From: Xanthomonas floridensis
Lineage (GTDB): Bacteria > Pseudomonadota > Gammaproteobacteria > Xanthomonadales > Xanthomonadaceae
DNA: 64,000 nucleotides
Reading direction: 5' to 3'
NCBI RefSeq assembly: GCF_001642575.1
Contig: NZ_LXNG01000056.1
Span: 124,001-188,000 of the forward strand
The position numbers and the translations under genes are program-made. A model generated the notes under the pieces. The model saw only the letters and a program-made list of their open reading frames with translations, was not told the origin of the DNA and did not search any database. Every line of letters begins with the position of its first letter. The stretch's first letter is position 1. Shown here in pieces: positions 1 to 64,000 of this stretch.

Positions 1-1
1 C

Positions 2-724
2 TTCGGCTATCAAAACGTGTTCGGGCTGGCGTGCATCCCGTTGGTGCTGACGCTGATCGTGTTTGCGTCGATCGCCAAGGAGGCGCCGACACCGGTCGCA
101 CGCAAGCAGTGGTCCGACTACGGCCGCGTGCTGGTGGGCAACCGCGACGCGTGGCGCTTCATGTTCTTTTACGCGATCACCTTCGGTGGCTTTTCCGGCT
201 TTGCCAGCGCGTTGCCGGGTTACTTCCACGACCAGTTCGATTTCGACGCGCGGACCGCGGGCTGGGCCACTGCGGCCTGCGTGCTGGCTGGCTCGGTGAT
301 GCGTCCGCTGGGTGGCGTGATTGCCGACCGTGTAGGCGGCACGCGTGCCTTGCTGGCGGTGTATCTGCTGGTTGCCACGCTGGTGGGCATTGCCGGGCTT
401 GGTGCCGGCGGCGCCACCATCACGCTGGCGTTGTTCGTGCTGACGTTGTTGTGCCTGGGCGCCGGCAATGGTGCGGTATTCCAGCTGGTGCCGCAGCGCT
501 TCGGCCAGGATATCGGGGTCATGACCGGCTTGATCGGCATGGCCGGCGGCATCGGCGGTTTCGCGCTTGCGGCAGGGTTGGGCGTGCTCAAGCAGCACAC
601 CGGCAGCTACGCGTTGGGCATGTGGTTGTTCGCTGCGTTCGCGCTTGGTGGCTGGGGCCTGCTGGCGGGCGTCAAGACCCAGTGGCGCAGCGAATGGTCC
701 ACCGCCGGCGCGGCGCGCGTCTGA
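2..724 (+). CDS. Nitrate/nitrite MFS transporter (NarK/NasA type), 3' part
   Basis: This is the C-terminal roughly 240 residues of an inner-membrane major facilitator that imports nitrate or nitrite. The reading frame is open from the left edge, so the true start lies outside the window; the GTG at 17 is internal. Several hydrophobic helices are visible. The stretch GAGNGAVFQLVPQRF matches the second nitrate signature of the NNP family, and GMAGGIGGF follows it. The gene ends just upstream of nirB, as expected when the transporter is the first gene of an assimilatory nitrate operon. Family assignment is secure; preference for nitrate over nitrite is inferred from the neighbours. Confidence 0.9.
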   Translation, partial: FGYQNVFGLACIPLVLTLIVFASIAKEAPTPVARKQWSDYGRVLVGNRDAWRFMFFYAITFGGFSGFASALPGYFHDQFDFDARTAGWATAACVLAGSVMRPLGGVIADRVGGTRALLAVYLLVATLVGIAGLGAGGATITLALFVLTLLCLGAGNGAVFQLVPQRFGQDIGVMTGLIGMAGGIGGFALAAGLGVLKQHTGSYALGMWLFAAFALGGWGLLAGVKTQWRSEWSTAGAARV

Positions 725-746
725 CATGTCGACAGGAATCCAGGCA

Positions 747-3200
747 ATGAAGCAACCCAGACTTGTCGTCATCGGCAATGGCATGGCCGGCATCCGCACC
801 GTGGAGGAACTGCTCAAGCTGATGCCGGGCATGTACCACATCACCGTGTTCGGCGCCGAGCCGCATCCCAACTACAACCGCATCCTGCTCTCGCCCGTGC
901 TGGCCGGCGAGCAGGAGTTCGACGATATCGTGTTGAATCCGTTGCCGTGGTACCGCGACAACGGCATCCATCTGCATTTGAACACCGAAGTCACCCGCAT
1001 CGATCGCGTGCGTCGTCGGGTGATTGCCGCCGACGGCACCGAGGCCGAATACGACCGCCTGCTGATCGCCACCGGCTCGGTGCCGTTCGTGCTGCCGATC
1101 CCGGGCAACGAGCTGAAGGGCGTGATCGGATACCGCGATATCCAGGACACCCGCACCATGATCGACACCGCGCGCAGCAAGCAGCATGCGGTGGTGATCG
1201 GCGGCGGCCTGCTTGGTCTGGAAGCAGCCAATGGCTTGAAAGTGCGCGGCATGGACGTGACCGTGGTGCACCTGGCCGGCTGGCTGCTGGAACGCCAGCT
1301 CGACCCGGTGGCCGGCAACCTGCTGCAGCAGGCATTGCGCGCACGCGGCCTGGAATTTCGCTTGAATACCGCAACCAGCGCGCTGCTCGGCAACGCGCAG
1401 GGCGAAGTGATCGGGGCCAGATTCGCCGATGGCAGCGAAATCCCGGCCGATCTGGTGGTGATGGCCGCTGGCATCCGCCCCAACACGCGCCTTGCCGAAG
1501 AGGCCGGCATCCATTGCTCACGCGGCATCGTGGTCAACGACAGCCTGCAGAGCTTCGATCCGCGCGTGTACGCGGTGGGCGAGTGCGCAAACCATCGTGG
1601 CACTGCCTATGGCCTGGTGGCGCCGCTATTCGAGCAGGCCAAGGTGTGCGCGAACCATCTGGCGCAGTTCGGCATCGGGATCTATCGCGGCTCGGTGGCC
1701 TCGACCAAGCTCAAGGTCACCGGCATCGATCTATTTTCTGCCGGCGATTTCATGGGGGGCGATGGTTGCGAGGAGATTGTGTTGTCCGATCCGGCCGGCG
1801 GCGTCTACAAGAAGCTGGTGATCCGTGACGACGTGCTGGTAGGAGCCTGCCTGTATGGCGACACCAGCGATGGCGGCTGGTATTTCAAGCTGCTCAAGGA
1901 CGGCACGCCGATCCAGGCGCAACGCGATCAGTTGATTTTCGGCGAAAGCGCGCTGGGCGACTCGGGCACCGGCGGCCAGGATCGTGCCAGCGTGATGGCC
2001 GATAGCGACGAGGTCTGCGGCTGCAATGGCGTGTGCAAGGGCACGATTGTCAAGGCGATCAGCGAGCAGGGTCTGTTTACCGTCGATGAAGTGAAGAAGC
2101 ACACCAAGGCAGCGAGTTCCTGCGGCTCGTGCACGGGGTTGGTGGAGCAGATCCTGATGAACTGCCTGGGCTCAAATTTCCAGGAAACCCCAAAGACCAA
2201 GGCCGTCTGCGCGTGTACCGACCTGAGTCACGGCGAGGTGCGCCGCGCCATCCGCGAGCACAAGCTGCTCACCCATGCGCAGGCCTACGCGTTCATGGAA
2301 TGGCGCACGCCCAACGGTTGCGCCACCTGCCGGCCGGCGATCAACTACTACATGCTGTCGACCTGGCCGCATGAAGCCATCGATGATCCGCAGTCGCGTT
2401 TCATCAACGAACGCGCGCACGCCAACATCCAGAAGGACGGCACCTTTTCGGTGATTCCGCAGATGAAGGGCGGGGTGACCAATGCCGGCGAGCTGCGCCG
2501 CATTGCCGATGTGGCCGACAAGTATGCGGTGCCGATGGTCAAGGTGACTGGCGGCCAGCGCATCGATCTGCTCGGGGTCAAGAAAGAAGATCTGGTGGAT
2601 GTGTGGCGCGATCTGGGCATGCCGTCGGGCCATGCCTACGGCAAGTCGATCCGCACGGTGAAGACCTGCGTGGGCAGCGAGTTCTGCCGCTTCGGCACCC
2701 AGAACAGCACGCAGATGGGGATCGACCTGGAAACCATGCTGGCCAATATGTGGAGCCCGCACAAGGTCAAGCTGGCGGTGTCCGGCTGCCCGCGCAATTG
2801 CGCCGAATCCGGCATCAAGGACGTGGGCATCATTGCGGTGGATTCGGGGTGGGAGCTGCATGTGGGCGGTAATGGCGGCATCAAGACCGAGGTCGCCCGC
2901 TTCCTGGTCAAGGTGAGCACCGCCGAGGAAGTGCGCGAATACACCGGTGCGTTTCTGCAGCTGTATCGCGAGCAGGCGTATTACCTGGATCGCACCGTGC
3001 ACTACATCGCACGGGTGGGGCTGGATTACATCCGCGCACAAGTGGTGGATGACGCGGCCAACCGGCGTGCCTTGTACGAACGCCTGCTGTACTCGCTGGA
3101 AGGCCTGGTCGACCCGTGGAAGGCGCGCATTGCCGGAGAGCGCTGCCAGGAATATCAACCGCTGCGGATCGCGGCACCTGCGGCAACGGTGGAGGAATGA
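747..3200 (+). CDS. nirB: Assimilatory nitrite reductase [NAD(P)H], large subunit
   Basis: Cytoplasmic enzyme that reduces nitrite to ammonium with NAD(P)H. From the chosen start it is 817 residues, near the usual 840. Domains in order: an FAD-binding fold with IGNGMAG near residue 8, an NAD-binding fold with IGGGLLGLE near 150, two BFD-like [2Fe-2S] cysteine clusters near 422-460 and 487-535, then the nitrite/sulfite reductase halves. The siroheme/[4Fe-4S] ligands are CVGSEFC near 641 and CPRNC near 682. An in-frame ATG at 726 lacks a ribosome site, whereas ATG 747 has AGGA nine bases upstream, so 747 is preferred. The stop overlaps the nirD start, indicating translational coupling. Confidence 0.95.
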   Translation: MKQPRLVVIGNGMAGIRTVEELLKLMPGMYHITVFGAEPHPNYNRILLSPVLAGEQEFDDIVLNPLPWYRDNGIHLHLNTEVTRIDRVRRRVIAADGTEAEYDRLLIATGSVPFVLPIPGNELKGVIGYRDIQDTRTMIDTARSKQHAVVIGGGLLGLEAANGLKVRGMDVTVVHLAGWLLERQLDPVAGNLLQQALRARGLEFRLNTATSALLGNAQGEVIGARFADGSEIPADLVVMAAGIRPNTRLAEEAGIHCSRGIVVNDSLQSFDPRVYAVGECANHRGTAYGLVAPLFEQAKVCANHLAQFGIGIYRGSVASTKLKVTGIDLFSAGDFMGGDGCEEIVLSDPAGGVYKKLVIRDDVLVGACLYGDTSDGGWYFKLLKDGTPIQAQRDQLIFGESALGDSGTGGQDRASVMADSDEVCGCNGVCKGTIVKAISEQGLFTVDEVKKHTKAASSCGSCTGLVEQILMNCLGSNFQETPKTKAVCACTDLSHGEVRRAIREHKLLTHAQAYAFMEWRTPNGCATCRPAINYYMLSTWPHEAIDDPQSRFINERAHANIQKDGTFSVIPQMKGGVTNAGELRRIADVADKYAVPMVKVTGGQRIDLLGVKKEDLVDVWRDLGMPSGHAYGKSIRTVKTCVGSEFCRFGTQNSTQMGIDLETMLANMWSPHKVKLAVSGCPRNCAESGIKDVGIIAVDSGWELHVGGNGGIKTEVARFLVKVSTAEEVREYTGAFLQLYREQAYYLDRTVHYIARVGLDYIRAQVVDDAANRRALYERLLYSLEGLVDPWKARIAGERCQEYQPLRIAAPAATVEE

Positions 3201-3562
3201 GCATGCCCAATCACGCGTGGGTGCATGTGTGCGCCTTGCAGGAGTTGCCGGCGCTGGGTGCGCGCGTCCTGGAGGTCGACGGCCTGCCGCCGATCGCCAT
3301 CTTCCGCACCGCCAGCGATCAGGTGTTTGCGCTGCGCGATCGTTGCCCGCACAAAGGTGGCCCGTTGTCGCAAGGGATCGTGGCCGGCGACACGGTGACC
3401 TGCCCATTGCATGGCTGGGCGATCGGCCTGCAGAGCGGGCAGGCCTGTGCACCGGACGTGGGCTGCGCCCCGCGGTATCCGGTGAAGGTGGATGCCGGTG
3501 CGGTGTGGATCGTATTGCAGCCAGTGCCCGAGCCGCAGGCCGTTGCCGAGCCGGCCGCATGA
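3197..3562 (+). CDS. nirD: Nitrite reductase small subunit (Rieske-like)
   Basis: Small subunit (121 residues) that partners NirB. It has the Rieske-fold layout seen in NirD, including DRCPHKGGPLSQG and CPLHGWAIGL, so a Rieske-type Cys-His pair is retained in each half. Start ATG 3197 overlaps the nirB stop in an ATGA and is preceded by GGTGGAGGA, a strong ribosome site. Its own stop overlaps the start of nasA in the same way. In many NirD proteins the cluster ligands are lost; here CPH and CPLH are present, so it may bind [2Fe-2S]. Confidence 0.92.
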   Translation: MSMPNHAWVHVCALQELPALGARVLEVDGLPPIAIFRTASDQVFALRDRCPHKGGPLSQGIVAGDTVTCPLHGWAIGLQSGQACAPDVGCAPRYPVKVDAGAVWIVLQPVPEPQAVAEPAA

Positions 3563-6357
3563 GCGAGGCCCTGCCGCTGCCGGCATCGGAGACCGCTGCG
3601 CACGCGTCTGCGGCATCGCCGATGCACCGCATCACGCGCTCGACCTGTTGCTACTGCGGTGTCGGCTGCGGCGTGTTGATCCACAGTGAGCACGACGATG
3701 CCGGCGAGCGCATCGTGGGCATCGAAGGCGACCCGCAGCACCCGGCCAATCATGGCCGTCTGTGCAGCAAGGGACTGGCGTTGCCGCAGACCACCACCAG
3801 CACGCAGGGGCGCGTGCTGGTCCCCGAATTGCGTCGGCACCGGCAGGCGCCGCGTGCGCCGGTAAGCTGGGATCAGGCCTTGCAGCATGTCACCAGCAAA
3901 CTGGCGGCCATCATCCAGGAGCATGGCCCGGATGCGGTGGCGTTCTATCTCTCCGGGCAGCTGCTCACCGAGGACTATTACGTCTTCAACAAGCTGGCCA
4001 AGGGTCTGATCGGCACCAATAACATCGACACCAATTCGCGGCTGTGCATGTCCAGCGCCGTCACCGGCTACAAGCTGGCGCTAGGCGCAGACGGCCCGCC
4101 CACCTGCTATGACGACCTGGAGCTGGCACAGACGGTGCTGTTTGCGGGCAGCAACATGGCCTACGCACACCCGGTGCTGTTTCGCCGGCTGGAAGCTGCG
4201 CGTGCGCGCAACCCCGAGATTCGCTGGATCGTGATCGATCCGCGCCGTACCGACACCGCGGCCATGGCCGACCTGCACCTGGCGATCGAACCGGGGACCG
4301 ACGTTGCGCTCTTCAACGGCATGCTGCATCACCTGATCTGGGAGGGTCTGGTGGATGCGCGTTTCGTTGCGGGCCATACCCAGGAATTCGATGCCCTCAA
4401 GCGGATGCTGCGCGAGTACACCTCGCGCATGAGCGCCGAGATCTGCGGGATCTCGCATGAGGACCTGGTGCAGGCGGCCGAGTGGTTCGGGCGCAGCCCG
4501 GCGGCGCTGTCGCTGTATTGCATGGGCTTGAACCAGTCGGCGCACGGCACCGACAAGAACCTGGCATTGATCAATCTGCACCTGGCCACCGCGCAGATCG
4601 GCAAACCCGGTGCAGGTCCGTTTTCGTTGACCGGCCAGCCCAATGCGATGGGCGGGCGCGAGGTCGGCGGTATGGCGACGATGCTGGCGGCGCACCGCGA
4701 GATCGGCAATGCCGAGCATCGCGCGGAGGTGGAAGCGCTGTGGGGCGTGCCGGCTGGGCGCATCAGTCCCACGCCGGGCACGCCGGCCGTGGAATTATTC
4801 GAACGCCTGCGTGCCGGCACGCTGAAGGCGGTGTGGATCGTGTGCACCAATCCCGTGCACTCGATGCCGGAGGTGGCCGGCATTCGCGCGGCGCTGGAGC
4901 AGGCCGAGCTGGTGATCGTGCAGGAGGCGTTTTCCGGCACCGACACCGTGCCGTATGCCGATGTGCTGCTGCCTGCCGCCAGCTGGGGCGAAAAGGACGG
5001 CACCGTGACCAACTCCGAGCGCCGCATCACCCGCGTGCGCAAGGCGGTGGGGCCACCGGGACAGGCGCGTGCGGATTGGTGGATTGCCAACGAGGTGGCG
5101 CGCCGGCTGGAGGCCAAGCTGCAACCGGGCGCCGCGGCCGGGCTGTTCGCCTTCGACACCACTGCGCAGGTGTTCGACGAACATCGCGCGTTGACGGTGG
5201 GCCGCGACCTGGACATCGGCGGGCTGGATTACGCGGTGCTGGACAACGGTCCGCAGCAATGGCCATTTCCGGCCGGCAGCGCGCAGGGGCAGGCACGGCG
5301 GTATACCGATGGCGTGTTCGCCACTGACAACGGGCGCGCGCGCTTCCATGCCACTCCGTATCGCAAGGTGGCCGAGGCGACCTCGGCGCGCTTTCCGATG
5401 CGGCTGCTGACCGGTCGGCTGCGCGACCAGTGGCATGGCATGTCGCGCACCGGGCGGGTGGCGGCTGCGTTTGCGCACAGTCCCGAACCGTCTTTGCGCA
5501 TGCACCCGGACGATGCGGCGCGGCGCGGACTGGTGGCCGGCGAACTGGTGCAGGTGGTCAGCAAGCGCGGCGCGCTGGTGCTGCCGCTGGAGCTATCTGA
5601 TGAGCTGCGCTCGGGTAGCGTGTTCGCGGCGATGCACTGGAGCGGGCAGAGCCTTTCCAGCGGTGGCATCAACGAAGTGAGTACGCCGGCAGTGGACGCG
5701 CGCTCGCAGCAGCCCGAGCTCAAGCACGCGGCGGTGCGGGTGGAAAAGGCGGTGTTCGGCTGGCATCTGCTGGCCGCGCGGCGCGGCGATGCACTGGCGC
5801 TGCAACAGGCGCTGCAGCCGCTGCTGCGCGACTGCGGCTATGCCAGCCTGCGCCTGCATGCCGAGCCCTTGCCGGAGGCCGCCGGCGCGTGGGCGGTGCT
5901 GCACGCCGCCTGCGAGCAGGCGCCCGAGGCGGCCTGGATTGATCGCCTGGTCGCCGCCTTGCAGCTGCCCGCCGGTGCCGATGTCCTGGAATACCGCGAT
6001 CTGCGCCGTGGGCTGATGCGCCGTGTCGGTTGGCGAACGCAGGACGGGCTCAGTCATATCGACGGCCTGTTGCTCACCGCCGCGCAACCCAGCGAGGCCA
6101 ATCAGGCGCTGCTGAACACCGCATTGGCAGGCAAGCCGTGGCGCGGCGCGCGGCTGGCGGTGTTCGCACAGACGCCTGCTGTGCCCAGCGACCCGATCGT
6201 CTGCACCTGCATGAATGTCGCGGCGTCGGCGATCCATGCGGCCATCGATGACGGCGCCGATGTGGCGAAACTCAAACAACGCCTGGGTTGCGGCACCGTC
6301 TGCGGCTCCTGCGTTCCGCAACTGACCCGGCTGTGCCGCCAACCGCGGCTGGCCTGA
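3559..6357 (+). CDS. nasA: Assimilatory nitrate reductase, catalytic molybdopterin subunit
   Basis: Cytoplasmic molybdopterin oxidoreductase (932 residues) that reduces nitrate to nitrite. The N-terminal [4Fe-4S] ligands are Cys30, Cys33, Cys37 and Cys69. A molybdopterin oxidoreductase domain and a dinucleotide-binding domain follow (GRLRDQWHGMSRTGRV near residue 620). The last 60 residues form a BFD-like [2Fe-2S] domain with CTC and CGTVCGSC, typical of NasA and absent from periplasmic NapA; there is no signal peptide. The ATG at 3559 overlaps the nirD stop; a longer open frame upstream is only read-through across nirB/nirD. The stop shares TGATG with cobA. Confidence 0.94.
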   Translation: MSEALPLPASETAAHASAASPMHRITRSTCCYCGVGCGVLIHSEHDDAGERIVGIEGDPQHPANHGRLCSKGLALPQTTTSTQGRVLVPELRRHRQAPRAPVSWDQALQHVTSKLAAIIQEHGPDAVAFYLSGQLLTEDYYVFNKLAKGLIGTNNIDTNSRLCMSSAVTGYKLALGADGPPTCYDDLELAQTVLFAGSNMAYAHPVLFRRLEAARARNPEIRWIVIDPRRTDTAAMADLHLAIEPGTDVALFNGMLHHLIWEGLVDARFVAGHTQEFDALKRMLREYTSRMSAEICGISHEDLVQAAEWFGRSPAALSLYCMGLNQSAHGTDKNLALINLHLATAQIGKPGAGPFSLTGQPNAMGGREVGGMATMLAAHREIGNAEHRAEVEALWGVPAGRISPTPGTPAVELFERLRAGTLKAVWIVCTNPVHSMPEVAGIRAALEQAELVIVQEAFSGTDTVPYADVLLPAASWGEKDGTVTNSERRITRVRKAVGPPGQARADWWIANEVARRLEAKLQPGAAAGLFAFDTTAQVFDEHRALTVGRDLDIGGLDYAVLDNGPQQWPFPAGSAQGQARRYTDGVFATDNGRARFHATPYRKVAEATSARFPMRLLTGRLRDQWHGMSRTGRVAAAFAHSPEPSLRMHPDDAARRGLVAGELVQVVSKRGALVLPLELSDELRSGSVFAAMHWSGQSLSSGGINEVSTPAVDARSQQPELKHAAVRVEKAVFGWHLLAARRGDALALQQALQPLLRDCGYASLRLHAEPLPEAAGAWAVLHAACEQAPEAAWIDRLVAALQLPAGADVLEYRDLRRGLMRRVGWRTQDGLSHIDGLLLTAAQPSEANQALLNTALAGKPWRGARLAVFAQTPAVPSDPIVCTCMNVAASAIHAAIDDGADVAKLKQRLGCGTVCGSCVPQLTRLCRQPRLA

Positions 6358-7169
6358 TGCACTTCACCCCTCCACACACTGCGAGATCTCTCATGTCCGT
6401 CATCCCTTCCTGCGCGCGTGATGTGGTGTTGTTGTCTGCCGGTCCCGGCGATCTGGAGCTGCTGACCATCAAGGCAGTCAAGGCGCTGGCAGTGGCGCAG
6501 GTGCTGCTGCTCGACGATCTGGCCAATCCCGAGATCGTGGAGCTGGCACCGCAGGCGCGCGTGATCCGCGTCGGCAAGCGCGGCGGCTGCCGCTCCACGC
6601 CGCAGGAGTTCATCTGCCGGCTGATGCGGCGCTATGCGTTGCAGGGTCTGCGCGTGGTGCGCGTCAAGGGCGGCGATGCCTTGTTGTTCGGGCGGGCTGG
6701 CGAAGAAATCGACTTCCTGCGTCGCGCCGGTGTCGGTGTGCAGGTGATCAATGGGGTCAGTGCCGCGTTCGCCGCCGCCGCGGCGCTGGAAGTGTCGCTG
6801 ACGCACCGCGAACATTGCCATGGCATCACCTTCGTCACTGCGCATACGCACGACCACGGCGAGCCGAACTGGGGAGCACTGGCCGCCAGTGGTACCACGC
6901 TGGGCATCTACATGGGCCTGCGGCGTGCGGATGCGCTGGCGACGGCGCTGCTGGCGCATCTGCCGGCCGCTACGCCGGCAGCCATCGTGCAGGCAGCCAC
7001 ACGTCCCGAGCAACAACGTCGCCTCACCACGCTGGGCGAACTTGGCGCTACCGCCGCCGCGCTGCTGCCAGGTCTGCCGACCTTGCTGTTGGTAGGCGAT
7101 GCGCTCGCACACGCGTCGGCCGCTTGCGACGATCGTCGCACTGCCGTGCTGGAACAGGCAGTGGGATAG
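6357..7169 (+). CDS. cobA: Uroporphyrinogen-III C-methyltransferase (siroheme synthesis)
   Basis: SAM-dependent methyltransferase that makes precorrin-2 on the route to siroheme, the cofactor of NirB. Motifs of the family are LSAGPGDLELLT near the N-terminus, VRVKGGDALLFGRAGEE in the middle, and NGVSAAFAAAAALEVSLTHRE. It is the single-domain form (270 residues from ATG 6357) and lacks the dehydrogenase/ferrochelatase half of CysG. ATG 6357 overlaps the nasA stop as TGATG; ATG 6393 is an alternative giving 258 residues. As last gene of the operon it ties siroheme supply to nitrate assimilation. Confidence 0.92.
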   Translation: MHFTPPHTARSLMSVIPSCARDVVLLSAGPGDLELLTIKAVKALAVAQVLLLDDLANPEIVELAPQARVIRVGKRGGCRSTPQEFICRLMRRYALQGLRVVRVKGGDALLFGRAGEEIDFLRRAGVGVQVINGVSAAFAAAAALEVSLTHREHCHGITFVTAHTHDHGEPNWGALAASGTTLGIYMGLRRADALATALLAHLPAATPAAIVQAATRPEQQRRLTTLGELGATAAALLPGLPTLLLVGDALAHASAACDDRRTAVLEQAVG

Positions 7170-7825
7170 GGGAGTGGCCTCGCTGCGTGCGCAACGGCAC
7201 CGCGCCGGAACGGCAGCGCCGTCGTTCGATCGCCGAAGGCACTTTGCAGTCTCCCCCGCCTGAGCCAGGTGTAGCGCCTAACCGCTTGCATGGTTGGGCG
7301 GAAGCACGATTGTCCGTCGCCCGCACAGACGCGCCCTCGCCGACGGATCAGCCTTGCACCAGGTGCAAGGCCGCAGGCCGCTTGCAGTCCAGCGCCGGTC
7401 GGCGCCGCGCTGCGTAGCAGGCGGGCGCATGGCGGACGCTTGGGCCGTGCCATCCCTGGCGAGTGCCTCGAATCATTTGCAGCCTTGGCGGCTTATAGAC
7501 AGTCTGCTGCGCCCCCTTATCCCGGCCAGGCCGTGCCGCACGAGCAGTCATTGCGCTGCACCGCCCCTGATCGAAGTGGCGCGCTGTCGGAGAGAACGAT
7601 CCGAGCATCACCACTGTGGATGCGCAGCTCATGGAGGCAGCAGCATCGCAGCACATCGCAGCACATCGCAGTACAGCGAAAGGAGGCGCCAATTTGGTAG
7701 CGCTACCCATTCTGCAGCGCGCTGCAGCCAGGCGTCGCCGTGAAGGTGTGCAAGATTTGCGCAGCGAGCGCAGCGGTTTTTTCCTGCATGTGCCCGTTTG
7801 CCACCGTATAGCCTGCTTTTGCGGG
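7170..7825 (+). other. Non-coding stretch with palindromes
   Basis: I see no convincing gene here. It holds a 21-bp inverted repeat at 7351-7371 (GCCTTGCACC, centre A), a short GCACATCGCA tandem at about 7650-7680, a perfect 12-bp palindrome at 7696-7707 (GGTAGCGCTACC) and a perfect 16-bp palindrome at 7712-7727 (CTGCAGCGCGCTGCAG). The last two lie 100-130 bp upstream of the sigma-54 promoter and could be activator sites. Confidence 0.5.
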
Positions 7826-7842
7826 TTGGCACGATTGTTGCG
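7826..7842 (+). promoter_or_regulatory. Sigma-54 (RpoN) -24/-12 promoter
   Basis: The sequence TTGGCACG, four bases, then TTGC matches the RpoN consensus. The GG at 7828-7829 and GC at 7840-7841 have the required 12-base periodicity. It predicts a transcript start near 7852, about 40 bases before the GTG start of the KGG stress protein gene. Paired palindromes at 7696-7727 are positioned like enhancer-binding sites. Functional use is inferred. Confidence 0.72.
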
Positions 7843-7890
7843 GTAAGCACATTACCCAATGACGTACCCGATGCATCGAGAGGAGGCACA

Positions 7891-8148
7891 GTGGAAGACG
7901 GACAGAACAGTACTCGTAGCCGGCGCGGTTTTGCCGCATTGGATCCTGAAAAGCGTCGCGTGTTGGCCAGCAGCGGTGGCAAGGCCGCACACGCCAGCGG
8001 TAACGCGCATGAATTCACCAGCGACGAAGCACGCGAGGCCGGCCGCAAGGGCGGCCAGGCGGTAAGTCGCGACCGCGATCACATGTCGCGCATCGGCAGT
8101 AAGGGCGGCCGCTCCAAGCAGGCCAAGCCGCAGGAAGAATCCGCATAA
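7891..8148 (+). CDS. KGG-repeat (Con-10/GsiB-like) stress protein
   Basis: Small, highly charged, hydrophilic protein of 85 residues with the KGG-type repeats of the Con-10/GsiB general stress family. Repeats visible are SSGGKAAH, RKGGQAVSRD and SKGGRSKQAK, with a FAALDPEKRR lead-in typical of bacterial members. Start is GTG 7891 behind AGGAGG at 7881-7886; upstream in-frame codons have no ribosome site. It stands alone between a sigma-54 promoter and a strong terminator. The biochemical role of the family is unclear; a protective, hydrophilin-like role under desiccation or starvation is the usual suggestion. Confidence 0.85.
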   Translation: MEDGQNSTRSRRGFAALDPEKRRVLASSGGKAAHASGNAHEFTSDEAREAGRKGGQAVSRDRDHMSRIGSKGGRSKQAKPQEESA

Positions 8149-8155
8149 TCAAGGC

Positions 8156-8174
8156 GCGGCATGCAGCGCATGCC
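8156..8174 (+). repeat. Inverted repeat after the KGG gene
   Basis: CGGCATGC and GCATGCCG flank a three-base loop just after the stop codon, and outer AATCAA/TTGATT can extend the pairing. There is no T-tract; it may add stability to the mRNA end ahead of the terminator at 8192. Confidence 0.55.
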
Positions 8175-8191
8175 GTCATTGATTAAGGGGT

Positions 8192-8232
8192 GCAGGCCCT
8201 GTGCCGCGATGGCGCAGGGCCTGCTGTTTTTT
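8192..8232 (+). terminator. Rho-independent terminator
   Basis: A perfect 10-bp stem (GCAGGCCCTG with CAGGGCCTGC) and a 13-base loop are followed two bases later by six T residues. It closes the KGG stress protein transcript. Confidence 0.88.
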
Positions 8233-8274
8233 GGGGGAAGCGCCCCTGTTCGTATGTGCCCATGAAAGCAAACG

Positions 8275-8292
8275 ATTGCATCATGATGCAAT
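8275..8292. promoter_or_regulatory. Perfect 18-bp palindrome, possible operator
   Basis: ATTGCATCATGATGCAAT is a perfect palindrome in an otherwise empty 650-bp stretch (8233-8887), about 600 bp upstream of the M14 peptidase gene. Dyads of this length often bind dimeric regulators, but I cannot assign a protein. Nothing else in 8233-8887 looks coding. Confidence 0.4.
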
Positions 8293-8887
8293 TGTGCGCA
8301 GGCGGCAGGCCAGCCCAGGGCGCTTGAACCTGTTCAAACGCCTGCTGCATCAGGCCTCACACACCAGGCGGAAATTTTTGCAGCAGATTTTCGTTTCGCC
8401 ATCGATTGCAGCGAATATTTTCCATATTGGCGTGATGGCTGCTGCGATGAAGGCAAAATCTGCAGCCACTGCCGTGGCGCAGCGTGTGGGGCACCGTCAC
8501 TGGCCCGCCTTGCTGCGGCGCTGACCGGTGCATGTTGGCCAAACTAACGAGAGCACGATCTAGCGGCACGCTCCTGTGGGGCTTAACTGTTTATCCGCAC
8601 CCGGCGATGTGTGAAGTTTGCGCGTCGCTGCGATGTCTGCACGCTTTGCATGCTGCTCCACCGCTGCCGTGCAGCGTTGGTATCCGTCGATGCCGGCGCG
8701 TCTGGCTGAGAAGAAGCGGCACGTGCCTGGGCGCAGAGACCTGTTGGACGGTTGGCTCGACACACCTGCAGCCGCGCGGCGCAGGGCAGCGGCGCGACGT
8801 CGAAGCAGAGGCCGCTGGGCTCGTCAAGAAGATGCGCGGGCTCGTACGCCACAGCAGCAAGACCACTGTGCGTGTCGTCGCCTCGCC

Positions 8888-9889
8888 ATGAACGACGACG
8901 CAAGCATGGATTTTTTTCTGCAGGCCCAGCGCTTACCCTTGGGCGCCTCCAATAACGCGATCTTGGTGATGACAACGCAACCCGGCTATCCGATCGGTAC
9001 CCCTGGCCAGGCTTGGGGCGATGACGAACGCAGCGCGTGGCGCGCCAGGCAGCGGGTACAGCGCAGCTACGCGGACGAGGTGGTGCATGCCATCGACGCG
9101 CTGGGCAACGGCTATGCGCGCGTGCAGTACGGAACGATTGTTGCCGACTCCACGCAATACCCGCTACTGGCATTGCGCAGCGCCACGTGGGACACCGCCC
9201 TGCCGTGTGCGCTGGTGACCGGTGGCGTGCACGGCTACGAAACCAGTGGCGTGCAGGGTGCACTGCAGTTCTTGCAGCAGTGCGGTGCCGACTATGCGGG
9301 CAGGTTGAATCTGCTGGTCGCACCCTGCATCAATCCCTGGGGCTACGAGCGGATCCAGCGCTGGAACGACGCGGCGATCGATCCCAACCGCGCGTTTCGC
9401 GACCACAGCCCGGCCCCGGAGTCGGCGGCGCTGAGGCAGCTGGTTGCAGACACCGCCGGCAGGATGCTGGTGCATATCGACCTGCATGAGACCACCGATA
9501 GCGACGAAAGTGAGTTCCGTCCTGCGCTGGCGGCACGCGATGGTGTGGTGTTCGTGCCGGGCAGCATTCCGGACGGGTTCTACCTGGTCGGCGACAGCGA
9601 AGATCCGCAACCTGCCTTTCAGCAAGCGGTGATCGCCGCGGTGGCCAGGGTCACGCATATCGCGCCGCCCGATGCGCAGGGGCAGATCATCGGCGCAGCG
9701 GTGGTGGGCCATGGCGTCATCAACTATCCGGTGCGGCAGCTGGGCCTGTGTGCCGGCGTGACCGATGCGCGCTATCGCACCACCACCGAGGTGTACCCGG
9801 ACAGCCCGCGCGCCACACCCGAGCAATGCAACGCGGCGCAGGTAGCGGCGATCTGTGCTGCGCTGGATTACGCGCTGTCGGCACCCTGA
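8888..9889 (+). CDS. M14-family zinc metallopeptidase/deacylase-like protein
   Basis: Protein of 333 residues with the zinc-carboxypeptidase (M14, AstE/AspA-like) fold. The zinc ligands are visible as the HxxE in GGVHGYETSG and the later His in HIDLHETT; TTTEVYPDS near the C-terminus supplies a candidate catalytic Glu. There is no signal peptide, so it should be cytoplasmic. The frame is open further upstream, but conserved sequence begins near ATG 8888; ATG 8906 is an alternative. Substrate is unknown: members include peptidases and N-acyl amino acid deacylases. It stands alone and converges with the EAL gene. Confidence 0.8.
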   Translation: MNDDASMDFFLQAQRLPLGASNNAILVMTTQPGYPIGTPGQAWGDDERSAWRARQRVQRSYADEVVHAIDALGNGYARVQYGTIVADSTQYPLLALRSATWDTALPCALVTGGVHGYETSGVQGALQFLQQCGADYAGRLNLLVAPCINPWGYERIQRWNDAAIDPNRAFRDHSPAPESAALRQLVADTAGRMLVHIDLHETTDSDESEFRPALAARDGVVFVPGSIPDGFYLVGDSEDPQPAFQQAVIAAVARVTHIAPPDAQGQIIGAAVVGHGVINYPVRQLGLCAGVTDARYRTTTEVYPDSPRATPEQCNAAQVAAICAALDYALSAP

Positions 9890-9902
9890 GCATGCGGTGT
9901 GG

Positions 9903-9919
9903 CAGGGAATCTTTCCCTG
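9903..9919. terminator. Small hairpin between convergent genes
   Basis: CAGGGAA and TTCCCTG pair around a three-base loop, 14 bp after the M14 gene stop and before the end of the convergent EAL gene. GCATGC sequences flank it. There is no T-tract, so terminator function is tentative. Confidence 0.4.
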
Positions 9920-9982
9920 TCTGCATGCGTGCGGCCTGCCAGTCCGTCGAGCCGGCGTTGTCTGCGCGCCGGCATCATCGCC

Positions 9983-11767
9983 TCAGGGAAGGCGTCGTCG
10001 TTCGGTGGCCTGTTGGACGTACCCAGCCACCAGGTGCGCCTCCATCGGCCTGGACAACAGATACCCCTGCGCCTCGTCGCAGCCCCAGCTGCGCAGCAGG
10101 GCGATTTCGTCGGCATGTTCGATGCCTTCGGCCACGGTGCGGTAGCCCAGCGCACTGGCCAGCCGCACCACGGCTTCTGCACGCATCTGCATGCCGGCTT
10201 TCATGGCGATACCGGTGACCAGCGAGCGGTCCAGCTTTAGGACGTTGATCGGCAGCTCGGTGAGATACCCGAAGTTGCTGTAGCCGGTGCCGAAATCGTC
10301 GATGGCCACGCTCACGCCCGCCTCGCGCAGTGCACGCAGGCGTGGAACCGCTTCGACATTGCTGCGCAGCCAGCGGCCTTCGGTGATCTCCAGCTCCACC
10401 CGCGTGGTCGGGATGGCCAGGTCGCTGCAGCGGTTGATCACGTCTGCAGCCAGATTGGTGTTGCCGAAATCGCGCGACGAGAGATTGATCGAGATGGAAA
10501 AATCCAGGCCCTGCGCCCGCCACTGCGCCAACTGCAGCAGCGCATGTTCGATCACCCAGTTGGTGACCGTGCACATCAGTGCGGTCTTCTCGAACAGGGG
10601 AATGAACTCGTCCGGGCCAATCGGCCCCAGGCTGGCGTGATGCCAGCGCAGCAACGCCTCGAAGCCGGTCACCGACAGGTCCTCCAGATTGATGCGCGGC
10701 TGGAAGACCAGCCGGAAATCGCCGGCCTCCAGCGCCTTTTCCGCGTCCAGCGCCAGGCGGTACGAGCGCTGGATGGCATCGTCCTGCGATGCGCTGTACC
10801 AGCACACCACGGCGTGGTTGTTGATCGCATCGCCCAGCGACACCAGGCCCTTGCGCATCACATCGTTGGTGTCCGGCTGCTGCGGCGCAAAGCGCACCAC
10901 CCCGGCATGAAAGGTCAACGACATTGGCACCCCGGCCGCGTCCACCGGCTTTTGCAGCATGTCGCGCAGATCCAGCAGCAGGTCTTCCATCTCGTCGGGC
11001 GCAGAGTTCAGCAGGAAGAAGGCAAAGCGCATCGGCGCCACGTGGTAGACCGTTGCCTTGCCGCGCAGGGCGCGCGTCAACACGTAGCTGGCATGCCGGA
11101 TCAATTCTTCCAGCGGTTGCATGCCCAGCGCCTGGCGCGCCTCGTTGGCCGCCTGCGTGTCGTAGACCTCGATGAAGGCGGCAATGGTGGGTACGCAGTG
11201 GCTGCCGAGGGCGAGGGCATCCAGATCCGACTGCAGCTGGCGTGCATTGAATAGCCCGCTATGCGGCTCGCGACGACCGGCACCGAACTGCAGTTCCAGT
11301 TGTGCAGCGGCCACGTTGGCGAACATGCGCAGCTGCTGATGCTCCTGGCTGGCCAGGCGGCGCTCGCGTGAATCGATGACGCACAAGATGCCGCAAATGC
11401 CGGTCTGCGGCGCGCCAACCGCGACACAGGCGATAAATCGCGCGGGCAGGCCCGGGAAGGCTGCATCGCCAAGTTGAATCGGCTCCAGTGCCGCGTGCTC
11501 GATCAGCTCTGCGACGCCATTGCTGGAGGCCAGTGGCGACGGACACAGCGCAATCGCCTGTTCGACATGGCCGGGGTCGATGCCACGCGCGGCAAGCACG
11601 CGCATGCGGCCACCTTCGGTGATGGTGAGTGCTGCCGCCGGGGCGACCAACGCATGGCACAACAGACGTGCGATCTGCTCCAGTGGCTCCATCCCACCCA
11701 GATCGATCGGAACCCCCGACCAGTCGGGAGAGCGGTCCTGCGATTTGTCCCCTGTGCCTAGCGTCAT
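9983..11767 (-). CDS. GAF / degenerate GGDEF / EAL c-di-GMP phosphodiesterase
   Basis: Cytoplasmic signalling protein of 594 residues that probably hydrolyses cyclic di-GMP. An N-terminal GAF domain (about 20-150) is followed by a GGDEF-like region in which the catalytic motif is replaced by residues around APMRFAF, so cyclase activity is not expected. The C-terminal EAL domain (about 330-575) keeps EALLRW, ELEITE, IDDFGTGYS, KLDRSLV and AEGIE, the residues needed for phosphodiesterase activity. ATG 11767 (GGAA upstream) is chosen; ATG 11803 and 11860 are in-frame alternatives. No membrane segment is present, so the GAF domain would sense a cytoplasmic ligand. No local partner gene is evident. 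Confidence 0.88.
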   Translation of the reverse strand: MTLGTGDKSQDRSPDWSGVPIDLGGMEPLEQIARLLCHALVAPAAALTITEGGRMRVLAARGIDPGHVEQAIALCPSPLASSNGVAELIEHAALEPIQLGDAAFPGLPARFIACVAVGAPQTGICGILCVIDSRERRLASQEHQQLRMFANVAAAQLELQFGAGRREPHSGLFNARQLQSDLDALALGSHCVPTIAAFIEVYDTQAANEARQALGMQPLEELIRHASYVLTRALRGKATVYHVAPMRFAFFLLNSAPDEMEDLLLDLRDMLQKPVDAAGVPMSLTFHAGVVRFAPQQPDTNDVMRKGLVSLGDAINNHAVVCWYSASQDDAIQRSYRLALDAEKALEAGDFRLVFQPRINLEDLSVTGFEALLRWHHASLGPIGPDEFIPLFEKTALMCTVTNWVIEHALLQLAQWRAQGLDFSISINLSSRDFGNTNLAADVINRCSDLAIPTTRVELEITEGRWLRSNVEAVPRLRALREAGVSVAIDDFGTGYSNFGYLTELPINVLKLDRSLVTGIAMKAGMQMRAEAVVRLASALGYRTVAEGIEHADEIALLRSWGCDEAQGYLLSRPMEAHLVAGYVQQATERRRLP

Positions 11768-12508
11768 AACGTCAGATTCCGTGTCGAAGGTCACACATTG
11801 CATCCCCACTAGAACCAACGCCAGGTCGTGGACAAGTGACGAGGCGCAGCCTTTGACCACCGACAGGATAAACGCAGTGCGGCGTTATCAGGTGAGGAAT
11901 CAAACTCGACGATAAAAGTTCTGTCGCTGTCTGCATGTATTGCCTCTCAGGGTAGTCGCGATGCTGCAAAAAATTCCTCATGCAAGTGGTCTTATCAACT
12001 CGCAGGAGATGCAGGGAATTCAAGGCGCCGGATGATGCCTCGCTGGATAGGATTGGCGTGCTCTTCAATAGAGTGCAATGGTTCGCCTGGCTGTCGCCCC
12101 TGGCGTGCCTACATCAGCTCACCATCGGTTTGCCGGGCGCGACCTATAAAGCCGAAAACGCATGCAAGTGTCGCAAATTGCATTGATAAATAAGCATTCT
12201 CGACCGTTGGGCGCAACCAGGCGCCACCATTTGTGTATATCAGCGAGCGCAAGCAAACCATTAGACAAATTGGCCCGGTGTCATGTATTAGTGCATGGTT
12301 AGTGATATTCAGCACAGTTTCAAGGGTGTTGGTTCGACTACTAATTCCTCACTGCGAGTTTTGCAATTGGTATTAATCACTCTCCATTCTTCATGTGGAG
12401 GGTTTGGGCAGTTCTATGCCCGATAAAAATCGAATTTCAATCCACTGCCGACATTAAGCGGGCGCAGCCATCAGCGTTTGCGGGTGAGCGGCTATCAGGG
12501 GAGTCAGG
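11768..12508. other. Divergent intergenic region
   Basis: About 740 bp of lower-GC sequence between the divergent EAL and autotransporter genes. Short open frames here show no ribosome site or recognisable domain. It should carry the promoters of both flanking genes, but I could not pick a convincing -35/-10 pair. Confidence 0.5.
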
Positions 12509-15500
12509 ATGAATCGTGCATTTGCGCTTGTCTGGAACGCGGCCATCGGCAATTGGGTGGTGACGCATGAGCTGGTACGCCGTCGACGCAAGTCAGGTGC
12601 AGGACGACGCGCCCTGCCGGGCCTGGTGATGTTGGCGGCAGGGGCCGCCAGCCCCTCGTTGGCCTGGGGAGCCTGCACGCCCGCGATCCCCGTGGCGGGC
12701 GCAACCGTGACCTGCACCGGGCTTGCCGGCACCGGCAATACGTTTGCCAGCAACGCAAGCAACCTCACCCTCAACGTGGCAGCCGGGACGCAAATGACTG
12801 CCGGCCTGCTGGGCGGCACATCGATCGCACTTGGCGGCACCAATGCCACGCTCAACAACAGCGGCACCATCGACCCGTCCATCCTTGGCCTCCTGTCGGT
12901 GCTGGGCACCGGCGTCACCATGGGCAATGCGAGCTCGACCTCGGTGATTGCCAACAATCTGGCAGGCGGCAACATCTATGGCACCGGAGGGTTGATCGGC
13001 GCCAACCTGCTCAATCTCGACGGCATGGCGCTAGGGATCACTTCCGCCAGCAATGGCACGGTCCAGATCAATAATGCCGGCTTGATCAGCAGTAAAGCGC
13101 TCCTCAACCTCTCGATCCTGGGGGCCGACACCCCGGTCATTGCAGTGAGCGGCGGCGGCACCGTCAACGCTGTCAACACCGGCACCATCGAAGGGCGCGT
13201 CGGCTTCCAGTCGTCCGCCGCCGGCAATACCTTCATCAATGCCGGCGCCATCAGTGGCAGCGTGGCAATGGGGATCAACAGCACCAATACCTTCACTGCG
13301 GTGACCGGCAGCAGCATCAGTAGCGCCGGCGGCCTTGGTCTGGAGGTGCTCGGTCCCGGCGGTCTGTTGCGCTTTGCGCAAACCGGCGTGGTCGATGGTG
13401 GCGCCGGCGGAAACAACACGCTGGTTGCGCAGAATGCGGTGAGCGGAACCGGTAGCGGCAACACGGGCACCGGTACGCTGAGCACAGACCAGTACATCAA
13501 CTTCAACGGCCTGCGCATCAACAGCGGGACCTGGACACTGGGCGGTGCAAGCAACTTTGGCAGCAGCGCGCTCAACGGTGGCGTGCTGCGATTTGCCACG
13601 CCTGCACAGCTCGGCACCGCCATCACGGCCAATGGCGGCACGCTCGACGCCATCGCTACCGGCTTGACGCTGACGCCTGCCGGCGGCATCACGCTGGCCG
13701 CAGGTGGCTTGACCGTGCAAGGTGCCAACACGCTGACCATCGGCAGCACGTTGAGCGGTGGAGGTGCGTTGACCAAGACCGGCACCGGCGCGCTGAGCCT
13801 GACCGGCAGCAACACCTTCACCGGTGGCGTGAATCTGGCGGGCGGCTCCCTGACGGCTGGCAACAGCAGTGCGTTGGGAATCGGCACCATCACCGCATCC
13901 GGCGGCAGCCTGCTGGCGGGTGCTGCGCTCAACCTGCCCAATGCAGTGGTGTTGAACACCGCCCTCGGCATCGGCGGCGCAAACAATGTGCGCCTCGGCG
14001 GCGTTGTCAGCGGAACCGGTGCATTGAACAAGACCGGTACGGGCACGCTCACCCTGGGCGGCACCAACAGCTATACGGGCGGAACCACGCTGAGTGCGGG
14101 CACCATGGTGCTGGAGACGGCCAGCGCACTCGGTAGCGGTACCGTCACTGCGGCCGGCGGGTTGCTGGATACCGCCGCGCCGTTGACGCTGGGCAATGCA
14201 TTCGTGTTGAACAGCACGCTGGGGCTGGGCGCAAGCGGCAATGCACTGACCCTGACCGGGGTGCTGTCAGGGAGCGGCGGCCTTACCAAGACGGGCACGG
14301 GCACGCTTGCGCTCAGTGGCGCCAACAGCTACAGCGGCAGTACGACGCTGGCAGCAGGCACCCTGCAACTGGGCAGCACCGCTGCGCTGGGCAGTGGCGC
14401 GTTGAATGTCACCGGCGCGTCCAACCTGAGCACCAGCGCCCCGCTGACGCTGGGCAACGCGGTCAATCTTGCGGGGCCGTTGAGCTGGACCGGCGCGCAG
14501 GCGCTCACCCTGGGTGGCGTGATCAATGGCGCTGGCAGCCTGATCAAGAGCGGCGCTGGCGATCTCAACCTGACCAACAGCAATGGCTATACTGGTGGCA
14601 CCACGCTAAGCACTGGGCGGCTGGTGGTTGGCTCCAATGCGGCACTGGGCACCGGCACGCTTACTGCCAGCGGCGGCACACTCGATGCGGGCGCAGCGGC
14701 GACCGTGACCAACACGATATCGCTCACGGGCACGCTGGGCCTGGCCACCAATGGAACCGCGTTGAACCTGGCCGGCACCATCGGCGGCTCGGGCGCGTTG
14801 AACAAGCTGGGCACCGGCACGCTCATCGTCAGTGGTCTGAATACCTACACCGGTGGCACCACGCTCAACGCCGGCACCTTGCAAATAGCGAACGGCAACG
14901 CGCTCGGCAGCGGTGCCCTGACAGTCACCGGCAATGCCGCGCTGCAAGGCAGCGCGCCGACCACGTTGACCAATGCGATTGCGTTGACTGCCGGGGCACT
15001 CACGCTCGATGGCGCACAGGCGCTGTCGCTCGGCGGCGGCATCAGCGGCGCCGGCAGCCTGGTCAAATCCGGAAGCGGGGACCTCACCCTGAGTGGCACC
15101 AACACCTATAACGGTGGCACCACGCTGGGTGCGGGCAAGCTGACCGTGGGCAGCAACACGGCGCTTGGCACCGGTGCGCTCACCGCCGCCACCGGTACCA
15201 CGCTGGATACCCTCGCGGTCAGCACGCTTGCCAATGCCATCGCCTTGACCGGGCTGGTCAACATCGGCGGCAGCAATGCGCTGACGCTCACCGGCACCGT
15301 CAGCGGCGCCGGCGGGCTGGACAAGCTCGGCCCCGCCAGCCTGACCCTGGCAGGGAACAACACGTATGCCGGAGGCACACAGCTGACCGCAGGCAGCCTG
15401 TTGCTGGGCAGCGATACGGCGCTGGGCAGTGGCACCCTGACCGTTTCCGGCGGCCTGCTCGATGGCACCGCGGCACGCGCGCTTGCCAACGCTGTCGTGC

Positions 15501-18500
15501 TGAATGCCGACCTGTCGATCGGCGGCAGCCAGGACCTGGCACTCAATGGACTGATCAGCGGGGCAGGTGGGCTGGTCAAGGGCGGCAATGCGGTGTTGAG
15601 CCTGGGCGGTGCCAACACCTTTGCGGGCGGCGTGGATCTCAATGCGGGTGCCCTGCTGGTCGGCAGCAGCACGGCCTTGGGCAGTGGTGGGTTGACCGCT
15701 GCCAACGGCACGCAGTTGCAGGCCACCAGTGCCGTCACGCTGGCCAACGATGTCGCATTGAATGGCGCGCTGGCGCTGACCGGCAGCAACAGCCTTGGGT
15801 TGACCGGCACCGTGAGCGGGGCAGGCAGCCTGGTCAAGCAGGGCACCGGTGCATTGACGCTGATCGGCAACAATCTCTACACCGGCGGCACGCTGCTGGA
15901 TGCGGGTTCGCTGGTGGTCGCCAGCAATGCCGCGCTTGGGACCGGCGCGCTGACCGCCGCAGATGGCACTGCACTCAACGCAAGCACTGCGGTCACCTTG
16001 CAGAACGCCATCACGGTGAACGGCGCGCTCAGCATCGATGGGCAGGACCTGGGCCTGGCAGGTGTCATCGACGGTGCCGGAAGCCTGGTCAAGAACGGCA
16101 CGCAGACACTCACGCTCGGCGGCAGCAATACCTGGTCAGGCGGCTTGCAGTTGCAGGCCGGCGCCGTGGTGGTCGGCAGCGACACTGCGCTGGGAACCGG
16201 CACGCTCACCGCTGCAGGTGGTACGTCGCTGGATGCCAGCAGCGCGGTGACGCTGACGAACGCGCTGGCGTTGAATGGTGCGTTGACGCTGCCAGGCACG
16301 CAGGATATCGCTTTGGATGGCGTGATCAGCGGCACCGGCAGCCTGCAGAAGCAGGGCATCGCCAGCCTGACCCTGGGCACTGCCAATACCTTCAGCGGCG
16401 GCGTCACCTTGGACGCCGGTCGCCTGGTGCTGGGCAATGCCAGCGCGCTGGGCGCCGGTGATCTGACTGTGGCGGGTGCGGCGGAACTGGATGCCAACAC
16501 CGCGCTGGCTATCGGGAATGCCGTGCAGTTGAACAGCCAGCTCAGCCTGGTCGGCAGCAACGATCTGGCGGTGAATGGCACCGTCACCGGCACCGGCAGC
16601 CTGATCAAGAATGGCGCCTCCACGTTGGCGCTCACTGCGAGCAACAGCTACAGCGGCGGCACCACGCTCGCGGCGGGCACGCTTGCGGTAGGCGCGGACA
16701 CGGCGCTCGGCACCGGCAGCCTGTCAGTCACCGGCGACTCGGTGCTGAGCAATGCGATCGCCGTGGCCCTGGGCAACGGGATCGACCTGGGCGCCGCGCT
16801 GATCATCGACAACGCGGCGGACATGCTGGCCAGCGGCACGATCGACGGTGCAGGCGCATTGACCAAGACCGGTCTCGGCACCTTGACGCTGAGTGGCAGC
16901 AATACTTATACCGGCCCGTTGGCGGTCCAGGGCGGAACGGTGGTGGCCAGCACAGCGGCCTCGCTGGGCAATGCCAGCCTGATCGACGTGGCCGCCGGCG
17001 CGTCGCTGAACCTGACCAACGGCGGCCTGATCAACGCGCTCGCCGGCGCGGGCAGCGTGGACACCGATGCCGGTGCGACCCTGCAGCTGGGCAGCGGCGA
17101 CTTCGCCGGCAGCCTGGGCGGCGGCGGTAATCTGGACAAGGTCGGCACAGGCATCGTGCGTTTGCTCGGCAGCAGCGCGATTGGCGGCGCGACGCAGGTC
17201 AGCGGTGGCACCCTGGATGTGGTCGGCAGCCTCGGCACCAGTGCAGTGAACGTGGCGCTCGGCGGCACGCTGACCGGTTCCGGCACCAACGGCGCCATCT
17301 CAAGCGACACCACCATCGGCAACGGTGGCCGGCTGGCATTGACCAGCGGCTCCTCACTCAGTGTGGGCGGCCTGACGCTGGCACCGGGCGCCATCGTGGA
17401 CGTCGGGTTGGCTGCACCGAGCACGACGCGCCTGCTGGCGGTCAACGGCAATCTCACCCTGGATGGCACGCTCAATGTCACCGACATCGGCGGCTTCGGC
17501 ACCGGTGTGTATCGGTTGATCGATTACACCGGTGCGCTGACCAACAACGGCATGCTGTTCGGCGCGATACCGGGCAGTGTCGACATCAGCCAGCTGGCGT
17601 TGCAGACGGCTATCGGCCAGCAGATCAACCTGGTGGTCACGGCGCCGGGCAGCATCGTGCAGTTTTGGGACGGGGTGCAGACCACTGCCAACGGCACGGT
17701 GGACGGCGGCTCGGGCGTGTGGGGGGCCGCCACCAACTGGACCGGCCAGGATGGCTCGGCCAACAGCACCTGGCAGGGCGACTTTGCCGTGTTCTCCGGC
17801 ACGGCAGGCAGCGTGGGCGTGCAGGGCACGCAGGAGGTGGGTGGCCTGCAGTTCGTGAGCGATGGCTACCAGTTGACCGATGCGGGCGCCGGTGCGCTCA
17901 ACGTCACTGCGCCGCTCACCGCCATTCGCGTGGACCCCGGTGCCACGGCCACGATTGATGTCGCCATCTCCGGCATCGGCGGCGTGCAGAAACTCGACAC
18001 CGGCACCCTGGTGCTCGACGCCGCCAACAGCTATGCCGGCGGCACCTCGCTGGGTGGCGGCACGCTGGTGCTGGGCGATGCGCAGGCATTGGGCACCGGC
18101 GTGCTGACCGCCGCCGGCGGCACCCGCATCGACAGCAACCAGGCGCTGGCCGTGGGCAATGCGGTGGTGCTGGACGGCGCGGTGACGCTGCCCGGCAGCA
18201 ACGACCTGGGATTGGCCGGGCCAATCAGCGGTGCCGGCGGATTGATCAAGGACGGCAGCAGCACGCTCACCCTTGCCGGCAACAACAGCTACGCCGGCGG
18301 CAGCGTGTTGAATGCCGGCACGCTGCTCGTCGGCAGCAACACCGCCCTGGGCACGGGAAGCCTGTCGGTGCTGGGCAATTCCACCTTGAGCAATGCCATT
18401 GCACTGGCGCTGGGCAACAACCTCACGCTCGGCGCCGATCTGACCATCGCCAGCGCGGCCGATCTGGCGCTGACCGGCACGCTCGGCGGCACCGGCGCAT

Positions 18501-21500
18501 TGACCAAGACAGGGCTCGGCACCCTGACCCTGTCCGCTGCCAACAGCTTCAGTGGCCCGGTCACCGTGCAGGCCGGCGTGCTTGCCACCTCTGCCAGCGG
18601 CACCTTGGGTAGCGCCAGCACGGTGGATGTGGCGGCAGGTGCGCAATTGGCGCTGGGCAGCAGCACCAACCTGAGCGCTGTGAGCGGGTTGGGCGAGGTC
18701 GCCATTGCGGGCGGCAGCACCTTGCAGTTGGGCGGTGACAACAGCAATCGGACCTTCGCCGGCAGCTTTAGCAACGCCGGCAATCTGGACAAGGCCGGCA
18801 CCGGCACCTTGCAGCTCACCGGCAGCAGCGCGCTGGGCGGCACCACCCAGGTTTTCGGCGGCACGCTGGATGTGGATGGCAGCCTGGCCAGCGCCGGCGG
18901 CGTCAGCGTGGGCAGCGGTGGCACCTTGAGCGGCAGCGGTGTGGTCGATGCCGCGGTCACCATCAATGATGGCGGCCGCCTGGTGGTGAGCAGCGGCGCC
19001 TTGCTGACCACCGGCAGCCTGAGCATGGCCCCCACTGCCACGCTCGATGCCTTCCTGGGAATCCCCAGCCAGACCGACGTGCTGGCGGTCAACGGCAACC
19101 TCACGCTGGACGGTACGCTCAACATTACCGACATCGGCGGCTTCGGTAGCGGCGTCTATCGTTTGATCGACTACAGCGGCGCATTGACCGATAACGGTTT
19201 GAACATCGGCACGTTGCCCGGCAGCGTGGATCCCACCCAGCTGACCTTGCAGACGGCGCTTGCCCAACAGGTCAACCTGGTGGTGCTCTCGCCTGGCAGC
19301 AACGTGCAGTTCTGGGATGGCGCACAGACCGTCGCCAATGGCGCCATCGACGGCGGCAGCGGGACCTGGACCAGCACTGCCACCAACTGGACGGCGATCG
19401 ACGGCCTGACCAACAGCGATTGGCAGAGCAGTTTTGCCGTCTTCGGCGGCAGCGCCGGCACCGTGGGTGTGCAGGGCACCCAGGGCATCACCGGCATGCA
19501 GTTCCTCACCGATGGCTATGTGCTGGGCGATGCAGGCGCCGGCGCGCTGAGCGCCAATGCCGCCACGACCATCATCCGTGTCGATCCCGGCGTCACCGGC
19601 ACCATCGACGTCGCCATCGGCGGCGCTGGCGCGCTGCAGAAACTCGACACCGGCACCCTGGTGCTCGACGCCGCCAACAGCTATGCCGGCGGCACCTCGC
19701 TGGGTGGCGGCACGCTGGTGCTCGGCGATGCGCAGGCATTGGGTAGCGGCGTGCTGACCGCCGCCGGCGGCACCCGCATCGACAGCAACCAGGCGCTGGC
19801 CGTGGGCAATGCGGTGGTGCTGGACGGCGCGGTGACGCTGCCCGGCAGCAACGACCTGGGATTGTCCGGGCCAATCAGCGGTGCCGGCGGATTGATCAAG
19901 GACGGCACCGGCACGCTCACCCTTGCCGGCAACAACAGCTACACCGGCGGCAGCGTGTTGAATGCCGGCACGCTGCTCGTCGGCAGCAATACCGCACTGG
20001 GGAGCGGCACGCTGTCGGTGGCTGGCGATTCGGTGCTCAGCAATGCGATTGCCGCCGCGCTGGGCAACGCGATCAACCTGGGCGCTGCGCTGACCGTCGA
20101 CACGCCGGCCGACCTGAGTCTGGCCGGCAACATCGCCGGCAGCGGCGCGCTGATCAAGACCGACACCGGGACCTTGACGCTGGCCGGCAGCAATAGCTAC
20201 ACCGGTGGTACGACGCTCGCTGCGGGGACCCTGGTTGGCGATAGCGCGAGCCTGCAGGGCGCGATCGTCGACAACGCCACGCTGGTGTTCAATCAGGCGG
20301 GTGACGGAGTGTTTACCGGGTCGATCACCGGCACCGGCACCCTGATCAAGGATGGCGCCGGTGCCTTGCTGCTCAACGGCGCAAATGGCTACACCGGCGG
20401 GACCACGATTGCCGCCGGCAGCCTGATCGGTGACACCACCAGCCTGCAGGGCGACATCGCCAACAATGCGGCACTGGTGTTCAGCCAGGGCAGCGGCGGT
20501 GTGTATGCCGGCGTGGTCAGCGGCACCGGCTCGCTGGAAAAGGCCGGCAGCGGCGCGCTGCAGCTGACCGGCGCCAATAGCTATACCGGCGGCACCTTGG
20601 TCAGTGCAGGCAGCTTGATCGGAGACACCACCAGCCTGCAGGGCGATGTGATCGACAATGCCACGCTGGTCTTCGACCAGGCCAGCGACGGCACGTTCGC
20701 CGGCACCATCAGCGGCGCCGGCAGCGTGGTGAAGCAGGGCGCCGGTGTCCTTACGCTGGCCGGCAGCAATGCCTACAGCGGTGGCACTACTGTGGCCAGT
20801 GGCACCCTGCAAGGCAACGCCACCAGTCTGCAGGGCGACATCCTCGACAATGCGGTGCTGGTCTTCGACCAGGCCGGGGATGGCACGTTCGCCGGCAACA
20901 TCACCGGCAGCGGCTCGCTGATCAAGACCGGCGCCGGTGCGCTCACCCTGGATGGCACCAATACGTATCTGGGGGGAACCACTGTCAGCGCGGGCAACCT
21001 GATCGGCAACACCGGCAGCCTGCAAGGCGACATCACCAACAATGGCACGCTGACCTTCCTGCAAACCGGCAACGGCACCTATTCGGGCCGATTGTTCGGC
21101 TTCGGGCGGTTCGTCAAGACCGGCCTGGGCACGCTGTTGATGACCGCCAACAGCAGCAGCTACTCCGGGCCGACCGAGGTCAATGCCGGCACCCTGAGCG
21201 TGGGCAATCTCGCCAATCCGGGCGCTGCGCTTGGCGGACCGGTCACCGTGGGGCCAGGCGGTACGCTCACCGGCAACGGCACGATCGGCAGCCTCACCCT
21301 TTCCGGAGGCAACCTGCTCATCGGTGGCACGAACGGCACGCTCAGCGTCAACGGCAATGCCACGATCGGTAGCGGGTCCACCGTGCAAGTCACGCCAGAG
21401 GCCAATGGAGGAGTGACGCCGGTGACGGTGGGCGGTGCAGCCACCGTGGCACCAGGCAGCACCTTGCAGATGGTGCGTGCCGCCGAGTGGCCATTGTTCA

Positions 21501-22708
21501 CCGACATACCGGTGATCAATGCAGCCGGTGGCGTGAGCGGGCAATTCAGCAACGTCGTGGCCGATTACGCCTTCGTCGACCCGAATTTCAGCAGCAGCGC
21601 CACCGGGCTGTCGATATTCCTGGGGCGTAACACCGTGGGGATGATCGACACGGTGACCACCCCCAACCAGCAGGCTGCGGCATCCGCGGTGGATGGCCTG
21701 CCGGTAACCAGCCCGGTGTATCAGTCGGTCGTTCGGCTGCCGGACGACCCCGCTGCGCTGGCCACCGCCTTCGCGTCGCTGTCGGGAGAAAGCCATGCCA
21801 GCACCGCCACAGCGATGCTGGATAGCCGTTTCCTGACCAGCGGCATCGGCAGCCACCTGCGTGGCGACAGCCAGGACACCCGGATCGGCGAGACCATGGT
21901 CTGGATCACCGGACGCAGCCTGCCCAACCGTGTCGATGGCGATGCGGACACGCACGCGGTGCGCCGCGAAGACAACGGCGTGATGGCCGGTGCGGAACGT
22001 CGTGTCGGCGAGCGCAGCGTGGTCGGCGTCGCCGTGGGCAGCCAGGACATCGACAGCTGGTCGCGCGAGTGGGGCGATCGTGCCGACATCAAGGGCACGC
22101 ATGCCGGCGTGTACGCGCAGGCAGCGTGGGCCGCATTCTCGCTGCAGGGCGCGCTGGACTATGCCGACTACCGGGTGGACGCCTCGCGCCGCGTGTTGCT
22201 GCCCGATGTGCTCGAGGAACGTCTCACCAGCGACTACGATGCCACCGCGATCACCGCATCGCTGGAAGCGTCCTGGCAACTGCGCAGCGGCAACGCGGTC
22301 TATACCCCGTTTCTTGCCGCTGACTACACGCGCCTGAAGACCGATGGCTTCAGCGAGCGCGGCGGAATTGCTGGGCTGGCGATGGAGGGTGCCACCGACG
22401 AGTTCATCACTGGCACGTTGGGCGTGCGCGGGCGCTGGGCGCTTGGTCAGCAGGCAGCATTGCATGCGTCGCTGGGTTGGCGGCATGCGTTTGGCGATCG
22501 TGCCGTGCAGCGCTCGGCCGGCTTCCTCGACACCGATGCGCAGTTTGCGGTTCAGAGCGTGACCCTTGCCAAGAACGCGGTGATCGGTGAGCTGGGAGTC
22601 AGCCTGGTCACCTCACCGAACAGCCGCATGTCGTTGTCGCTGCAAGGCCTCGAAGGCGACGGCCAGACTGCCTATGGCGGGCAGGTGAGCTGGGGCTGGA
22701 GCTTCTGA
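12509..22708 (+). CDS. Giant autotransporter with PATR-type beta-strand repeats
   Basis: Type Va autotransporter of 3399 residues, expected on the cell surface. It begins with an extended signal region (MNRAFALVWNAAIGNWVV) followed by a basic segment, a hydrophobic core and cleavage near residue 53. The passenger is almost wholly made of autotransporter-associated beta-strand repeats of the form GAGSLVKTGTGTLTLSG..NTYTGGTTL, about 86 residues (258 bp) apart, then five 64-residue units (20.2-21.1 kb). Two 550-residue modules containing VQFWDG are tandem duplicates. The last 260 residues form the beta-barrel, ending in the typical terminal aromatic WSF. ATG 12509 follows a GGAG site. A self-associating adhesin or matrix role is inferred; no enzymatic domain is seen. 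Confidence 0.93.
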   Translation: MNRAFALVWNAAIGNWVVTHELVRRRRKSGAGRRALPGLVMLAAGAASPSLAWGACTPAIPVAGATVTCTGLAGTGNTFASNASNLTLNVAAGTQMTAGLLGGTSIALGGTNATLNNSGTIDPSILGLLSVLGTGVTMGNASSTSVIANNLAGGNIYGTGGLIGANLLNLDGMALGITSASNGTVQINNAGLISSKALLNLSILGADTPVIAVSGGGTVNAVNTGTIEGRVGFQSSAAGNTFINAGAISGSVAMGINSTNTFTAVTGSSISSAGGLGLEVLGPGGLLRFAQTGVVDGGAGGNNTLVAQNAVSGTGSGNTGTGTLSTDQYINFNGLRINSGTWTLGGASNFGSSALNGGVLRFATPAQLGTAITANGGTLDAIATGLTLTPAGGITLAAGGLTVQGANTLTIGSTLSGGGALTKTGTGALSLTGSNTFTGGVNLAGGSLTAGNSSALGIGTITASGGSLLAGAALNLPNAVVLNTALGIGGANNVRLGGVVSGTGALNKTGTGTLTLGGTNSYTGGTTLSAGTMVLETASALGSGTVTAAGGLLDTAAPLTLGNAFVLNSTLGLGASGNALTLTGVLSGSGGLTKTGTGTLALSGANSYSGSTTLAAGTLQLGSTAALGSGALNVTGASNLSTSAPLTLGNAVNLAGPLSWTGAQALTLGGVINGAGSLIKSGAGDLNLTNSNGYTGGTTLSTGRLVVGSNAALGTGTLTASGGTLDAGAAATVTNTISLTGTLGLATNGTALNLAGTIGGSGALNKLGTGTLIVSGLNTYTGGTTLNAGTLQIANGNALGSGALTVTGNAALQGSAPTTLTNAIALTAGALTLDGAQALSLGGGISGAGSLVKSGSGDLTLSGTNTYNGGTTLGAGKLTVGSNTALGTGALTAATGTTLDTLAVSTLANAIALTGLVNIGGSNALTLTGTVSGAGGLDKLGPASLTLAGNNTYAGGTQLTAGSLLLGSDTALGSGTLTVSGGLLDGTAARALANAVVLNADLSIGGSQDLALNGLISGAGGLVKGGNAVLSLGGANTFAGGVDLNAGALLVGSSTALGSGGLTAANGTQLQATSAVTLANDVALNGALALTGSNSLGLTGTVSGAGSLVKQGTGALTLIGNNLYTGGTLLDAGSLVVASNAALGTGALTAADGTALNASTAVTLQNAITVNGALSIDGQDLGLAGVIDGAGSLVKNGTQTLTLGGSNTWSGGLQLQAGAVVVGSDTALGTGTLTAAGGTSLDASSAVTLTNALALNGALTLPGTQDIALDGVISGTGSLQKQGIASLTLGTANTFSGGVTLDAGRLVLGNASALGAGDLTVAGAAELDANTALAIGNAVQLNSQLSLVGSNDLAVNGTVTGTGSLIKNGASTLALTASNSYSGGTTLAAGTLAVGADTALGTGSLSVTGDSVLSNAIAVALGNGIDLGAALIIDNAADMLASGTIDGAGALTKTGLGTLTLSGSNTYTGPLAVQGGTVVASTAASLGNASLIDVAAGASLNLTNGGLINALAGAGSVDTDAGATLQLGSGDFAGSLGGGGNLDKVGTGIVRLLGSSAIGGATQVSGGTLDVVGSLGTSAVNVALGGTLTGSGTNGAISSDTTIGNGGRLALTSGSSLSVGGLTLAPGAIVDVGLAAPSTTRLLAVNGNLTLDGTLNVTDIGGFGTGVYRLIDYTGALTNNGMLFGAIPGSVDISQLALQTAIGQQINLVVTAPGSIVQFWDGVQTTANGTVDGGSGVWGAATNWTGQDGSANSTWQGDFAVFSGTAGSVGVQGTQEVGGLQFVSDGYQLTDAGAGALNVTAPLTAIRVDPGATATIDVAISGIGGVQKLDTGTLVLDAANSYAGGTSLGGGTLVLGDAQALGTGVLTAAGGTRIDSNQALAVGNAVVLDGAVTLPGSNDLGLAGPISGAGGLIKDGSSTLTLAGNNSYAGGSVLNAGTLLVGSNTALGTGSLSVLGNSTLSNAIALALGNNLTLGADLTIASAADLALTGTLGGTGALTKTGLGTLTLSAANSFSGPVTVQAGVLATSASGTLGSASTVDVAAGAQLALGSSTNLSAVSGLGEVAIAGGSTLQLGGDNSNRTFAGSFSNAGNLDKAGTGTLQLTGSSALGGTTQVFGGTLDVDGSLASAGGVSVGSGGTLSGSGVVDAAVTINDGGRLVVSSGALLTTGSLSMAPTATLDAFLGIPSQTDVLAVNGNLTLDGTLNITDIGGFGSGVYRLIDYSGALTDNGLNIGTLPGSVDPTQLTLQTALAQQVNLVVLSPGSNVQFWDGAQTVANGAIDGGSGTWTSTATNWTAIDGLTNSDWQSSFAVFGGSAGTVGVQGTQGITGMQFLTDGYVLGDAGAGALSANAATTIIRVDPGVTGTIDVAIGGAGALQKLDTGTLVLDAANSYAGGTSLGGGTLVLGDAQALGSGVLTAAGGTRIDSNQALAVGNAVVLDGAVTLPGSNDLGLSGPISGAGGLIKDGTGTLTLAGNNSYTGGSVLNAGTLLVGSNTALGSGTLSVAGDSVLSNAIAAALGNAINLGAALTVDTPADLSLAGNIAGSGALIKTDTGTLTLAGSNSYTGGTTLAAGTLVGDSASLQGAIVDNATLVFNQAGDGVFTGSITGTGTLIKDGAGALLLNGANGYTGGTTIAAGSLIGDTTSLQGDIANNAALVFSQGSGGVYAGVVSGTGSLEKAGSGALQLTGANSYTGGTLVSAGSLIGDTTSLQGDVIDNATLVFDQASDGTFAGTISGAGSVVKQGAGVLTLAGSNAYSGGTTVASGTLQGNATSLQGDILDNAVLVFDQAGDGTFAGNITGSGSLIKTGAGALTLDGTNTYLGGTTVSAGNLIGNTGSLQGDITNNGTLTFLQTGNGTYSGRLFGFGRFVKTGLGTLLMTANSSSYSGPTEVNAGTLSVGNLANPGAALGGPVTVGPGGTLTGNGTIGSLTLSGGNLLIGGTNGTLSVNGNATIGSGSTVQVTPEANGGVTPVTVGGAATVAPGSTLQMVRAAEWPLFTDIPVINAAGGVSGQFSNVVADYAFVDPNFSSSATGLSIFLGRNTVGMIDTVTTPNQQAAASAVDGLPVTSPVYQSVVRLPDDPAALATAFASLSGESHASTATAMLDSRFLTSGIGSHLRGDSQDTRIGETMVWITGRSLPNRVDGDADTHAVRREDNGVMAGAERRVGERSVVGVAVGSQDIDSWSREWGDRADIKGTHAGVYAQAAWAAFSLQGALDYADYRVDASRRVLLPDVLEERLTSDYDATAITASLEASWQLRSGNAVYTPFLAADYTRLKTDGFSERGGIAGLAMEGATDEFITGTLGVRGRWALGQQAALHASLGWRHAFGDRAVQRSAGFLDTDAQFAVQSVTLAKNAVIGELGVSLVTSPNSRMSLSLQGLEGDGQTAYGGQVSWGWSF
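14071..16902 (+). repeat. 258-bp tandem repeats within the autotransporter
   Basis: Successive repeat units are spaced by exactly 258 bp at several points (for example 14071, 14329, 14587), encoding 86-residue beta-strand repeats. Each unit carries GGT/STL, an AGTL or AGSL, an ALG, and a GAGxLxK element. Sequence between units has diverged, unlike the later duplication at 17.4-20 kb. Confidence 0.8.
17440..19989 (+). repeat. Tandem 1650-bp segmental duplication in the autotransporter
   Basis: Sequence from about 17440 recurs at about 19090 with a constant offset of 1650 bp. The core 17990-18339 and 19640-19989 differ at only about eight of 350 bases, while flanking parts are more diverged. 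Each copy encodes the LAVNGNLTLDGTLN, VQFWDG and KLDTGTLVLDAANSYAGG block. The near-identity of the core suggests recent duplication or gene conversion. Confidence 0.85.
20200..21160 (+). repeat. Five 192-bp repeats within the autotransporter
   Basis: Five 64-residue units start near 20200, 20392, 20584, 20776 and 20968. Each holds a GDTTSLQGDI-like element followed by LVFDQAGDGTFAG and GSLIKTGAGALTL. They form a distinct repeat class just before the C-terminal linker and barrel. Confidence 0.8.
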
Positions 22709-22782
22709 TCGTCTGCGTCCGCTACGCCGCTGTGGTGCACTGATTGCCCTGCACCGGGAGCGACGCAGGGCTGCGATGAATC

Positions 22783-22812
22783 CACCAAGCCCCGGCATGC
22801 CGGGGCTTGGTG
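22783..22812. terminator. Perfect 30-bp palindrome between convergent genes
   Basis: CACCAAGCCCCGGCA is followed directly by its exact reverse complement. It lies 75 bp after the autotransporter stop and 168 bp from the end of the convergent protease gene. No T-tract follows on either strand, so it could be a bidirectional hairpin terminator or an mRNA-stabilising element. Confidence 0.6.
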
Positions 22813-22881
22813 GGTGTGCCTGTTGATGAAAGCGCCCTTTGGAAAATCGAGAGCGCTATCGTTGATCGTGGCGCTGTCGGG

Positions 22882-22901
22882 ATTCGGTATTCGGTATTCG
22901 G
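22882..22901 (+). repeat. ATTCGGT short tandem
   Basis: Three ATTCGG units, two of them in ATTCGGT form, followed by GGAGTGGGCATTCG. This resembles the ATTCGGG-type intergenic repeats common in Xanthomonas and its relatives (known from memory). Confidence 0.45.
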
Positions 22902-22979
22902 GAGTGGGCATTCGCTCGATCGCCGGCATCAACGCGCCTGGCCTTGGGAGCGGAGACAACCCTGCGGGCGCAGGCGTGA

Positions 22980-25730
22980 TCAGAACTGCCAGCGCAGGCC
23001 GACATTGGCATTGATGCTGTCGGCGTCCGACCGTCCGCGTTCTGCACCCACGTTGCCGTAGACGGAGAACGCATCGTTGACTTGGTAACGCACGCCGACC
23101 GAAGCACGTGCCGCCTGCTTGGTGACCGGAGCGCCGGAGACAGTGAAGCGCGCTTCCGGCAGACCGGTGAACCACGCAGTGAAGTCGGCATTCGGTTGAC
23201 CCAGCAGCGAGCGATAGGCGAGCAACCCATCAAAGCCCCACTTGCCACGCGTCAGATGGCCACGCACACCGGCCTCGGCGTAGCCGGCACGCAGGCTGTC
23301 GCTGCCGGCGCTCAGGCCCAGGCCGGTCGCCGAGGCTTCGCTGAATGCGTCCTGGGTCTGGTTGACCACACCCGCAGCGACGAACGGCGACACCCCTGCC
23401 TGCGGCATCAGCCCGACTTCTGCACGCAGCGACCAGTTGCTGTCATGGCGGCGATCCTGCAGACGCTCGCCGACGGTGCCGGCCTGTACCGTGCGCTCGG
23501 AGTCCACCGTGCTCATGCCGTACGAGCCGATGCCTGACAGGTAGGCCTGGCCGATGGGCTGATAGAGATACGCCGTCATCGCATAACGGTCCGAGCGCAG
23601 ACGGCTGGCCGAGGCATCGATGTGCGCGCGGTCCTGGCCGGACGTCACTGCCGCACCGACGATGGTGCCGGCATGACCGAGCGGAAGGTCCACCCCGAAG
23701 GTGGTGGCTTGCTGGGTGTAGTCGGCCGAGGCAAAGCCGTTGCGGCTCAGGTCGCCATCCAGGTAGCTGCCCTGCACCCAGGTGGTCAGGGTGGTGGTAT
23801 CGGCCAGGTAGGGCAGGCGATCGGCAGCAACCCGCGCATCGTTGAGGGCGGACTGGAAGCCCAGCGTACGCTCCACGCCATGCACCTGCCCGGTCAGGGT
23901 CGGCAGCGATGCGGCAACCTGTGCATCGGAGGCCGCCAGCAGCGAACCGGTGGCGCTGATCAGACCGCCCAGATTTGCGGTATCACCGGAGGCCACGCGC
24001 GTGTCCAGCACCTTGACCAGGGTATCGGCCTGGGTGGCGCCTGCAACCACTGCCTGCGGAGCGCCGGCGGCCTGCGCGCTGCTGGCCGAAGCATTACGGG
24101 TCAGCGTTGCGGTGACCGTGGTCGGCGCATAGGCAAGCGACGCGGTCCAGAAGAAATTGTTGGCATATTGCACGCGGTCGAAGCTGCCTTGCAGCGTGCC
24201 GGCCCTGAGGATGGTTTCAGTGTTGCCGACGCGATAGTCAGCGGCTTCGGGCAAGAGCAGCAGATTGCCCTTGAGACTGGCCTGGCCGGTGACGGTCAAT
24301 CCCTTGCCCAATGCGATGGCGGTGGTGCCGGTGCTGTTGACCAGGCTGTAGCCGCCGTTGATCACGCCGCCGCGCGATTCGAAGGTGGCCGAGTTGGCCA
24401 CCAGCAGATCCGAGCGCAGACTGCCGGACAGCGCGAGCACGCCGTCAATGATGGTGGTGCCGCCGGTATAGCTATTGTTGCCGCTCAGGGTGAGCCGTCC
24501 GGCACCATTTTTGGTCAGGCTGCCGCTGCCGGAAATATCGTTGCTGAAGGTGCTGTCGTAGCCTGCACCCACATTGGCCGACCAGTTGCTGGCGAACTGG
24601 CCCGGTCCATTGATCGCCTTGGCGGCGTTGACCAGGCCCCAACCATACAGCGCATCCACACCAGGAGCGCCCAGGTCGGTGGCGGTGGTCAGCAAGGTCT
24701 GCTGCAGGTTGGACGCGCTCATCCACGGATACACGCCCAGCACCTGCGCCGCGACGCCGCTGACGGCAGCGGTGGAGAACGAGGTGCCGGCAATCTGGCC
24801 CTGCAGTTCGGTGCCGGCCAGCGCCGGCGCGGTGAAGCTGCCCGGTGCCACCAGGCACCACTGCGCGGCTGCGCCGCAATGGTTGGAATAACTGGTCAGG
24901 CCCGCCGGGTTGCCGGCGCTGTCGACAGCGATCGCGCCTACTGCCAGCCAATTGTTGCGCACGCTGGCTTCCTGCACCGGGGTGGCGGCCGGATACGCTG
25001 CCTCGGCGGCGCCTTCGTTGCCGGTGGCGGCCACGATCAGTGCGTCGGCCTGCACCAGCGGCGTCAACGCAAAACGCCAGGCGGCGGCGGCATTCGCGCT
25101 GCTGGCGGCATCGGCGTACGACGCGCCCAGCGACAGGTTGGCGATCCGCACACCGGCGGCGGCCAGACCCACCGCAGCGTTGCGGGCCTGCTGGGTGCCG
25201 CAGGAATTCTCTGCGCAGATGCGTGCATAGAACAGGTCTGCATCCGGCGCCACGCCACCGGCAAATCCGTCCTGGGCAGAACCCAGCACCAACGCCGACA
25301 CGATCGTGCCATGGCCGCGCAGCGCGTTGGAAGAAGACTCCGGCGTCCCCGGGCTGGCGGTGTAATCGGTGAACCCATCAACCTTACCTGCGAGCGGTGC
25401 ATAGCTCTGCACCAGGTTGTCGTCCAGCACCGCAAGCTTGACGCCCTGGCCCCGGGCACCGGCCTGCTGCGCCAGATCGGCATTGATCGGCACCAGCAGA
25501 TTGCTGCCCACGCCCTGGTAGCGGGGAGGTGCAGGCGTCGGAACCGGCGCGGTCTTGGGCAGCGGGTCGGAGGTGGGACCCGGCGTGGTCGGCGTGGTCG
25601 GTGTAGGGGCAGGCGCGATCACCGTGCTCTGCGGCGGGTCGCTACGGACGTTGCCGCCACCACCACCGCCACCACAGGCGGTCAGGACAAGGCAGGATGC
25701 GATGGTCGTAGCGAGCAGCGAGCGATTCAT
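22980..25730 (-). CDS. Subtilisin-family autotransporter serine protease with lipobox
   Basis: Surface protease of 916 residues. The signal peptide ends in LVLTAC, a lipobox with Cys19, followed by a glycine run and a Pro/Thr-rich linker (30-70). The S8 catalytic domain (about 90-400) has Asp103 (or 104) in VLDDN, His140 in LRGHGT, the oxyanion Asn238 in ATGNEG and Ser317 in GTSFSTA. One autotransporter beta-strand repeat (GSGSLTKNGAGRLTLSG) follows, then a linker and a C-terminal beta-barrel ending LRWQF. ATG 25730 is chosen because the signal peptide starts there; the longer frame upstream has no support. The gene is monocistronic and convergent with the giant autotransporter. Confidence 0.92.
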   Translation of the reverse strand: MNRSLLATTIASCLVLTACGGGGGGGNVRSDPPQSTVIAPAPTPTTPTTPGPTSDPLPKTAPVPTPAPPRYQGVGSNLLVPINADLAQQAGARGQGVKLAVLDDNLVQSYAPLAGKVDGFTDYTASPGTPESSSNALRGHGTIVSALVLGSAQDGFAGGVAPDADLFYARICAENSCGTQQARNAAVGLAAAGVRIANLSLGASYADAASSANAAAAWRFALTPLVQADALIVAATGNEGAAEAAYPAATPVQEASVRNNWLAVGAIAVDSAGNPAGLTSYSNHCGAAAQWCLVAPGSFTAPALAGTELQGQIAGTSFSTAAVSGVAAQVLGVYPWMSASNLQQTLLTTATDLGAPGVDALYGWGLVNAAKAINGPGQFASNWSANVGAGYDSTFSNDISGSGSLTKNGAGRLTLSGNNSYTGGTTIIDGVLALSGSLRSDLLVANSATFESRGGVINGGYSLVNSTGTTAIALGKGLTVTGQASLKGNLLLLPEAADYRVGNTETILRAGTLQGSFDRVQYANNFFWTASLAYAPTTVTATLTRNASASSAQAAGAPQAVVAGATQADTLVKVLDTRVASGDTANLGGLISATGSLLAASDAQVAASLPTLTGQVHGVERTLGFQSALNDARVAADRLPYLADTTTLTTWVQGSYLDGDLSRNGFASADYTQQATTFGVDLPLGHAGTIVGAAVTSGQDRAHIDASASRLRSDRYAMTAYLYQPIGQAYLSGIGSYGMSTVDSERTVQAGTVGERLQDRRHDSNWSLRAEVGLMPQAGVSPFVAAGVVNQTQDAFSEASATGLGLSAGSDSLRAGYAEAGVRGHLTRGKWGFDGLLAYRSLLGQPNADFTAWFTGLPEARFTVSGAPVTKQAARASVGVRYQVNDAFSVYGNVGAERGRSDADSINANVGLRWQF

Positions 25731-26988
25731 GGGTTGGTCGATTCCGTTGATTGAAGGCGCGCCGCACTGCTGGATCTGACAATGGCGCAGAAGATCCCCG
25801 CGCCGATGGCTGCTGGCGCAGGCGGTGGTTTGGCACATTGATCACTTCAGCCTTTTGCTGATCCGTCCCCTCGGATCCGCGCAATACGGTCATCAAGGCG
25901 CATGGCTGAGATATGTTTCAATGTGCTTGCGATTGTTTAACGGCGCTAGCCAATGACTCTAAAGTCTGAATGGACAGTTGCTATTCAGATAAAATTTCCG
26001 CTAATTGATGGCAGTGATTTATTCCATAGCCAGATCGAATTAGACCGCCCCTAACAGCTGGAAATTCAGAAAAACGTGGGAGCGAACGCAACAATAGCGA
26101 GTCACATTTAAAATGCGGCCACGATCCTAAATGTACGGCTAGATCAAGGTAATCGGGGAATCCCGTAGGGTGGTAGGTGATCCACCTACGCTGGTGTGGC
26201 GGATTCCAGCGCCGCTTAGCGTCTCTAACGGACTCCAGCGTACGCCAGTATCTAGTGCAGGAATTAAACTGCCCGTTGTGGCGTTGGACGCTCGAAAATC
26301 TCGTGCGTCAGGGCGAAAGGCCATTTGCTCGGGAAGGAGGGCCAATAACTGGTGATTGTGCGTAATTCAACGCTCTAGCCAGGATAAATTATCAATTAGA
26401 TTTAAAATCAAATTTAACGGAATAAGGGGGCTTTTATCCAAGCCAAATGGAAGCTGGATTAGAAAAATAAAAAATTTACGAATTGATCGGCTCAACTGAT
26501 TAAACGTATGGATTCCGGCTGCTATCGGTAAAGATGTCGCGGTAGCGTCGGTTAGATTACTGCCCAGCCTGCTTCATGCACGGCTGCACCAACTTTGGTC
26601 AAAGCATGCGATCTGCCGGGCGCTGGAGCGCCGCGCCTGCATCGGGCCGACGCGGCGATTCCTGCAGTCGACGTCTGGCACTACGCTCGCGACTGGCGAC
26701 CGGCGACGGAGATCCGCCGTCGATGCAGTGGTTGGTTGCGCAGATGACCGGGCGCGAACAGGCCTGCTTTGCATTACATACGTGAAGGTGCCCGGCCTTG
26801 ACCCGGTGTCGGATCACCGCCGGCCTGGGCGAACCACGCAACAGGACAGGCTGGGTGATCTGGAAACTCCTGTTTTCGCTGGACCCACACCGCCAGCCGC
26901 CGGCGACAGCGCTGAGTAATGCCGGCTCGGCTTGATCACCGCCAGGCACGCAGGTTTCAGCCAGCGGTATTCTCACAACGACGCATGC
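25731..26988. other. Long non-coding, partly AT-rich region
   Basis: About 1.26 kb with no gene I can support. The stretch 25920-26560 is distinctly AT-richer than its surroundings. At 26173-26189 a 7-bp stem (GTAGGTG/CACCTAC) sits in a repeat-rich patch. The composition shift suggests acquired DNA or decayed remnants. Confidence 0.5.
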
Positions 26989-27621
26989 CTACTGCGTCTT
27001 CGCCAGTGCCGCCTTGGCGCGCGTGCCGGCGGCGGCGCCGACACGCTTGTCCAGCACCTGTGCCAATGCGTTGAGCTGCGCCGTGGTCACGCCGATGTTC
27101 AGGCTGATCTTCAGATGCGACTGCAACTGCGCTTCCACACCCTCCAGCGCGGCGAGCATGCTCACGGTGGCCAGCTCACGGCTCACCCAGTCCAGGTTGT
27201 CGCGCGCGAAGATGTCGCCGAACAGATGGGTCTTCAGATACTGGTCGATGGCCGGCGCAAACTCGAACAGCGGCCCGGTCACCGGTGTGCCTGCCAGTTG
27301 GGTTTGATTGGCGGTCCCCACTGCGAGCAATGCCTGGCCGGACGGCACCGGGCCCGGCGAATCGCCAGGCGGGTCGACAACGCCACGCTGCCGTCGTGCC
27401 TCGATGACCTGCATCAACGCCGCCAGCGCATTGAGGCTGCGCGGAAAGCCGGCGTAAGCGTAGACCTGCACCAGCACTTCCTTGCAGTCGTTGATGGTCA
27501 GGCCTGCGTCGAGGCCGGTGTCCAGCACCGGCTTCAACCGTTCGATATCGCCCGTTGCCGCAAATGCGGCGATCGGGGCGATGGCTTGCTGCCTGGGCGA
27601 CAGGCTTTCGGAAATAGGCAT
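26989..27621 (-). CDS. Carboxymuconolactone decarboxylase family protein
   Basis: Protein of 210 residues with two copies of the alpha-helical CMD/AhpD-like fold: residues about 15-75 (KEVLVQVYAYAGFPRSLNAL) and about 140-200 (ELATVSMLAALEGVEAQLQSH). Only one cysteine is visible in the first copy (NDCKEV), so the CxxC pair of AhpD peroxidases is missing and decarboxylase, isomerase or other activity is possible. ATG 27621 has a GGAG site; upstream in-frame ATGs would add an unconvincing, non-signal-like leader. No operon partner. Confidence 0.82.
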   Translation of the reverse strand: MPISESLSPRQQAIAPIAAFAATGDIERLKPVLDTGLDAGLTINDCKEVLVQVYAYAGFPRSLNALAALMQVIEARRQRGVVDPPGDSPGPVPSGQALLAVGTANQTQLAGTPVTGPLFEFAPAIDQYLKTHLFGDIFARDNLDWVSRELATVSMLAALEGVEAQLQSHLKISLNIGVTTAQLNALAQVLDKRVGAAAGTRAKAALAKTQ

Positions 27622-27745
27622 CACGATTGACTCCGGGGGAGATGCTGCCGCGGGGGAGGGGCAACGACACAGAGGACTGCAACGCGACGCATGCCGCACG
27701 CAAGCGGGCATCGCGCCGATATGCAGCATGGGGGCACTCATAGAT

Positions 27746-27964
27746 CTAGGGGTCGATGCGCGTGATTCCAAGCGTAGCGACGCTGGTGTGCGGCCAGGCA
27801 TCGCCGCGTTGCATCACCTGAAAGTTCCGGTCGTGCGCGTGCTGGCGCAGATAGCGCGCAAAGTGGCCGCGCGCCTCGGCGGTGAAGAACCCGGGTGTAT
27901 TGCCATCGAACAACGCCAGGCACGCAGCGAGGTCGGCGGGCCTGTAGGGACGGATCTGCTGCAC
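27746..27964 (-). pseudogene. Remnant of a GNAT acetyltransferase
   Basis: The first 45 residues from GTG 27964 (IRPYRPADLAACLALFDG, then NTPGFFTAEARGHFARYL) look like the N-terminus of a GNAT-family N-acetyltransferase. Similarity then stops: the acetyl-CoA binding motif is missing and the frame ends after 72 residues. The adjacent frames do not continue the fold, so this is a truncated, probably non-functional fragment. It lies between the CMD gene and the DUF2231 gene in a poorly coding stretch. Confidence 0.55.
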
Positions 27965-28247
27965 TCGAACATGTTCCTGGTCGGTGGTGTGGTGAAGACC
28001 TGCGCGAGCGGCGTCTTGCAGCGATCAATGTGGCAACACTCGGGGGGGCGGTCGAGATTGCCGATGCGGGCCTGCGCGTGGTGGCGCTGCGTCGACCGCG
28101 GCGTCGTAGCGGAGTGCGCCCGCATGCATCGGCCAGCAACGCAATGGCCTGGGGACACAGGCATGGCGTCCGGCCCATATCGTCCTGCTCATCACATGCA
28201 AGCTGGCAGCATCGGATTCACGTCTTGCCATGCCATACGAGTCCGCC

Positions 28248-28664
28248 ATGAATGCAACCGCTGTCCCGACCCGCTTGCGGGCCATCCATCCGTTCCACGC
28301 CGCCATCCTCGGCGGCGTGTGGCCATTGTTCCTGGGCACGCTACTCAGCGATTACGCCTACTGGAGCTCGTACCAGATTCAGTGGAGCAACTTCGCGTCG
28401 TGGTTGCTGGTCGGGGCGATGGTGATGACCACCATTGCATTGCTGGCCGCGGTGATCGGGCTGGTCCGCGGTAACGGCAAGCGGGTCTACCTGCTGGCGC
28501 TGGTGGCCACCTGGGTGGTGGGCTTCTTCGATGCCCTGCATCACGCACGCGACGCATGGGCCATCATGCCGGGGGCGCTGGTGCTGTCGGGCATTGCGAC
28601 GCTATTTGCGGTGGTTGCCGCCTGGTCGGGGCTGTCCGGTCTGCGTCTGGGAGGTGCACGATGA
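28248..28664 (+). CDS. DUF2231-like small membrane protein
   Basis: Inner-membrane protein of 138 residues with four predicted hydrophobic helices and the layout HPFHAAILGGVWPLFLGTLL, QWSNFASWLLVGAMV, then LLALVATWVVGFFDALHHARDAW, as in DUF2231 proteins. Its stop overlaps the start of the sorbosone-dehydrogenase-like gene, so the two are translationally coupled. ATG 28248 is chosen over ATG 28230; neither has a strong ribosome site. In several bacteria DUF2231 membrane proteins are paired with PQQ or heme sugar dehydrogenases, consistent with an electron-transfer or anchoring role (inferred). Confidence 0.8.
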   Translation: MNATAVPTRLRAIHPFHAAILGGVWPLFLGTLLSDYAYWSSYQIQWSNFASWLLVGAMVMTTIALLAAVIGLVRGNGKRVYLLALVATWVVGFFDALHHARDAWAIMPGALVLSGIATLFAVVAAWSGLSGLRLGGAR

Positions 28665-29983
28665 GCCGCCAATTCCGAGTGCTTGCGGTCTCCATCCTCG
28701 CTGTCGCGCTGGCAGCGTGTGGTCAGGCGCCCGAGTTGAACCAGCATGGCGCGACGCCCAAGTTGCCGGCACCCGATCGCGGCGTGCTGCCGGACATGAC
28801 GATCGCCGAGCCCACCGCGTGGGGCAACAGCACCCCGACCGTGCCGGCGGGCTACCGCATCACCGCCATCGCGCGCGATCTGGCCATTCCGCGGCAGACG
28901 CTGGTGCTGCCGAACGGCGACATCCTGGTGGCCGAAGGCCGCGGCGGCTCTGCGCCCAAGCTCAAGCCCAAGGACATCATTGCCGGCCCGATCAAGGCCA
29001 AGGGCACCACCCAGGTCAAAAGCGGCAATCGTCTGACCTTGCTGCGTGACGCCGACGGTGACGGCACCTATGAATTGAAGACCGTCTTCGCCGACAAGCT
29101 CAACGCGCCGTACGGGCTTGCGCTGATCGGCAATGCGCTTTACGTCGCCAACCAGGATGCATTGGTGCGCTTCGACTACCGCGACGGCCAGACCAAGGCC
29201 AGCGGCGCGCCAAGCAAGCTGACCGACCTGCCGTCGGCCATCAACCATCACTGGACCAAGGCGCTCACCGCCAGTGCAGACGGGCGTTATCTGTATGTAG
29301 CGATTGGCTCCAACAGCAACATCACCGAACGCGGCATGGATGTCGAAATCGATCGTGCGCAGGTCTGGCAGGTCGATGCGGCCACCGGCGCGCACAGGCC
29401 GTATGCCACCGGCCTGCGCAATCCGACTGCGCTGGCCATCCAGCCCGGCAGCGGCGTGCTGTGGGCGGTGGTCAACGAACGCGACGAAATCGGCCCTAAC
29501 CTGGTGCCCGACTATCTGACCTCGGTTCGCGAAGGCGGCTTTTACGGCTGGCCCTACAGCTACTGGGGCAAGCACGTGGACACGCGGGTCATGCCGCAGG
29601 ATCCACAAAAGGTGGCCTCGGCAATCGAGCCGGACTACGCCTTGGGCTCGCATGTGGCAGCACTGGGCGTTGCGTTCTCCGCGCCGGTAATGGGTGCGAA
29701 ATTCGCAGACGGCGTCTTCGTCGGCGAGCACGGCAGCTGGAACCGTCATCCGCCGGTGGGCTACAAGGTGGTGTTCGTGCCGTTCCGCGACGGCCGGCCC
29801 GCGGGTGACCCCATCGACTTCGTGTCCGGCTTCCACGGTGAGGATGGCAAGACGCGCGGCCGCCCGGTAGGCGTCACGGTCGACCCGCGCGGCGCGCTGA
29901 TCGTGGCCGATGACCTGGCCAATATCATCTGGCGTGTCACTCCCGACACCGCGCCAGCATCGCCGCCGCAGGCGATGCGCTGA
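28661..29983 (+). CDS. Sorbosone/glucose dehydrogenase-like beta-propeller lipoprotein
   Basis: Exported lipoprotein of 440 residues. The signal peptide ends with a lipobox (LAVALAAC). The rest resembles the six-bladed beta-propeller of the GSDH family: RDLAIPRQTLVLPNGDILVAEG, LNAPYGLALIGNALYVAN, GLRNPTALAIQPGSG, VVNERDEIGPNLVPDYLT, then GEHGSWNRHPPVGYKVVF. These match PQQ-dependent aldose or L-sorbosone dehydrogenases, so periplasmic oxidation of a sugar or aldehyde is likely. ATG 28661 overlaps the upstream stop and has GGGAGG before it. A UUCG-loop terminator follows at 30009. Confidence 0.88.
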   Translation: MSRQFRVLAVSILAVALAACGQAPELNQHGATPKLPAPDRGVLPDMTIAEPTAWGNSTPTVPAGYRITAIARDLAIPRQTLVLPNGDILVAEGRGGSAPKLKPKDIIAGPIKAKGTTQVKSGNRLTLLRDADGDGTYELKTVFADKLNAPYGLALIGNALYVANQDALVRFDYRDGQTKASGAPSKLTDLPSAINHHWTKALTASADGRYLYVAIGSNSNITERGMDVEIDRAQVWQVDAATGAHRPYATGLRNPTALAIQPGSGVLWAVVNERDEIGPNLVPDYLTSVREGGFYGWPYSYWGKHVDTRVMPQDPQKVASAIEPDYALGSHVAALGVAFSAPVMGAKFADGVFVGEHGSWNRHPPVGYKVVFVPFRDGRPAGDPIDFVSGFHGEDGKTRGRPVGVTVDPRGALIVADDLANIIWRVTPDTAPASPPQAMR

Positions 29984-30008
29984 GGCGGTGCGAGCAATCC
30001 CGACGCAG

Positions 30009-30036
30009 GCTGTCACGGCGTTCGCGCCGTGACAGC
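30009..30036 (+). terminator. UUCG-tetraloop terminator
   Basis: A perfect 12-bp stem (GCTGTCACGGCG/CGCCGTGACAGC) is capped by a TTCG tetraloop, 26 bp after the sorbosone-dehydrogenase-like gene. T-tract is weak (GTTG), but stem stability is very high. Confidence 0.75.
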
Positions 30037-30569
30037 GTTGCAGCGTGATCCTGCTGCGGCATGATCTCGTCATGGCATCTGAAACGCTCGGCAGGTACGT
30101 CGATTGCATAACACGTTCTTCCCAGCCGGCATTGAATTCGCACCGTTGCAATCGCTGCGCGCCAGCAAGCCGCTGGCAGCGGCGCCAAACGTTCCGCGCC
30201 GTTGATGGATGCAGCATCTTTCCATGCAATGCGCTGGCGCAGCATACGCAGCGCCACAAGAGCGCCTGCAGCGGCCACCGCGCTGGCATTGAGCGGAGGA
30301 CTGCGTACGGCCCAGGGTTGTGCGCGTTCCAGTTGCGCGGCCAGCGCCAGCAGTGTGCTTTGCTCGCCAACGCGCGCGGCAACGTGGGCGCCGATCGGCA
30401 ACCCGGCCGGGCTCCCCACGCCATGCGACGATCGCGCCGATGTCCAGTGCACTGCGTTTGCCCACGATGCGTGACGATGGGATGCGCGTGCGCCATGCCG
30501 GCCGCGTGGCAGTCGGCGACTGGGCAGCGTGCCAGCGACAATGCCGCGCGATGAAGAGCACACCGCAGG
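30037..30569. other. Non-coding stretch holding a decayed gene
   Basis: About 530 bp with no intact gene. The only recognisable coding trace is a minus-strand amidase-like fragment at about 30312-30422, listed separately. Flanking frames are broken by stops. Confidence 0.5.
30312..30422 (-). pseudogene. C-terminal remnant of an amidase
   Basis: The translated minus strand reads GSPAGLPIGAHVAARVGEQS then TLLALAAQLERAQPW. This is the conserved C-terminal block of amidase-signature enzymes (typically G-x-PxGLPxGxQ, then LLxLAxxxExxxPW). No amidase catalytic Ser-Ser-Lys region is found in any frame upstream, so only a fragment survives. Confidence 0.6.
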
Positions 30570-30598
30570 CAGAAACAAGAAGCCCCGCAATGCGGGGC
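30570..30598 (-). terminator. Rho-independent terminator on the minus strand
   Basis: GCCCCGC and GCGGGGC pair around a three-base loop (30582-30598). Read on the minus strand the stem is followed by TTCTTGTTTCT. It would terminate the small periplasmic protein gene that ends at 30797. Confidence 0.7.
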
Positions 30599-30796
30599 CT
30601 CTCGGTACCGATTCAAGAGCAGCGAAGAGCATTTCGCTAGCGCACTTCAGATGGCTGCAGAGGCCACGCCCGGAAACGGAGTCCACGAACGGAGCATGCC
30701 GATGTCGCGTACCGATCGCACGCCGCTGGTGGCGATGCACCCGTTTTCCTGGCTGCTCTCAGCGACTGAGATGGCAGCAATACTGCAACCATGCAC

Positions 30797-31072
30797 TCAG
30801 GGCAGATCGCACTTGATCTTGCCATCCACGTAATAGGGTTTTGGCACATCCGGATTGGTGCTGGTCTTTTCGAACACCACCTCGAACGAGGCCATGTCCA
30901 CCTTGCCCTTGCGCGACTCGCAGGCCTCCTGCAGCTTCTTCTTGACCGCGGTGATGCCGGCCTCGCGGTTGGCGCCATCGGCGCTATTGGTCAGGTTGGC
31001 AACCTCGGCAGAGGCCAGGGGGCTGAGGCCAAGCAGGCATCCAGCGAGCAGCGTGCTATGCAGCTTCTTCAT
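30797..31072 (-). CDS. Small periplasmic protein, function unknown
   Basis: Exported protein of 91 residues. A clear signal peptide (MKKLHSTLLAGCLLGLSPLASA) precedes a mature part of about 69 residues containing two cysteines (EACESRKG and IKCDLP), which could form a disulfide. ATG 31072 has the strong site AAGGAGATCGT; the longer upstream frame is not needed. The mature sequence (VDMASFEVVFEKTSTNPD, then PYYVDGKIKC) does not match a family I know. It is transcribed alone and closed by the terminator at 30570. Confidence 0.8.
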   Translation of the reverse strand: MKKLHSTLLAGCLLGLSPLASAEVANLTNSADGANREAGITAVKKKLQEACESRKGKVDMASFEVVFEKTSTNPDVPKPYYVDGKIKCDLP

Positions 31073-31224
31073 ACGATCTCCTTTGCGATGTCCAATATGC
31101 AGCGTCCTGTGCACCGCTTCAGGCTTGCGGCGCGCCGACAGCATAGGCGCGCCGCGTTAAGCGGCCGTGCGCAATGAGGGGCGGCGTGGCCTCACGCCGG
31201 GCCCCCTGCACGCCGCGTCCAGGC

Positions 31225-31650
31225 TCAGGGAATGAGCGTCAGCGTTGCCGCAGCAACCACGAGGTAACGTGCGGTCTTGGCGATCGCTACCAATGGCAGA
31301 AAGATGCGCAGTGGCTCGCGCATCACCCCGGCGGCCAAGGTGAGCGGGTCGCCGATGATCGGCATCCAGCTCAATAGCAGCGACCACCTGCCGTACTTCC
31401 CGTACCAGCGTTGGGCACGCTCCAGGGCGCGTGGCGTGACCGGAAACCAGCGCCGCTGCTGGAAGCGCAGCGCCTCGCGCCCGATCCACCAATTGATCAG
31501 CGAGCCCAGTACGTTGCCGAGGCTGGCAACGGCCACGAGCCCGGTGACCGAGCCGCCGTCCAGCAACAGCGCCGCCAATGCCGCTTCTGACTGCGCGGGC
31601 AGCAAGGTGGCAGCGATCAACGACAGTGCGAACAGCGAAAGATAGGTCAC
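31225..31650 (-). CDS. yqaA: YqaA-type (DedA/SNARE-associated) membrane protein
   Basis: Inner-membrane protein of 141 residues, the usual YqaA length. It shows LSLFALSLIAATLLPAQSEA, LGNVLGSLINWWIGREA, RAQRWYGKYGRWSLLLSWMP, and IIGDPLTLAAGVMR near the C-terminus, as in YqaA/DedA-related proteins. Start is GTG 31650 with AAGG upstream; the longer frame beyond it lacks membrane-protein character. DedA relatives are thought to act as lipid-linked carrier or phospholipid transport proteins; this member's substrate is unknown. Confidence 0.85.
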   Translation of the reverse strand: MTYLSLFALSLIAATLLPAQSEAALAALLLDGGSVTGLVAVASLGNVLGSLINWWIGREALRFQQRRWFPVTPRALERAQRWYGKYGRWSLLLSWMPIIGDPLTLAAGVMREPLRIFLPLVAIAKTARYLVVAAATLTLIP

Positions 31651-31867
31651 GAACGGCCTTGGACAGGTGGGAGCGGGGCAGGCCGTTGCTGGTATCCGGC
31701 GCGTGAGGCCAGTGCACGCCAGCCGACGATCGCATGCCAGTCGATCATCGCGTGACAGAAACAAGCGCACTGCAATGCGTCTGCCGGTGGCAAGAGGCGA
31801 TTGGAAAAGGCAATTGGAGTGAGGTACGACCGTGCCAGCTCTCGCAAGAATGCGCGGCCACCGGCCT

Positions 31868-32410
31868 TTACAACAGGGCCAGCTGCCCCACGGCATTGCG
31901 CACGCTCTTCTTGGTCATGCGCACCACCGAGCGATGGATGGTCATGCCTTCGATCAACGCGTCGATCGCGCTGGCCGCGGGCTTGGAGAAATGCAGCTCC
32001 AGCGCAGTCCTGCTGCGTGCCATCCATTGCTCCATGATGGCTGTCATCTCCGGATGGCGGCGGGCGAAAGCGTACAGCTCGTAGCTCAGCAACAGAATCC
32101 GTGGCGATGCGGTGGCGTCGGCAAAAATGATGCTGACCACCGCGTCGCAGGCCTGGTCGCGGTTCCTGGCTGTGCGGATCTCGGCGGCGAAGTTGTGCGA
32201 GACCTCCTGCGAAAAGCGGGTGAAGGCGGCGATCAGCAATTCGTGCATGGACCCGAAGTAATAGGTGGTCGCGCTCAACGGCACGCCGGCTTGCTCGGCA
32301 ACCTTGCGGAAGGTCGTGCCGGCCACACCGTGGTCCACCACCACCTGCAGCGTGGCCAGTTCGATGTGTTCCTTGCGATGGGGGTCCTGGCGCCACGTCC
32401 TGCCGCTCAT
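31868..32410 (-). CDS. TetR-family transcriptional regulator
   Basis: Repressor-type regulator of 180 residues. The N-terminal helix-turn-helix is clear (LATLQVVVDHGVAGTTFRKV, then AEQAGVPLSATTYYFGSMHE), followed by an all-helical ligand-binding domain. ATG 32410 (GGA upstream) is preferred to the longer frame because the fold begins at about residue 10. It is divergent from the DUF1349 gene, and a matching dyad (32465-32482) lies in the shared promoter region, so autoregulation plus control of the DUF1349 gene, and perhaps the MFS gene beyond it, is likely. Confidence 0.9.
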   Translation of the reverse strand: MSGRTWRQDPHRKEHIELATLQVVVDHGVAGTTFRKVAEQAGVPLSATTYYFGSMHELLIAAFTRFSQEVSHNFAAEIRTARNRDQACDAVVSIIFADATASPRILLLSYELYAFARRHPEMTAIMEQWMARSRTALELHFSKPAASAIDALIEGMTIHRSVVRMTKKSVRNAVGQLALL

Positions 32411-32464
32411 CTGTATCCACGCCTGTTTCGATGCTGCGATGGTAATCCAGAGTTGACGCGCCAA

Positions 32465-32482
32465 TTGGTACGGATGTACAAA
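32465..32482. promoter_or_regulatory. Putative TetR operator
   Basis: TTGGTAC-GGAT-GTACAAA is an imperfect 18-bp palindrome (TTnGTAC-N4-GTACnAA) in the 141-bp divergent region between the TetR gene and the DUF1349 gene. Its form and length are typical for TetR-family operators. Binding is inferred from position. Confidence 0.6.
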
Positions 32483-32551
32483 TTAGCCATTGCCGCTGTC
32501 CTCAAGGCAGATGAAGGCGCTTGCGGTGTGGCGAACTCGAAGAGGGAAGAC

Positions 32552-33235
32552 ATGAATGAATCCAAGCAGGTCGATGTCGGGCGCAGGCTGACCCTGGGTG
32601 GCCTGGCGGCCGGCGGCATGGTCATGGCCACCGGTGCAGGCGCGGTGGCTAGCAGCTCCTGGCAGCGAGGCACCTGGCTCAACGCACCGAAGGTGCATCG
32701 CGTCCTGCAAGGGGATGTGCTCGACGTCGTGACCGACGAGGGAACCGACTTCTGGCGCGAGACCCATTACGGGTTCACGCGTGATAGCGGGCATTTCCTC
32801 GGCATCGCGGCCCCGGCGGCATTCACCTGCCAGGTCCGCGTGCGCGCCCGGTTCGAGCAGCTCTACGATCAGGCCGGCATCATGATCCGTGTCGACGAGC
32901 AGCATTGGGTCAAGGCCGGCATCGAGCTCAGCGATGGGCGCGCCATGCTCAGCAGCGTGCTCACCAATGCAACCTCGGATTGGGCTACCGGCCCGTATGA
33001 AGGCGATGCCTCCGATTTCTGGATGCGTGCCACGGTCGAAAAGGGTGTGCTGCGGCTGCAGGCATCCCGGGACGGAAACTACTGGCCCTTGGTGGGACTG
33101 TGCCCGTTCCCGGTTGCCGCGCATTATCTGGTGGGGCCGATGACATGTACGCCCGAGCGCGAAGGATTGCAGGTGCAGTTCTCCAACTGGGAACTCGGCC
33201 CGGTGCTGGGCAAGGATCTTCATGATCTGTCCTGA
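32552..33235 (+). CDS. Tat-exported DUF1349 domain protein
   Basis: Protein of 227 residues. The N-terminus GRRLTLGGLAAGGMVMATGA looks like a twin-arginine signal, indicating export of a folded protein. The mature part matches the concanavalin-like DUF1349 fold (DFWRETHYGFTRDSGHF, FEQLYDQAGIMIRVDEQHWV, KAGIELSDG, ASDFWMRATVE). DUF1349 is related to the regulation-of-enolase-1 beta-sandwich proteins; no catalytic activity is established. ATG 32552 has AGAGGGA upstream. It is divergent from the TetR gene and only about 40 bp before the MFS gene. Confidence 0.85.
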   Translation: MNESKQVDVGRRLTLGGLAAGGMVMATGAGAVASSSWQRGTWLNAPKVHRVLQGDVLDVVTDEGTDFWRETHYGFTRDSGHFLGIAAPAAFTCQVRVRARFEQLYDQAGIMIRVDEQHWVKAGIELSDGRAMLSSVLTNATSDWATGPYEGDASDFWMRATVEKGVLRLQASRDGNYWPLVGLCPFPVAAHYLVGPMTCTPEREGLQVQFSNWELGPVLGKDLHDLS

Positions 33236-33277
33236 TCTGGTGGTTGCTGTCCCACGACGTTCCCGGTGCCCGCGTTG

Positions 33278-34426
33278 ATGGCAGGGATGCAGTCATCCTC
33301 GCCACGCGCGCAGCAACTCGCGACACGCGCGGCCTTTTTCATTCCCGGATTCGCGGTATCGATCTGGGCACCCCTGGTTCCCTTCGCCAAACAGCAGTCG
33401 GCGCTGGACGAGGCCAGGCTGGGTGTGGTGTTGCTCTGCCTGGGCGCGGGATCGCTGCTGGCGATGCCGCTTGCCGGCCTCTGGGCATCGCGCATGGGCT
33501 GCAGGCGCGTGATGCTGGTCACCGTAGTGATGATGTGCGCGGCACTGCCGTTTTTAAGTGCACTGCAGTCTGCGGTGGCGTTGGGGGCGATGTTGTTCGT
33601 GTTCGGCGCCGGCGTCGGCGCGATGGACTGCACGATGAACATGCAGGCAGTGGCGGTCGAACGCGATAGCGGTACGGTGATGATGTCCGGTTTCCACGCG
33701 TTCTACAGCATCGGCGGGTTTGCCGGCGCGTTGTTGATGACAGTGCTGCTCAGCAGTGGCATGACACCGGCGCTGTCCTCGATGAGCGGCGTGCTCGCCA
33801 TCGTGTTGATGACTGCCATCGCGGCCCCGCACTGGAGAACGGAGCGAGCCGCGCACGAAGGACCATTGCTGGCATGGCCACGCGGCAGCGCGCTGTTCAT
33901 CGGCCTGCTGGCGTTTGTCGTGTTCCTTGCCGAGGGCACCATCCTGGACTGGAGTGCGGTGTTCCTGACCCAGGTTCGCAATGTCGACGCCACCAAGGCC
34001 GGCGCGGGCTATGTGATCTTCGCACTGACCATGACCGCCATGCGGCTGTGCGGCGATGCGTTGGTGCAGCGCCTGGGACGCACACGCGCGATCATGCTGG
34101 GCGGTGTATGTGCCTGCGTGGGCTTCTCGGTGGCGGTGCTCACGCCGTGGTGGGAGCTGTCGCTGCTCGGCTATGCGTTGATCGGCCTGGGGTGCGCCAA
34201 TATCGCGCCCGCATTGTTCTCGATGGCAGGACAGCAGCGCGCCATGCCGGAGGGCATGGCGATCACCGCGATGACCACGCTGGGTTATGCCGGCGTGCTG
34301 GCCGGCCCCGCACTGGTCGGTTTCGCCGCACACGCTTGGGGACTGACGGCCGCGTTGATGGCGGTGGCCGCAGCGATGCTGGCGGTCGCGGCGTCCACGA
34401 CCTGGCTCAGGCAGGACACTGGCTGA
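33278..34426 (+). CDS. MFS transporter (YbjJ-like)
   Basis: Inner-membrane transporter of 382 residues with about 12 hydrophobic helices. It shows the MFS loop 2-3 pattern (LWASRMGCRRVML) and later LVQRLGRTRAIMLGG, plus GFHAFYSIGGFAGA as in YbjJ-type facilitators. GTG 33266, ATG 33278 and ATG 33287 are all possible starts; none has a strong ribosome site. It follows the DUF1349 gene by about 40 bp and may be co-transcribed and under the TetR regulator. Substrate unknown; an efflux role is plausible. Confidence 0.85.
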   Translation: MAGMQSSSPRAQQLATRAAFFIPGFAVSIWAPLVPFAKQQSALDEARLGVVLLCLGAGSLLAMPLAGLWASRMGCRRVMLVTVVMMCAALPFLSALQSAVALGAMLFVFGAGVGAMDCTMNMQAVAVERDSGTVMMSGFHAFYSIGGFAGALLMTVLLSSGMTPALSSMSGVLAIVLMTAIAAPHWRTERAAHEGPLLAWPRGSALFIGLLAFVVFLAEGTILDWSAVFLTQVRNVDATKAGAGYVIFALTMTAMRLCGDALVQRLGRTRAIMLGGVCACVGFSVAVLTPWWELSLLGYALIGLGCANIAPALFSMAGQQRAMPEGMAITAMTTLGYAGVLAGPALVGFAAHAWGLTAALMAVAAAMLAVAASTTWLRQDTG

Positions 34427-34540
34427 TCGCACGCTGCATCGAGCGCTGTCAGGCAGGAATGCCTGGATGCCGGCAATCCGGTTGTTTCGAGCGCATGGTT
34501 GCCGATGTCGACGCGCATTACCAACCGGCGCCTGTAACGA

Positions 34541-34566
34541 AACGGCGGGCATTGCTGCCCGCCGTT
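34541..34566. terminator. Hairpin between convergent genes
   Basis: AACGGCGGGCA and TGCCCGCCGTT form a perfect 11-bp stem with a TTGC loop. It lies between the ends of the MFS gene (+) and the DING-like gene (-) and can serve both. T-tracts are weak on each side. Confidence 0.72.
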
Positions 34567-34597
34567 CGCTTGTGACGCATACAACACTGCGTGCGTG

Positions 34598-35914
34598 TTA
34601 TTGCAGGCAGGTGCTCACCGTGTTCTGCACCGAGGTGCGGAATGCGGCAACGCCGTCCAGATACGCAAAGCCGGCCGGCAGCGCCGGACGCGTGGTGCTG
34701 CTGTAGAAGATGCCGAACAGATCCTTCAAGGCCTGCACGTGCGCCGCGCTACCGTTGCCATTGGTGTAGCCGGCCACGTAGGTAATCGCTGCGATCGGGT
34801 AGGCATTGGTGATGGCCGCAGCGGGGTTGACCAGGCGCACGCAGTTCTTGGTGGCCTGCGTTCCGCTACCCGGCGCGGCGTTGACGGTGGCGCCGTCCAG
34901 CACACGACCGCTCAGCAGTGCCGTGGCCGCCAGCGACACCGGCGTGGCGTTCTGGCCGAACAGCGCCGGATCGAAGCCGTTGACCTTGGCGTACCTGGCC
35001 GACTGCAGCAGCACTTCACCGATGTCGGCATAGCCCACTGCGTTGGTGTTGGCACTGGCACGCACGGCAGTGACCACGCCGTTGTTGCCGCTGGCGCCGA
35101 TGCCGCGCGACCCGTACACCGTGCTCACGCCGCCCGGCAGGGCCGCATTGAAGGTCTGGTTCGGGGTGAAGGTGAAGCCGGACGGCACATTGGCGGTGCC
35201 GTTGCAGGTGCGCGCCAGGTAGCTGGTGAACGCAAAGCTGGTGCCGCTGCCATCGGTGCGGTACACGATCTTGATCGGGCCGGTGGCGCCGCTGCCGGAT
35301 ACCAGCGACCAGTCGCTGACCTGGCCGGAGTAGACCTGGCAGACCTGCGCGGAGGTCAGCGCCAGCGCGGTGGTCGCGGTGCTCTGAGCGATTGCGATGG
35401 CGCCGGCGATGGTCGGGATCTGCACCACGCCGACACGGGCGGCGGCATTGCTGCCATTGAGGAAGGCCTGGTAATCGGTGGTGCTGTACGGCGCATCGGT
35501 GCCGATGAAATCCGGTGTGGCCGATGCAGCGCTCAGGCCGGCGGGGGCAACGCTGAAATCATTACAGGCCTGGTTGGCGGCGATGCTGCCGGCCAGGCTG
35601 TTCTTGCCGGTGCCGCTGCCGGTCTGGCAGTAGGACACCTTGTTGCTGTTGGCGCCGGCGCTGTAGGCGGCAAAGATGGATCCGGCGCTGATGCCGGCAA
35701 CCGTGCTGGAACCGCCAGCGGTATTGCCGGCATTGGTGGACAGGCGCGCGTCCGGATTCGGCGTCAGGTAGGCATTGCCGACATACGGCTGGGCCGGGAA
35801 CGTGGCGCCACCACCATACAGATTTTCTGCGGCCATTGCCGGAGCGGCCAGCACGACGAGGGCGGCCGCGAGGGCGGCGGTCAGCGAAACGGGGGATTTG
35901 ATGAAATTACGCAC
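34598..35914 (-). CDS. DING/PstS-like exported phosphate-binding-fold protein
   Basis: Exported protein of 438 residues. A signal peptide ends APAMA, giving a mature start ENLYGGGATFPAQ that resembles the DINGGGATLPQ start of DING proteins. The stretch LTSAQVCQVYSGQVSDWS, then GSGATGPIKIVYRTDGSGTS corresponds closely to the phosphate-binding region of DING/PstS proteins (VCGVFSGRLTDWS, then SSGTTELF, from memory). Start is GTG 35914 behind AGGAGA. Members bind phosphate or act as low-molecular-weight phosphatases (LapA type). It lies just downstream of the FHA-like operon on the same strand, with a Pho-box-like half-site 120 bp upstream, suggesting phosphate-starvation control. Confidence 0.82.
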   Translation of the reverse strand: MRNFIKSPVSLTAALAAALVVLAAPAMAAENLYGGGATFPAQPYVGNAYLTPNPDARLSTNAGNTAGGSSTVAGISAGSIFAAYSAGANSNKVSYCQTGSGTGKNSLAGSIAANQACNDFSVAPAGLSAASATPDFIGTDAPYSTTDYQAFLNGSNAAARVGVVQIPTIAGAIAIAQSTATTALALTSAQVCQVYSGQVSDWSLVSGSGATGPIKIVYRTDGSGTSFAFTSYLARTCNGTANVPSGFTFTPNQTFNAALPGGVSTVYGSRGIGASGNNGVVTAVRASANTNAVGYADIGEVLLQSARYAKVNGFDPALFGQNATPVSLAATALLSGRVLDGATVNAAPGSGTQATKNCVRLVNPAAAITNAYPIAAITYVAGYTNGNGSAAHVQALKDLFGIFYSSTTRPALPAGFAYLDGVAAFRTSVQNTVSTCLQ

Positions 35915-36034
35915 TGCTTTTCTCCTTCATTGGAAAACAGCGGATCGGATGGGTGTATCCGTGCGAGTGAATGCGATGAGTCGCTATCGCAATCACAGGC
36001 TGCGCGCGTTGCATTATGGTGGTGCGACAAATCG

Positions 36035-36052
36035 CGGATTGTTTTATGACGC
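36035..36052 (-). promoter_or_regulatory. Pho-box-like site upstream of the DING gene
   Basis: GCGTCATAAAACAATCCG on the minus strand matches 12 of 18 positions of the enterobacterial Pho box, with the first half (GTCATAAAAC) well conserved and the second poor. It is about 120 bp upstream of the GTG start. A related GTCACAAAA element precedes the transporter gene of the same locus. Confidence 0.35.
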
Positions 36053-36178
36053 CCGGTAAATGCGACATTTCGCGATTTTTATTTACGACCACGTATTATT
36101 TTTTATCAATCTGTCAGATTAACTGCAGCCTCATGTGCAGATATCGCAGTTGCGTGACGAGCACGACCGAGACCATGT

Positions 36179-39100
36179 TTATGGTCCCGGTCGGCACCGC
36201 GGATCGTTGTCGGCGCATTCGCCGAATCCGACCACCTGCACGGTAATCACCGACGGCATGTCATTGACGGTAGGCGGCCGCTTGGCCATGTCGTTTGCTG
36301 CATTGGCCACGGCTGCGGCGGCATTGGATGCACTGCTGAGTGCGCTGGTGTTGACGCTGCGCGTGGTGCCCACGCCCACCGCGTCGCCTTGTACCTGGAT
36401 GTTGTCGGCGTTGGCGACGAATTGCGATGCAACCACCAGATTGCCCGCGACGCGGATACCGGCATCGCCGGCGTCCACGGTGCCGCGCGGTGCGACCAAT
36501 ACCGCGTTGCCACGCGGATCGTCGGCAGTCAGCTGCAGGGTGGCGATACCGGCACCGCTGACCTGGCCGCTGGCATCGAGCATGCAGAACTGGTCCTGGT
36601 CGCACAGGTACCTGGCGCGCGAGCGTTCGGCGCTGGTCTTGCTGCCCTTGCCGGCATTGATGTCACCATTGGAACTCCACACCGTCAGGTCGCCGCCGCG
36701 CTGGGTAAAGATGCGGCTCTGCGCCAACAGCACGTTGGCGTCGGTGAAGATGCCGATAGTGCCGCGTCCCACGGCCAGGATGCCTTGCTGGGCCGGTCCG
36801 ATCAGCACGTTGCCCTGGCCGTCGACGACGGTCGGCGGCGCCAGCACGCTGCCGATCTGCAAGCCGCCGCCCGGGCCGAGCACACGGATGTCGCCGCCGC
36901 GTTCGGTCTGCAGGGTGGAGCCGCGCATGTCCAGCGTGCCGGTTAGGTTGCGCACGCTGGCACCGTTGGCGCCGCCGTCCAGATTGTTGCGCGTGTAGCC
37001 CAGGCGCGAGGGGAACAGCAGGTCGATGGCCGCGTAACCACGCGCATATTTCTGGAAGTCGGCACTGGAGGGCGTGGCATAGCCTTCGCCGACCTGCTTG
37101 AGTACATCCAGGAACACCCGCTCGGTCAGCAATCTGCGCGTTGAGGCCGGCAGTTGCGAAAACGCCTGCCAGGCCTCGGCTGGCGTAGACAACGATGCCG
37201 GTGCCGTAGTGAGCGCACGCTCGGCCGCTGCGATCGACGGCGTGCCTGCTGCCGGCGCGTCGGTAGCGTGCAGGCGGGTGAACGCGAGCAACCACTGCCG
37301 ATAGGTTGCTGTGCTCTGCGCGCTGGCCGGATCCAGGTACTGCCCCGCCAATGCATCGGCATCTTCGCCATTGGCAACGCCATAGCGCACCACCAGATCG
37401 GCGCCGTCGCCGGGCAATGCGGTATTGCTGCGGTTGCCAGTGGTGCGGATGCCGCCGGCGTTGCGATCGTTGAGCAGGCGGGCGCTGAGTGCTTCGTTGG
37501 CCGACGTCAGTGGGCCCAGGTTACGTCCGGCTTCCACTTCGAAGGTGCCCGGGCCGGCCAGTTCCAGCCAGCTCCAGCGCACGACCTCGCCCTGGTCGGG
37601 GCCGCCCTGCACGGGCGTGTAATAGAGGTCGCGCCCGGCCTGTACGCGGGTCACATCGGTCAGGCGATAGTTCTGCGCGCGCAGGTCAAGGTTGACGATA
37701 TCGCCGCCGGCGCGGATGTCGGCCTGCTTGGGCAGTTTCAGTGTCAGCGGATTGACCATGAAGCCATCCAGGGAATAGCCACCCACCAGGTCGCCGTCGC
37801 GGCTGTACACGCGCACCGGTTGCGTATCGTCGCGATGCAGGTTGAGCTTGTCGGTTGCCGCCGCCGCGATGTCTTCGCCGGCATAGGCGCCGGCTTCGTC
37901 GAGCATCGCCAGGTCGAACTTGCGCTTGTCGTTGGTAAAGGTGTTGTCGAACAGGCGGATATCGCCTTGCGCCAGCAGTTGCAGCTGGCCCTGCGCCGAT
38001 GGGAACAGGCGGCCGCTGTTTTCGATCTGGATCGCACCGGCGTGGGCGGTTGCGGACAACTGTGCGGGCAACACGCTGTCGAACACGCCGTCGGTGAGGA
38101 ACACGCTGTCGGTATCGCGCCCGCGGTCGCGCTGGCCGTGGAAGAACAGCAGGCCGGGCAGCTTGAGCGTGCCGAGCCGCAGATCGCCCTGCAGCGTATC
38201 GATGGATACCGACGATGCCTGGCCATAATCGGTGGTGGCGCGCGTGCTGTCGCCCAGCAACGGCCCGATGGTTCCGGACGCGTTGAGATACGACGGATTG
38301 ACGATGGCGCCGAGCGCGGCGTCGCCTCCGGCATGCACCGACCACTGCCCCTCCTGCAAGGCGAGGATGGGATCGATGGCACTGCTCACCTGCCGCTGCG
38401 TGCCGCCGGCATCGAAGCCCTGCGCAGACAGCGAGAACGCACTGCCCAGGCTGCCGCCGGCGCTCAACCTGCCTTGTCCATGGGCAACGAAGTAGTCGCC
38501 GCCCAGGACATCGCGTCCGGCAGCCACGTCAAGGTCGCCACCTGCATAGGTCTGGCGGCCGTCGGCGGTGAGCACGTAGCTGGTGGGCAGCGACACCGAG
38601 AGTTCGCGGATATCGCGCCCGGCCTGCACCGCGACGTCGCCGCCGCTGCTGAGCACGCCCTGCGCAAAACCTCCGTAGTTGATCAGCCCCGCGCGTGGCG
38701 TGGCGCCATCGGCGCCCACCGGGTTGCCGACCTGCAACCACGGCCACCAATACTGGCCGACATAGTTGTCGACCAGGCCAGTACGGCTGCCGTCGCGATC
38801 GTAGATCTGTCGATTGCCGAGGATGTCGCGTCCGGCCTGCAACTGGATATCGCCGGCCGCTTCGGCATTGGCCTGTGCACTGACGATCTGGTCGGCCGCG
38901 CGGCTCACGCTGCCGCCGGACTGGGGATCGCCGCTGCGCACGAAGGTGACATTGGTGCCGACCTCGCTGCCGGCGGCCGGGCGGCCCGCGCTGTAGATGC
39001 TGGCCGGTGCGTCCGCATCGGCCAGTTGCAGATCGCGCGCCGCGGCGATGAGGATGCTGCCAGTGCCGGTGCGCACCACATTCGGTAACAACAGGTCCTT

Positions 39101-42100
39101 GCTGTCCGCCTGCCGATAGCGCTGGTGGCCGTCCAGCACCACATCCGCCGTGCTGCCGGTCCGCAGGCCATCGGGGCGAATGCCGGCAAAGTCGGCGCCG
39201 GCCACGATGCGGTAGCTGCTGCTGTCGCCGCCGATCAAGCTGGTAGTGGCAATGGGCAACGGGTTGTTCGCATTGACCTGCAACGATGGCGTGTTCTGCG
39301 TGGCTGCCGGCAACAGGGCCCCCAGCACCGGTAGCGAGGGAGGAGTGAAGGTGGGCAGCGGATACTCGCCCAGCGCGGTGTAGAACGCCGACAGATCGAG
39401 CACATAGCGTTCGTAGTTGCGCAGATACTGCGGGTAGTCCGCCGGCGAGGTCGGTGCGCCGGGCGCGATCGGCTGGCCAGGATAGTCCTGCACCGGCCAC
39501 GCAAGATCGGGCGAGTAATTGCCGATGAAGCCACCCAGCAAGGTGTCGTACGGGGGCAGGGAGCTGGACAACTCCGCTTGTGGCTTCTGCAGCATGTCGA
39601 GCAGTTGCAGGTACTGACCGTAGTATTGCGCGGCCTGTTCCTGGTCGCCGCCCAGGCTGCTCGGTGGCGCCGGCACCAGCCCATCCAACGAAGCGAACAG
39701 CTGGTCCTGGCCGAAGGCCAGCACCGCCTGGTAACCGGCTTGCGCGGTGGGGTAGGTGGCCTGCGGGCCGCCGCCGCCGAACGGGTTGCTGAGCTGGTAG
39801 AACCCATCGCTGAGGCTGGCCTTGATGATCACGCCGGAATCGGCGCGCAGGCTGACCACCGGCGCGGTGCCGTTGTAACGGAAATCCAGCTGATTGCGGT
39901 TTGCGCCGGCGCCCAGGTTCCAGCTGCTCAGCACGCGGATTTCGCCGCCGTTGATGCCGGGATCGGGATTGCGCAATTCGATGCCGGGGCGCGCACGCAG
40001 ATTGGGCACCGTGGCCAGGCGTTGCTCGAAGCGGAAGCCCGGGCGCTGCACGAAGCCCATCAAGGTGCCGGGCGTAGCCGCCGCATCGTCGGCATAGCCA
40101 TAGAACTGCCGATGCGTGAGGTTCGCGCTATCGGGGGTGAACACGTAGCGGCTCAGGTAGTCGGCAATCTGCGCCGGGGTAGTGGGCGCCGTCGCCACCG
40201 GGTTGCCGGCCAGATCCGACCAGCTGCCGGCCAGCAGGTTGCCCTGCGCGTCGTACCAGCCGGCTGGGTCGACGATGCCATCGAAATGCTTGGCCGGATC
40301 GCTGCTGGCATCGGTGGTGCTCCATACCGCGTATGCCTCCAGGCCGACCTCGCGTGCGCCACGGATGCTGGCGCCATCGGCGACGATCACGTTGACCTCC
40401 CCATCGTTCAACAGTGGCGTGCGCAGTTGCACATCACCGCCGGACAAGCCACCCGCACTGCCACCGGAAACGTCCAGGACGGCGGCAGCGCCGATGGCGA
40501 TGCTGCCGGCCGCTGCGGCCTGCACATTCTGGTAGCCGAAGTCGGGATTGAGCGTGCCGTCGGCCATGCCGCTGCTACCCAGCTGGATGCTGCCGCCACG
40601 CTTGTCGGCAGCACTGCCACGCGCCAGCAGCTGGCCGTTGATTTCCACGCCGTGCCGCCCCCACAGCGCGATGCTGCCGCCCTGGCTGCCAGATGCATCG
40701 ATGCGCCCGTCGATGCGCACAGTGCCGTTCTGCGCATCGCGGCTGGCCGCTGCCGCGCCGCCGTCGGCGGTGAGGCTGACACGTGCGGCGCGCAGCGTGC
40801 GGTTGGCCGACAGCACCAGGTTGCCGCTGCGCGCATGCACATCCACGCTGCCGGTGAATCCGCCAGCCGCCAGTTGCAAGGACAGCGGATCCAGCGCCAC
40901 CGCAGCGCCCGAATCCAGCGTGAAACGGCCACCTTGGCCCTGCGCGGCACCTCCGTCGATGGCACCTGCCAGGCTGATGCTGCCCTGGGTGGCCGAGAGC
41001 GCGAGCGCACCTGCATTGGCGGCGCCGCTGGCGCGCACATCCAACCGCGTGGAGGCGTCGGCACTGACATCGCCTTGCACGGCATCGAGCGTGATGCTGC
41101 CGCCCGGCGTTGCCTGCACCCGATCAAAGAACACGTTCGCGATGCCGGCGGCATCCAGGTTGGCGCCGTCGTGCAGGCGCACGCCGGCTTGCGTGCCGCG
41201 CAGATGGATGGCGCCGGAGTTGGCGCGGATCAGCGCCGTGCTGTCGATGCTGCCGCCTTGCAGGGTGATCCGGCCACCCAGCGCACCCGCACCCGCGATG
41301 TTGCCTGCGGTGCGTTGCAGACGCAGGGCGCCTTGCGTGATCAGCACCTGGTCGGCACCGGCATCGGCCTGCAGCAGTGGCGCGCGTAGGTCCACATCCA
41401 CAGTGCCGAAATCGAACTGGCCGCGGTCGCGCACCAGCACCTGTTGCGTGGCATCCACCGCCACCGCACTGAAACCGGCCAGGTGTTTCTCGCCGCCGGC
41501 AAAAGCAACTTCGCGGCCTTGCAGGTGCAGCAGACCGCTGCCGGCAAGCGTGTCGCCCGCGCCCGCGCCAGCCGCTGCTGCGCCCAGGTTGGACAAGGTC
41601 AAACGGTCCGCACGCAAGCCCACATCGCGGCCGTCGCCGACAAAACGCGTGGCGCTGAGCGTCAGGGCATTGTCCACGCGCAGGTCCAGTCCACCGGCAA
41701 AGCGCATGTCGCCATAACTGTGCAGGCTGATGTCCCTGGCCTGCGCGAACTGCGCAAGGCTGGCCAGGCCGAGCACCAGCCCGTCGGCGTCGCTGTTGGC
41801 GGCCTGGGCATCCAGCCGTATCTCACCGGCGCTGGCGTCGATCCGTTCGCCGCGCAGCACCGCACCGGCGGCAATGGCGCTGGCGCCGGTGGAATCCAGG
41901 GTCAGTGCCGCGCCGCCGTCCAGCTGCGCACCATTGCCGATCTGCAACATGGCGTGCGACTGCGCTGCGTCCGGCACGTTGGCGCGCTGCACGCTCGCTG
42001 CGCCAACGCTGGACAGCCGCAGCAACGCGCCGTCGCCGCTTTCCCCGCCCACACTGCCGAACAGCAAAGGCGCGCCGGCACGGGTGCCGCTGCCGCCCTG

Positions 42101-45100
42101 CGCCTGCAAGACGCTGCCGGCATCGATCCACACGCCGTCGTCCTGGGTGCTGCCGGCGGCCGTCAACAGCAGTTCGGGCGCACGCAACGCGCTGTCGGCA
42201 GTGTTGCTCACGCGCACGGTCTGCGCGCTGACATGCACGCGCGTGCCGTCTGCGGTCTGTTCGCGTACGCCGCCCAGCAGCAGGCTGCCGGCATTGAGCG
42301 CATTGAGTGCGCCGGCCTCGATACCGACATAGCCGCTGGCCGCCGCCTGACCGGTACCGAGCACCTGCAAGGCACGGGCGGCGATATCCACCTGCGCTGC
42401 ATTACCGCCGCTGGACGCCGCGGTGGACAGCGTTGCACCGAGGCCGAGCCGGTCGCCGGCGGCCAGGATCAGCTGGCCGCCATCGCGTGGCAGTTGCGTG
42501 GCACCCGGCCGGCTGCCGAAGAATGCGGTGGCGCTAGTGCTGGTGTATTCGGAGTATTGCCCCCAGGTGGCGGCCGATTGCACCTCGAACAGCTGGTTGC
42601 GAGCGCTGCGCGTGCCGCTGAGGGTGTCGACGAAATGGCCCGCCACCACAGCGCTGCCATCGGGTGCGACCAGGTTGAGCGCAGATGTCGCATCGACGCT
42701 GTCGGGGCGTACCACCACCCGGAATGCGCCCGGCAAGGTGGCATAGCGGGCCGGCAGCAAGGTGTAGGTGCCGGCGGCCAGCCCGGGGACGCCCTCCAGC
42801 TGCACGGCACTGCCCAGTGCAGGCGCGCCGCCATTGCGTTCGAAGCTGGCGTCGCTGGCGGCCAGCAGCGATTGCACTCCGGGCACGATGGCGTACACGC
42901 TGCGCCCGTCCGGATACAACGGCAGCGGCGTGGCCGTGCCGCTGGCATAACTGGTGTTGCTGGAAGACAGCAGGTCGCGGCTGCCACCGGTTCCCGGGAC
43001 CCATTCGCTGGCCAGCAGATCGCCACCGCCAGAGAGATCCACACGAGCGCCGGCATCCAGCGCCACCGCCTCGCCCTGCACGCGAATCTGTTTCTGCGGG
43101 AGTGCGGTCAGGGCTGGCGAGGTGCCTTGCGGAGTTCCGTCGTAACGCCACTGATTGCCATCCACCGTGGTGCCGTACGGCATCACCGCGCCTTCCAGCG
43201 AGACCGAGGTCAGGCTGCCGTCCGTCAGACGCACCTCGCGCGTGGGCGTGGTGGCCCGATCGCCGAACACCGGATCGGCAGCGCCATCGCTGCGGTCGGC
43301 CACGCCCAGCAGCAGGCGGCCACCGGGCGCGCGCAGGCGGCCTTGCTGCACGATGCTGGTGGCGTCCAGCGCCAGCGTACCGCCTGCCGACAAGGGCACG
43401 GAGGGCACCTCGCCCTGGGCCTGCAGCTGGATCCGGGTGTCGGCGCGGCTGCCATCGGCAGTGGCAGCGCCGAGCGCGCGGACCAGGAAGGTCTCGCCAC
43501 TTGCCGGATAGATCTGGGCGGCACGCAAGGTGAGATCGCCAGCGGTCAGCAGTTCGCCGGCACGCGGAATCGCAGCGCCGTTGGCGGTCTGCGCGTAGGC
43601 ATAGGCCACGGGGGTGTGGAAGCGCAGCGCTCCGGTGCTGGACAGCACCGCCGTGCCGACCCCGTCGAACGCCACCTGCCCACCGATGTCGATCTGCTGC
43701 GCCTGCACCTGCAAGCTGGTATCGCCGCCGGTACGCGGCTCGGCCAGCCGGACGTCGCCGGCGCGTTGCGGGCGGTAACCGTTGAGACCGACATAGGTCG
43801 CGCTGAGCGCGACCCGGCTGCTGTCGGCGAGTGCGGAAAAATCCTGAGCGTCGCCACGCAACAGCGCATACGACGGCGCGTTGAACAGCAACGCACGCGA
43901 CACCGACAGCGCGACATCGCCGGCGAAACCGATCGGCACCAGCGGTTGGGTTTCATCCGGCGTCTGGTCGCCCACCACCAGCGTATCGATGCCGCTGCCG
44001 CTCAGGCGGTCGGCGGCGAAGTACAACGGCCCCGGCCCCGGCGCCGCGTTCGCCTCGGTCAGCGGCACGCCGGGCCGCGCACTGTGCGGCAGCCGGCTGT
44101 CGTGTTGGGTGAAGATCACGCCGCTCGGCCCCGGCAGCAGCAGGCCATTGCCGGACTGCAATTGCAGCGGCTGCAGTGACAGGCTGCCGCCGCGATCCAA
44201 GGCAGTGCCGCCGGCAGCACGGATGCTGCCGTCGAAGAACAGGCCGGTGGCTGCTGCCAGCTGCAGCTCACCGCCGGCGCTGCCCACCGTCTGCGCCTGC
44301 AACGGATCACCGGCACCGATCACCGCGCTGCCGCTGGGCAGGTCCAGCACCGCGGCACTGCCGCGCAGGTCCAGCTGCGCGCCTGCGGCCACGACCACTG
44401 CGCCGCTGTCGTTGCTGAGCGTGATCCTGCCGCCGTCGAGCACACGTCCGCTGCGCGGCTGCACCAGCCCCGCGGCGCTGGGCCGCCACGCGGCCTGTGG
44501 ATCGAGCAGGGCAATGCCAGAGACATCCAGGCGGCTGCGCTCGCCCAGCCACACCGACTTGCCCGGCAGCGCGTACGGCTGGTTGGCATTGGTATCGGGC
44601 GATGGCGACAGGCCGGAGGTGGACGAGGTGTCGCCAGAGATGGCGATGCTGCCGCCATGCGCCTGGATCTCGCCCAGCACCGTGACCTGGCCGCGTCCGC
44701 CCAGGTGCAGGTTGGCGCCCGCATCCAGCAGCAGGCGCGCGCCGGTCTCCAGCACGGTCTGGCCGGTGGCGCTGTCCAGGCTGGGGTTGCCCGCCACCCG
44801 GCCGATGAAGTCGCCGCCGCGCAACGAGAAGTCAGCCGCAGGGCGGTAGAACGGGTCCAGCTGGCCCAGATGCGCGTAGCCGTTTCCGCCGGGCTGCGCC
44901 GCACCGGAGGTCACCGCGCGATCGCTCGGGGCGCCACGCAGCACCTGCAAGTCGGGGAGCAGGCTGCGTTGGCTCACGCGGACCTGGGTGCCCGCGACGA
45001 TCGTGGCGTCGTGTTCGGCCGCCAGTTCGTAGGCGCCGAACCTGCCGTTGGCGAAAAAGTCGCCATCCAGATGCAGCACGCGTGCATCGCCCGGCGTCTG

Positions 45101-48100
45101 TCCGCCAATCTGCACGCCATAGGCACGCAAGCTCAGCGTGCCACCGCCGGCAAAACTGTCTGCGTGCAGGCTGGCCGGGTCGAACTGCAGTCGGCCGGCG
45201 TTGTCGGCTACCGGCAGGTCTGCGGTGTAGGTCGGCGATGCGGCGTTGTCGCCGGGGGGGCGCTGGTAGGTGTGCAGGGCGATGTCACCGCCCTGGCCGA
45301 GCGGGCGGCCATGGCGCAAGGTGAGCGTGCCATCGGGCGCGACATAACCGCCGCCGGAGGCATCCAGCACCACACCGGGCGCGATCAGCAGCGAGGCGCT
45401 GACGTCGCGCCCGGTGGGGTTGTCGGCGTCGCCCAGCGCCTGTTGCAAGGCATCGAGGGTGATGCTGCCGCCATCGACGAAAGCGCGCCCCACCGGGTCC
45501 AGCGTCATCCGCCGATCGTCGTTGACCCAGCGCCCGCTCACGTCCAGGCGTGCGGTGCTACCGAGCAGCAGGTCGCCGCGTTCCGGCACCTCGACGGCTC
45601 CCGGTCGCCAATCCTGCGGCCTGACCACGCCACCGCTGCTCTGCACCGCGATCGTGCCGGCGCGCGCGCTCAGGCCACCGTCGATCTCCACGCGCTGTCC
45701 CTGCAAGGCGATGCGGCCACCATCGGTGACCTGCAGCTGCGCGTCCGCATCGACCGCAATCACCGGGGCATTGCCGATGCTCACGTTGTGCAGGCCGCTG
45801 CCGTCGAGCATGCGGGTGGACAGTTGCGACCAGAACAACGGGTTGTCGCGTTGCTGCGCGGTGCCTGCGCTCCCGGGCAGCGCGGCGCTGGGCGTGTCGA
45901 GCTGCAGCCCCTGCGGCATCTCGATCGCAGTGCTCACGATCTGCCAGCTGCGCGGATCGCGCGGCGTGCCGTTGGTCTGCCCAAGCGTTGCGTTGTACAG
46001 CGCGGAATCGCTGTTGATGCTCAGCGTGCCGCCTTGCGGCATCTGGCCGTCGCTGCGTTGGTAACGCCCGGCGATTGCCTGCGCCGAGATGCTGCCGCCC
46101 AGTACCACCAGGCCGGAGCTATTCAATTCGCGCCCCAGCGCGATGTTCAGGGCGCCGCCATTGCCGCCTTGCAGATAGTCGCTCTCGAAGTAACGCCGGC
46201 TGCCCAGTAGCGGATTGGCGAACTGCTCGGTCACGCCCCAGCGGCTGTGTTGCACCGACTGGCTACCGGCGATGCCGAGATACCGCAGGTTGGGATCGGC
46301 GCTGGCCAGATCGTGCAGGCGTCCATCGGCGCCGAGTAGGCGCGCGGTCTCGACCATGCCGCCCTGCGTCTGCACATAGCCGCCGTCCAGATCCAGCTGC
46401 GCGCCGGGTGCAATCACCAGGTCGCGTGCGGCGATCGTGATAGTGCCGCCGTCCTGCAGCAGTTCATCGATCGCACGCGGTACCTGGTCCACATAGCCCT
46501 GGGCATTGAGCAGCGGGCTGCCCACCCAGGCCTGTCCATCCTCGCGCACGCCACTGACGCGGCGGTCGAACTGCAGCGATTGGCGGAACAGCACGCCATT
46601 GCGCTGCAGCGGCGCATCGGCCAGCTCGTTCAAGCCAACGCGGGGAATACGCACCAGATTGTCCTGCATGCGCTGCTGCACATTGGCGATACCCGATACA
46701 CTGACCTGCGCGCCGCTGTCGATCATCAAGCGATTGTTGAGCGCGCTGCGGCCGCGCAGATTGACCTGGCCGGTCTCCGCGGCCAGGCTGAGCATGTCCA
46801 GCGTCCCGCCGGGAGCGAAGGTCAACGATTGCGATTGCAGCTGCATCTGCGCACCGGCCAGCACCATCTTCGGGCCGACGAAGGCAAGATCGGAGGCAGC
46901 GCTGGAGGTGGTGGTTTCGCCATCGAGCTCGGGCAGGGCAGTGGTGACCGAGCCGGGCGCCAGGGTCAGGCCGCCCCCCTTGTAGCCGGCAAGCGTGTTG
47001 TCGCCGATCTGGTTGTCCTGGCCAAGCGCCAGCAGCATCACGCTGCCGGGGCGGCTGATGCTGGTTGTGGCCTGCACCAGCCCGCGCTGTTGCACGTTGT
47101 AGCCAACCAGGCTTGCATTGCCGCGGGTGGCCACCACGCTACCGCTGTTATCCAGCGTGCCGACGCCGGACAGGTCCGAACCGCTGGGCGTGACGAACGC
47201 GCCAAACCCCAGCGGGGCAATCGAGCCGCTGCTGCCGAGCAATTGCTGCAGCTCCTGCGATTGCCGCAAGCCCAGCACGGCAGCCAGCAGCGCCTGGCCA
47301 TCCTGCGCGCTGACGCTGCCGGCGTTGCTGACGTTGGGCGCGGCGATCAGGGTATACCCCTGGCTGCCGCTGGCTAGGCGTGCGCCGGATTCGATCCGGA
47401 TATCGCCAGGCACACTGCCGGCACTGACTGCATCGATGCCGGTCAACACCACGCCGCTCTGGCCGGCGGCACCGAACAAACCGCGATTGAGGAAGGTCTG
47501 ATCGCTGAGCGCACGATTGGGGTCGAACAGATCCAGCGAAGACACCAGCAGTGAATGCGCATTGACCTGGCTGCCGGCACCGAACAGCACGCCGTTGCGG
47601 TTGAGCAGATACACCTGTCCCGGCGCCTGGATGCTGCCGAGGATCCTGCTCGGCGCGGCGCCGGGGTCATTGACCCGATTCAGGGCGATCCACTGCGCGG
47701 CATCGCTGCCACCGGCCGACTGATCGAAACGCAGCTGGGTGCGGCTGCCGACGTTGAAGGTTTCCCAGTTGAGGATGGCTTTTTTCTGGGTCTGGGTGAC
47801 GGTGACCTGGGTGGTGCCGTCGCTGAGCTGTTGCGTTGGCGCCCTGGCGCCCAGCCAGATGTTGCGCTGGCCCAGGCGCCGATCGCCGGCGCTCACGCTG
47901 CCCGGGTCGACCTGCAGGTTGTCCGGTAACTGCAGGCCGCCGCGCACCAGACCGTCCGGCACCGCGGAGGCCTGCGCCACCGCGGCCGCCGCACGTGCTG
48001 CCGCCTGGGTCGCATCCAGTGCCTGGCGTGCCTGCGCGGCACGCCGGAATGCCTGCAGGGATTTTTGCGCCAGCTGGCCCGCAGCCGCGGCCTGTACGCC

Positions 48101-48256
48101 CTGCTGCTGCACCGCCTGTGCCGCCTGCGCAGACGGATCGGCACCACGACGGACGAAGGGGCTGGACTGTGCGTATGCCTGATCGAGCAGGACCGTCGAA
48201 ATCGCGGCGCTCAGCAGGAGCAGGCGCAGGGGACGGGAGCGACGTTTGCGGGTCAT
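36179..48256 (-). CDS. Giant filamentous-haemagglutinin-like TpsA exoprotein
   Basis: Secreted two-partner-system passenger of 4025 residues. The signal peptide (RLLLLSAAISTVLLDQAYAQ) is followed by an Ala/Gln-rich helical segment (35-100) and the TPS secretion domain (about 105-370), with WETFNVGS and NRNGVLFGAGSQVNAHS as in FHA-type proteins. A very long beta-helix region follows. The C-terminal third resembles DUF3739 haemagglutinin sequence. The extreme C-terminus carries GECADNDPRCRPGP, two cysteines in a protein that is otherwise almost cysteine-free. No toxin or CdiA-like domain is seen. ATG 48256 has AGGA eight bases upstream. It is the last gene of the eight-gene operon; adhesin or surface-fibre function is inferred. 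Confidence 0.92.
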   Translation of the reverse strand: MTRKRRSRPLRLLLLSAAISTVLLDQAYAQSSPFVRRGADPSAQAAQAVQQQGVQAAAAGQLAQKSLQAFRRAAQARQALDATQAAARAAAAVAQASAVPDGLVRGGLQLPDNLQVDPGSVSAGDRRLGQRNIWLGARAPTQQLSDGTTQVTVTQTQKKAILNWETFNVGSRTQLRFDQSAGGSDAAQWIALNRVNDPGAAPSRILGSIQAPGQVYLLNRNGVLFGAGSQVNAHSLLVSSLDLFDPNRALSDQTFLNRGLFGAAGQSGVVLTGIDAVSAGSVPGDIRIESGARLASGSQGYTLIAAPNVSNAGSVSAQDGQALLAAVLGLRQSQELQQLLGSSGSIAPLGFGAFVTPSGSDLSGVGTLDNSGSVVATRGNASLVGYNVQQRGLVQATTSISRPGSVMLLALGQDNQIGDNTLAGYKGGGLTLAPGSVTTALPELDGETTTSSAASDLAFVGPKMVLAGAQMQLQSQSLTFAPGGTLDMLSLAAETGQVNLRGRSALNNRLMIDSGAQVSVSGIANVQQRMQDNLVRIPRVGLNELADAPLQRNGVLFRQSLQFDRRVSGVREDGQAWVGSPLLNAQGYVDQVPRAIDELLQDGGTITIAARDLVIAPGAQLDLDGGYVQTQGGMVETARLLGADGRLHDLASADPNLRYLGIAGSQSVQHSRWGVTEQFANPLLGSRRYFESDYLQGGNGGALNIALGRELNSSGLVVLGGSISAQAIAGRYQRSDGQMPQGGTLSINSDSALYNATLGQTNGTPRDPRSWQIVSTAIEMPQGLQLDTPSAALPGSAGTAQQRDNPLFWSQLSTRMLDGSGLHNVSIGNAPVIAVDADAQLQVTDGGRIALQGQRVEIDGGLSARAGTIAVQSSGGVVRPQDWRPGAVEVPERGDLLLGSTARLDVSGRWVNDDRRMTLDPVGRAFVDGGSITLDALQQALGDADNPTGRDVSASLLIAPGVVLDASGGGYVAPDGTLTLRHGRPLGQGGDIALHTYQRPPGDNAASPTYTADLPVADNAGRLQFDPASLHADSFAGGGTLSLRAYGVQIGGQTPGDARVLHLDGDFFANGRFGAYELAAEHDATIVAGTQVRVSQRSLLPDLQVLRGAPSDRAVTSGAAQPGGNGYAHLGQLDPFYRPAADFSLRGGDFIGRVAGNPSLDSATGQTVLETGARLLLDAGANLHLGGRGQVTVLGEIQAHGGSIAISGDTSSTSGLSPSPDTNANQPYALPGKSVWLGERSRLDVSGIALLDPQAAWRPSAAGLVQPRSGRVLDGGRITLSNDSGAVVVAAGAQLDLRGSAAVLDLPSGSAVIGAGDPLQAQTVGSAGGELQLAAATGLFFDGSIRAAGGTALDRGGSLSLQPLQLQSGNGLLLPGPSGVIFTQHDSRLPHSARPGVPLTEANAAPGPGPLYFAADRLSGSGIDTLVVGDQTPDETQPLVPIGFAGDVALSVSRALLFNAPSYALLRGDAQDFSALADSSRVALSATYVGLNGYRPQRAGDVRLAEPRTGGDTSLQVQAQQIDIGGQVAFDGVGTAVLSSTGALRFHTPVAYAYAQTANGAAIPRAGELLTAGDLTLRAAQIYPASGETFLVRALGAATADGSRADTRIQLQAQGEVPSVPLSAGGTLALDATSIVQQGRLRAPGGRLLLGVADRSDGAADPVFGDRATTPTREVRLTDGSLTSVSLEGAVMPYGTTVDGNQWRYDGTPQGTSPALTALPQKQIRVQGEAVALDAGARVDLSGGGDLLASEWVPGTGGSRDLLSSSNTSYASGTATPLPLYPDGRSVYAIVPGVQSLLAASDASFERNGGAPALGSAVQLEGVPGLAAGTYTLLPARYATLPGAFRVVVRPDSVDATSALNLVAPDGSAVVAGHFVDTLSGTRSARNQLFEVQSAATWGQYSEYTSTSATAFFGSRPGATQLPRDGGQLILAAGDRLGLGATLSTAASSGGNAAQVDIAARALQVLGTGQAAASGYVGIEAGALNALNAGSLLLGGVREQTADGTRVHVSAQTVRVSNTADSALRAPELLLTAAGSTQDDGVWIDAGSVLQAQGGSGTRAGAPLLFGSVGGESGDGALLRLSSVGAASVQRANVPDAAQSHAMLQIGNGAQLDGGAALTLDSTGASAIAAGAVLRGERIDASAGEIRLDAQAANSDADGLVLGLASLAQFAQARDISLHSYGDMRFAGGLDLRVDNALTLSATRFVGDGRDVGLRADRLTLSNLGAAAAGAGAGDTLAGSGLLHLQGREVAFAGGEKHLAGFSAVAVDATQQVLVRDRGQFDFGTVDVDLRAPLLQADAGADQVLITQGALRLQRTAGNIAGAGALGGRITLQGGSIDSTALIRANSGAIHLRGTQAGVRLHDGANLDAAGIANVFFDRVQATPGGSITLDAVQGDVSADASTRLDVRASGAANAGALALSATQGSISLAGAIDGGAAQGQGGRFTLDSGAAVALDPLSLQLAAGGFTGSVDVHARSGNLVLSANRTLRAARVSLTADGGAAAASRDAQNGTVRIDGRIDASGSQGGSIALWGRHGVEINGQLLARGSAADKRGGSIQLGSSGMADGTLNPDFGYQNVQAAAAGSIAIGAAAVLDVSGGSAGGLSGGDVQLRTPLLNDGEVNVIVADGASIRGAREVGLEAYAVWSTTDASSDPAKHFDGIVDPAGWYDAQGNLLAGSWSDLAGNPVATAPTTPAQIADYLSRYVFTPDSANLTHRQFYGYADDAAATPGTLMGFVQRPGFRFEQRLATVPNLRARPGIELRNPDPGINGGEIRVLSSWNLGAGANRNQLDFRYNGTAPVVSLRADSGVIIKASLSDGFYQLSNPFGGGGPQATYPTAQAGYQAVLAFGQDQLFASLDGLVPAPPSSLGGDQEQAAQYYGQYLQLLDMLQKPQAELSSSLPPYDTLLGGFIGNYSPDLAWPVQDYPGQPIAPGAPTSPADYPQYLRNYERYVLDLSAFYTALGEYPLPTFTPPSLPVLGALLPAATQNTPSLQVNANNPLPIATTSLIGGDSSSYRIVAGADFAGIRPDGLRTGSTADVVLDGHQRYRQADSKDLLLPNVVRTGTGSILIAAARDLQLADADAPASIYSAGRPAAGSEVGTNVTFVRSGDPQSGGSVSRAADQIVSAQANAEAAGDIQLQAGRDILGNRQIYDRDGSRTGLVDNYVGQYWWPWLQVGNPVGADGATPRAGLINYGGFAQGVLSSGGDVAVQAGRDIRELSVSLPTSYVLTADGRQTYAGGDLDVAAGRDVLGGDYFVAHGQGRLSAGGSLGSAFSLSAQGFDAGGTQRQVSSAIDPILALQEGQWSVHAGGDAALGAIVNPSYLNASGTIGPLLGDSTRATTDYGQASSVSIDTLQGDLRLGTLKLPGLLFFHGQRDRGRDTDSVFLTDGVFDSVLPAQLSATAHAGAIQIENSGRLFPSAQGQLQLLAQGDIRLFDNTFTNDKRKFDLAMLDEAGAYAGEDIAAAATDKLNLHRDDTQPVRVYSRDGDLVGGYSLDGFMVNPLTLKLPKQADIRAGGDIVNLDLRAQNYRLTDVTRVQAGRDLYYTPVQGGPDQGEVVRWSWLELAGPGTFEVEAGRNLGPLTSANEALSARLLNDRNAGGIRTTGNRSNTALPGDGADLVVRYGVANGEDADALAGQYLDPASAQSTATYRQWLLAFTRLHATDAPAAGTPSIAAAERALTTAPASLSTPAEAWQAFSQLPASTRRLLTERVFLDVLKQVGEGYATPSSADFQKYARGYAAIDLLFPSRLGYTRNNLDGGANGASVRNLTGTLDMRGSTLQTERGGDIRVLGPGGGLQIGSVLAPPTVVDGQGNVLIGPAQQGILAVGRGTIGIFTDANVLLAQSRIFTQRGGDLTVWSSNGDINAGKGSKTSAERSRARYLCDQDQFCMLDASGQVSGAGIATLQLTADDPRGNAVLVAPRGTVDAGDAGIRVAGNLVVASQFVANADNIQVQGDAVGVGTTRSVNTSALSSASNAAAAVANAANDMAKRPPTVNDMPSVITVQVVGFGECADNDPRCRPGP

Positions 48257-48280
48257 GACGGCATCCTGGGAACGTGCGTG

Positions 48281-48634
48281 TCAGCGCACGGGCGCAAAAG
48301 GAATGGGATAGCGCGGCGCCGGCGGGCGCTGCGGCTGCAGTGAGTGGCCATAGGCCTGGCCGTAGCGCTGGCGCAGCGCAGCCGGCGTGGACTGGCCCAG
48401 CTGCAGCGCGGAGCCGTTCGCCGGCGTGGTGATGGCGGCAGGCGCTCCGGTGCTGCGTTCGACGCTCTCGCGCAGCAGCTGGTTCAAACACGACAGCCGC
48501 CCACTGGTGCTCTGGCCGATACGGACTTCCACGCAGGGCGCGGCATCGGTCACCACCGGCGGCGTGCGCGCCGGCGCTGCCAGGCTGCTGGACGCAGCAA
48601 CCAGTAACGCGAACGTGGGCAGCGTGGGTGTCAT
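48281..48634 (-). CDS. Small exported protein of the TPS operon
   Basis: Exported protein of 117 residues with a signal peptide (PTFALLVAASSSLAAP) and no family I recognise. The mature part contains CVEVRIGQSTSGRLSCLNQL (two cysteines, possible disulfide) and a Pro/Arg/Gln-rich tail. Start ATG 48634 overlaps the stop of the coiled-coil gene by four bases, and only 24 bp separate it from the giant TpsA gene, so it belongs to the secretion operon and may help TpsA folding or export (inferred). Confidence 0.8.
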   Translation of the reverse strand: MTPTLPTFALLVAASSSLAAPARTPPVVTDAAPCVEVRIGQSTSGRLSCLNQLLRESVERSTGAPAAITTPANGSALQLGQSTPAALRQRYGQAYGHSLQPQRPPAPRYPIPFAPVR

Positions 48635-49290
48635 GGGGCGGCAGCGCTCTGCGGCACGGGCGGGGCATTGCCATCCAGGCAACCGCGCAACCGGGTGTGC
48701 TGTGCCTGAAGCTGGCTTTCCAGAAGATGCACGCGGTTCTCGCGCGTCACCCGCGCCATGCCGAACAACTCGCGGCCACGGCCGCGCACGAAGCGCACGA
48801 AGGCCGGGTCGCGATATAGCCCGGCCAGCTCGCGCCCGCTGGCGTACAACGCATCGGAATCGCCACTGCAGCGGCTCAGCCGTTCATGCAGCTGCGTGCG
48901 TTCGGCCGCCATGGCCTGTTGCTGCTGATGCTGCTGTTGCGCCAACGCGGTTTGTTGCGCGCTAGCCTGTTGCGCATGCCGGGCGCGTTCTGCCGCCAGT
49001 GTCTGGCGCTGCTGCTCCAGTTCGCGCTGCAAGGCCGCGATGCGTGCGCCGTCATCGTGCACCGGCGCGGCAGGCGCGGCAGGCGCGGCCTGGCGTGCGG
49101 CATCGCGTTCGCGCTGTGCCGCGGCGGTTGCCAGCTGTTGCTGGGCCAGATCGGCCTCGGCCTGGCGTAACCTGGCGCTGGTCTGGCGCAGGGCATCGCG
49201 CAGCCGCGCCTCGTTGGCGTTCTGCGCCAGCGCCGGCAGCGCGGCAAACCACAGCGCTCCGATCGCAAGCAGGGGGCGGCAGGCGCGCAT
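48631..49290 (-). CDS. Periplasmic coiled-coil protein of the TPS operon
   Basis: Exported protein of 219 residues. A signal peptide (ACRPLLAIGALWFAALPALA) is followed by a long Gln/Ala/Arg-rich coiled coil (about 25-140) and a more conserved C-terminal part (DALYASGRELAGLYRDPAFV, then RFVRGRGRELFGM). ATG 49290 has GGAG nine bases upstream; a TTG six bases earlier is less likely. It is two bases from the porin gene stop. A periplasmic chaperone or scaffold for the exoprotein is a reasonable guess; I know no direct homologue with a function. Confidence 0.82.
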   Translation of the reverse strand: MRACRPLLAIGALWFAALPALAQNANEARLRDALRQTSARLRQAEADLAQQQLATAAAQRERDAARQAAPAAPAAPVHDDGARIAALQRELEQQRQTLAAERARHAQQASAQQTALAQQQHQQQQAMAAERTQLHERLSRCSGDSDALYASGRELAGLYRDPAFVRFVRGRGRELFGMARVTRENRVHLLESQLQAQHTRLRGCLDGNAPPVPQSAAAP

Positions 49291-49292
49291 GC

Positions 49293-50987
49293 TCAAAACT
49301 CCGCGCTCAGGTCCAGCTGCAGCACATCCACCGCATACGGTGGGCCGGAGACCTCATTGGCGCTCAGCCAGCGTAGCGACAGCCAGGTATTGCGCGCCAG
49401 CCCGTAGGCGCCGCCCAGGATCATGCCGCGCGCATTGGTGCCGCCCATATGGAAGTCGGAGTCGGCAAACGCGTCCGGCACCGCATCCGATTCCAGGTAG
49501 CGGTAACCGAGCGTGGCATTCCATTGCCCGGCTTCGGTGACACGCGGCTGGCCCACCAGCAGGTTCAACAGGTAGCCATGATCGCCGCCGTCGAACACGC
49601 CGCCATCGCCCAGGTTGTTGACCGGCCCGAGCGAGCGCACCCGTGCGGCGTTGTAGCGGGTGTTCTTGACCACGTCCGCTTCGATCAGCAGCTTGACCGG
49701 ATCGAACTGCGCCAGCTCCAGCTGCGCATGCAGGTTGGCCACGCCGAACTTGCTGGCATACCCGTAGTACTGCAGCTGCGGCCCACCGGGGTTGGCCGGG
49801 TCAGCGACGATGGTGCGGAGCGGTACCAGCGTATTGCCGAACTGCTGGAACTGCGGGCGCGAGCCATCGCCGTCGCAGCTGTCGTTGCCGGACGGCGCCA
49901 GGCAGGGCGTGGAGCGCTTGCCTTCGAACTGGTCGTACTGGAAGTAGCTCATCGCCATCCGCAGCGACACCGCATCGCTCAGCCGCAACAGCCCGCCCAC
50001 TTCGGCGCCGTACAACCATTTGTCGCGGCTGCGTGTCTTGAGCGTATTGGTCGAACCGAAATCCAGGTCGGTGTTGTAGACCGGGAACACACCCGCGCTC
50101 AGATACGGCGCAAACGCCGCATTCGGCGCAAATGCATAGCGGCCCGCGATGCCATCGAAATTGATGTCTTCATCGAACACCAGTTCGCTGCTCCAGAACG
50201 GGTTGGCGAAGCGGCCGAACGACAGGTCCAGGTCACGCGTGGGTGTGAGCACCAGGGCTGCACGGTCCAGCCAGATCGGCTCCTTGGCCAGATTGCCGCC
50301 GCCACCCAGGGTCTGGTTGGTCGATACCGGGCCGCGGTCGGCGCCGGTGACCACGCGGATGTCGCCGGTGATCCAGTCGGCGATCTGCGCCTGCACGCCC
50401 AGGCGCGCGCGAATGCGCATGCGGCTGCGGTTGCGCGAGGTATTGAGGAATGGTGCGTTGCCGGTGCCGACCACGTCGAAGCCGTTGCCGGCGTTGATCT
50501 CGGTAAAGTCCGGAAAGAATCCGTAGTTGTCGTCCGGGTAGAAGATGCCTTCGCCACGCAGGCGCAGGTCGCCGTAGAGCCGCAGCCGCTGAGTCCATTC
50601 CGGCAGCGCACCCGGCGTGGCCCAGCCTTCGCGTTTGGCTTGGGCGGTCACCTCGGTCCGCAGCTCATCCTTGATCTGCTCGCGTACGGTTTCCGGCACA
50701 TACGGCACCACGATGGCGCCGGGTTGGGTCTGATACGGCAGCTTGCCTGCTGCCGGCGCGGCATCGGCAGTGGCACTGGCTTCCTGGATCATCGCGTCGG
50801 CCTGCTCGCGCGTCAGCACGCCCTTGGCAACCAATAGATCGATCAGCCGCAAGGTCACCTGCGGACTGATGCGCGATGCATCCACCGTGCTGGTGCCCTG
50901 TGCAGCGCACAGGGTGGGGGCGGCCATCAGTGCGCATAGAGACAGCGCGAGCCGGGTGAAACGGACGGAGTGGGACAGGGCAATCAT
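49293..50987 (-). CDS. Outer-membrane porin (putative porin family)
   Basis: Outer-membrane beta-barrel of 564 residues. A signal peptide (ALSLCALMAAPTLCAAQ) precedes a short helical segment with LRLIDLLVAKGVLTREQADA (30-65), then a barrel with alternating strands (RLRLYGDLRLRGEG, RMRIRARLGVQAQI, LDLSFGRFANPFWSSELVFD), ending in LDLSAEF with a terminal Phe. It resembles the Porin_5 putative porin family. ATG 50987 follows AGGAAA. Its place between TonB and the periplasmic helper genes suggests a role in the same system, for example nutrient uptake or as a second outer-membrane component. Confidence 0.85.
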   Translation of the reverse strand: MIALSHSVRFTRLALSLCALMAAPTLCAAQGTSTVDASRISPQVTLRLIDLLVAKGVLTREQADAMIQEASATADAAPAAGKLPYQTQPGAIVVPYVPETVREQIKDELRTEVTAQAKREGWATPGALPEWTQRLRLYGDLRLRGEGIFYPDDNYGFFPDFTEINAGNGFDVVGTGNAPFLNTSRNRSRMRIRARLGVQAQIADWITGDIRVVTGADRGPVSTNQTLGGGGNLAKEPIWLDRAALVLTPTRDLDLSFGRFANPFWSSELVFDEDINFDGIAGRYAFAPNAAFAPYLSAGVFPVYNTDLDFGSTNTLKTRSRDKWLYGAEVGGLLRLSDAVSLRMAMSYFQYDQFEGKRSTPCLAPSGNDSCDGDGSRPQFQQFGNTLVPLRTIVADPANPGGPQLQYYGYASKFGVANLHAQLELAQFDPVKLLIEADVVKNTRYNAARVRSLGPVNNLGDGGVFDGGDHGYLLNLLVGQPRVTEAGQWNATLGYRYLESDAVPDAFADSDFHMGGTNARGMILGGAYGLARNTWLSLRWLSANEVSGPPYAVDVLQLDLSAEF

Positions 50988-51012
50988 GCGGGTTTCCTGA
51001 AAGGGAAGAACG

Positions 51013-51705
51013 TCAGCCCGGTGCCAGCGCGCCGATGCGCAGCTGGATCGGTTGCGGTAGATCGGCCGGCGGCGGTTGCGGCAATGGCTGGTTCTGCAAT
51101 GCGCGTGCGATGGCAGCGTCCAGCTCGGGCTTGCCGGCCGAGGCAACGATCTGCGTGCGCGCGATGCTGCCGTCGCTGTTGAGCCACACCGCCACGGTGG
51201 CGCGGTAGCGGCCCTTGCGGGTCTTCTCGTCGCGCTGCAACAGCAGTTGCACGGCGCGCTGCACCGACGCTGCATACGCCGCGAACGGGCTGCCCCCGCC
51301 ACCACCACCACCGATGCGGGTGCCGCCGCCAGTGCCAGCCTGCAGGCCGAACGGGTTGTCGCCCGGTCCGGCCGCGGCGGTCAGCGGATCGCCGGGCGGC
51401 GCTTCCGACGGTTTGGGCGGTGATGGATCCGGTGCCGCCATCGGCTTGTCGAGCATGCGCGGCTGCGGCTTGGGAGGCTCCGGTTCCGGCTTGGGCGGCG
51501 GTGGCGGTGGGGGAGGTGGTGGCGGCAGCGTCACGTGGGTGATGCGCGGCGGCTGGCTGCGCGCCATCGTCGGTGCCGATGGCCGCAGTGCCACCGCCAA
51601 CAGCCAGCCAAGCAACGCCAGCACGGCCAGCACGATGGCGCCCTTGCGCCAGCGGCCGACACCGGTGGTCTCCTGCAAGGGGTGGCCTGGATCCAGAGAT
51701 TGCAT
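51013..51705 (-). CDS. tonB: TonB-like energy transducer
   Basis: TonB-type protein of 230 residues: one N-terminal membrane helix (GAIVLAVLALLGWLLAVAL, about 22-41), a Pro-rich periplasmic rod (a run of prolines then PKPEPEPPKPQP) and a C-terminal TonB domain (AVWLNSDGSIARTQIVASAG, then KPELDAAIARAL). ATG 51705 is nine bases from the exbD stop. It would couple the proton-motive force, via ExbB and ExbD, to an outer-membrane partner; in this operon the candidates are the porin or the FhaC-type transporter. A poly-Gly stretch separates rod and C-domain. Confidence 0.88.
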   Translation of the reverse strand: MQSLDPGHPLQETTGVGRWRKGAIVLAVLALLGWLLAVALRPSAPTMARSQPPRITHVTLPPPPPPPPPPPKPEPEPPKPQPRMLDKPMAAPDPSPPKPSEAPPGDPLTAAAGPGDNPFGLQAGTGGGTRIGGGGGGGSPFAAYAASVQRAVQLLLQRDEKTRKGRYRATVAVWLNSDGSIARTQIVASAGKPELDAAIARALQNQPLPQPPPADLPQPIQLRIGALAPG

Positions 51706-51714
51706 CGCGTGCGC

Positions 51715-52119
51715 TCAGCCCGCCGCCTGGCGCTGCGACGCCAGACCGATCGACCCAATCCCCAGCTTGCTGCATAGATCCAGCACCGCCATGATCTTTT
51801 CGTACTGCACGCTGCGATCGCCGCGCAGGATCACCGGCAGTTCGGCATCGTTGGCCACCGCATTGCGCAGCTGCTGCTCCAGCTCGTCCATGCTGACCGG
51901 CACCGCATCCAGGCTGACCTGCCCGTTGGTGTCGATGGCGATCACCTTGGTCTTGGGCTCGGACAGCGGCTTGGCTGCGCTGGCCTTGGGCAGGTCCACC
52001 TTGATGCCCTGGACCGCAGCGGTGGTCATGATGATGAAGATCACCAACAGCACGTAAGCCAGATCCAGCATCGGCGTGATGTTGATGTCGTCGTACGGTT
52101 TGCGCCCTTGCACTTTCAT
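51715..52119 (-). CDS. exbD: ExbD/TolR-family biopolymer transport protein
   Basis: Protein of 134 residues with a single N-terminal membrane helix (INITPMLDLAYVLLVIFIIM) carrying the conserved Asp in TPMLDLA that conducts protons, and a periplasmic ExbD domain (VDLPKASAAKPLSEPKTKVI, ILRGDRSVQYEKIMAVLDLC). ATG 52119 follows GAGG and is four bases after the ExbB stop. It works with the upstream ExbB fusion as the motor for the TonB protein encoded next. Confidence 0.92.
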   Translation of the reverse strand: MKVQGRKPYDDINITPMLDLAYVLLVIFIIMTTAAVQGIKVDLPKASAAKPLSEPKTKVIAIDTNGQVSLDAVPVSMDELEQQLRNAVANDAELPVILRGDRSVQYEKIMAVLDLCSKLGIGSIGLASQRQAAG

Positions 52120-52123
52120 CGGG

Positions 52124-53902
52124 TCAGCCTCCGGGCACGCGTGCAGGCGCGTCGCCGGCATAGTCCTCGGCGATGCGCTTTTCCAACTCGTCGACAAACA
52201 CCTGCATGTCGGCCGCGACTGCATCGGCCTGGCTGAGCAGGTAGTTGTAGCCAAACAGGGCCGGGATGGCGACGGCAAGACCGGCCACGGTGGCGAGCAA
52301 GGCGGCGGCAATGCCCGGCGCGATCGCGTTGATGTTGACGTCGCCGGCTGCCGCCACTGCCGCAAAGGTGATCATCACCCCGACCACCGTGCCCAGCAAG
52401 CCTAGGAACGGGCCACCGGAGATGGCGATGGTCAGCAGCACCATGCCCTTGTGGATGCGCTGTCCTTCGCGCACCACTGCTGCATCCAGCGCCGACCGGA
52501 TGGCCGCGATCGACTGCGTGCGCACGAACGCGTTGCCGCTGGCAGCCAGACGCCCACGCAGCTCTTCCAGACCGATGTGCAGCAGCCGCGCCAGATTGGA
52601 CCTAGCACCATTCAACGGCCCGCCGGCATGCAACTCCTGCCAGCTCGGTGCATGCAGCGGCTGCTGCGCCACCTGCTGGCGAAATGCGCCGAGAAAGCGC
52701 GCGTTCGCCGACGCGGTGGCATTGAGGTACAACCCCTTGCTGATCATCACCCACCAGCTGATCAACGCCATGACCGCCAGGATGCCGATCACCGCCCAGG
52801 CATCGGGCGTCAACGCATTGAGCAGGATGCCGAAGTAGCCATGGCCGCCTTCGCCGGCACGCTGCTCTACCGGCTCGAAAGTCAACAACCGCGCATCCAC
52901 GCCCTGGCTGCGTGCAGCCGCTTCGATCGCACTGGTCGGGCGGGCGACCTTGCTGAGTTCCACTTCGTCAAGCAGGCCGATGAAGTTCGGCCGCAGCGCA
53001 CCGGGCTCGCCGCCCAGCATCAGGCCGGCGGTGGCCGCCGGCACGCTGCCTGCAGCCTCACCCACCGTCTTGCCGTTGAGGTAGAGCGTCAGCTGCTTGC
53101 CGTCGGCGCGTACGGCAACGTGCGCCCAGGCATCGCCGCCAAGCGGCGCGCTGCTGGCCACACGCAGGCCGCCGGGGGAGTCGACCACCACGCTGCCGTT
53201 GTCGAGCAGTACGCTGAGCGCACCGGGCAGGGCAAACAGCACGCCGGAGGCATTGGCTGTTGCCGGCTTGATCCATCCCGACAGCGTGAACGCCCCGTTC
53301 GCAGGCAGGCTGAGCGAGGTCGAGGCGGGCGCGCTGACCGGCGCGGCGCCATCCAGCCGCAGTCCGCCGCCGATCAGCGCGGTATCGGCCAGCACCAGGG
53401 GCGCGGCCAGGTTGTTGGCGTAGCCGGTGGCGTCCTGGCCTGCGGCCTGCGCATCGGCAAAGTGGTACACCGCCAGCGTGTCGGCGTCGTAGCTGTTCTT
53501 GGCATCCTGGCCGGTGCCGGCCTCCGGATTGCCGAAGTACACGAACAGCGGCGTTGCGGCATTGGCCGGCAACGTCGGCAGGTCCACCCATGCCAGTGCG
53601 ACCTGGTCGACCAGCCCATCGTATTTTTCGAAGTGGTACTTCAGCGGCGTACGGTCGTCACCGGCAATGAAGCGCACATCGCTGCCATCGGGCTTGGCAT
53701 CGGCAAAATTGAAGTTGCCCGAATGCAGGCGCACCAACACCTGCACCCGTCCCGGTGCCTGCGTCACCGCAGCACCGGTGGAGGTGGTATTGAGCGCGAT
53801 CTTGGCGCGGAAGTTCCACTTGGCATCCCACCACGACGCCGCTATCGCAGGCAGCGCGGCCAACATCAAACCTACGAAGACATATAACCGTAATCTGCTC
53901 AC
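52124..53902 (-). CDS. DUF2341/LamG ectodomain fused to ExbB/TolQ proton channel
   Basis: Unusual fusion of 592 residues. After a signal peptide (VFVGLMLAALPAIAA), residues about 24-130 resemble DUF2341 (WWDAKWNFRAKIALN, VALAWVDLPTLPANAATPLF, VYFGNPEAG) and about 140-330 form a LamG/concanavalin-like domain (GAFTLSGWIKPATANASGVL, GLLDEVELSKVARP). The C-terminal 240 residues are an ExbB/MotA-TolQ channel with helices at AVIGILAVMALISWWVMI, SGGPFLGLLGTVVGVMITFA and IAAALLATVAGLAVAIPALF. The ectodomain would face the periplasm. GTG 53902 is the start. It lies 35 bases after the transporter gene and four before exbD. Confidence 0.9.
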   Translation of the reverse strand: MSRLRLYVFVGLMLAALPAIAASWWDAKWNFRAKIALNTTSTGAAVTQAPGRVQVLVRLHSGNFNFADAKPDGSDVRFIAGDDRTPLKYHFEKYDGLVDQVALAWVDLPTLPANAATPLFVYFGNPEAGTGQDAKNSYDADTLAVYHFADAQAAGQDATGYANNLAAPLVLADTALIGGGLRLDGAAPVSAPASTSLSLPANGAFTLSGWIKPATANASGVLFALPGALSVLLDNGSVVVDSPGGLRVASSAPLGGDAWAHVAVRADGKQLTLYLNGKTVGEAAGSVPAATAGLMLGGEPGALRPNFIGLLDEVELSKVARPTSAIEAAARSQGVDARLLTFEPVEQRAGEGGHGYFGILLNALTPDAWAVIGILAVMALISWWVMISKGLYLNATASANARFLGAFRQQVAQQPLHAPSWQELHAGGPLNGARSNLARLLHIGLEELRGRLAASGNAFVRTQSIAAIRSALDAAVVREGQRIHKGMVLLTIAISGGPFLGLLGTVVGVMITFAAVAAAGDVNINAIAPGIAAALLATVAGLAVAIPALFGYNYLLSQADAVAADMQVFVDELEKRIAEDYAGDAPARVPGG

Positions 53903-53937
53903 GATCTAACCCCGTTGAAAAGTGGAATGCGTTCCGC

Positions 53938-55506
53938 CTAGAACTCGCCCCAGAGGCGAAACAGCACGTTGATGTCGTCCGATTTCTGCCCGTCCGGGCT
54001 GGAGAGCGGCGCTGCGATATCCAGCGTGCCGTTCAGATGCGCAAAGGCCTTCACCGTGAATCCCACCCCGGTGCTGACCAGGGTTTCACTGATGCGCTGT
54101 TCGGGCAGGGGGGCGCGAATACGCGCGTAGCCGCCATCGACGAAGGCATACGCGCGCGCTTCTTGCACCAAACCGGCGGCAGCCGATTGAAACGAAGGGC
54201 TGCGCAGCTCCAGCTGCGCGGCGGCACCAACATCGCCAAGCGCCTGGCTTTCGTCGTAGCCACGCACGCTATCCAGGCCACCGAGACTGAATTGCTCGTT
54301 GCTGATCAGCGGCTCGGCCGCCAGCTGCGTCTGCACATGCGCGTACAGCTGATAGTCCTGGCCAAGCGTGCGCGTCTGCGCTGCGTCCACGCGCAGATGC
54401 ATGAAGTTGGGTTTGGCCTGGTAGCGCTTGGCATCGAACTGCGCTGCATCATCGCCAACCCCGCGCAGGTTGGCCGTTGCGGTGAGGGTCAGGGTGCTGG
54501 TGCTGCGTGGCCGCACCCAGCTGCCGTTGTAGGCCGCACTGAGCGGGGCATACTTGATCGGTGCCGAGCTGCGGTCGCTGCCGAACAGTGTGTCTTCCTT
54601 GAAATTCTTGTAGTCCACGCCAAGGCTCAGCGAGTGGAAGAACCCCTCCCGGTTGGCGAGCGCACGGATCAGGCGCAGGCCCGACAGCGAGCCGTTGCCG
54701 ATCACGTTGTAGTTGTTGATCGCCGCCACTTCGCTGTCGCTACGCACGCTATAGCCCAGCACCGAAAACGGCGATTGGGCGAAGCGGGCCAGATAGGACG
54801 CCGAGTACACCCGTGCGTCATCAGGATGCTGGGGTGCGGTCTGCGCCGAAAAATTGAAGCTGTGACCGCGCTGCCACAGGTTGTCGTAATGCACCGCTGC
54901 ACTTAGGCGCAGCTCCGAGGTATTGGCGCTCTTGCGATTATTGAGTTCCAGTGAGCCGTGCAGCGGCAGCGTGTCGTCGACATTGAGGTCCACATCCACC
55001 GTGTTCGGGCGCGCACCGGCCTGGACCTGCGGAGTGACACGCCGGTCGGGTAACTGATTCAGCGCCACGATGTCGCGCTGCACATCCTTGAAGTTGGGCA
55101 CGCCACCCTCGGCCAAGGACGGCGCGCCGGCAATCACGTCGTCGGGCGAGTAGTACTCCGCACCCACCACGCGCACCTGCCCGACACGCTGTTCGCTGAC
55201 CTGCAAGGTGATCAGGCCACTGGCGGCATCCTGCTCGGGAATGCTGACAGCCACCGTCGCCAGGCCTGCGGTTTCATACAGGCTCTGCAAGGCCGCACGT
55301 GCGCCCTCCACATCGGCAGCACTGCGCTGCGGCCCAAGAAATGGATAGACCGCCCGCTCGATCTTCCCGGCTTGCAACTGCGTATTACCCAGCACCTGGT
55401 ACGCCATGATGTCAAAACGCACCACCGATGCTTCCGGCTGTGCGGCAGAGGCGTGAGGAACGCCAGATGCCAGCAAGCCGAACACCGCGATACTTCGCAA
55501 ATCCAT
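53938..55506 (-). CDS. FhaC/ShlB-type two-partner secretion transporter (TpsB)
   Basis: Outer-membrane transporter of 522 residues that should export the TpsA encoded 5.7 kb downstream. A signal peptide (RSIAVFGLLASGVPHASAAQ) precedes two POTRA-like domains (AYQVLGNTQLQAGKIERAVY, VRVVGAEYYSPDDVIAG), then an Omp85-superfamily barrel with the conserved loop motif in EQFSLGGLDSVRGYDESQ (VRGY), ending FRLWGEF. ATG 55506 starts the signal peptide; the longer frame upstream is unsupported. It is the first gene of the operon, with a Pho-box-like element about 80 bp upstream. Confidence 0.92.
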   Translation of the reverse strand: MDLRSIAVFGLLASGVPHASAAQPEASVVRFDIMAYQVLGNTQLQAGKIERAVYPFLGPQRSAADVEGARAALQSLYETAGLATVAVSIPEQDAASGLITLQVSEQRVGQVRVVGAEYYSPDDVIAGAPSLAEGGVPNFKDVQRDIVALNQLPDRRVTPQVQAGARPNTVDVDLNVDDTLPLHGSLELNNRKSANTSELRLSAAVHYDNLWQRGHSFNFSAQTAPQHPDDARVYSASYLARFAQSPFSVLGYSVRSDSEVAAINNYNVIGNGSLSGLRLIRALANREGFFHSLSLGVDYKNFKEDTLFGSDRSSAPIKYAPLSAAYNGSWVRPRSTSTLTLTATANLRGVGDDAAQFDAKRYQAKPNFMHLRVDAAQTRTLGQDYQLYAHVQTQLAAEPLISNEQFSLGGLDSVRGYDESQALGDVGAAAQLELRSPSFQSAAAGLVQEARAYAFVDGGYARIRAPLPEQRISETLVSTGVGFTVKAFAHLNGTLDIAAPLSSPDGQKSDDINVLFRLWGEF

Positions 55507-56381
55507 ATGGAAACTCGCCCCCGACGTGCGACGGAGACTTCGCCGCTGGCGCGACCTTAAACGCGACAAATGACGATTTTGAAATGCTTTTGTGACGGCG
55601 TGTCTCCGGCGGTCACGGCAGTGCAATGCAAAAAGCGAGCACGAGCGCACTATTACTTTATCAGCATGTAAACACGGCCCCAGCCATAACCATGCGGTTT
55701 CTTCTACTGACGAAGATCAGGCGTCCGACAGAGGTCTTACATTCGATTTTTTTTAAATCGTCGGGGCGACTACGCGTGCAACAATGCACTCAAGCAGACT
55801 GGTCAGTAGGCTGCGTCGAATGCAGCATTGTGAAGGCATGGCGCAGCGTAGTCGCGCTTGCCGTGGAGAAGGTAATGCACTTCACTTCACTTGCGTCCGA
55901 TCAAGGCGAGCCCATCAAGTTCCGCCTTTCAAAGGCGGCGACCGATGACACGTGATTGGACTGCTAGGTGGCCAAGCTTGAGGACTTGTGAGGCTTCGGG
56001 AGCGATAACCTCGGTTGGTCTTTGATCGATCTTTGGAACATTCAGCACTGCTTCGAAACATCGCTGCCAAAAGTACGAATAACAATCGAAGCTTCAACGC
56101 CATGAAAATCGCTCTTCCTTACACAATGCAATGCTTGATAGGGCAAGGTCTACGTCCATCCCGGCGTTTGAGAAATCCAGTCAGAACCAACGATGTCTTC
56201 GGCACTCGGTAAGCGTCTTGATGCCGGAATGACTCAGTTGACGCACAAGGCGATACAGTCATCTTCTGATATCGGAATCGCACGACGCTACTGCAATGGT
56301 TAAAGCGGTGTCGCTTCGATGTAGTTGAAATGTGCGCGCCAGGCTCACCCTGGGTTGACGAATCAACGCCTAGATTGGCGC
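55507..56381. other. Intergenic region upstream of two divergent operons
   Basis: About 870 bp between the TPS operon (-) and the acyl-CoA-dehydrogenase-like operon (+). Apart from the Pho-box-like site at 55581-55598 and a small AT-rich dyad (CGATTT/AAATCG, 55744-55760) I see no gene or clear promoter. Short open frames have no domain or ribosome site. Confidence 0.45.
55581..55598 (-). promoter_or_regulatory. Pho-box-like site upstream of the TPS operon
   Basis: CCGTCACAAAAGCATTTC on the minus strand matches the first half of a Pho box (CTGTCAYAAAA) but not the second. It shares GTCA(C/T)AAAA with the site before the DING gene. It lies about 80 bp upstream of the transporter start. Confidence 0.35.
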
Positions 56382-57383
56382 ATGTCTCAACCAGCCTATG
56401 CCCGTGAGTACTTGCCGGGCACGTCTTCTAAACCAGCAGGTCCAGCGCTTGCGCAGCGTGTGCGTGAGTATGTGCGCGCGACACCGCAACTTCCGCATCC
56501 TGGAGCAGGGCGGACGCGCGAGCGGTGGCAGGCACTGAGCAGGCTGGGCGCTGAGAGTCTGCCGCTTGCCAAGGTGCTGGAGGCGCACTACGACGCCCTG
56601 TCGATCTTTTCAGAAGCCGGGCAACCAGCGCCGTCAACCGGGGAGATTTGGGCCGTATGGGCTGCCGGCGGGCCGCAAGACACCGCAACCTACGAAGCAG
56701 GCTCATCCACTGTGTCCGGCATCAAGCCGTGGTGTAGTGCAGAGCTGGATGTAGTCACACATGCATTGGTAACGGTGAGCAGCGGCCAACAGCATCCGCT
56801 TGCAGCAGTGAGATTGGAGAAGGGTCACTTCGCCCTCGACGCAAGTCAGTGGCACGGCCCGGGCATGGTTGGCGTTGCAACCGGTAGCGGTCATTTCACG
56901 CATGCCCCTGCCGTCCTGTTGGGGGAACCGGCGTTCTATCTGCAGCGGCCGGGGTTCTGGCATGGCGGGGCAGGCATCGCCGCGTGCTGGTATGGCGCCG
57001 CCACGGCCATTGCCGAGCAGGTGCGTCGTTCGCTACGGGTGGCGACCAACCCATTTTCTGCGGCGCATCTTGGTGCGATCGACGAACAGCTGGCAGCGGT
57101 GCGGCTGATGCTGCAGGACCTGGCAGATGCGATCGATACCGCGCCTACCGAGAGCCATCAGTTCGCGGTCGTGCGGCTACGCAGCCTGATGGACCGCATC
57201 TGCCGTGACGTGATCGAACGTGCCGCATTGGCGTTGGGGCCTGCCTCGCTGTGCTGCGACGCCGAACATGCGCAACGATGCGCAGACCTGGCTGCCTTCA
57301 TCCGCCAATCCCACGGCGAGAAAGACGAGCAATGGCTGGGCGAACAGCTGCATGCGCGCGAGGGCAACCCATGGCTGCTGTGA
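56382..57383 (+). CDS. Acyl-CoA-dehydrogenase-like protein
   Basis: Cytoplasmic protein of 333 residues with the helical/beta layout of acyl-CoA dehydrogenases but shorter than the usual 380-400. Recognisable parts are EAGQPAPSTGEIWAVWAAGG, then ETAV-less sequence GIKPWCSAELDVVTHALVTV in the middle domain and a helical C-terminal bundle (SLMDRICRDVIERAALALGP). I do not see a clear catalytic glutamate. ATG 56382 is chosen; its ribosome site is weak. It is the first gene of a tightly packed unit with PIG-L, methyltransferase and glycosyltransferase genes, overlapping the PIG-L start by 13 bases. Confidence 0.78.
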   Translation: MSQPAYAREYLPGTSSKPAGPALAQRVREYVRATPQLPHPGAGRTRERWQALSRLGAESLPLAKVLEAHYDALSIFSEAGQPAPSTGEIWAVWAAGGPQDTATYEAGSSTVSGIKPWCSAELDVVTHALVTVSSGQQHPLAAVRLEKGHFALDASQWHGPGMVGVATGSGHFTHAPAVLLGEPAFYLQRPGFWHGGAGIAACWYGAATAIAEQVRRSLRVATNPFSAAHLGAIDEQLAAVRLMLQDLADAIDTAPTESHQFAVVRLRSLMDRICRDVIERAALALGPASLCCDAEHAQRCADLAAFIRQSHGEKDEQWLGEQLHAREGNPWLL

Positions 57384-58129
57384 GAGGTGAGCATATCGAA
57401 GGGCAGGGCGTCCCCGAGGCGCGCTGGCAGGCATCGCGCCAACTGATCGAACTGCCCAGCACCAGCATCGAGCAACTGCTTGGCGACACCAGCCGCCTGG
57501 TAGTGGTCTCTCCACATCCGGACGACGAAGTGCTGGGCTGTGGCGGGCTGCTTGCCATGGCGGTCGCATCGGGACGACAGGTGCTGATCGTCTCCGTCAC
57601 CGATGGCGAAGCGGCCTATCCGCAGGAAGACGCGTGGCCGCCGGCACGCCTGGCTGCTGCGCGTCGCGACGAATTGCGCGATGCGTTGGCATGCCTGGGG
57701 ATCGCTTCCTCCCACGTGGTCAGGCTGGACGTGGGAGACGGCCAGGTCCGCGCGGGCGTGAGCGCGCTGGGTGCGCAGCTTTCCGAACTGCTGCAAGCAA
57801 CCGACGCGGTGCTGGTGACGTATGCACGCGATGGCCATCCCGACCACGAAGCATGCGCTGATGCCGCGATCAGCGCCGCTGCCCACTGCCAGGCGCGGCT
57901 GATCCAGTTTCCGGTGTGGGCATGGCACTGGGACAACCCGGACCACAGCCAGATGTTGGCATCGGCGACGCGGCTTGCGCTTCCGTCCGCTGCTCACACT
58001 GCAAAGATGCAGGCGATGGCAGCGTTCAGGACGCAGACCGGTCACGTCACGCCCGCGCTGCGCAGCCCCATCCTCCCTGACTGGGCGCTGGCACGGTTTC
58101 GGCGCGACTTCGAGGTCTATCTTCCATGA
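57371..58129 (+). CDS. PIG-L/LmbE-family N-acetylglucosamine deacetylase
   Basis: Zinc-dependent deacetylase of 252 residues. The family signature SPHPDDEVLGCGG is at residues 47-59, with His49, Asp51 and Asp52 as catalytic or zinc ligands, and GHPDHEACADAA near 156 supplies the third zinc ligand His. PIG-L enzymes remove acetyl from GlcNAc-linked lipids or thiols (GPI, mycothiol, bacillithiol). ATG 57371 overlaps the upstream stop and has GAGG before it. Its stop overlaps the methyltransferase start as ATGA. The substrate is unknown; context suggests an amino-sugar conjugate that is then N-methylated. Confidence 0.88.
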   Translation: MAAVRGEHIEGQGVPEARWQASRQLIELPSTSIEQLLGDTSRLVVVSPHPDDEVLGCGGLLAMAVASGRQVLIVSVTDGEAAYPQEDAWPPARLAAARRDELRDALACLGIASSHVVRLDVGDGQVRAGVSALGAQLSELLQATDAVLVTYARDGHPDHEACADAAISAAAHCQARLIQFPVWAWHWDNPDHSQMLASATRLALPSAAHTAKMQAMAAFRTQTGHVTPALRSPILPDWALARFRRDFEVYLP

Positions 58130-58728
58130 ATGCCCAGGCCAACGCCGAGTACTTCGACAGCATCTACCAGCAGCAGGACCCCTTTGGCTATGGGACGCGT
58201 TGGTACGAAACACGCAAACGCGACATCCTGCTGGCAACCTTGCCTCGCGTGGGATTCGCACGCGGTTGGGAACTGGGATGTTCCAACGGTGAGGCGACGC
58301 GCGGGCTGGCAGCCCGTTGTGAACGCTTGCTGGCAACCGACATGTCTGCAGCTGCCGTGCAACAAGCCAGGCAGCGCGTCGGGCAGCGCAGCAATGTCGA
58401 GATCGTGCAGGCCTGCCATCCGCAGCAATGGCCGGTTGGCAACTTCGATCTGATCGTACTGAGCGAGATCGGTTACTACCTTGCCGCCGCCGAACTTGAC
58501 GACCTGAGCGTGCGTCTGCAGGAGGCGCTCACGCCAGACGGACTGCTGGTGGCCTGCCACTGGAAGCATCCGTTCGAGCAGGCGCAGCAGGATGGCCTCG
58601 CAGTCCATGCCTGCATCGCCCGCTTGCTCACCTTGCCCTTGAATTACCGCTACGAAGATAGCGATTTCCTGTTGGAGGCGTGGACGGCCCAGCCACTGTC
58701 GGTAGCGCAACAGGAAGGTTTGCGGTGA
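58126..58728 (+). CDS. NodS-like SAM-dependent methyltransferase
   Basis: Methyltransferase of 200 residues. It opens with FDSIYQQQDPFGYGTRWYET, then KRDILLATLP, and has a SAM motif at WELGCSNGEATRGLAARCER plus the acidic DMSAAAVQQAR segment, closely following NodS-type N-methyltransferases (NodS methylates the free amine of a deacetylated Nod factor). Start ATG 58126 overlaps the PIG-L stop by four bases. Its stop overlaps the next gene's GTG. A product amine is a plausible substrate since the preceding gene is a deacetylase (inferred). Confidence 0.85.
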   Translation: MNAQANAEYFDSIYQQQDPFGYGTRWYETRKRDILLATLPRVGFARGWELGCSNGEATRGLAARCERLLATDMSAAAVQQARQRVGQRSNVEIVQACHPQQWPVGNFDLIVLSEIGYYLAAAELDDLSVRLQEALTPDGLLVACHWKHPFEQAQQDGLAVHACIARLLTLPLNYRYEDSDFLLEAWTAQPLSVAQQEGLR

Positions 58729-59393
58729 TTGCGGTCATCATCCCCGCACATAACGAGGCCGAATGCATGGGCGCGTGCCTGGCATCGGTCTTCCGTGCTG
58801 CAGCGCATCCGGAGCTGGATGAGCCGGTGGAGGTGATCGTTGCGGTGGACCGCTGCACGGATGCCACCGCCGAGCTGGCGCTGGCCTTGGGCGCGCGCGT
58901 GGTCGACGTCCCTACACCCGGCGGTGTGGGCATCGCGCGCGCCGCAGCCGCATCCCAGGCCATTGCGCTAGGTGCCGATTGGCTGGCCGTCACCGATGCC
59001 GACTCGCGCGTCCCCACCGATTGGCTGCTGGAACAACGCCGCGCAGGCACGGGGGTGTTCTGCGGCGTGGTGGAAGTGGAGGACTGGCTGGACTATTCCG
59101 ATGAGGTGCGCCACAGGTTCGAACAGACCCAGCCAACCGGCGAAGGCCATGGCCGCATCCACGGCGCCAACCTGGGCGTGAGCACCGCTCTCTATCAACA
59201 GTGCGGCGGATTCCCTGCATTGACCTGCAGCGAAGATGTTGCGTTGGTCCACGCACTGCAGGCGATCAAGGCGTCCATCGCCTGGTCGCCACGCTCGGTG
59301 GTGTGGACCAGTGCGCGCAGGCACGCACGCGCGCTCGGCGGTTTCTCGGATTTTTTGAAGCAGCTGGAAGCTCTGCCTTTTGTGCCCGCCTGA
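58725..59393 (+). CDS. Family 2 glycosyltransferase
   Basis: GT-A fold glycosyltransferase of 222 residues. IAVIIPAHNEAECMGACLAS is the family-2 N-terminus, VAVDRCTDATAELA follows, and VTDADSRVPTDWL provides a DxD-type metal-binding motif. GRIHGANLGVSTALYQQCGG, then FPALTCSEDV, is the acceptor region. No membrane segments, unlike NodC/chitin synthases, so it is a short soluble form. Start is GTG 58725 (AGGAAGG upstream), overlapping the methyltransferase stop as GTGA. It ends the first four-gene block; 295 bp with nothing recognisable follow. Confidence 0.86.
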   Translation: MIAVIIPAHNEAECMGACLASVFRAAAHPELDEPVEVIVAVDRCTDATAELALALGARVVDVPTPGGVGIARAAAASQAIALGADWLAVTDADSRVPTDWLLEQRRAGTGVFCGVVEVEDWLDYSDEVRHRFEQTQPTGEGHGRIHGANLGVSTALYQQCGGFPALTCSEDVALVHALQAIKASIAWSPRSVVWTSARRHARALGGFSDFLKQLEALPFVPA

Positions 59394-59688
59394 GAGATGA
59401 TGTGGCCAAGGCGTGCCCGTCTTGAGAAACCGATGTCCGCGGCAGTGCCGTAGCTTGCGACGTGCATCGCAAAGTAGCCAATGAGGCTTTCATCGCCACT
59501 GCAACCTCGACATGACGGGATGGCTGGGCAGGCAACCGAGAAGAAAAGTTCCCCGTTAGTGCCCGCGACTGAACAACGGCGTCGCGCGCGACCACTCCTT
59601 CCTGCGACAAACCGCCTTTCGGCCTCATCTGCACGAGCCGTGGACGACGCGTGCGCCACCATGCCGGACTCGCAGACCTGGGTGTGAC

Positions 59689-61050
59689 ATGGCCAAGCCA
59701 ACGCTGTTTTTCCTGCATGCCCTCGGGGGCAGTCGGCATGCGTGGAGCCGTGTCATCGCGCAGCTCGGTGACCAGTTCGACTGTGTGGCCCTGGACATCC
59801 CCGGCTTCGGCGATGCGGCGGCGCTGGAGCATTTCGATACGCACTCGCTGGTTGACTGGTTCAGCGGTGCAGTCATCGAGCGGCAACCGGCATGCTGGTT
59901 TGCGGTCGGGCACAGCATGGGCGGAAAGATCGCCACGTTGACAGCGGCGCGCGCGCGCGATGGCGTGGCTGGCCTGGCCGGGCTCGCGGGCGTGGTGCTC
60001 GTTGCCGCATCGCCGCCGGCACCGGAGCCCATGGAGGAGTCGCGCCGCGGCACCATGCTGGCCTGGTTCGAATCAGGCCAGCCCACACATGGGCAGGCAG
60101 CGCAGTTCGTGGATGCCAATTGCGCCTCGACGCTACCGGACGAGCTCAGGGACGCTGCGATCAACGATGTTCTGCGCACCGCGCCCACTGCGTGGAGTGC
60201 ATGGCTCACACGCGCTAGTCGCGAGGACTGCACGGCGCAGGCCGCGCGCATCGGCGTGCCGGCAATGATCGTGGCAGGTGGGCAGGACGGCGATCTGGAC
60301 GAGGCCGCGCAGCGGCGCTTGAATGCGCCGCACTATGCGCAGGCACAGCTGGCCGTTGTGGCCGATGCCGCGCACCTGATCCCGTACGAGCAGCCCCAGC
60401 AGCTGGCGCAGTTGATCGCGGCACATGTGGAGCACTGCAGGCCGCACTGCCTGCCCGAGGACTTCATTGCCCTGCTGAACTCCGGGCGCGTCATGCCGCG
60501 CATGCGCAAGACGTTGCTCGCACGGCATGCGTGCCCGCCTGCCACGGCCGCAGGCGTGTTGAACCCGCGCCAGCTGGAGGTGCTGGCAGCAGTGGTTGCG
60601 CGCGTGCTGGATGGCGAAGGCGACGCGCGGCAGATTGCGCGGCGCATCGATGTGCAGCTGGCAGAGGGCGCGGGCGATGGCTGGCGTCATGCGGATCTGC
60701 CGGCCGATTGCCTGGCAGTACCGCTGGGATTGGATGTGCTCGATGCGCTGGCCGGCGGCTTTGCCGAACAGTCCGCCGCTGCCCAGGAACGCTGGCTGCA
60801 GGAGATCGCGCACGCGGCGACACGCAACACCGCGGCGCATGGTCTGGATGCCATCCAGATGGCGCACTGGTTCGAAGACGTGCGTGCCGAGACGGTCCGC
60901 ATCTGGACCAGCCTTCCCGCCACGATGGCCGCGCTGGGCTACGACGGGTTTGCCGTTGGCGATGTCGGCAGCGGGAGCGTGGGCTACGAACAGACCGCAG
61001 CGGATCGGCTTGAACCCTGGCAACTCCACGCCTCCGGAGCCGACCGATGA
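59689..61050 (+). CDS. Alpha/beta hydrolase fused to gluconate dehydrogenase subunit 3-like domain
   Basis: Two-domain protein of 453 residues. Residues 1-245 are an alpha/beta hydrolase with oxyanion region FFLHALGGSRHAW, nucleophile Ser76 in AVGHSMGGK, an acidic residue in GGQDGDLD and a His in DAAHLIPYEQP. Residues about 285-440 resemble the gluconate 2-dehydrogenase subunit 3 family (LNPRQLEVLAAVVARVLDGE, WRHADLPADCLAVPLGLDVL), normally a small partner of GMC dehydrogenases. No signal peptide. The stop overlaps the start of a GMC oxidoreductase gene, the expected partner of the second domain. ATG 59689 is used; its ribosome site is weak. Confidence 0.82.
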   Translation: MAKPTLFFLHALGGSRHAWSRVIAQLGDQFDCVALDIPGFGDAAALEHFDTHSLVDWFSGAVIERQPACWFAVGHSMGGKIATLTAARARDGVAGLAGLAGVVLVAASPPAPEPMEESRRGTMLAWFESGQPTHGQAAQFVDANCASTLPDELRDAAINDVLRTAPTAWSAWLTRASREDCTAQAARIGVPAMIVAGGQDGDLDEAAQRRLNAPHYAQAQLAVVADAAHLIPYEQPQQLAQLIAAHVEHCRPHCLPEDFIALLNSGRVMPRMRKTLLARHACPPATAAGVLNPRQLEVLAAVVARVLDGEGDARQIARRIDVQLAEGAGDGWRHADLPADCLAVPLGLDVLDALAGGFAEQSAAAQERWLQEIAHAATRNTAAHGLDAIQMAHWFEDVRAETVRIWTSLPATMAALGYDGFAVGDVGSGSVGYEQTAADRLEPWQLHASGADR

Positions 61051-62573
61051 AGGCTGCTGGCGCGCAGGATAGTGTCGATGCAGTCGTGATCGGCAGCGGT
61101 GCTGGCGGTGGCCCCCTGGCGGCGCGGCTGGCGCAGGCGGGCGTTTCGGTGGTCGTGCTGGAGGCGGGCGCGGCGTTCACACCGCAGTCCCACATTCCCG
61201 ACGAATTGACCACCGGCATCTACTGGATGGACGAGCGCCTGAGCGGTGGAGAGACGCCGACCGCGTTCGGGCCGAACAACTCCGGATCCGGGCTTGGTGG
61301 CTCCACGCTGCATTGGGGCGCATTCTGCCCACGACCGGACCCGCACGACCTCACGCTGCTGACCCAGACCGGCCAAGGCGCCGACTGGCCGGTCCCGCAC
61401 AAGGAATTGCTGTCCTACATCCGTCGCGTCGAAGCGTTTATCGGCGTCTCCGGTCCCGCGCATTATCCGTGGGATCCGGAGCGGAGCTACGCGTATCCAC
61501 CGCCACTACGCAACGCATCGGCCGCGGCCATGGAGCGCGGCTGCCGCGCACTCGGCATCATTGCGACCGATGCGCCCGCTGCGCTGGTCAGCCGACCTCA
61601 CCAGCAGCCGCACTGGGGCTTGCGCGGGGCCTGCAACAATTGCGGTGCCTGTCACCAGGGCTGCAGCAACGCGGCCAAGGTCAGCGTCGATACCACCTGG
61701 CTTCCGCTCGCAAAAGCGCATGGCGCGCAATTGCGCAGCGACAGCCGCGTGATCGATCTGGAACGCGATGGCCGCGGCGCGCTGGCCGCAGTGATCTATC
61801 GCCAGCATGGCCAAGAGCATCGCCAGCGATGCAGCAGCGTCTTCCTGTGTGCGGGCGGGATAGAGACGCCGCGCCTGTTGCTCAACCTGGGGTTGGCCAA
61901 TTCCAGCAGACAGGTCGGGCGCAATTTCATGGCGCATGTGGCCACCCAGGTGTGGGGCGAATTCGACGCCGATATGCGCATGAACCGGGGATACCCGTCC
62001 TCGCTGATGACCGAGGACATGCTGCGCCCGGCCGATGCCGATTTCATCGGCGGCTATCTGGTGCAGAGCCTGGGCGTGCAGCCGATCACGCTGGCCAACA
62101 CACTGGCACGTGGCGCCGGCCTGTGGGGCAGGGAGCTGGTCGCCACCATGCAGCGCTATAACCGTCTGGCCGGTATCGGCATCAATGGCGAATGCCTGCC
62201 GCAGGATCGCAACCGGCTGACGCTGTCTGACGAACATGACGCGTTCGGGCAGCGCAAGGCGCGTATCGATTTCAGCTACGGGCCGAACGAACAGGCCATC
62301 GATGCACATGCGCGCGCTACGCTGCAGGGCATCTGGCGCGCCGCTGGCGCCCGTAACGTCTTCGCAGCCGCACGCTCGGCGCACACGTTGGGGACCTGCC
62401 GGATGGGCACTGATCCCGCGCAGGCCGTGGTCGATCCCGACGGCCGCGCCTTCGATGTGCCGAACCTCTACGTGTGCGACAACTCGATCTTTCCCAGTGC
62501 ACTGGCGGCCAATCCGGCGCTGACGCAAATGGCGCTCGGGCTGCGTACCGCGGAACGTTTCCTTGCACGCTAG
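61047..62573 (+). CDS. GMC-family FAD oxidoreductase
   Basis: Flavoprotein of 508 residues that oxidises an alcohol or sugar. FAD-binding motif AVVIGSGAGGGPLAARLAQA is at the N-terminus, GSGLGGSTLHWGAF follows, and the C-terminal domain has ARSAHTLGTCRMGTDPAQAV and SALAANPALTQMALGLRTAE with the catalytic His and Asn. An unusual cluster Cys196-x2-Cys199-x2-Cys202-x3-Cys206 looks able to bind an iron-sulfur centre, as in some GMC dehydrogenase large subunits. No signal peptide or cytochrome gene is nearby. Start ATG 61047 overlaps the upstream stop (ATGA). Confidence 0.88.
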   Translation: MKAAGAQDSVDAVVIGSGAGGGPLAARLAQAGVSVVVLEAGAAFTPQSHIPDELTTGIYWMDERLSGGETPTAFGPNNSGSGLGGSTLHWGAFCPRPDPHDLTLLTQTGQGADWPVPHKELLSYIRRVEAFIGVSGPAHYPWDPERSYAYPPPLRNASAAAMERGCRALGIIATDAPAALVSRPHQQPHWGLRGACNNCGACHQGCSNAAKVSVDTTWLPLAKAHGAQLRSDSRVIDLERDGRGALAAVIYRQHGQEHRQRCSSVFLCAGGIETPRLLLNLGLANSSRQVGRNFMAHVATQVWGEFDADMRMNRGYPSSLMTEDMLRPADADFIGGYLVQSLGVQPITLANTLARGAGLWGRELVATMQRYNRLAGIGINGECLPQDRNRLTLSDEHDAFGQRKARIDFSYGPNEQAIDAHARATLQGIWRAAGARNVFAAARSAHTLGTCRMGTDPAQAVVDPDGRAFDVPNLYVCDNSIFPSALAANPALTQMALGLRTAERFLAR

Positions 62574-62616
62574 CGGCGTGCGCGCCGCCACGACCTTCAA
62601 CCACCAGGAGCTCAAC

Positions 62617-63420
62617 ATGGATCTCGGAATCAACCAGCGCATCGCCCTCATCAGTGGCGGCGACTCCGGCATGGGCAAGGAAACCGCTCGCCAGCTGCTC
62701 GAAGCAGGCGTCCGCGTGGCGATCACCGATCTTCCCGATGGCACACTCGACCAGGCACTGGCCGAGTTGTCCAGCCTGGGAGAGATCATCGCCATCGAAG
62801 GCGACGTGACGCGCGAACAGGACGTCACCGCCATCTGGGCGCAGGTGCGCGAACAGCTGGGTGAGCCGGACATCTACATCAATGCCGCCGGCGTCACCGG
62901 CGCGACCGGCGATTTCCTGGAGGTCAGCGATGCTGGCTGGCTCGAAACGCTGGACATCAACCTGATGGGCGCGGTGCGCATGTGCCGCCAGGCCATTCCT
63001 GCCATGCGTCGCAAACAATGGGGACGGATCGTGTTGTTCGCCTCCGAAGATGCGGTGCAGCCGTACGTCGATGAACTGGCCTACTGCGCCTCCAAGGCCG
63101 GCATCCTCAGCCTGGCCAAGGGGCTATCCAAGGCCTATGGCGGCGACAATGTGTTGGTCAATACGGTGTCGCCTGCCTTCATTGCAACGCCGATGACCGA
63201 CAAGATGATGCAAAAACGCGCGCAGGAAACCGGAACCAGTGTCGAAGACGCGATTTCCTCGTTCCTGGACGAGGAGCGCCCCGGCATGGTGCTCAAGCGA
63301 CGTGGACGCCCGGAAGAGGTGGCCTCGGTGGTCGCGTTTCTCTGTTCGGAGCGCGCAAGCTTCATCAACGGCGCCGGCGTGCGCGTGGATTCGGGTTCGG
63401 TGTTTACCATCGCTGGTTGA
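62617..63420 (+). CDS. Short-chain dehydrogenase/reductase (SDR)
   Basis: NAD(P)-dependent oxidoreductase of 267 residues. Cofactor motif SGGDSGMGKETA lies near residues 12-23, NAAGV near 90, Ser in VLFASEDA and the catalytic YCASK with Tyr156 and Lys160. The ending FINGAGVRVDSGSVFTIAG is typical of SDR family members. ATG 62617 has AGGAG six bases upstream, while the frame starting at 62563 has none. It follows the GMC gene by 43 bp and is likely co-transcribed; a substrate alcohol or ketone is unknown. Confidence 0.9.
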   Translation: MDLGINQRIALISGGDSGMGKETARQLLEAGVRVAITDLPDGTLDQALAELSSLGEIIAIEGDVTREQDVTAIWAQVREQLGEPDIYINAAGVTGATGDFLEVSDAGWLETLDINLMGAVRMCRQAIPAMRRKQWGRIVLFASEDAVQPYVDELAYCASKAGILSLAKGLSKAYGGDNVLVNTVSPAFIATPMTDKMMQKRAQETGTSVEDAISSFLDEERPGMVLKRRGRPEEVASVVAFLCSERASFINGAGVRVDSGSVFTIAG

Positions 63421-63648
63421 GCCGGGCGGTGCTGCCGCGGTAGCGCCGCATGCGATTCGACAGCCGTGGACAGTCGGCGGGGTTGATCACCTCGGCGCCT
63501 GCCGATCGAAGTCACAAGGGCGAGTCTGAATCCAGCCGCAAAGCCATTGGGCCAGGCCGCGTCGCCAGCTGCAGCGATACCAGTCGCTCGTTGGGGGGAC
63601 GCCACAATCGGGGAGACGCGCGCTTCCCGTTGTGCGTGCTCAAGGTCT
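63421..63648. other. Intergenic sequence after the SDR gene
   Basis: About 230 bp downstream of the SDR gene with no supported gene or hairpin terminator; together with the edge region to 64000 it is gene-poor. Confidence 0.4.
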
Positions 63649-63882
63649 TTACACAATACCAATACCGATAGTCGTGTCCGGCCTCTGCGTTCCCTGCGGA
63701 TTTAGGTCCATTACCTCGTTCACCTCAATGACACTTCCAATGATGGCAAGATCGGAATGGTGAACTTCTTCCTCTTCGGTAAATTCATTAAAACTGCCAA
63801 TCCCGGCAGTCTGGCAAGGAAAAGAACGGCCTAGAAAAGGAATAAAAAGTATGGCGATTAATGGATACGCAAGAAGCTTCAT
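63649..63882 (-). CDS. Possible small secreted protein, unknown function
   Basis: Possible gene of 77 residues from ATG 63882. The N-terminus MKLLAYPLIAILFIPFLGRS has a basic residue then a hydrophobic core, like a signal peptide, and the mature part is acidic (EFTEEEEVHHSDLAIIGSVI). It ends at TAA 63649. Base composition is less GC-rich than the rest of the window and the ribosome site is weak, so it may be the 5' part of a truncated gene or recently acquired. I recognise no family. Confidence 0.4.
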   Translation of the reverse strand: MKLLAYPLIAILFIPFLGRSFPCQTAGIGSFNEFTEEEEVHHSDLAIIGSVIEVNEVMDLNPQGTQRPDTTIGIGIV

Positions 63883-64000
63883 GAATCAGCGGCCTGAGTT
63901 GGGTGGCGCTACCGGGCAACATGGGGCTAAATAGGTGAGGTGGCGGGATTTCAGTGAGGCGACACATTACTCTGCGCCTCAGAACGACCATCGCTCAACC

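What the first reader, a model, noticed from the sequence alone, without database searches (positions are those of the whole stretch)
34598..55506. Two-partner secretion operon fused to a dedicated TonB-ExbB-ExbD module and a DING protein
Eight minus-strand genes with gaps of -4 to 35 bp encode an FhaC-type transporter, an ExbB fusion, ExbD, TonB, a porin, two small periplasmic proteins and a 4025-residue FHA-like passenger. A DING/PstS-like protein follows. TPS secretion is normally considered energy-independent, so a co-encoded TonB motor is unexpected. From established knowledge, P. aeruginosa has a related grouping (PdtA/PdtB, ExbB2/ExbD2, DING-type LapA/LapB) under phosphate-starvation control. 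The TonB, porin and coiled-coil components here look like an expanded version. Energised secretion, surface release or receptor gating are inferred possibilities.
Basis: partly seen in the sequence, partly recalled or inferred. Interest (0 to 1): 0.8.

Follow-up and report, generated by a model that had tools for sequence, protein, structure and literature searches.

The report
TonB-linked two-partner secretion gene cluster
This is an intact example of a widespread but poorly understood bacterial gene cluster that joins a giant surface-protein secretion system to its own proton-powered TonB motor; a related cluster is known in Pseudomonas aeruginosa, and the giant protein ends in a conserved tail that could be what the motor grips.

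Summary
In detail: eight packed minus-strand genes (gaps -4 to 35 bp) encode TpsB, a DUF2341-LamG-ExbB fusion, ExbD, TonB, a Porin_5 barrel, a coiled-coil protein, a small secreted protein and a 4025-residue TpsA; a DING-like gene lies 264 bp on. The 'expanded version' reading is wrong: published PAO1 already has tonB4, a putative porin (PA0696) and PA0697, transcribed with pdtB. This is a new member of that Pdt kind. Three results go further. (1) The module tracks this TPS type: of 369 class genomes, 23 have DUF3739 TpsA and all 23 have full-length Porin_5; of 101 with other TPS only, 1 does. (2) TpsA ends in a conserved strand-like motif (V-E/D-V-L-G-F-G) after a disordered linker: 87 of 97 distinct tails, 0.2 in shuffles. 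(3) TpsB mostly lacks the plug helix and linker before POTRA1 (16 of 19 measured). No TonB-dependent receptor was found in the cluster. I think TonB acts on the TPS pair itself, most likely the TpsA tail. Coupling is well supported; energised secretion or release is inferred and untested.

The parts
53938..55506 (-). tpsB (FhaC/ShlB-type outer membrane transporter; mature protein begins almost directly at POTRA1, no H1 plug helix or linker evident)
   Evidence: POTRA_2 E 8.2e-13, ShlB E 8.1e-28; aligns to CdiB 6wim with query residue 31 at chain residue 54; N-terminus read by eye
52124..53902 (-). exbB fusion: signal peptide (by eye), DUF2341 and Laminin_G_3 region, then ExbB/TolQ channel
   Evidence: DUF2341 2.6e-12, Laminin_G_3 9.7e-17, MotA_ExbB 1.5e-26; solved TolQ/ExbB relatives match within residues 341-577
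51715..52119 (-). exbD
   Evidence: ExbD/TolR E 1.7e-28; start read from translation
51013..51705 (-). tonB (proline-rich linker, TonB_2 C-terminal domain; relatives share an LGLDA.G.AG.D.FGL.A.KGGR-like stretch)
   Evidence: TonB_2 E 1.2e-12; alignment of 18 relatives
49293..50990 (-). Porin_5 outer membrane barrel with N-terminal helical region; 16 long strands counted in the model, no plug domain seen
   Evidence: Porin_5 E 1.1e-179; AlphaFold model mean pLDDT 78.9; Foldseek best OmpM1 (TM 0.43 by query, 0.74 by target), then AlgE, chitoporin, DcaP and general porins
48631..49296 (-). coiled-coil secreted protein, same position as PA0697
   Evidence: weak below-cut-off match only; homologues found in three loci
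48281..48634 (-). small secreted protein, no family
   Evidence: no Pfam or NCBIfam match; matches in two other loci, one of them an antisense frame
36179..48256 (-). tpsA, 4025 aa, FHA-like passenger
   Evidence: TPS domain 3.5e-18, DUF3739 9.4e-34
47135..47839 (-). TPS secretion domain of TpsA (residues 140-374)
36368..36697 (-). DUF3739 (residues 3854-3963), in the confidently predicted strand-rich part of the model
36221..36250 (-). conserved TpsA tail motif VITVQVVGFG (residues 4003-4012)
   Evidence: in the low-confidence end of the model
36194..36217 (-). cysteine pair C-x6-C after the tail motif (residues 4014 and 4021), candidate anchor
34598..35914 (-). DING-type phosphate-binding protein gene, separated from tpsA by 264 bp
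   Evidence: PBP_like_2 7.9e-21; best solved relatives are DING and phosphate-binding proteins
36024..36073 (-). two exact GCGAWWTGTCGC palindromes in front of the DING-like gene, function unknown

Best explanation
This is a Pdt-type two-partner secretion locus: a surface-fibre exporter built together with its own proton-driven TonB-ExbB-ExbD motor. Shown here: the gene set is complete, conserved, and tied to DUF3739 TpsA rather than to TPS systems in general; TpsA carries a conserved tail motif in a disordered end; its TpsB mostly lacks the usual plug helix and linker; no TonB-dependent receptor was found among the cluster's proteins. Inferred: TpsA passes through TpsB and stays held by its C-terminus, with the tail exposed in the periplasm; the TonB C-terminal domain binds that tail strand (or the unplugged TpsB) and uses proton-motive force to finish export, to hold, or to release the fibre. 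The DUF2341/LamG domain of the ExbB fusion, the coiled-coil protein and the porin are accessory envelope parts.
For: Co-occurrence: of 369 genomes, DUF3739 is over cut-off in 23 (a 24th, G223, is below it); full-length Porin_5 (E<1e-100) in those 23 plus G104, a fragmented genome; a DUF2341 frame of ExbB size in 21 of the 23 and in two others, G104 and G354 (Fisher p 1e-35 and 7e-30, no correction for phylogeny; 16 families). Of 101 genomes with a TPS domain but no DUF3739, only G104 has Porin_5 or the ExbB-size frame. In 20 of 23 the DUF2341 frame is on the same contig within about 25 kb (coordinates). Tail motif in 87 of 97 distinct tails versus mean 0.2 (max 2) in 200 shuffles and 14 of 4185 windows elsewhere in the proteins; it lies in the low-confidence end of the model, as a binding motif would. 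Two or more cysteines follow it in 42 of 95 anchored tails, recalling the disulfide anchors of HMW1/HxuA (PMC5422565, passages). TpsB has about 33 or fewer mature residues before POTRA1 in 16 of 19 measured, against 53 in CdiB.
Against: No physical or genetic evidence that TonB touches TpsA or TpsB. The tail motif is not a canonical TonB box (box consensus recalled). The tail could instead bind TpsB POTRA domains or another partner. TPS translocation can run in vitro without external energy (PMC5422565, passages). Ten of 51 loci with enough downstream sequence show none of exbB, exbD, tonB or porin on that strand there. Three of 19 TpsB have long N-termini, and a third TpsB-like protein of the own genome, L180, has only about 35 residues before POTRA with no evident charged helix, so a short N-terminus is not unique to this family. 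The own genome has five other MotA_ExbB hits, so other motors exist. In PAO1, insertion mutants in tpsA, tpsB, the tonB homologue and PA0696 kept VreI-induced virulence in zebrafish (PMC2729926, passages).
Confidence: 0.45

Rival explanations
1. Nutrient capture: TpsA is a surface fibre that captures or processes a phosphate-containing substrate, which enters through the porin; TonB drives uptake, not secretion (compare HxuA feeding HxuC).
For: DING/PstS-like genes adjoin tpsA in the four long-TpsA loci examined: window, G274 (two), Burkholderia arboris (two), Methylosinus C49 (one, a PBP_like_2 protein only weakly like the window's); type II secretion genes lie near in Methylosinus and Aquabacterium; PdtA, PA0696 and PA0698 of P. 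aeruginosa rise in low phosphate (PMC9769906, passages); HxuA/HxuB/HxuC precedent (PMC5422565, passages).
Against: The porin model is an unplugged barrel resembling general porins, not a TonB-dependent receptor. Beside the shorter TpsA a window-like DING protein turned up only in G107, weakly and far off, within the stretches fetched.
Confidence: 0.25
2. TonB gates or clears TpsB alone: because the transporter lacks its plug helix, TonB controls the pore, and the TpsA tail merely anchors the fibre in TpsB.
For: Missing H1/linker in most TpsB of the family; the linker is needed for FhaC activity (PMC5422565, passages).
Against: No conserved TonB-box-like segment seen by eye at the TpsB N-terminus.
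Confidence: 0.15
3. Only co-regulation: the genes share a phosphate-starvation/PUMA3 regulon and the TonB system serves unrelated receptors.
For: In PAO1 all lie in the VreI/PhoB regulon (passages); FecR and ECF genes adjoin in Methylosinus.
Against: Near-perfect co-occurrence across 16 families, and in this window no vre genes among the ORFs scanned.
Confidence: 0.1

Closest known systems
P. aeruginosa PAO1 PUMA3/Pdt locus (pdtA, phdA, pdtB, exbB2, exbD2, tonB4, PA0696-PA0701)
   Same: TpsA, TpsB, ExbB, ExbD, TonB, putative porin and a PA0697-like secreted protein; tpsB with exb/tonB/porin on one transcript (PMC4971064, PMC7035377, PMC2729926; passages)
   Different: Window has tpsA downstream in the same run, no phdA, no YbjN or PpiC gene within the run, and no vreAIR or hxc genes among the window ORFs scanned. 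PAO1 protein sequences were not compared here.
Classical TPS: FHA/FhaC, HMW1, CdrA/CdrB, CdiA/CdiB
   Same: TPS-domain passenger and POTRA-barrel transporter; a C-terminal cysteine pair as in HMW1/HxuA
   Different: No co-encoded TonB motor there (recalled); [quoted passage not shown] DUF3739 and the tail motif mark this family
H. influenzae HxuCBA
   Same: TPS fibre beside a TonB-linked process
   Different: HxuC is a TonB-dependent receptor; here a motor is encoded and no receptor was found
TonB-ExbB-ExbD and Tol-Pal motors
   Same: ExbB, ExbD, TonB families
   Different: ExbB carries N-terminal DUF2341 and LamG; partner unknown. DUF2341 on ExbB-like subunits is noted as of unknown function (PMC12505986, passages)

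Membership tests
Two-partner (type Vb) secretion | TpsA with N-terminal TPS domain | tested here: met
   PF05860 3.5e-18
Two-partner (type Vb) secretion | TpsB with POTRA domains and ShlB/FhaC barrel | tested here: met
   CdiB 6wim match
Two-partner (type Vb) secretion | H1 plug helix and linker before POTRA1 (predicted in most TpsB; not defining) | tested here: not met
   about 10 mature residues in the window TpsB, by eye, no signal-peptide program
Two-partner (type Vb) secretion | secretion of TpsA by TpsB | not testable with these tools
   needs experiment
Pdt/PUMA3-type locus | tpsB linked to exbB, exbD, tonB, PA0696-type porin and PA0697-type protein | tested here: met
   published gene list; by gene order and family, not by alignment to PAO1
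Pdt/PUMA3-type locus | vreAIR regulators and hxc type II genes next to it | tested here: not met
   none among the window ORFs scanned; the rest of the genome was not searched for them
Pdt/PUMA3-type locus | PhoB boxes at promoters | tested here: inconclusive
   no excess in window; single candidates in L027 and L174
TonB-ExbB-ExbD motor | MotA_ExbB channel, ExbD/TolR, TonB C-terminal domain | tested here: met
TonB-dependent transporter system | receptor with plug in the cluster | tested here: not met
   no plug or receptor family among the nine proteins; porin model shows none
DING proteins | closest to DING phosphate-binding structures | tested here: met
   the seven best entries are named DING, phosphate-binding protein or alkaline phosphatase (two bear the name DING: 2q9t, 3w9v); entries named PstS score lower
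DING proteins | literal DINGGG N-terminus (motif recalled) | tested here: not met
   presumed mature start reads AENLYGGGATFP

The most novel reading that the evidence does not exclude
A TonB-energised branch of type V secretion: the TonB C-terminal domain captures a conserved strand at the C-terminus of the passenger and uses proton-motive force to pull, lock or release a giant surface fibre, taking the place of the plug helix that ordinary TpsB proteins use.
Probability: 0.3. Interest if true: 0.88.

Novelty: new member of a known kind. Interest (0 to 1): 0.56.

Why it matters
Type V secretion is described as running without a hydrolysable energy source or gradient (PMC5422565, passages). 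Here one widespread TPS branch is tied to a proton-driven motor for which no receptor was found in the cluster, and the passenger's conserved tail gives a concrete site with which to ask whether that motor drives, holds or releases a secreted protein. The PAO1 motor (exbB2-exbD2-tonB4) is called still uncharacterised in print (PMC7035377, passages).

Tried and rejected
Expanded-operon reading: rejected, PAO1 has the same parts.

Pho boxes in the window: no excess (27 found, 39.8 expected; 1 found, 3.9 expected). A weak match 220 bp before tpsB is not claimed.

The GCGAWWTGTCGC palindrome as a shared operator: two exact copies before the DING-like gene; before tpsB only a copy with two mismatches; 25 matches with up to two mismatches against 30.9 expected. 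Of 180 loci, three besides the window's own hold one exact copy each. Left unexplained.

Promoter-like sites: none found in 48200-56300 or 34300-36400; terminator-like sites 3 (4.8 expected) and 4 (2.1 expected).

Porin as a TonB-dependent receptor: the model shows a barrel of 16 long strands without a plug like general porins. Foldseek of the TpsA C-terminus gave no match with E<=0.001; its weak best hits are hemolysin A. No PDB sequence relative for the porin at E<=1 or its profile at E<=0.1, nor for the TonB at E<=0.1.

Tail pattern: a first, narrower pattern found 56 of 80 loci; I widened it after seeing the misses, so the 87 of 97 comes from a fitted pattern; the shuffles and the other windows were scored with that same pattern.

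Apparent tonB-like frames in L161 by my profile had no Pfam match and are discounted.

Literature: searches for TPS with ExbB, TonB, DUF3739, DUF2341, PA069x, cysteine hook; in the listings and passages seen I met no test of TonB in TPS export and no description of the tail motif. DUF3739 gave no paper. Faure et al. 2013 and 2014, known to me only from citations in those passages, were not looked up.

Limits: the 80 named loci are the best of at least 527 and lean to Methylococcales because the query led with such a genome. Fisher tests ignore phylogeny. The Porin_5 limit of 1e-100 was set after seeing the list; the values jump from 1e-140 to 1e-34, and 54 of 369 genomes have some match at 0.001. 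ExbB size was judged by open-frame length 560-760 aa, not by a channel match in each genome. Signal-peptide cuts were heuristic. TonB and the tail could not be docked: the structure tool takes one chain.
Full report
What is there. Translations and family scans give, on the minus strand, TpsB, a DUF2341-LamG-ExbB fusion, ExbD, TonB, Porin_5, a coiled-coil secreted protein, a small secreted protein and a 4025-residue TpsA with a TPS domain and C-terminal DUF3739. Gaps are 35, 4, 9, 22, -4, -4 and 24 bp. The DING-like gene follows after 264 bp. Its best solved relatives are DING and phosphate-binding proteins, but the literal DING start is not present.

What it is. PAO1 has pdtA, phdA, pdtB, exbB2, exbD2, tonB4, PA0696 (putative porin) and PA0697 (predicted signal peptide), in the VreI regulon (PMC2729926 and PMC7035377, passages), and one promoter transcribes phdA, pdtB, exbB2D2, tonB4 and PA0696-PA0701 (PMC4971064, passages). 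PMC2729926 also reports TPS, ExbBD and PA0696 homologues with PUMA3 in P. fluorescens Pf5 and Pf01, P. entomophila, B. vietnamiensis, R. palustris and Janthinobacterium (passages). The window is therefore another member of this kind and not an expansion of it. No vre or hxc genes are among the window ORFs scanned. PAO1 proteins themselves were not in the collections that I could search by name.

How tight the link is. I searched 369 genomes of the class, apparently the same draw each time (same handles). DUF3739 matches 24 and is over cut-off in 23. Full-length Porin_5 (E<1e-100) is in 24, namely those 23 and G104, an 85%-complete assembly. DUF2341 is in 30, of which 23 have a frame of 560-760 aa: 21 of the DUF3739 genomes, G104 and G354. 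The TPS domain is in 122. Of the 101 TPS genomes without DUF3739, one (G104) has the porin or the ExbB-size frame. In 20 of the 23 DUF3739 genomes the DUF2341 frame lies on the same contig within about 25 kb; in G310 it is on another contig, in G101 the only DUF2341 hit is in a 1632-aa frame on another contig, and in G200 there is none. The commonest order is tpsB, tpsA, exbB, exbD, tonB, porin. A genome scan returned 80 named loci of at least 527 relatives; 51 have 7 kb or more after tpsA, and of these 37 have all four of exbB, exbD, tonB and porin there, 4 have some, 10 none; the other 29 could not be judged. Two of the ten are explained: L092 has the porin on the other strand at its edge, and L142 has the length of the G314 contig, where exbB lies 16 kb upstream. 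The other eight are open. Plasmid records show the same set in Klebsiella, Methylosinus, Aquabacterium and Burkholderia; 13 plasmid records match the ExbB fusion, 11 over at least 80%. Methylosinus C49 has nearly the PAO1 package: secretin GspD, a PBP_like_2 protein, TpsA, YbjN, PpiC, a hypothetical, porin, TonB, ExbD, ExbB, TpsB, FecR, ECF sigma and an STN protein.

The TpsA tail. DUF3739 TpsA nearly always end in a low-complexity linker and then a short hydrophobic stretch, consensus about L-S-x-L-S-V-[ED]-V-L-G-F-G-[ED]. I took 100 proteins (79 of the 80 loci and 21 of the 24 genomes; L150, G101 cut by contig ends, G070 a fragment and G223 below cut-off were dropped), giving 97 distinct tails. 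Of these 95 could be anchored and 88 have G-[FYLH]-G; a stricter pattern occurs in 87 within the last 70 residues, where shuffled tails give 0.2 on average and at most 2, and the same pattern occurs in 14 of 4185 windows elsewhere. A first, narrower pattern had found 56 of 80. L137 and L171 lack the motif's end. Tails end within 3 residues of the motif in 25 of 95; 42 of 95 carry two or more cysteines after it, the window with C-x6-C. In the AlphaFold model of the last 400 residues (64 sequences, mean pLDDT 78.5) the confident strand-rich part ends near residue 335, and residues 341-400 are low-confidence (block means 44-62) with no strand assigned; the motif is at 378-387. A conserved motif in a disordered end suggests a binding site. 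HMW1 and HxuA hold their C-termini in the TpsB pore by a disulfide loop (PMC5422565, passages); CdrA by a cysteine hook (PMC7616799, passages). Retention of TpsA with its end in the periplasm is thus plausible by analogy.

The transporter. [quoted passage not shown] In CdiB POTRA1 aligns from chain residue 54. In this family 16 of 19 measured TpsB have about 33 or fewer mature residues before POTRA1, three have 53, 79 and 94; two of the 21, the window's among them, escaped the pattern but look short by eye. Eight more from the named loci look short by eye; two of these (L142, L155) appear to be the contigs of G314 and G213, so six are new. In the window's own genome two other TpsB (L176, L177) have long charged N-termini, a third (L180) has about 35 residues without an evident charged helix, and L179 was not interpretable. 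So the short N-terminus is typical of the family but not unique to it.

The partner problem. TonB normally acts on an outer membrane receptor with a plug (recalled). None was found among the nine proteins scanned. The porin model has 16 long strands and resembles OmpM1, AlgE, DcaP and general porins. That leaves TpsA's tail or TpsB as the likeliest partner within the cluster. The tail is not a canonical TonB box, so this is inference. The genome has five further MotA_ExbB hits, so other motors exist in the cell.

Mechanism offered. TonB-ExbB-ExbD, with a LamG-like domain on ExbB, acts on the TPS pair: it binds the tail strand of a TpsA whose end is held in an unplugged TpsB and helps finish, hold or release the fibre. 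Shown: gene content, linkage, specificity for DUF3739 TPS, tail conservation, reduced TpsB N-terminus. Inferred: retention, TonB binding, work done. Against it: TPS can run without external energy in vitro, and PAO1 insertions in tpsA, tpsB, the tonB homologue and PA0696 did not change VreI-induced virulence in zebrafish. The main rival is nutrient capture linked to phosphate, favoured by DING/PstS-like neighbours in the four long-TpsA loci examined (window 4025 aa, G274 4185, B. arboris 4277, Methylosinus about 4130) and by low-phosphate induction in P. aeruginosa (PMC9769906, passages).

Regulation. The window itself shows no excess of Pho-box-like sites. In relative G274 a site with two mismatches lies about 80-95 bp before the tpsB frame (frame position), and in Methylosinus two sites lie about 70 bp before the two sigma-factor genes (gene positions); total counts there are near chance (8 against 4.3, 17 of 200 shuffles as high; 6 against 4.1, 24 of 100 as high).

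Verdict. Real, conserved, already known as a kind in P. aeruginosa, with an untested and interesting physical idea made sharper by the tail motif and the missing plug.

Noticed in passing
window 12509-22708 (+): A 3399-residue frame with 24 PATR repeats and an ESPR extended signal peptide: a second giant type V-like protein; a subtilase autotransporter lies on the other strand at 22980-25838.
   Followed up: no
window 36024-36035 and 36062-36073 (-): Two exact GCGAWWTGTCGC palindromes 38 bp apart before the DING-like gene, the only exact copies in the window; a site with two mismatches lies at 55563-55574 before tpsB.
   Followed up: partly
L172 3584-5250: The tpsB frame of a Klebsiella pneumoniae plasmid is split into two open frames, so that copy looks broken.
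   Followed up: no
tails of tpsA in L173, L174, L172, L003, L161: Some TpsA tails, mainly of the long class, go on after the GFG motif; in L172, L173, L003 and L161 a second segment around G-Y or Y-D and, in three of them, L-G-x-G recurs.
   Followed up: no
window 51013-51705: TonB of this family has a conserved stretch like LGLDA.G.AG.D.FGL.A.KGGR before its C-terminal domain; its role is unknown.
   Followed up: no
L161 12353-12736: A homologue (E 1.7e-11) of the window's small secreted protein lies downstream of a Bradyrhizobium tpsA.
   Followed up: no
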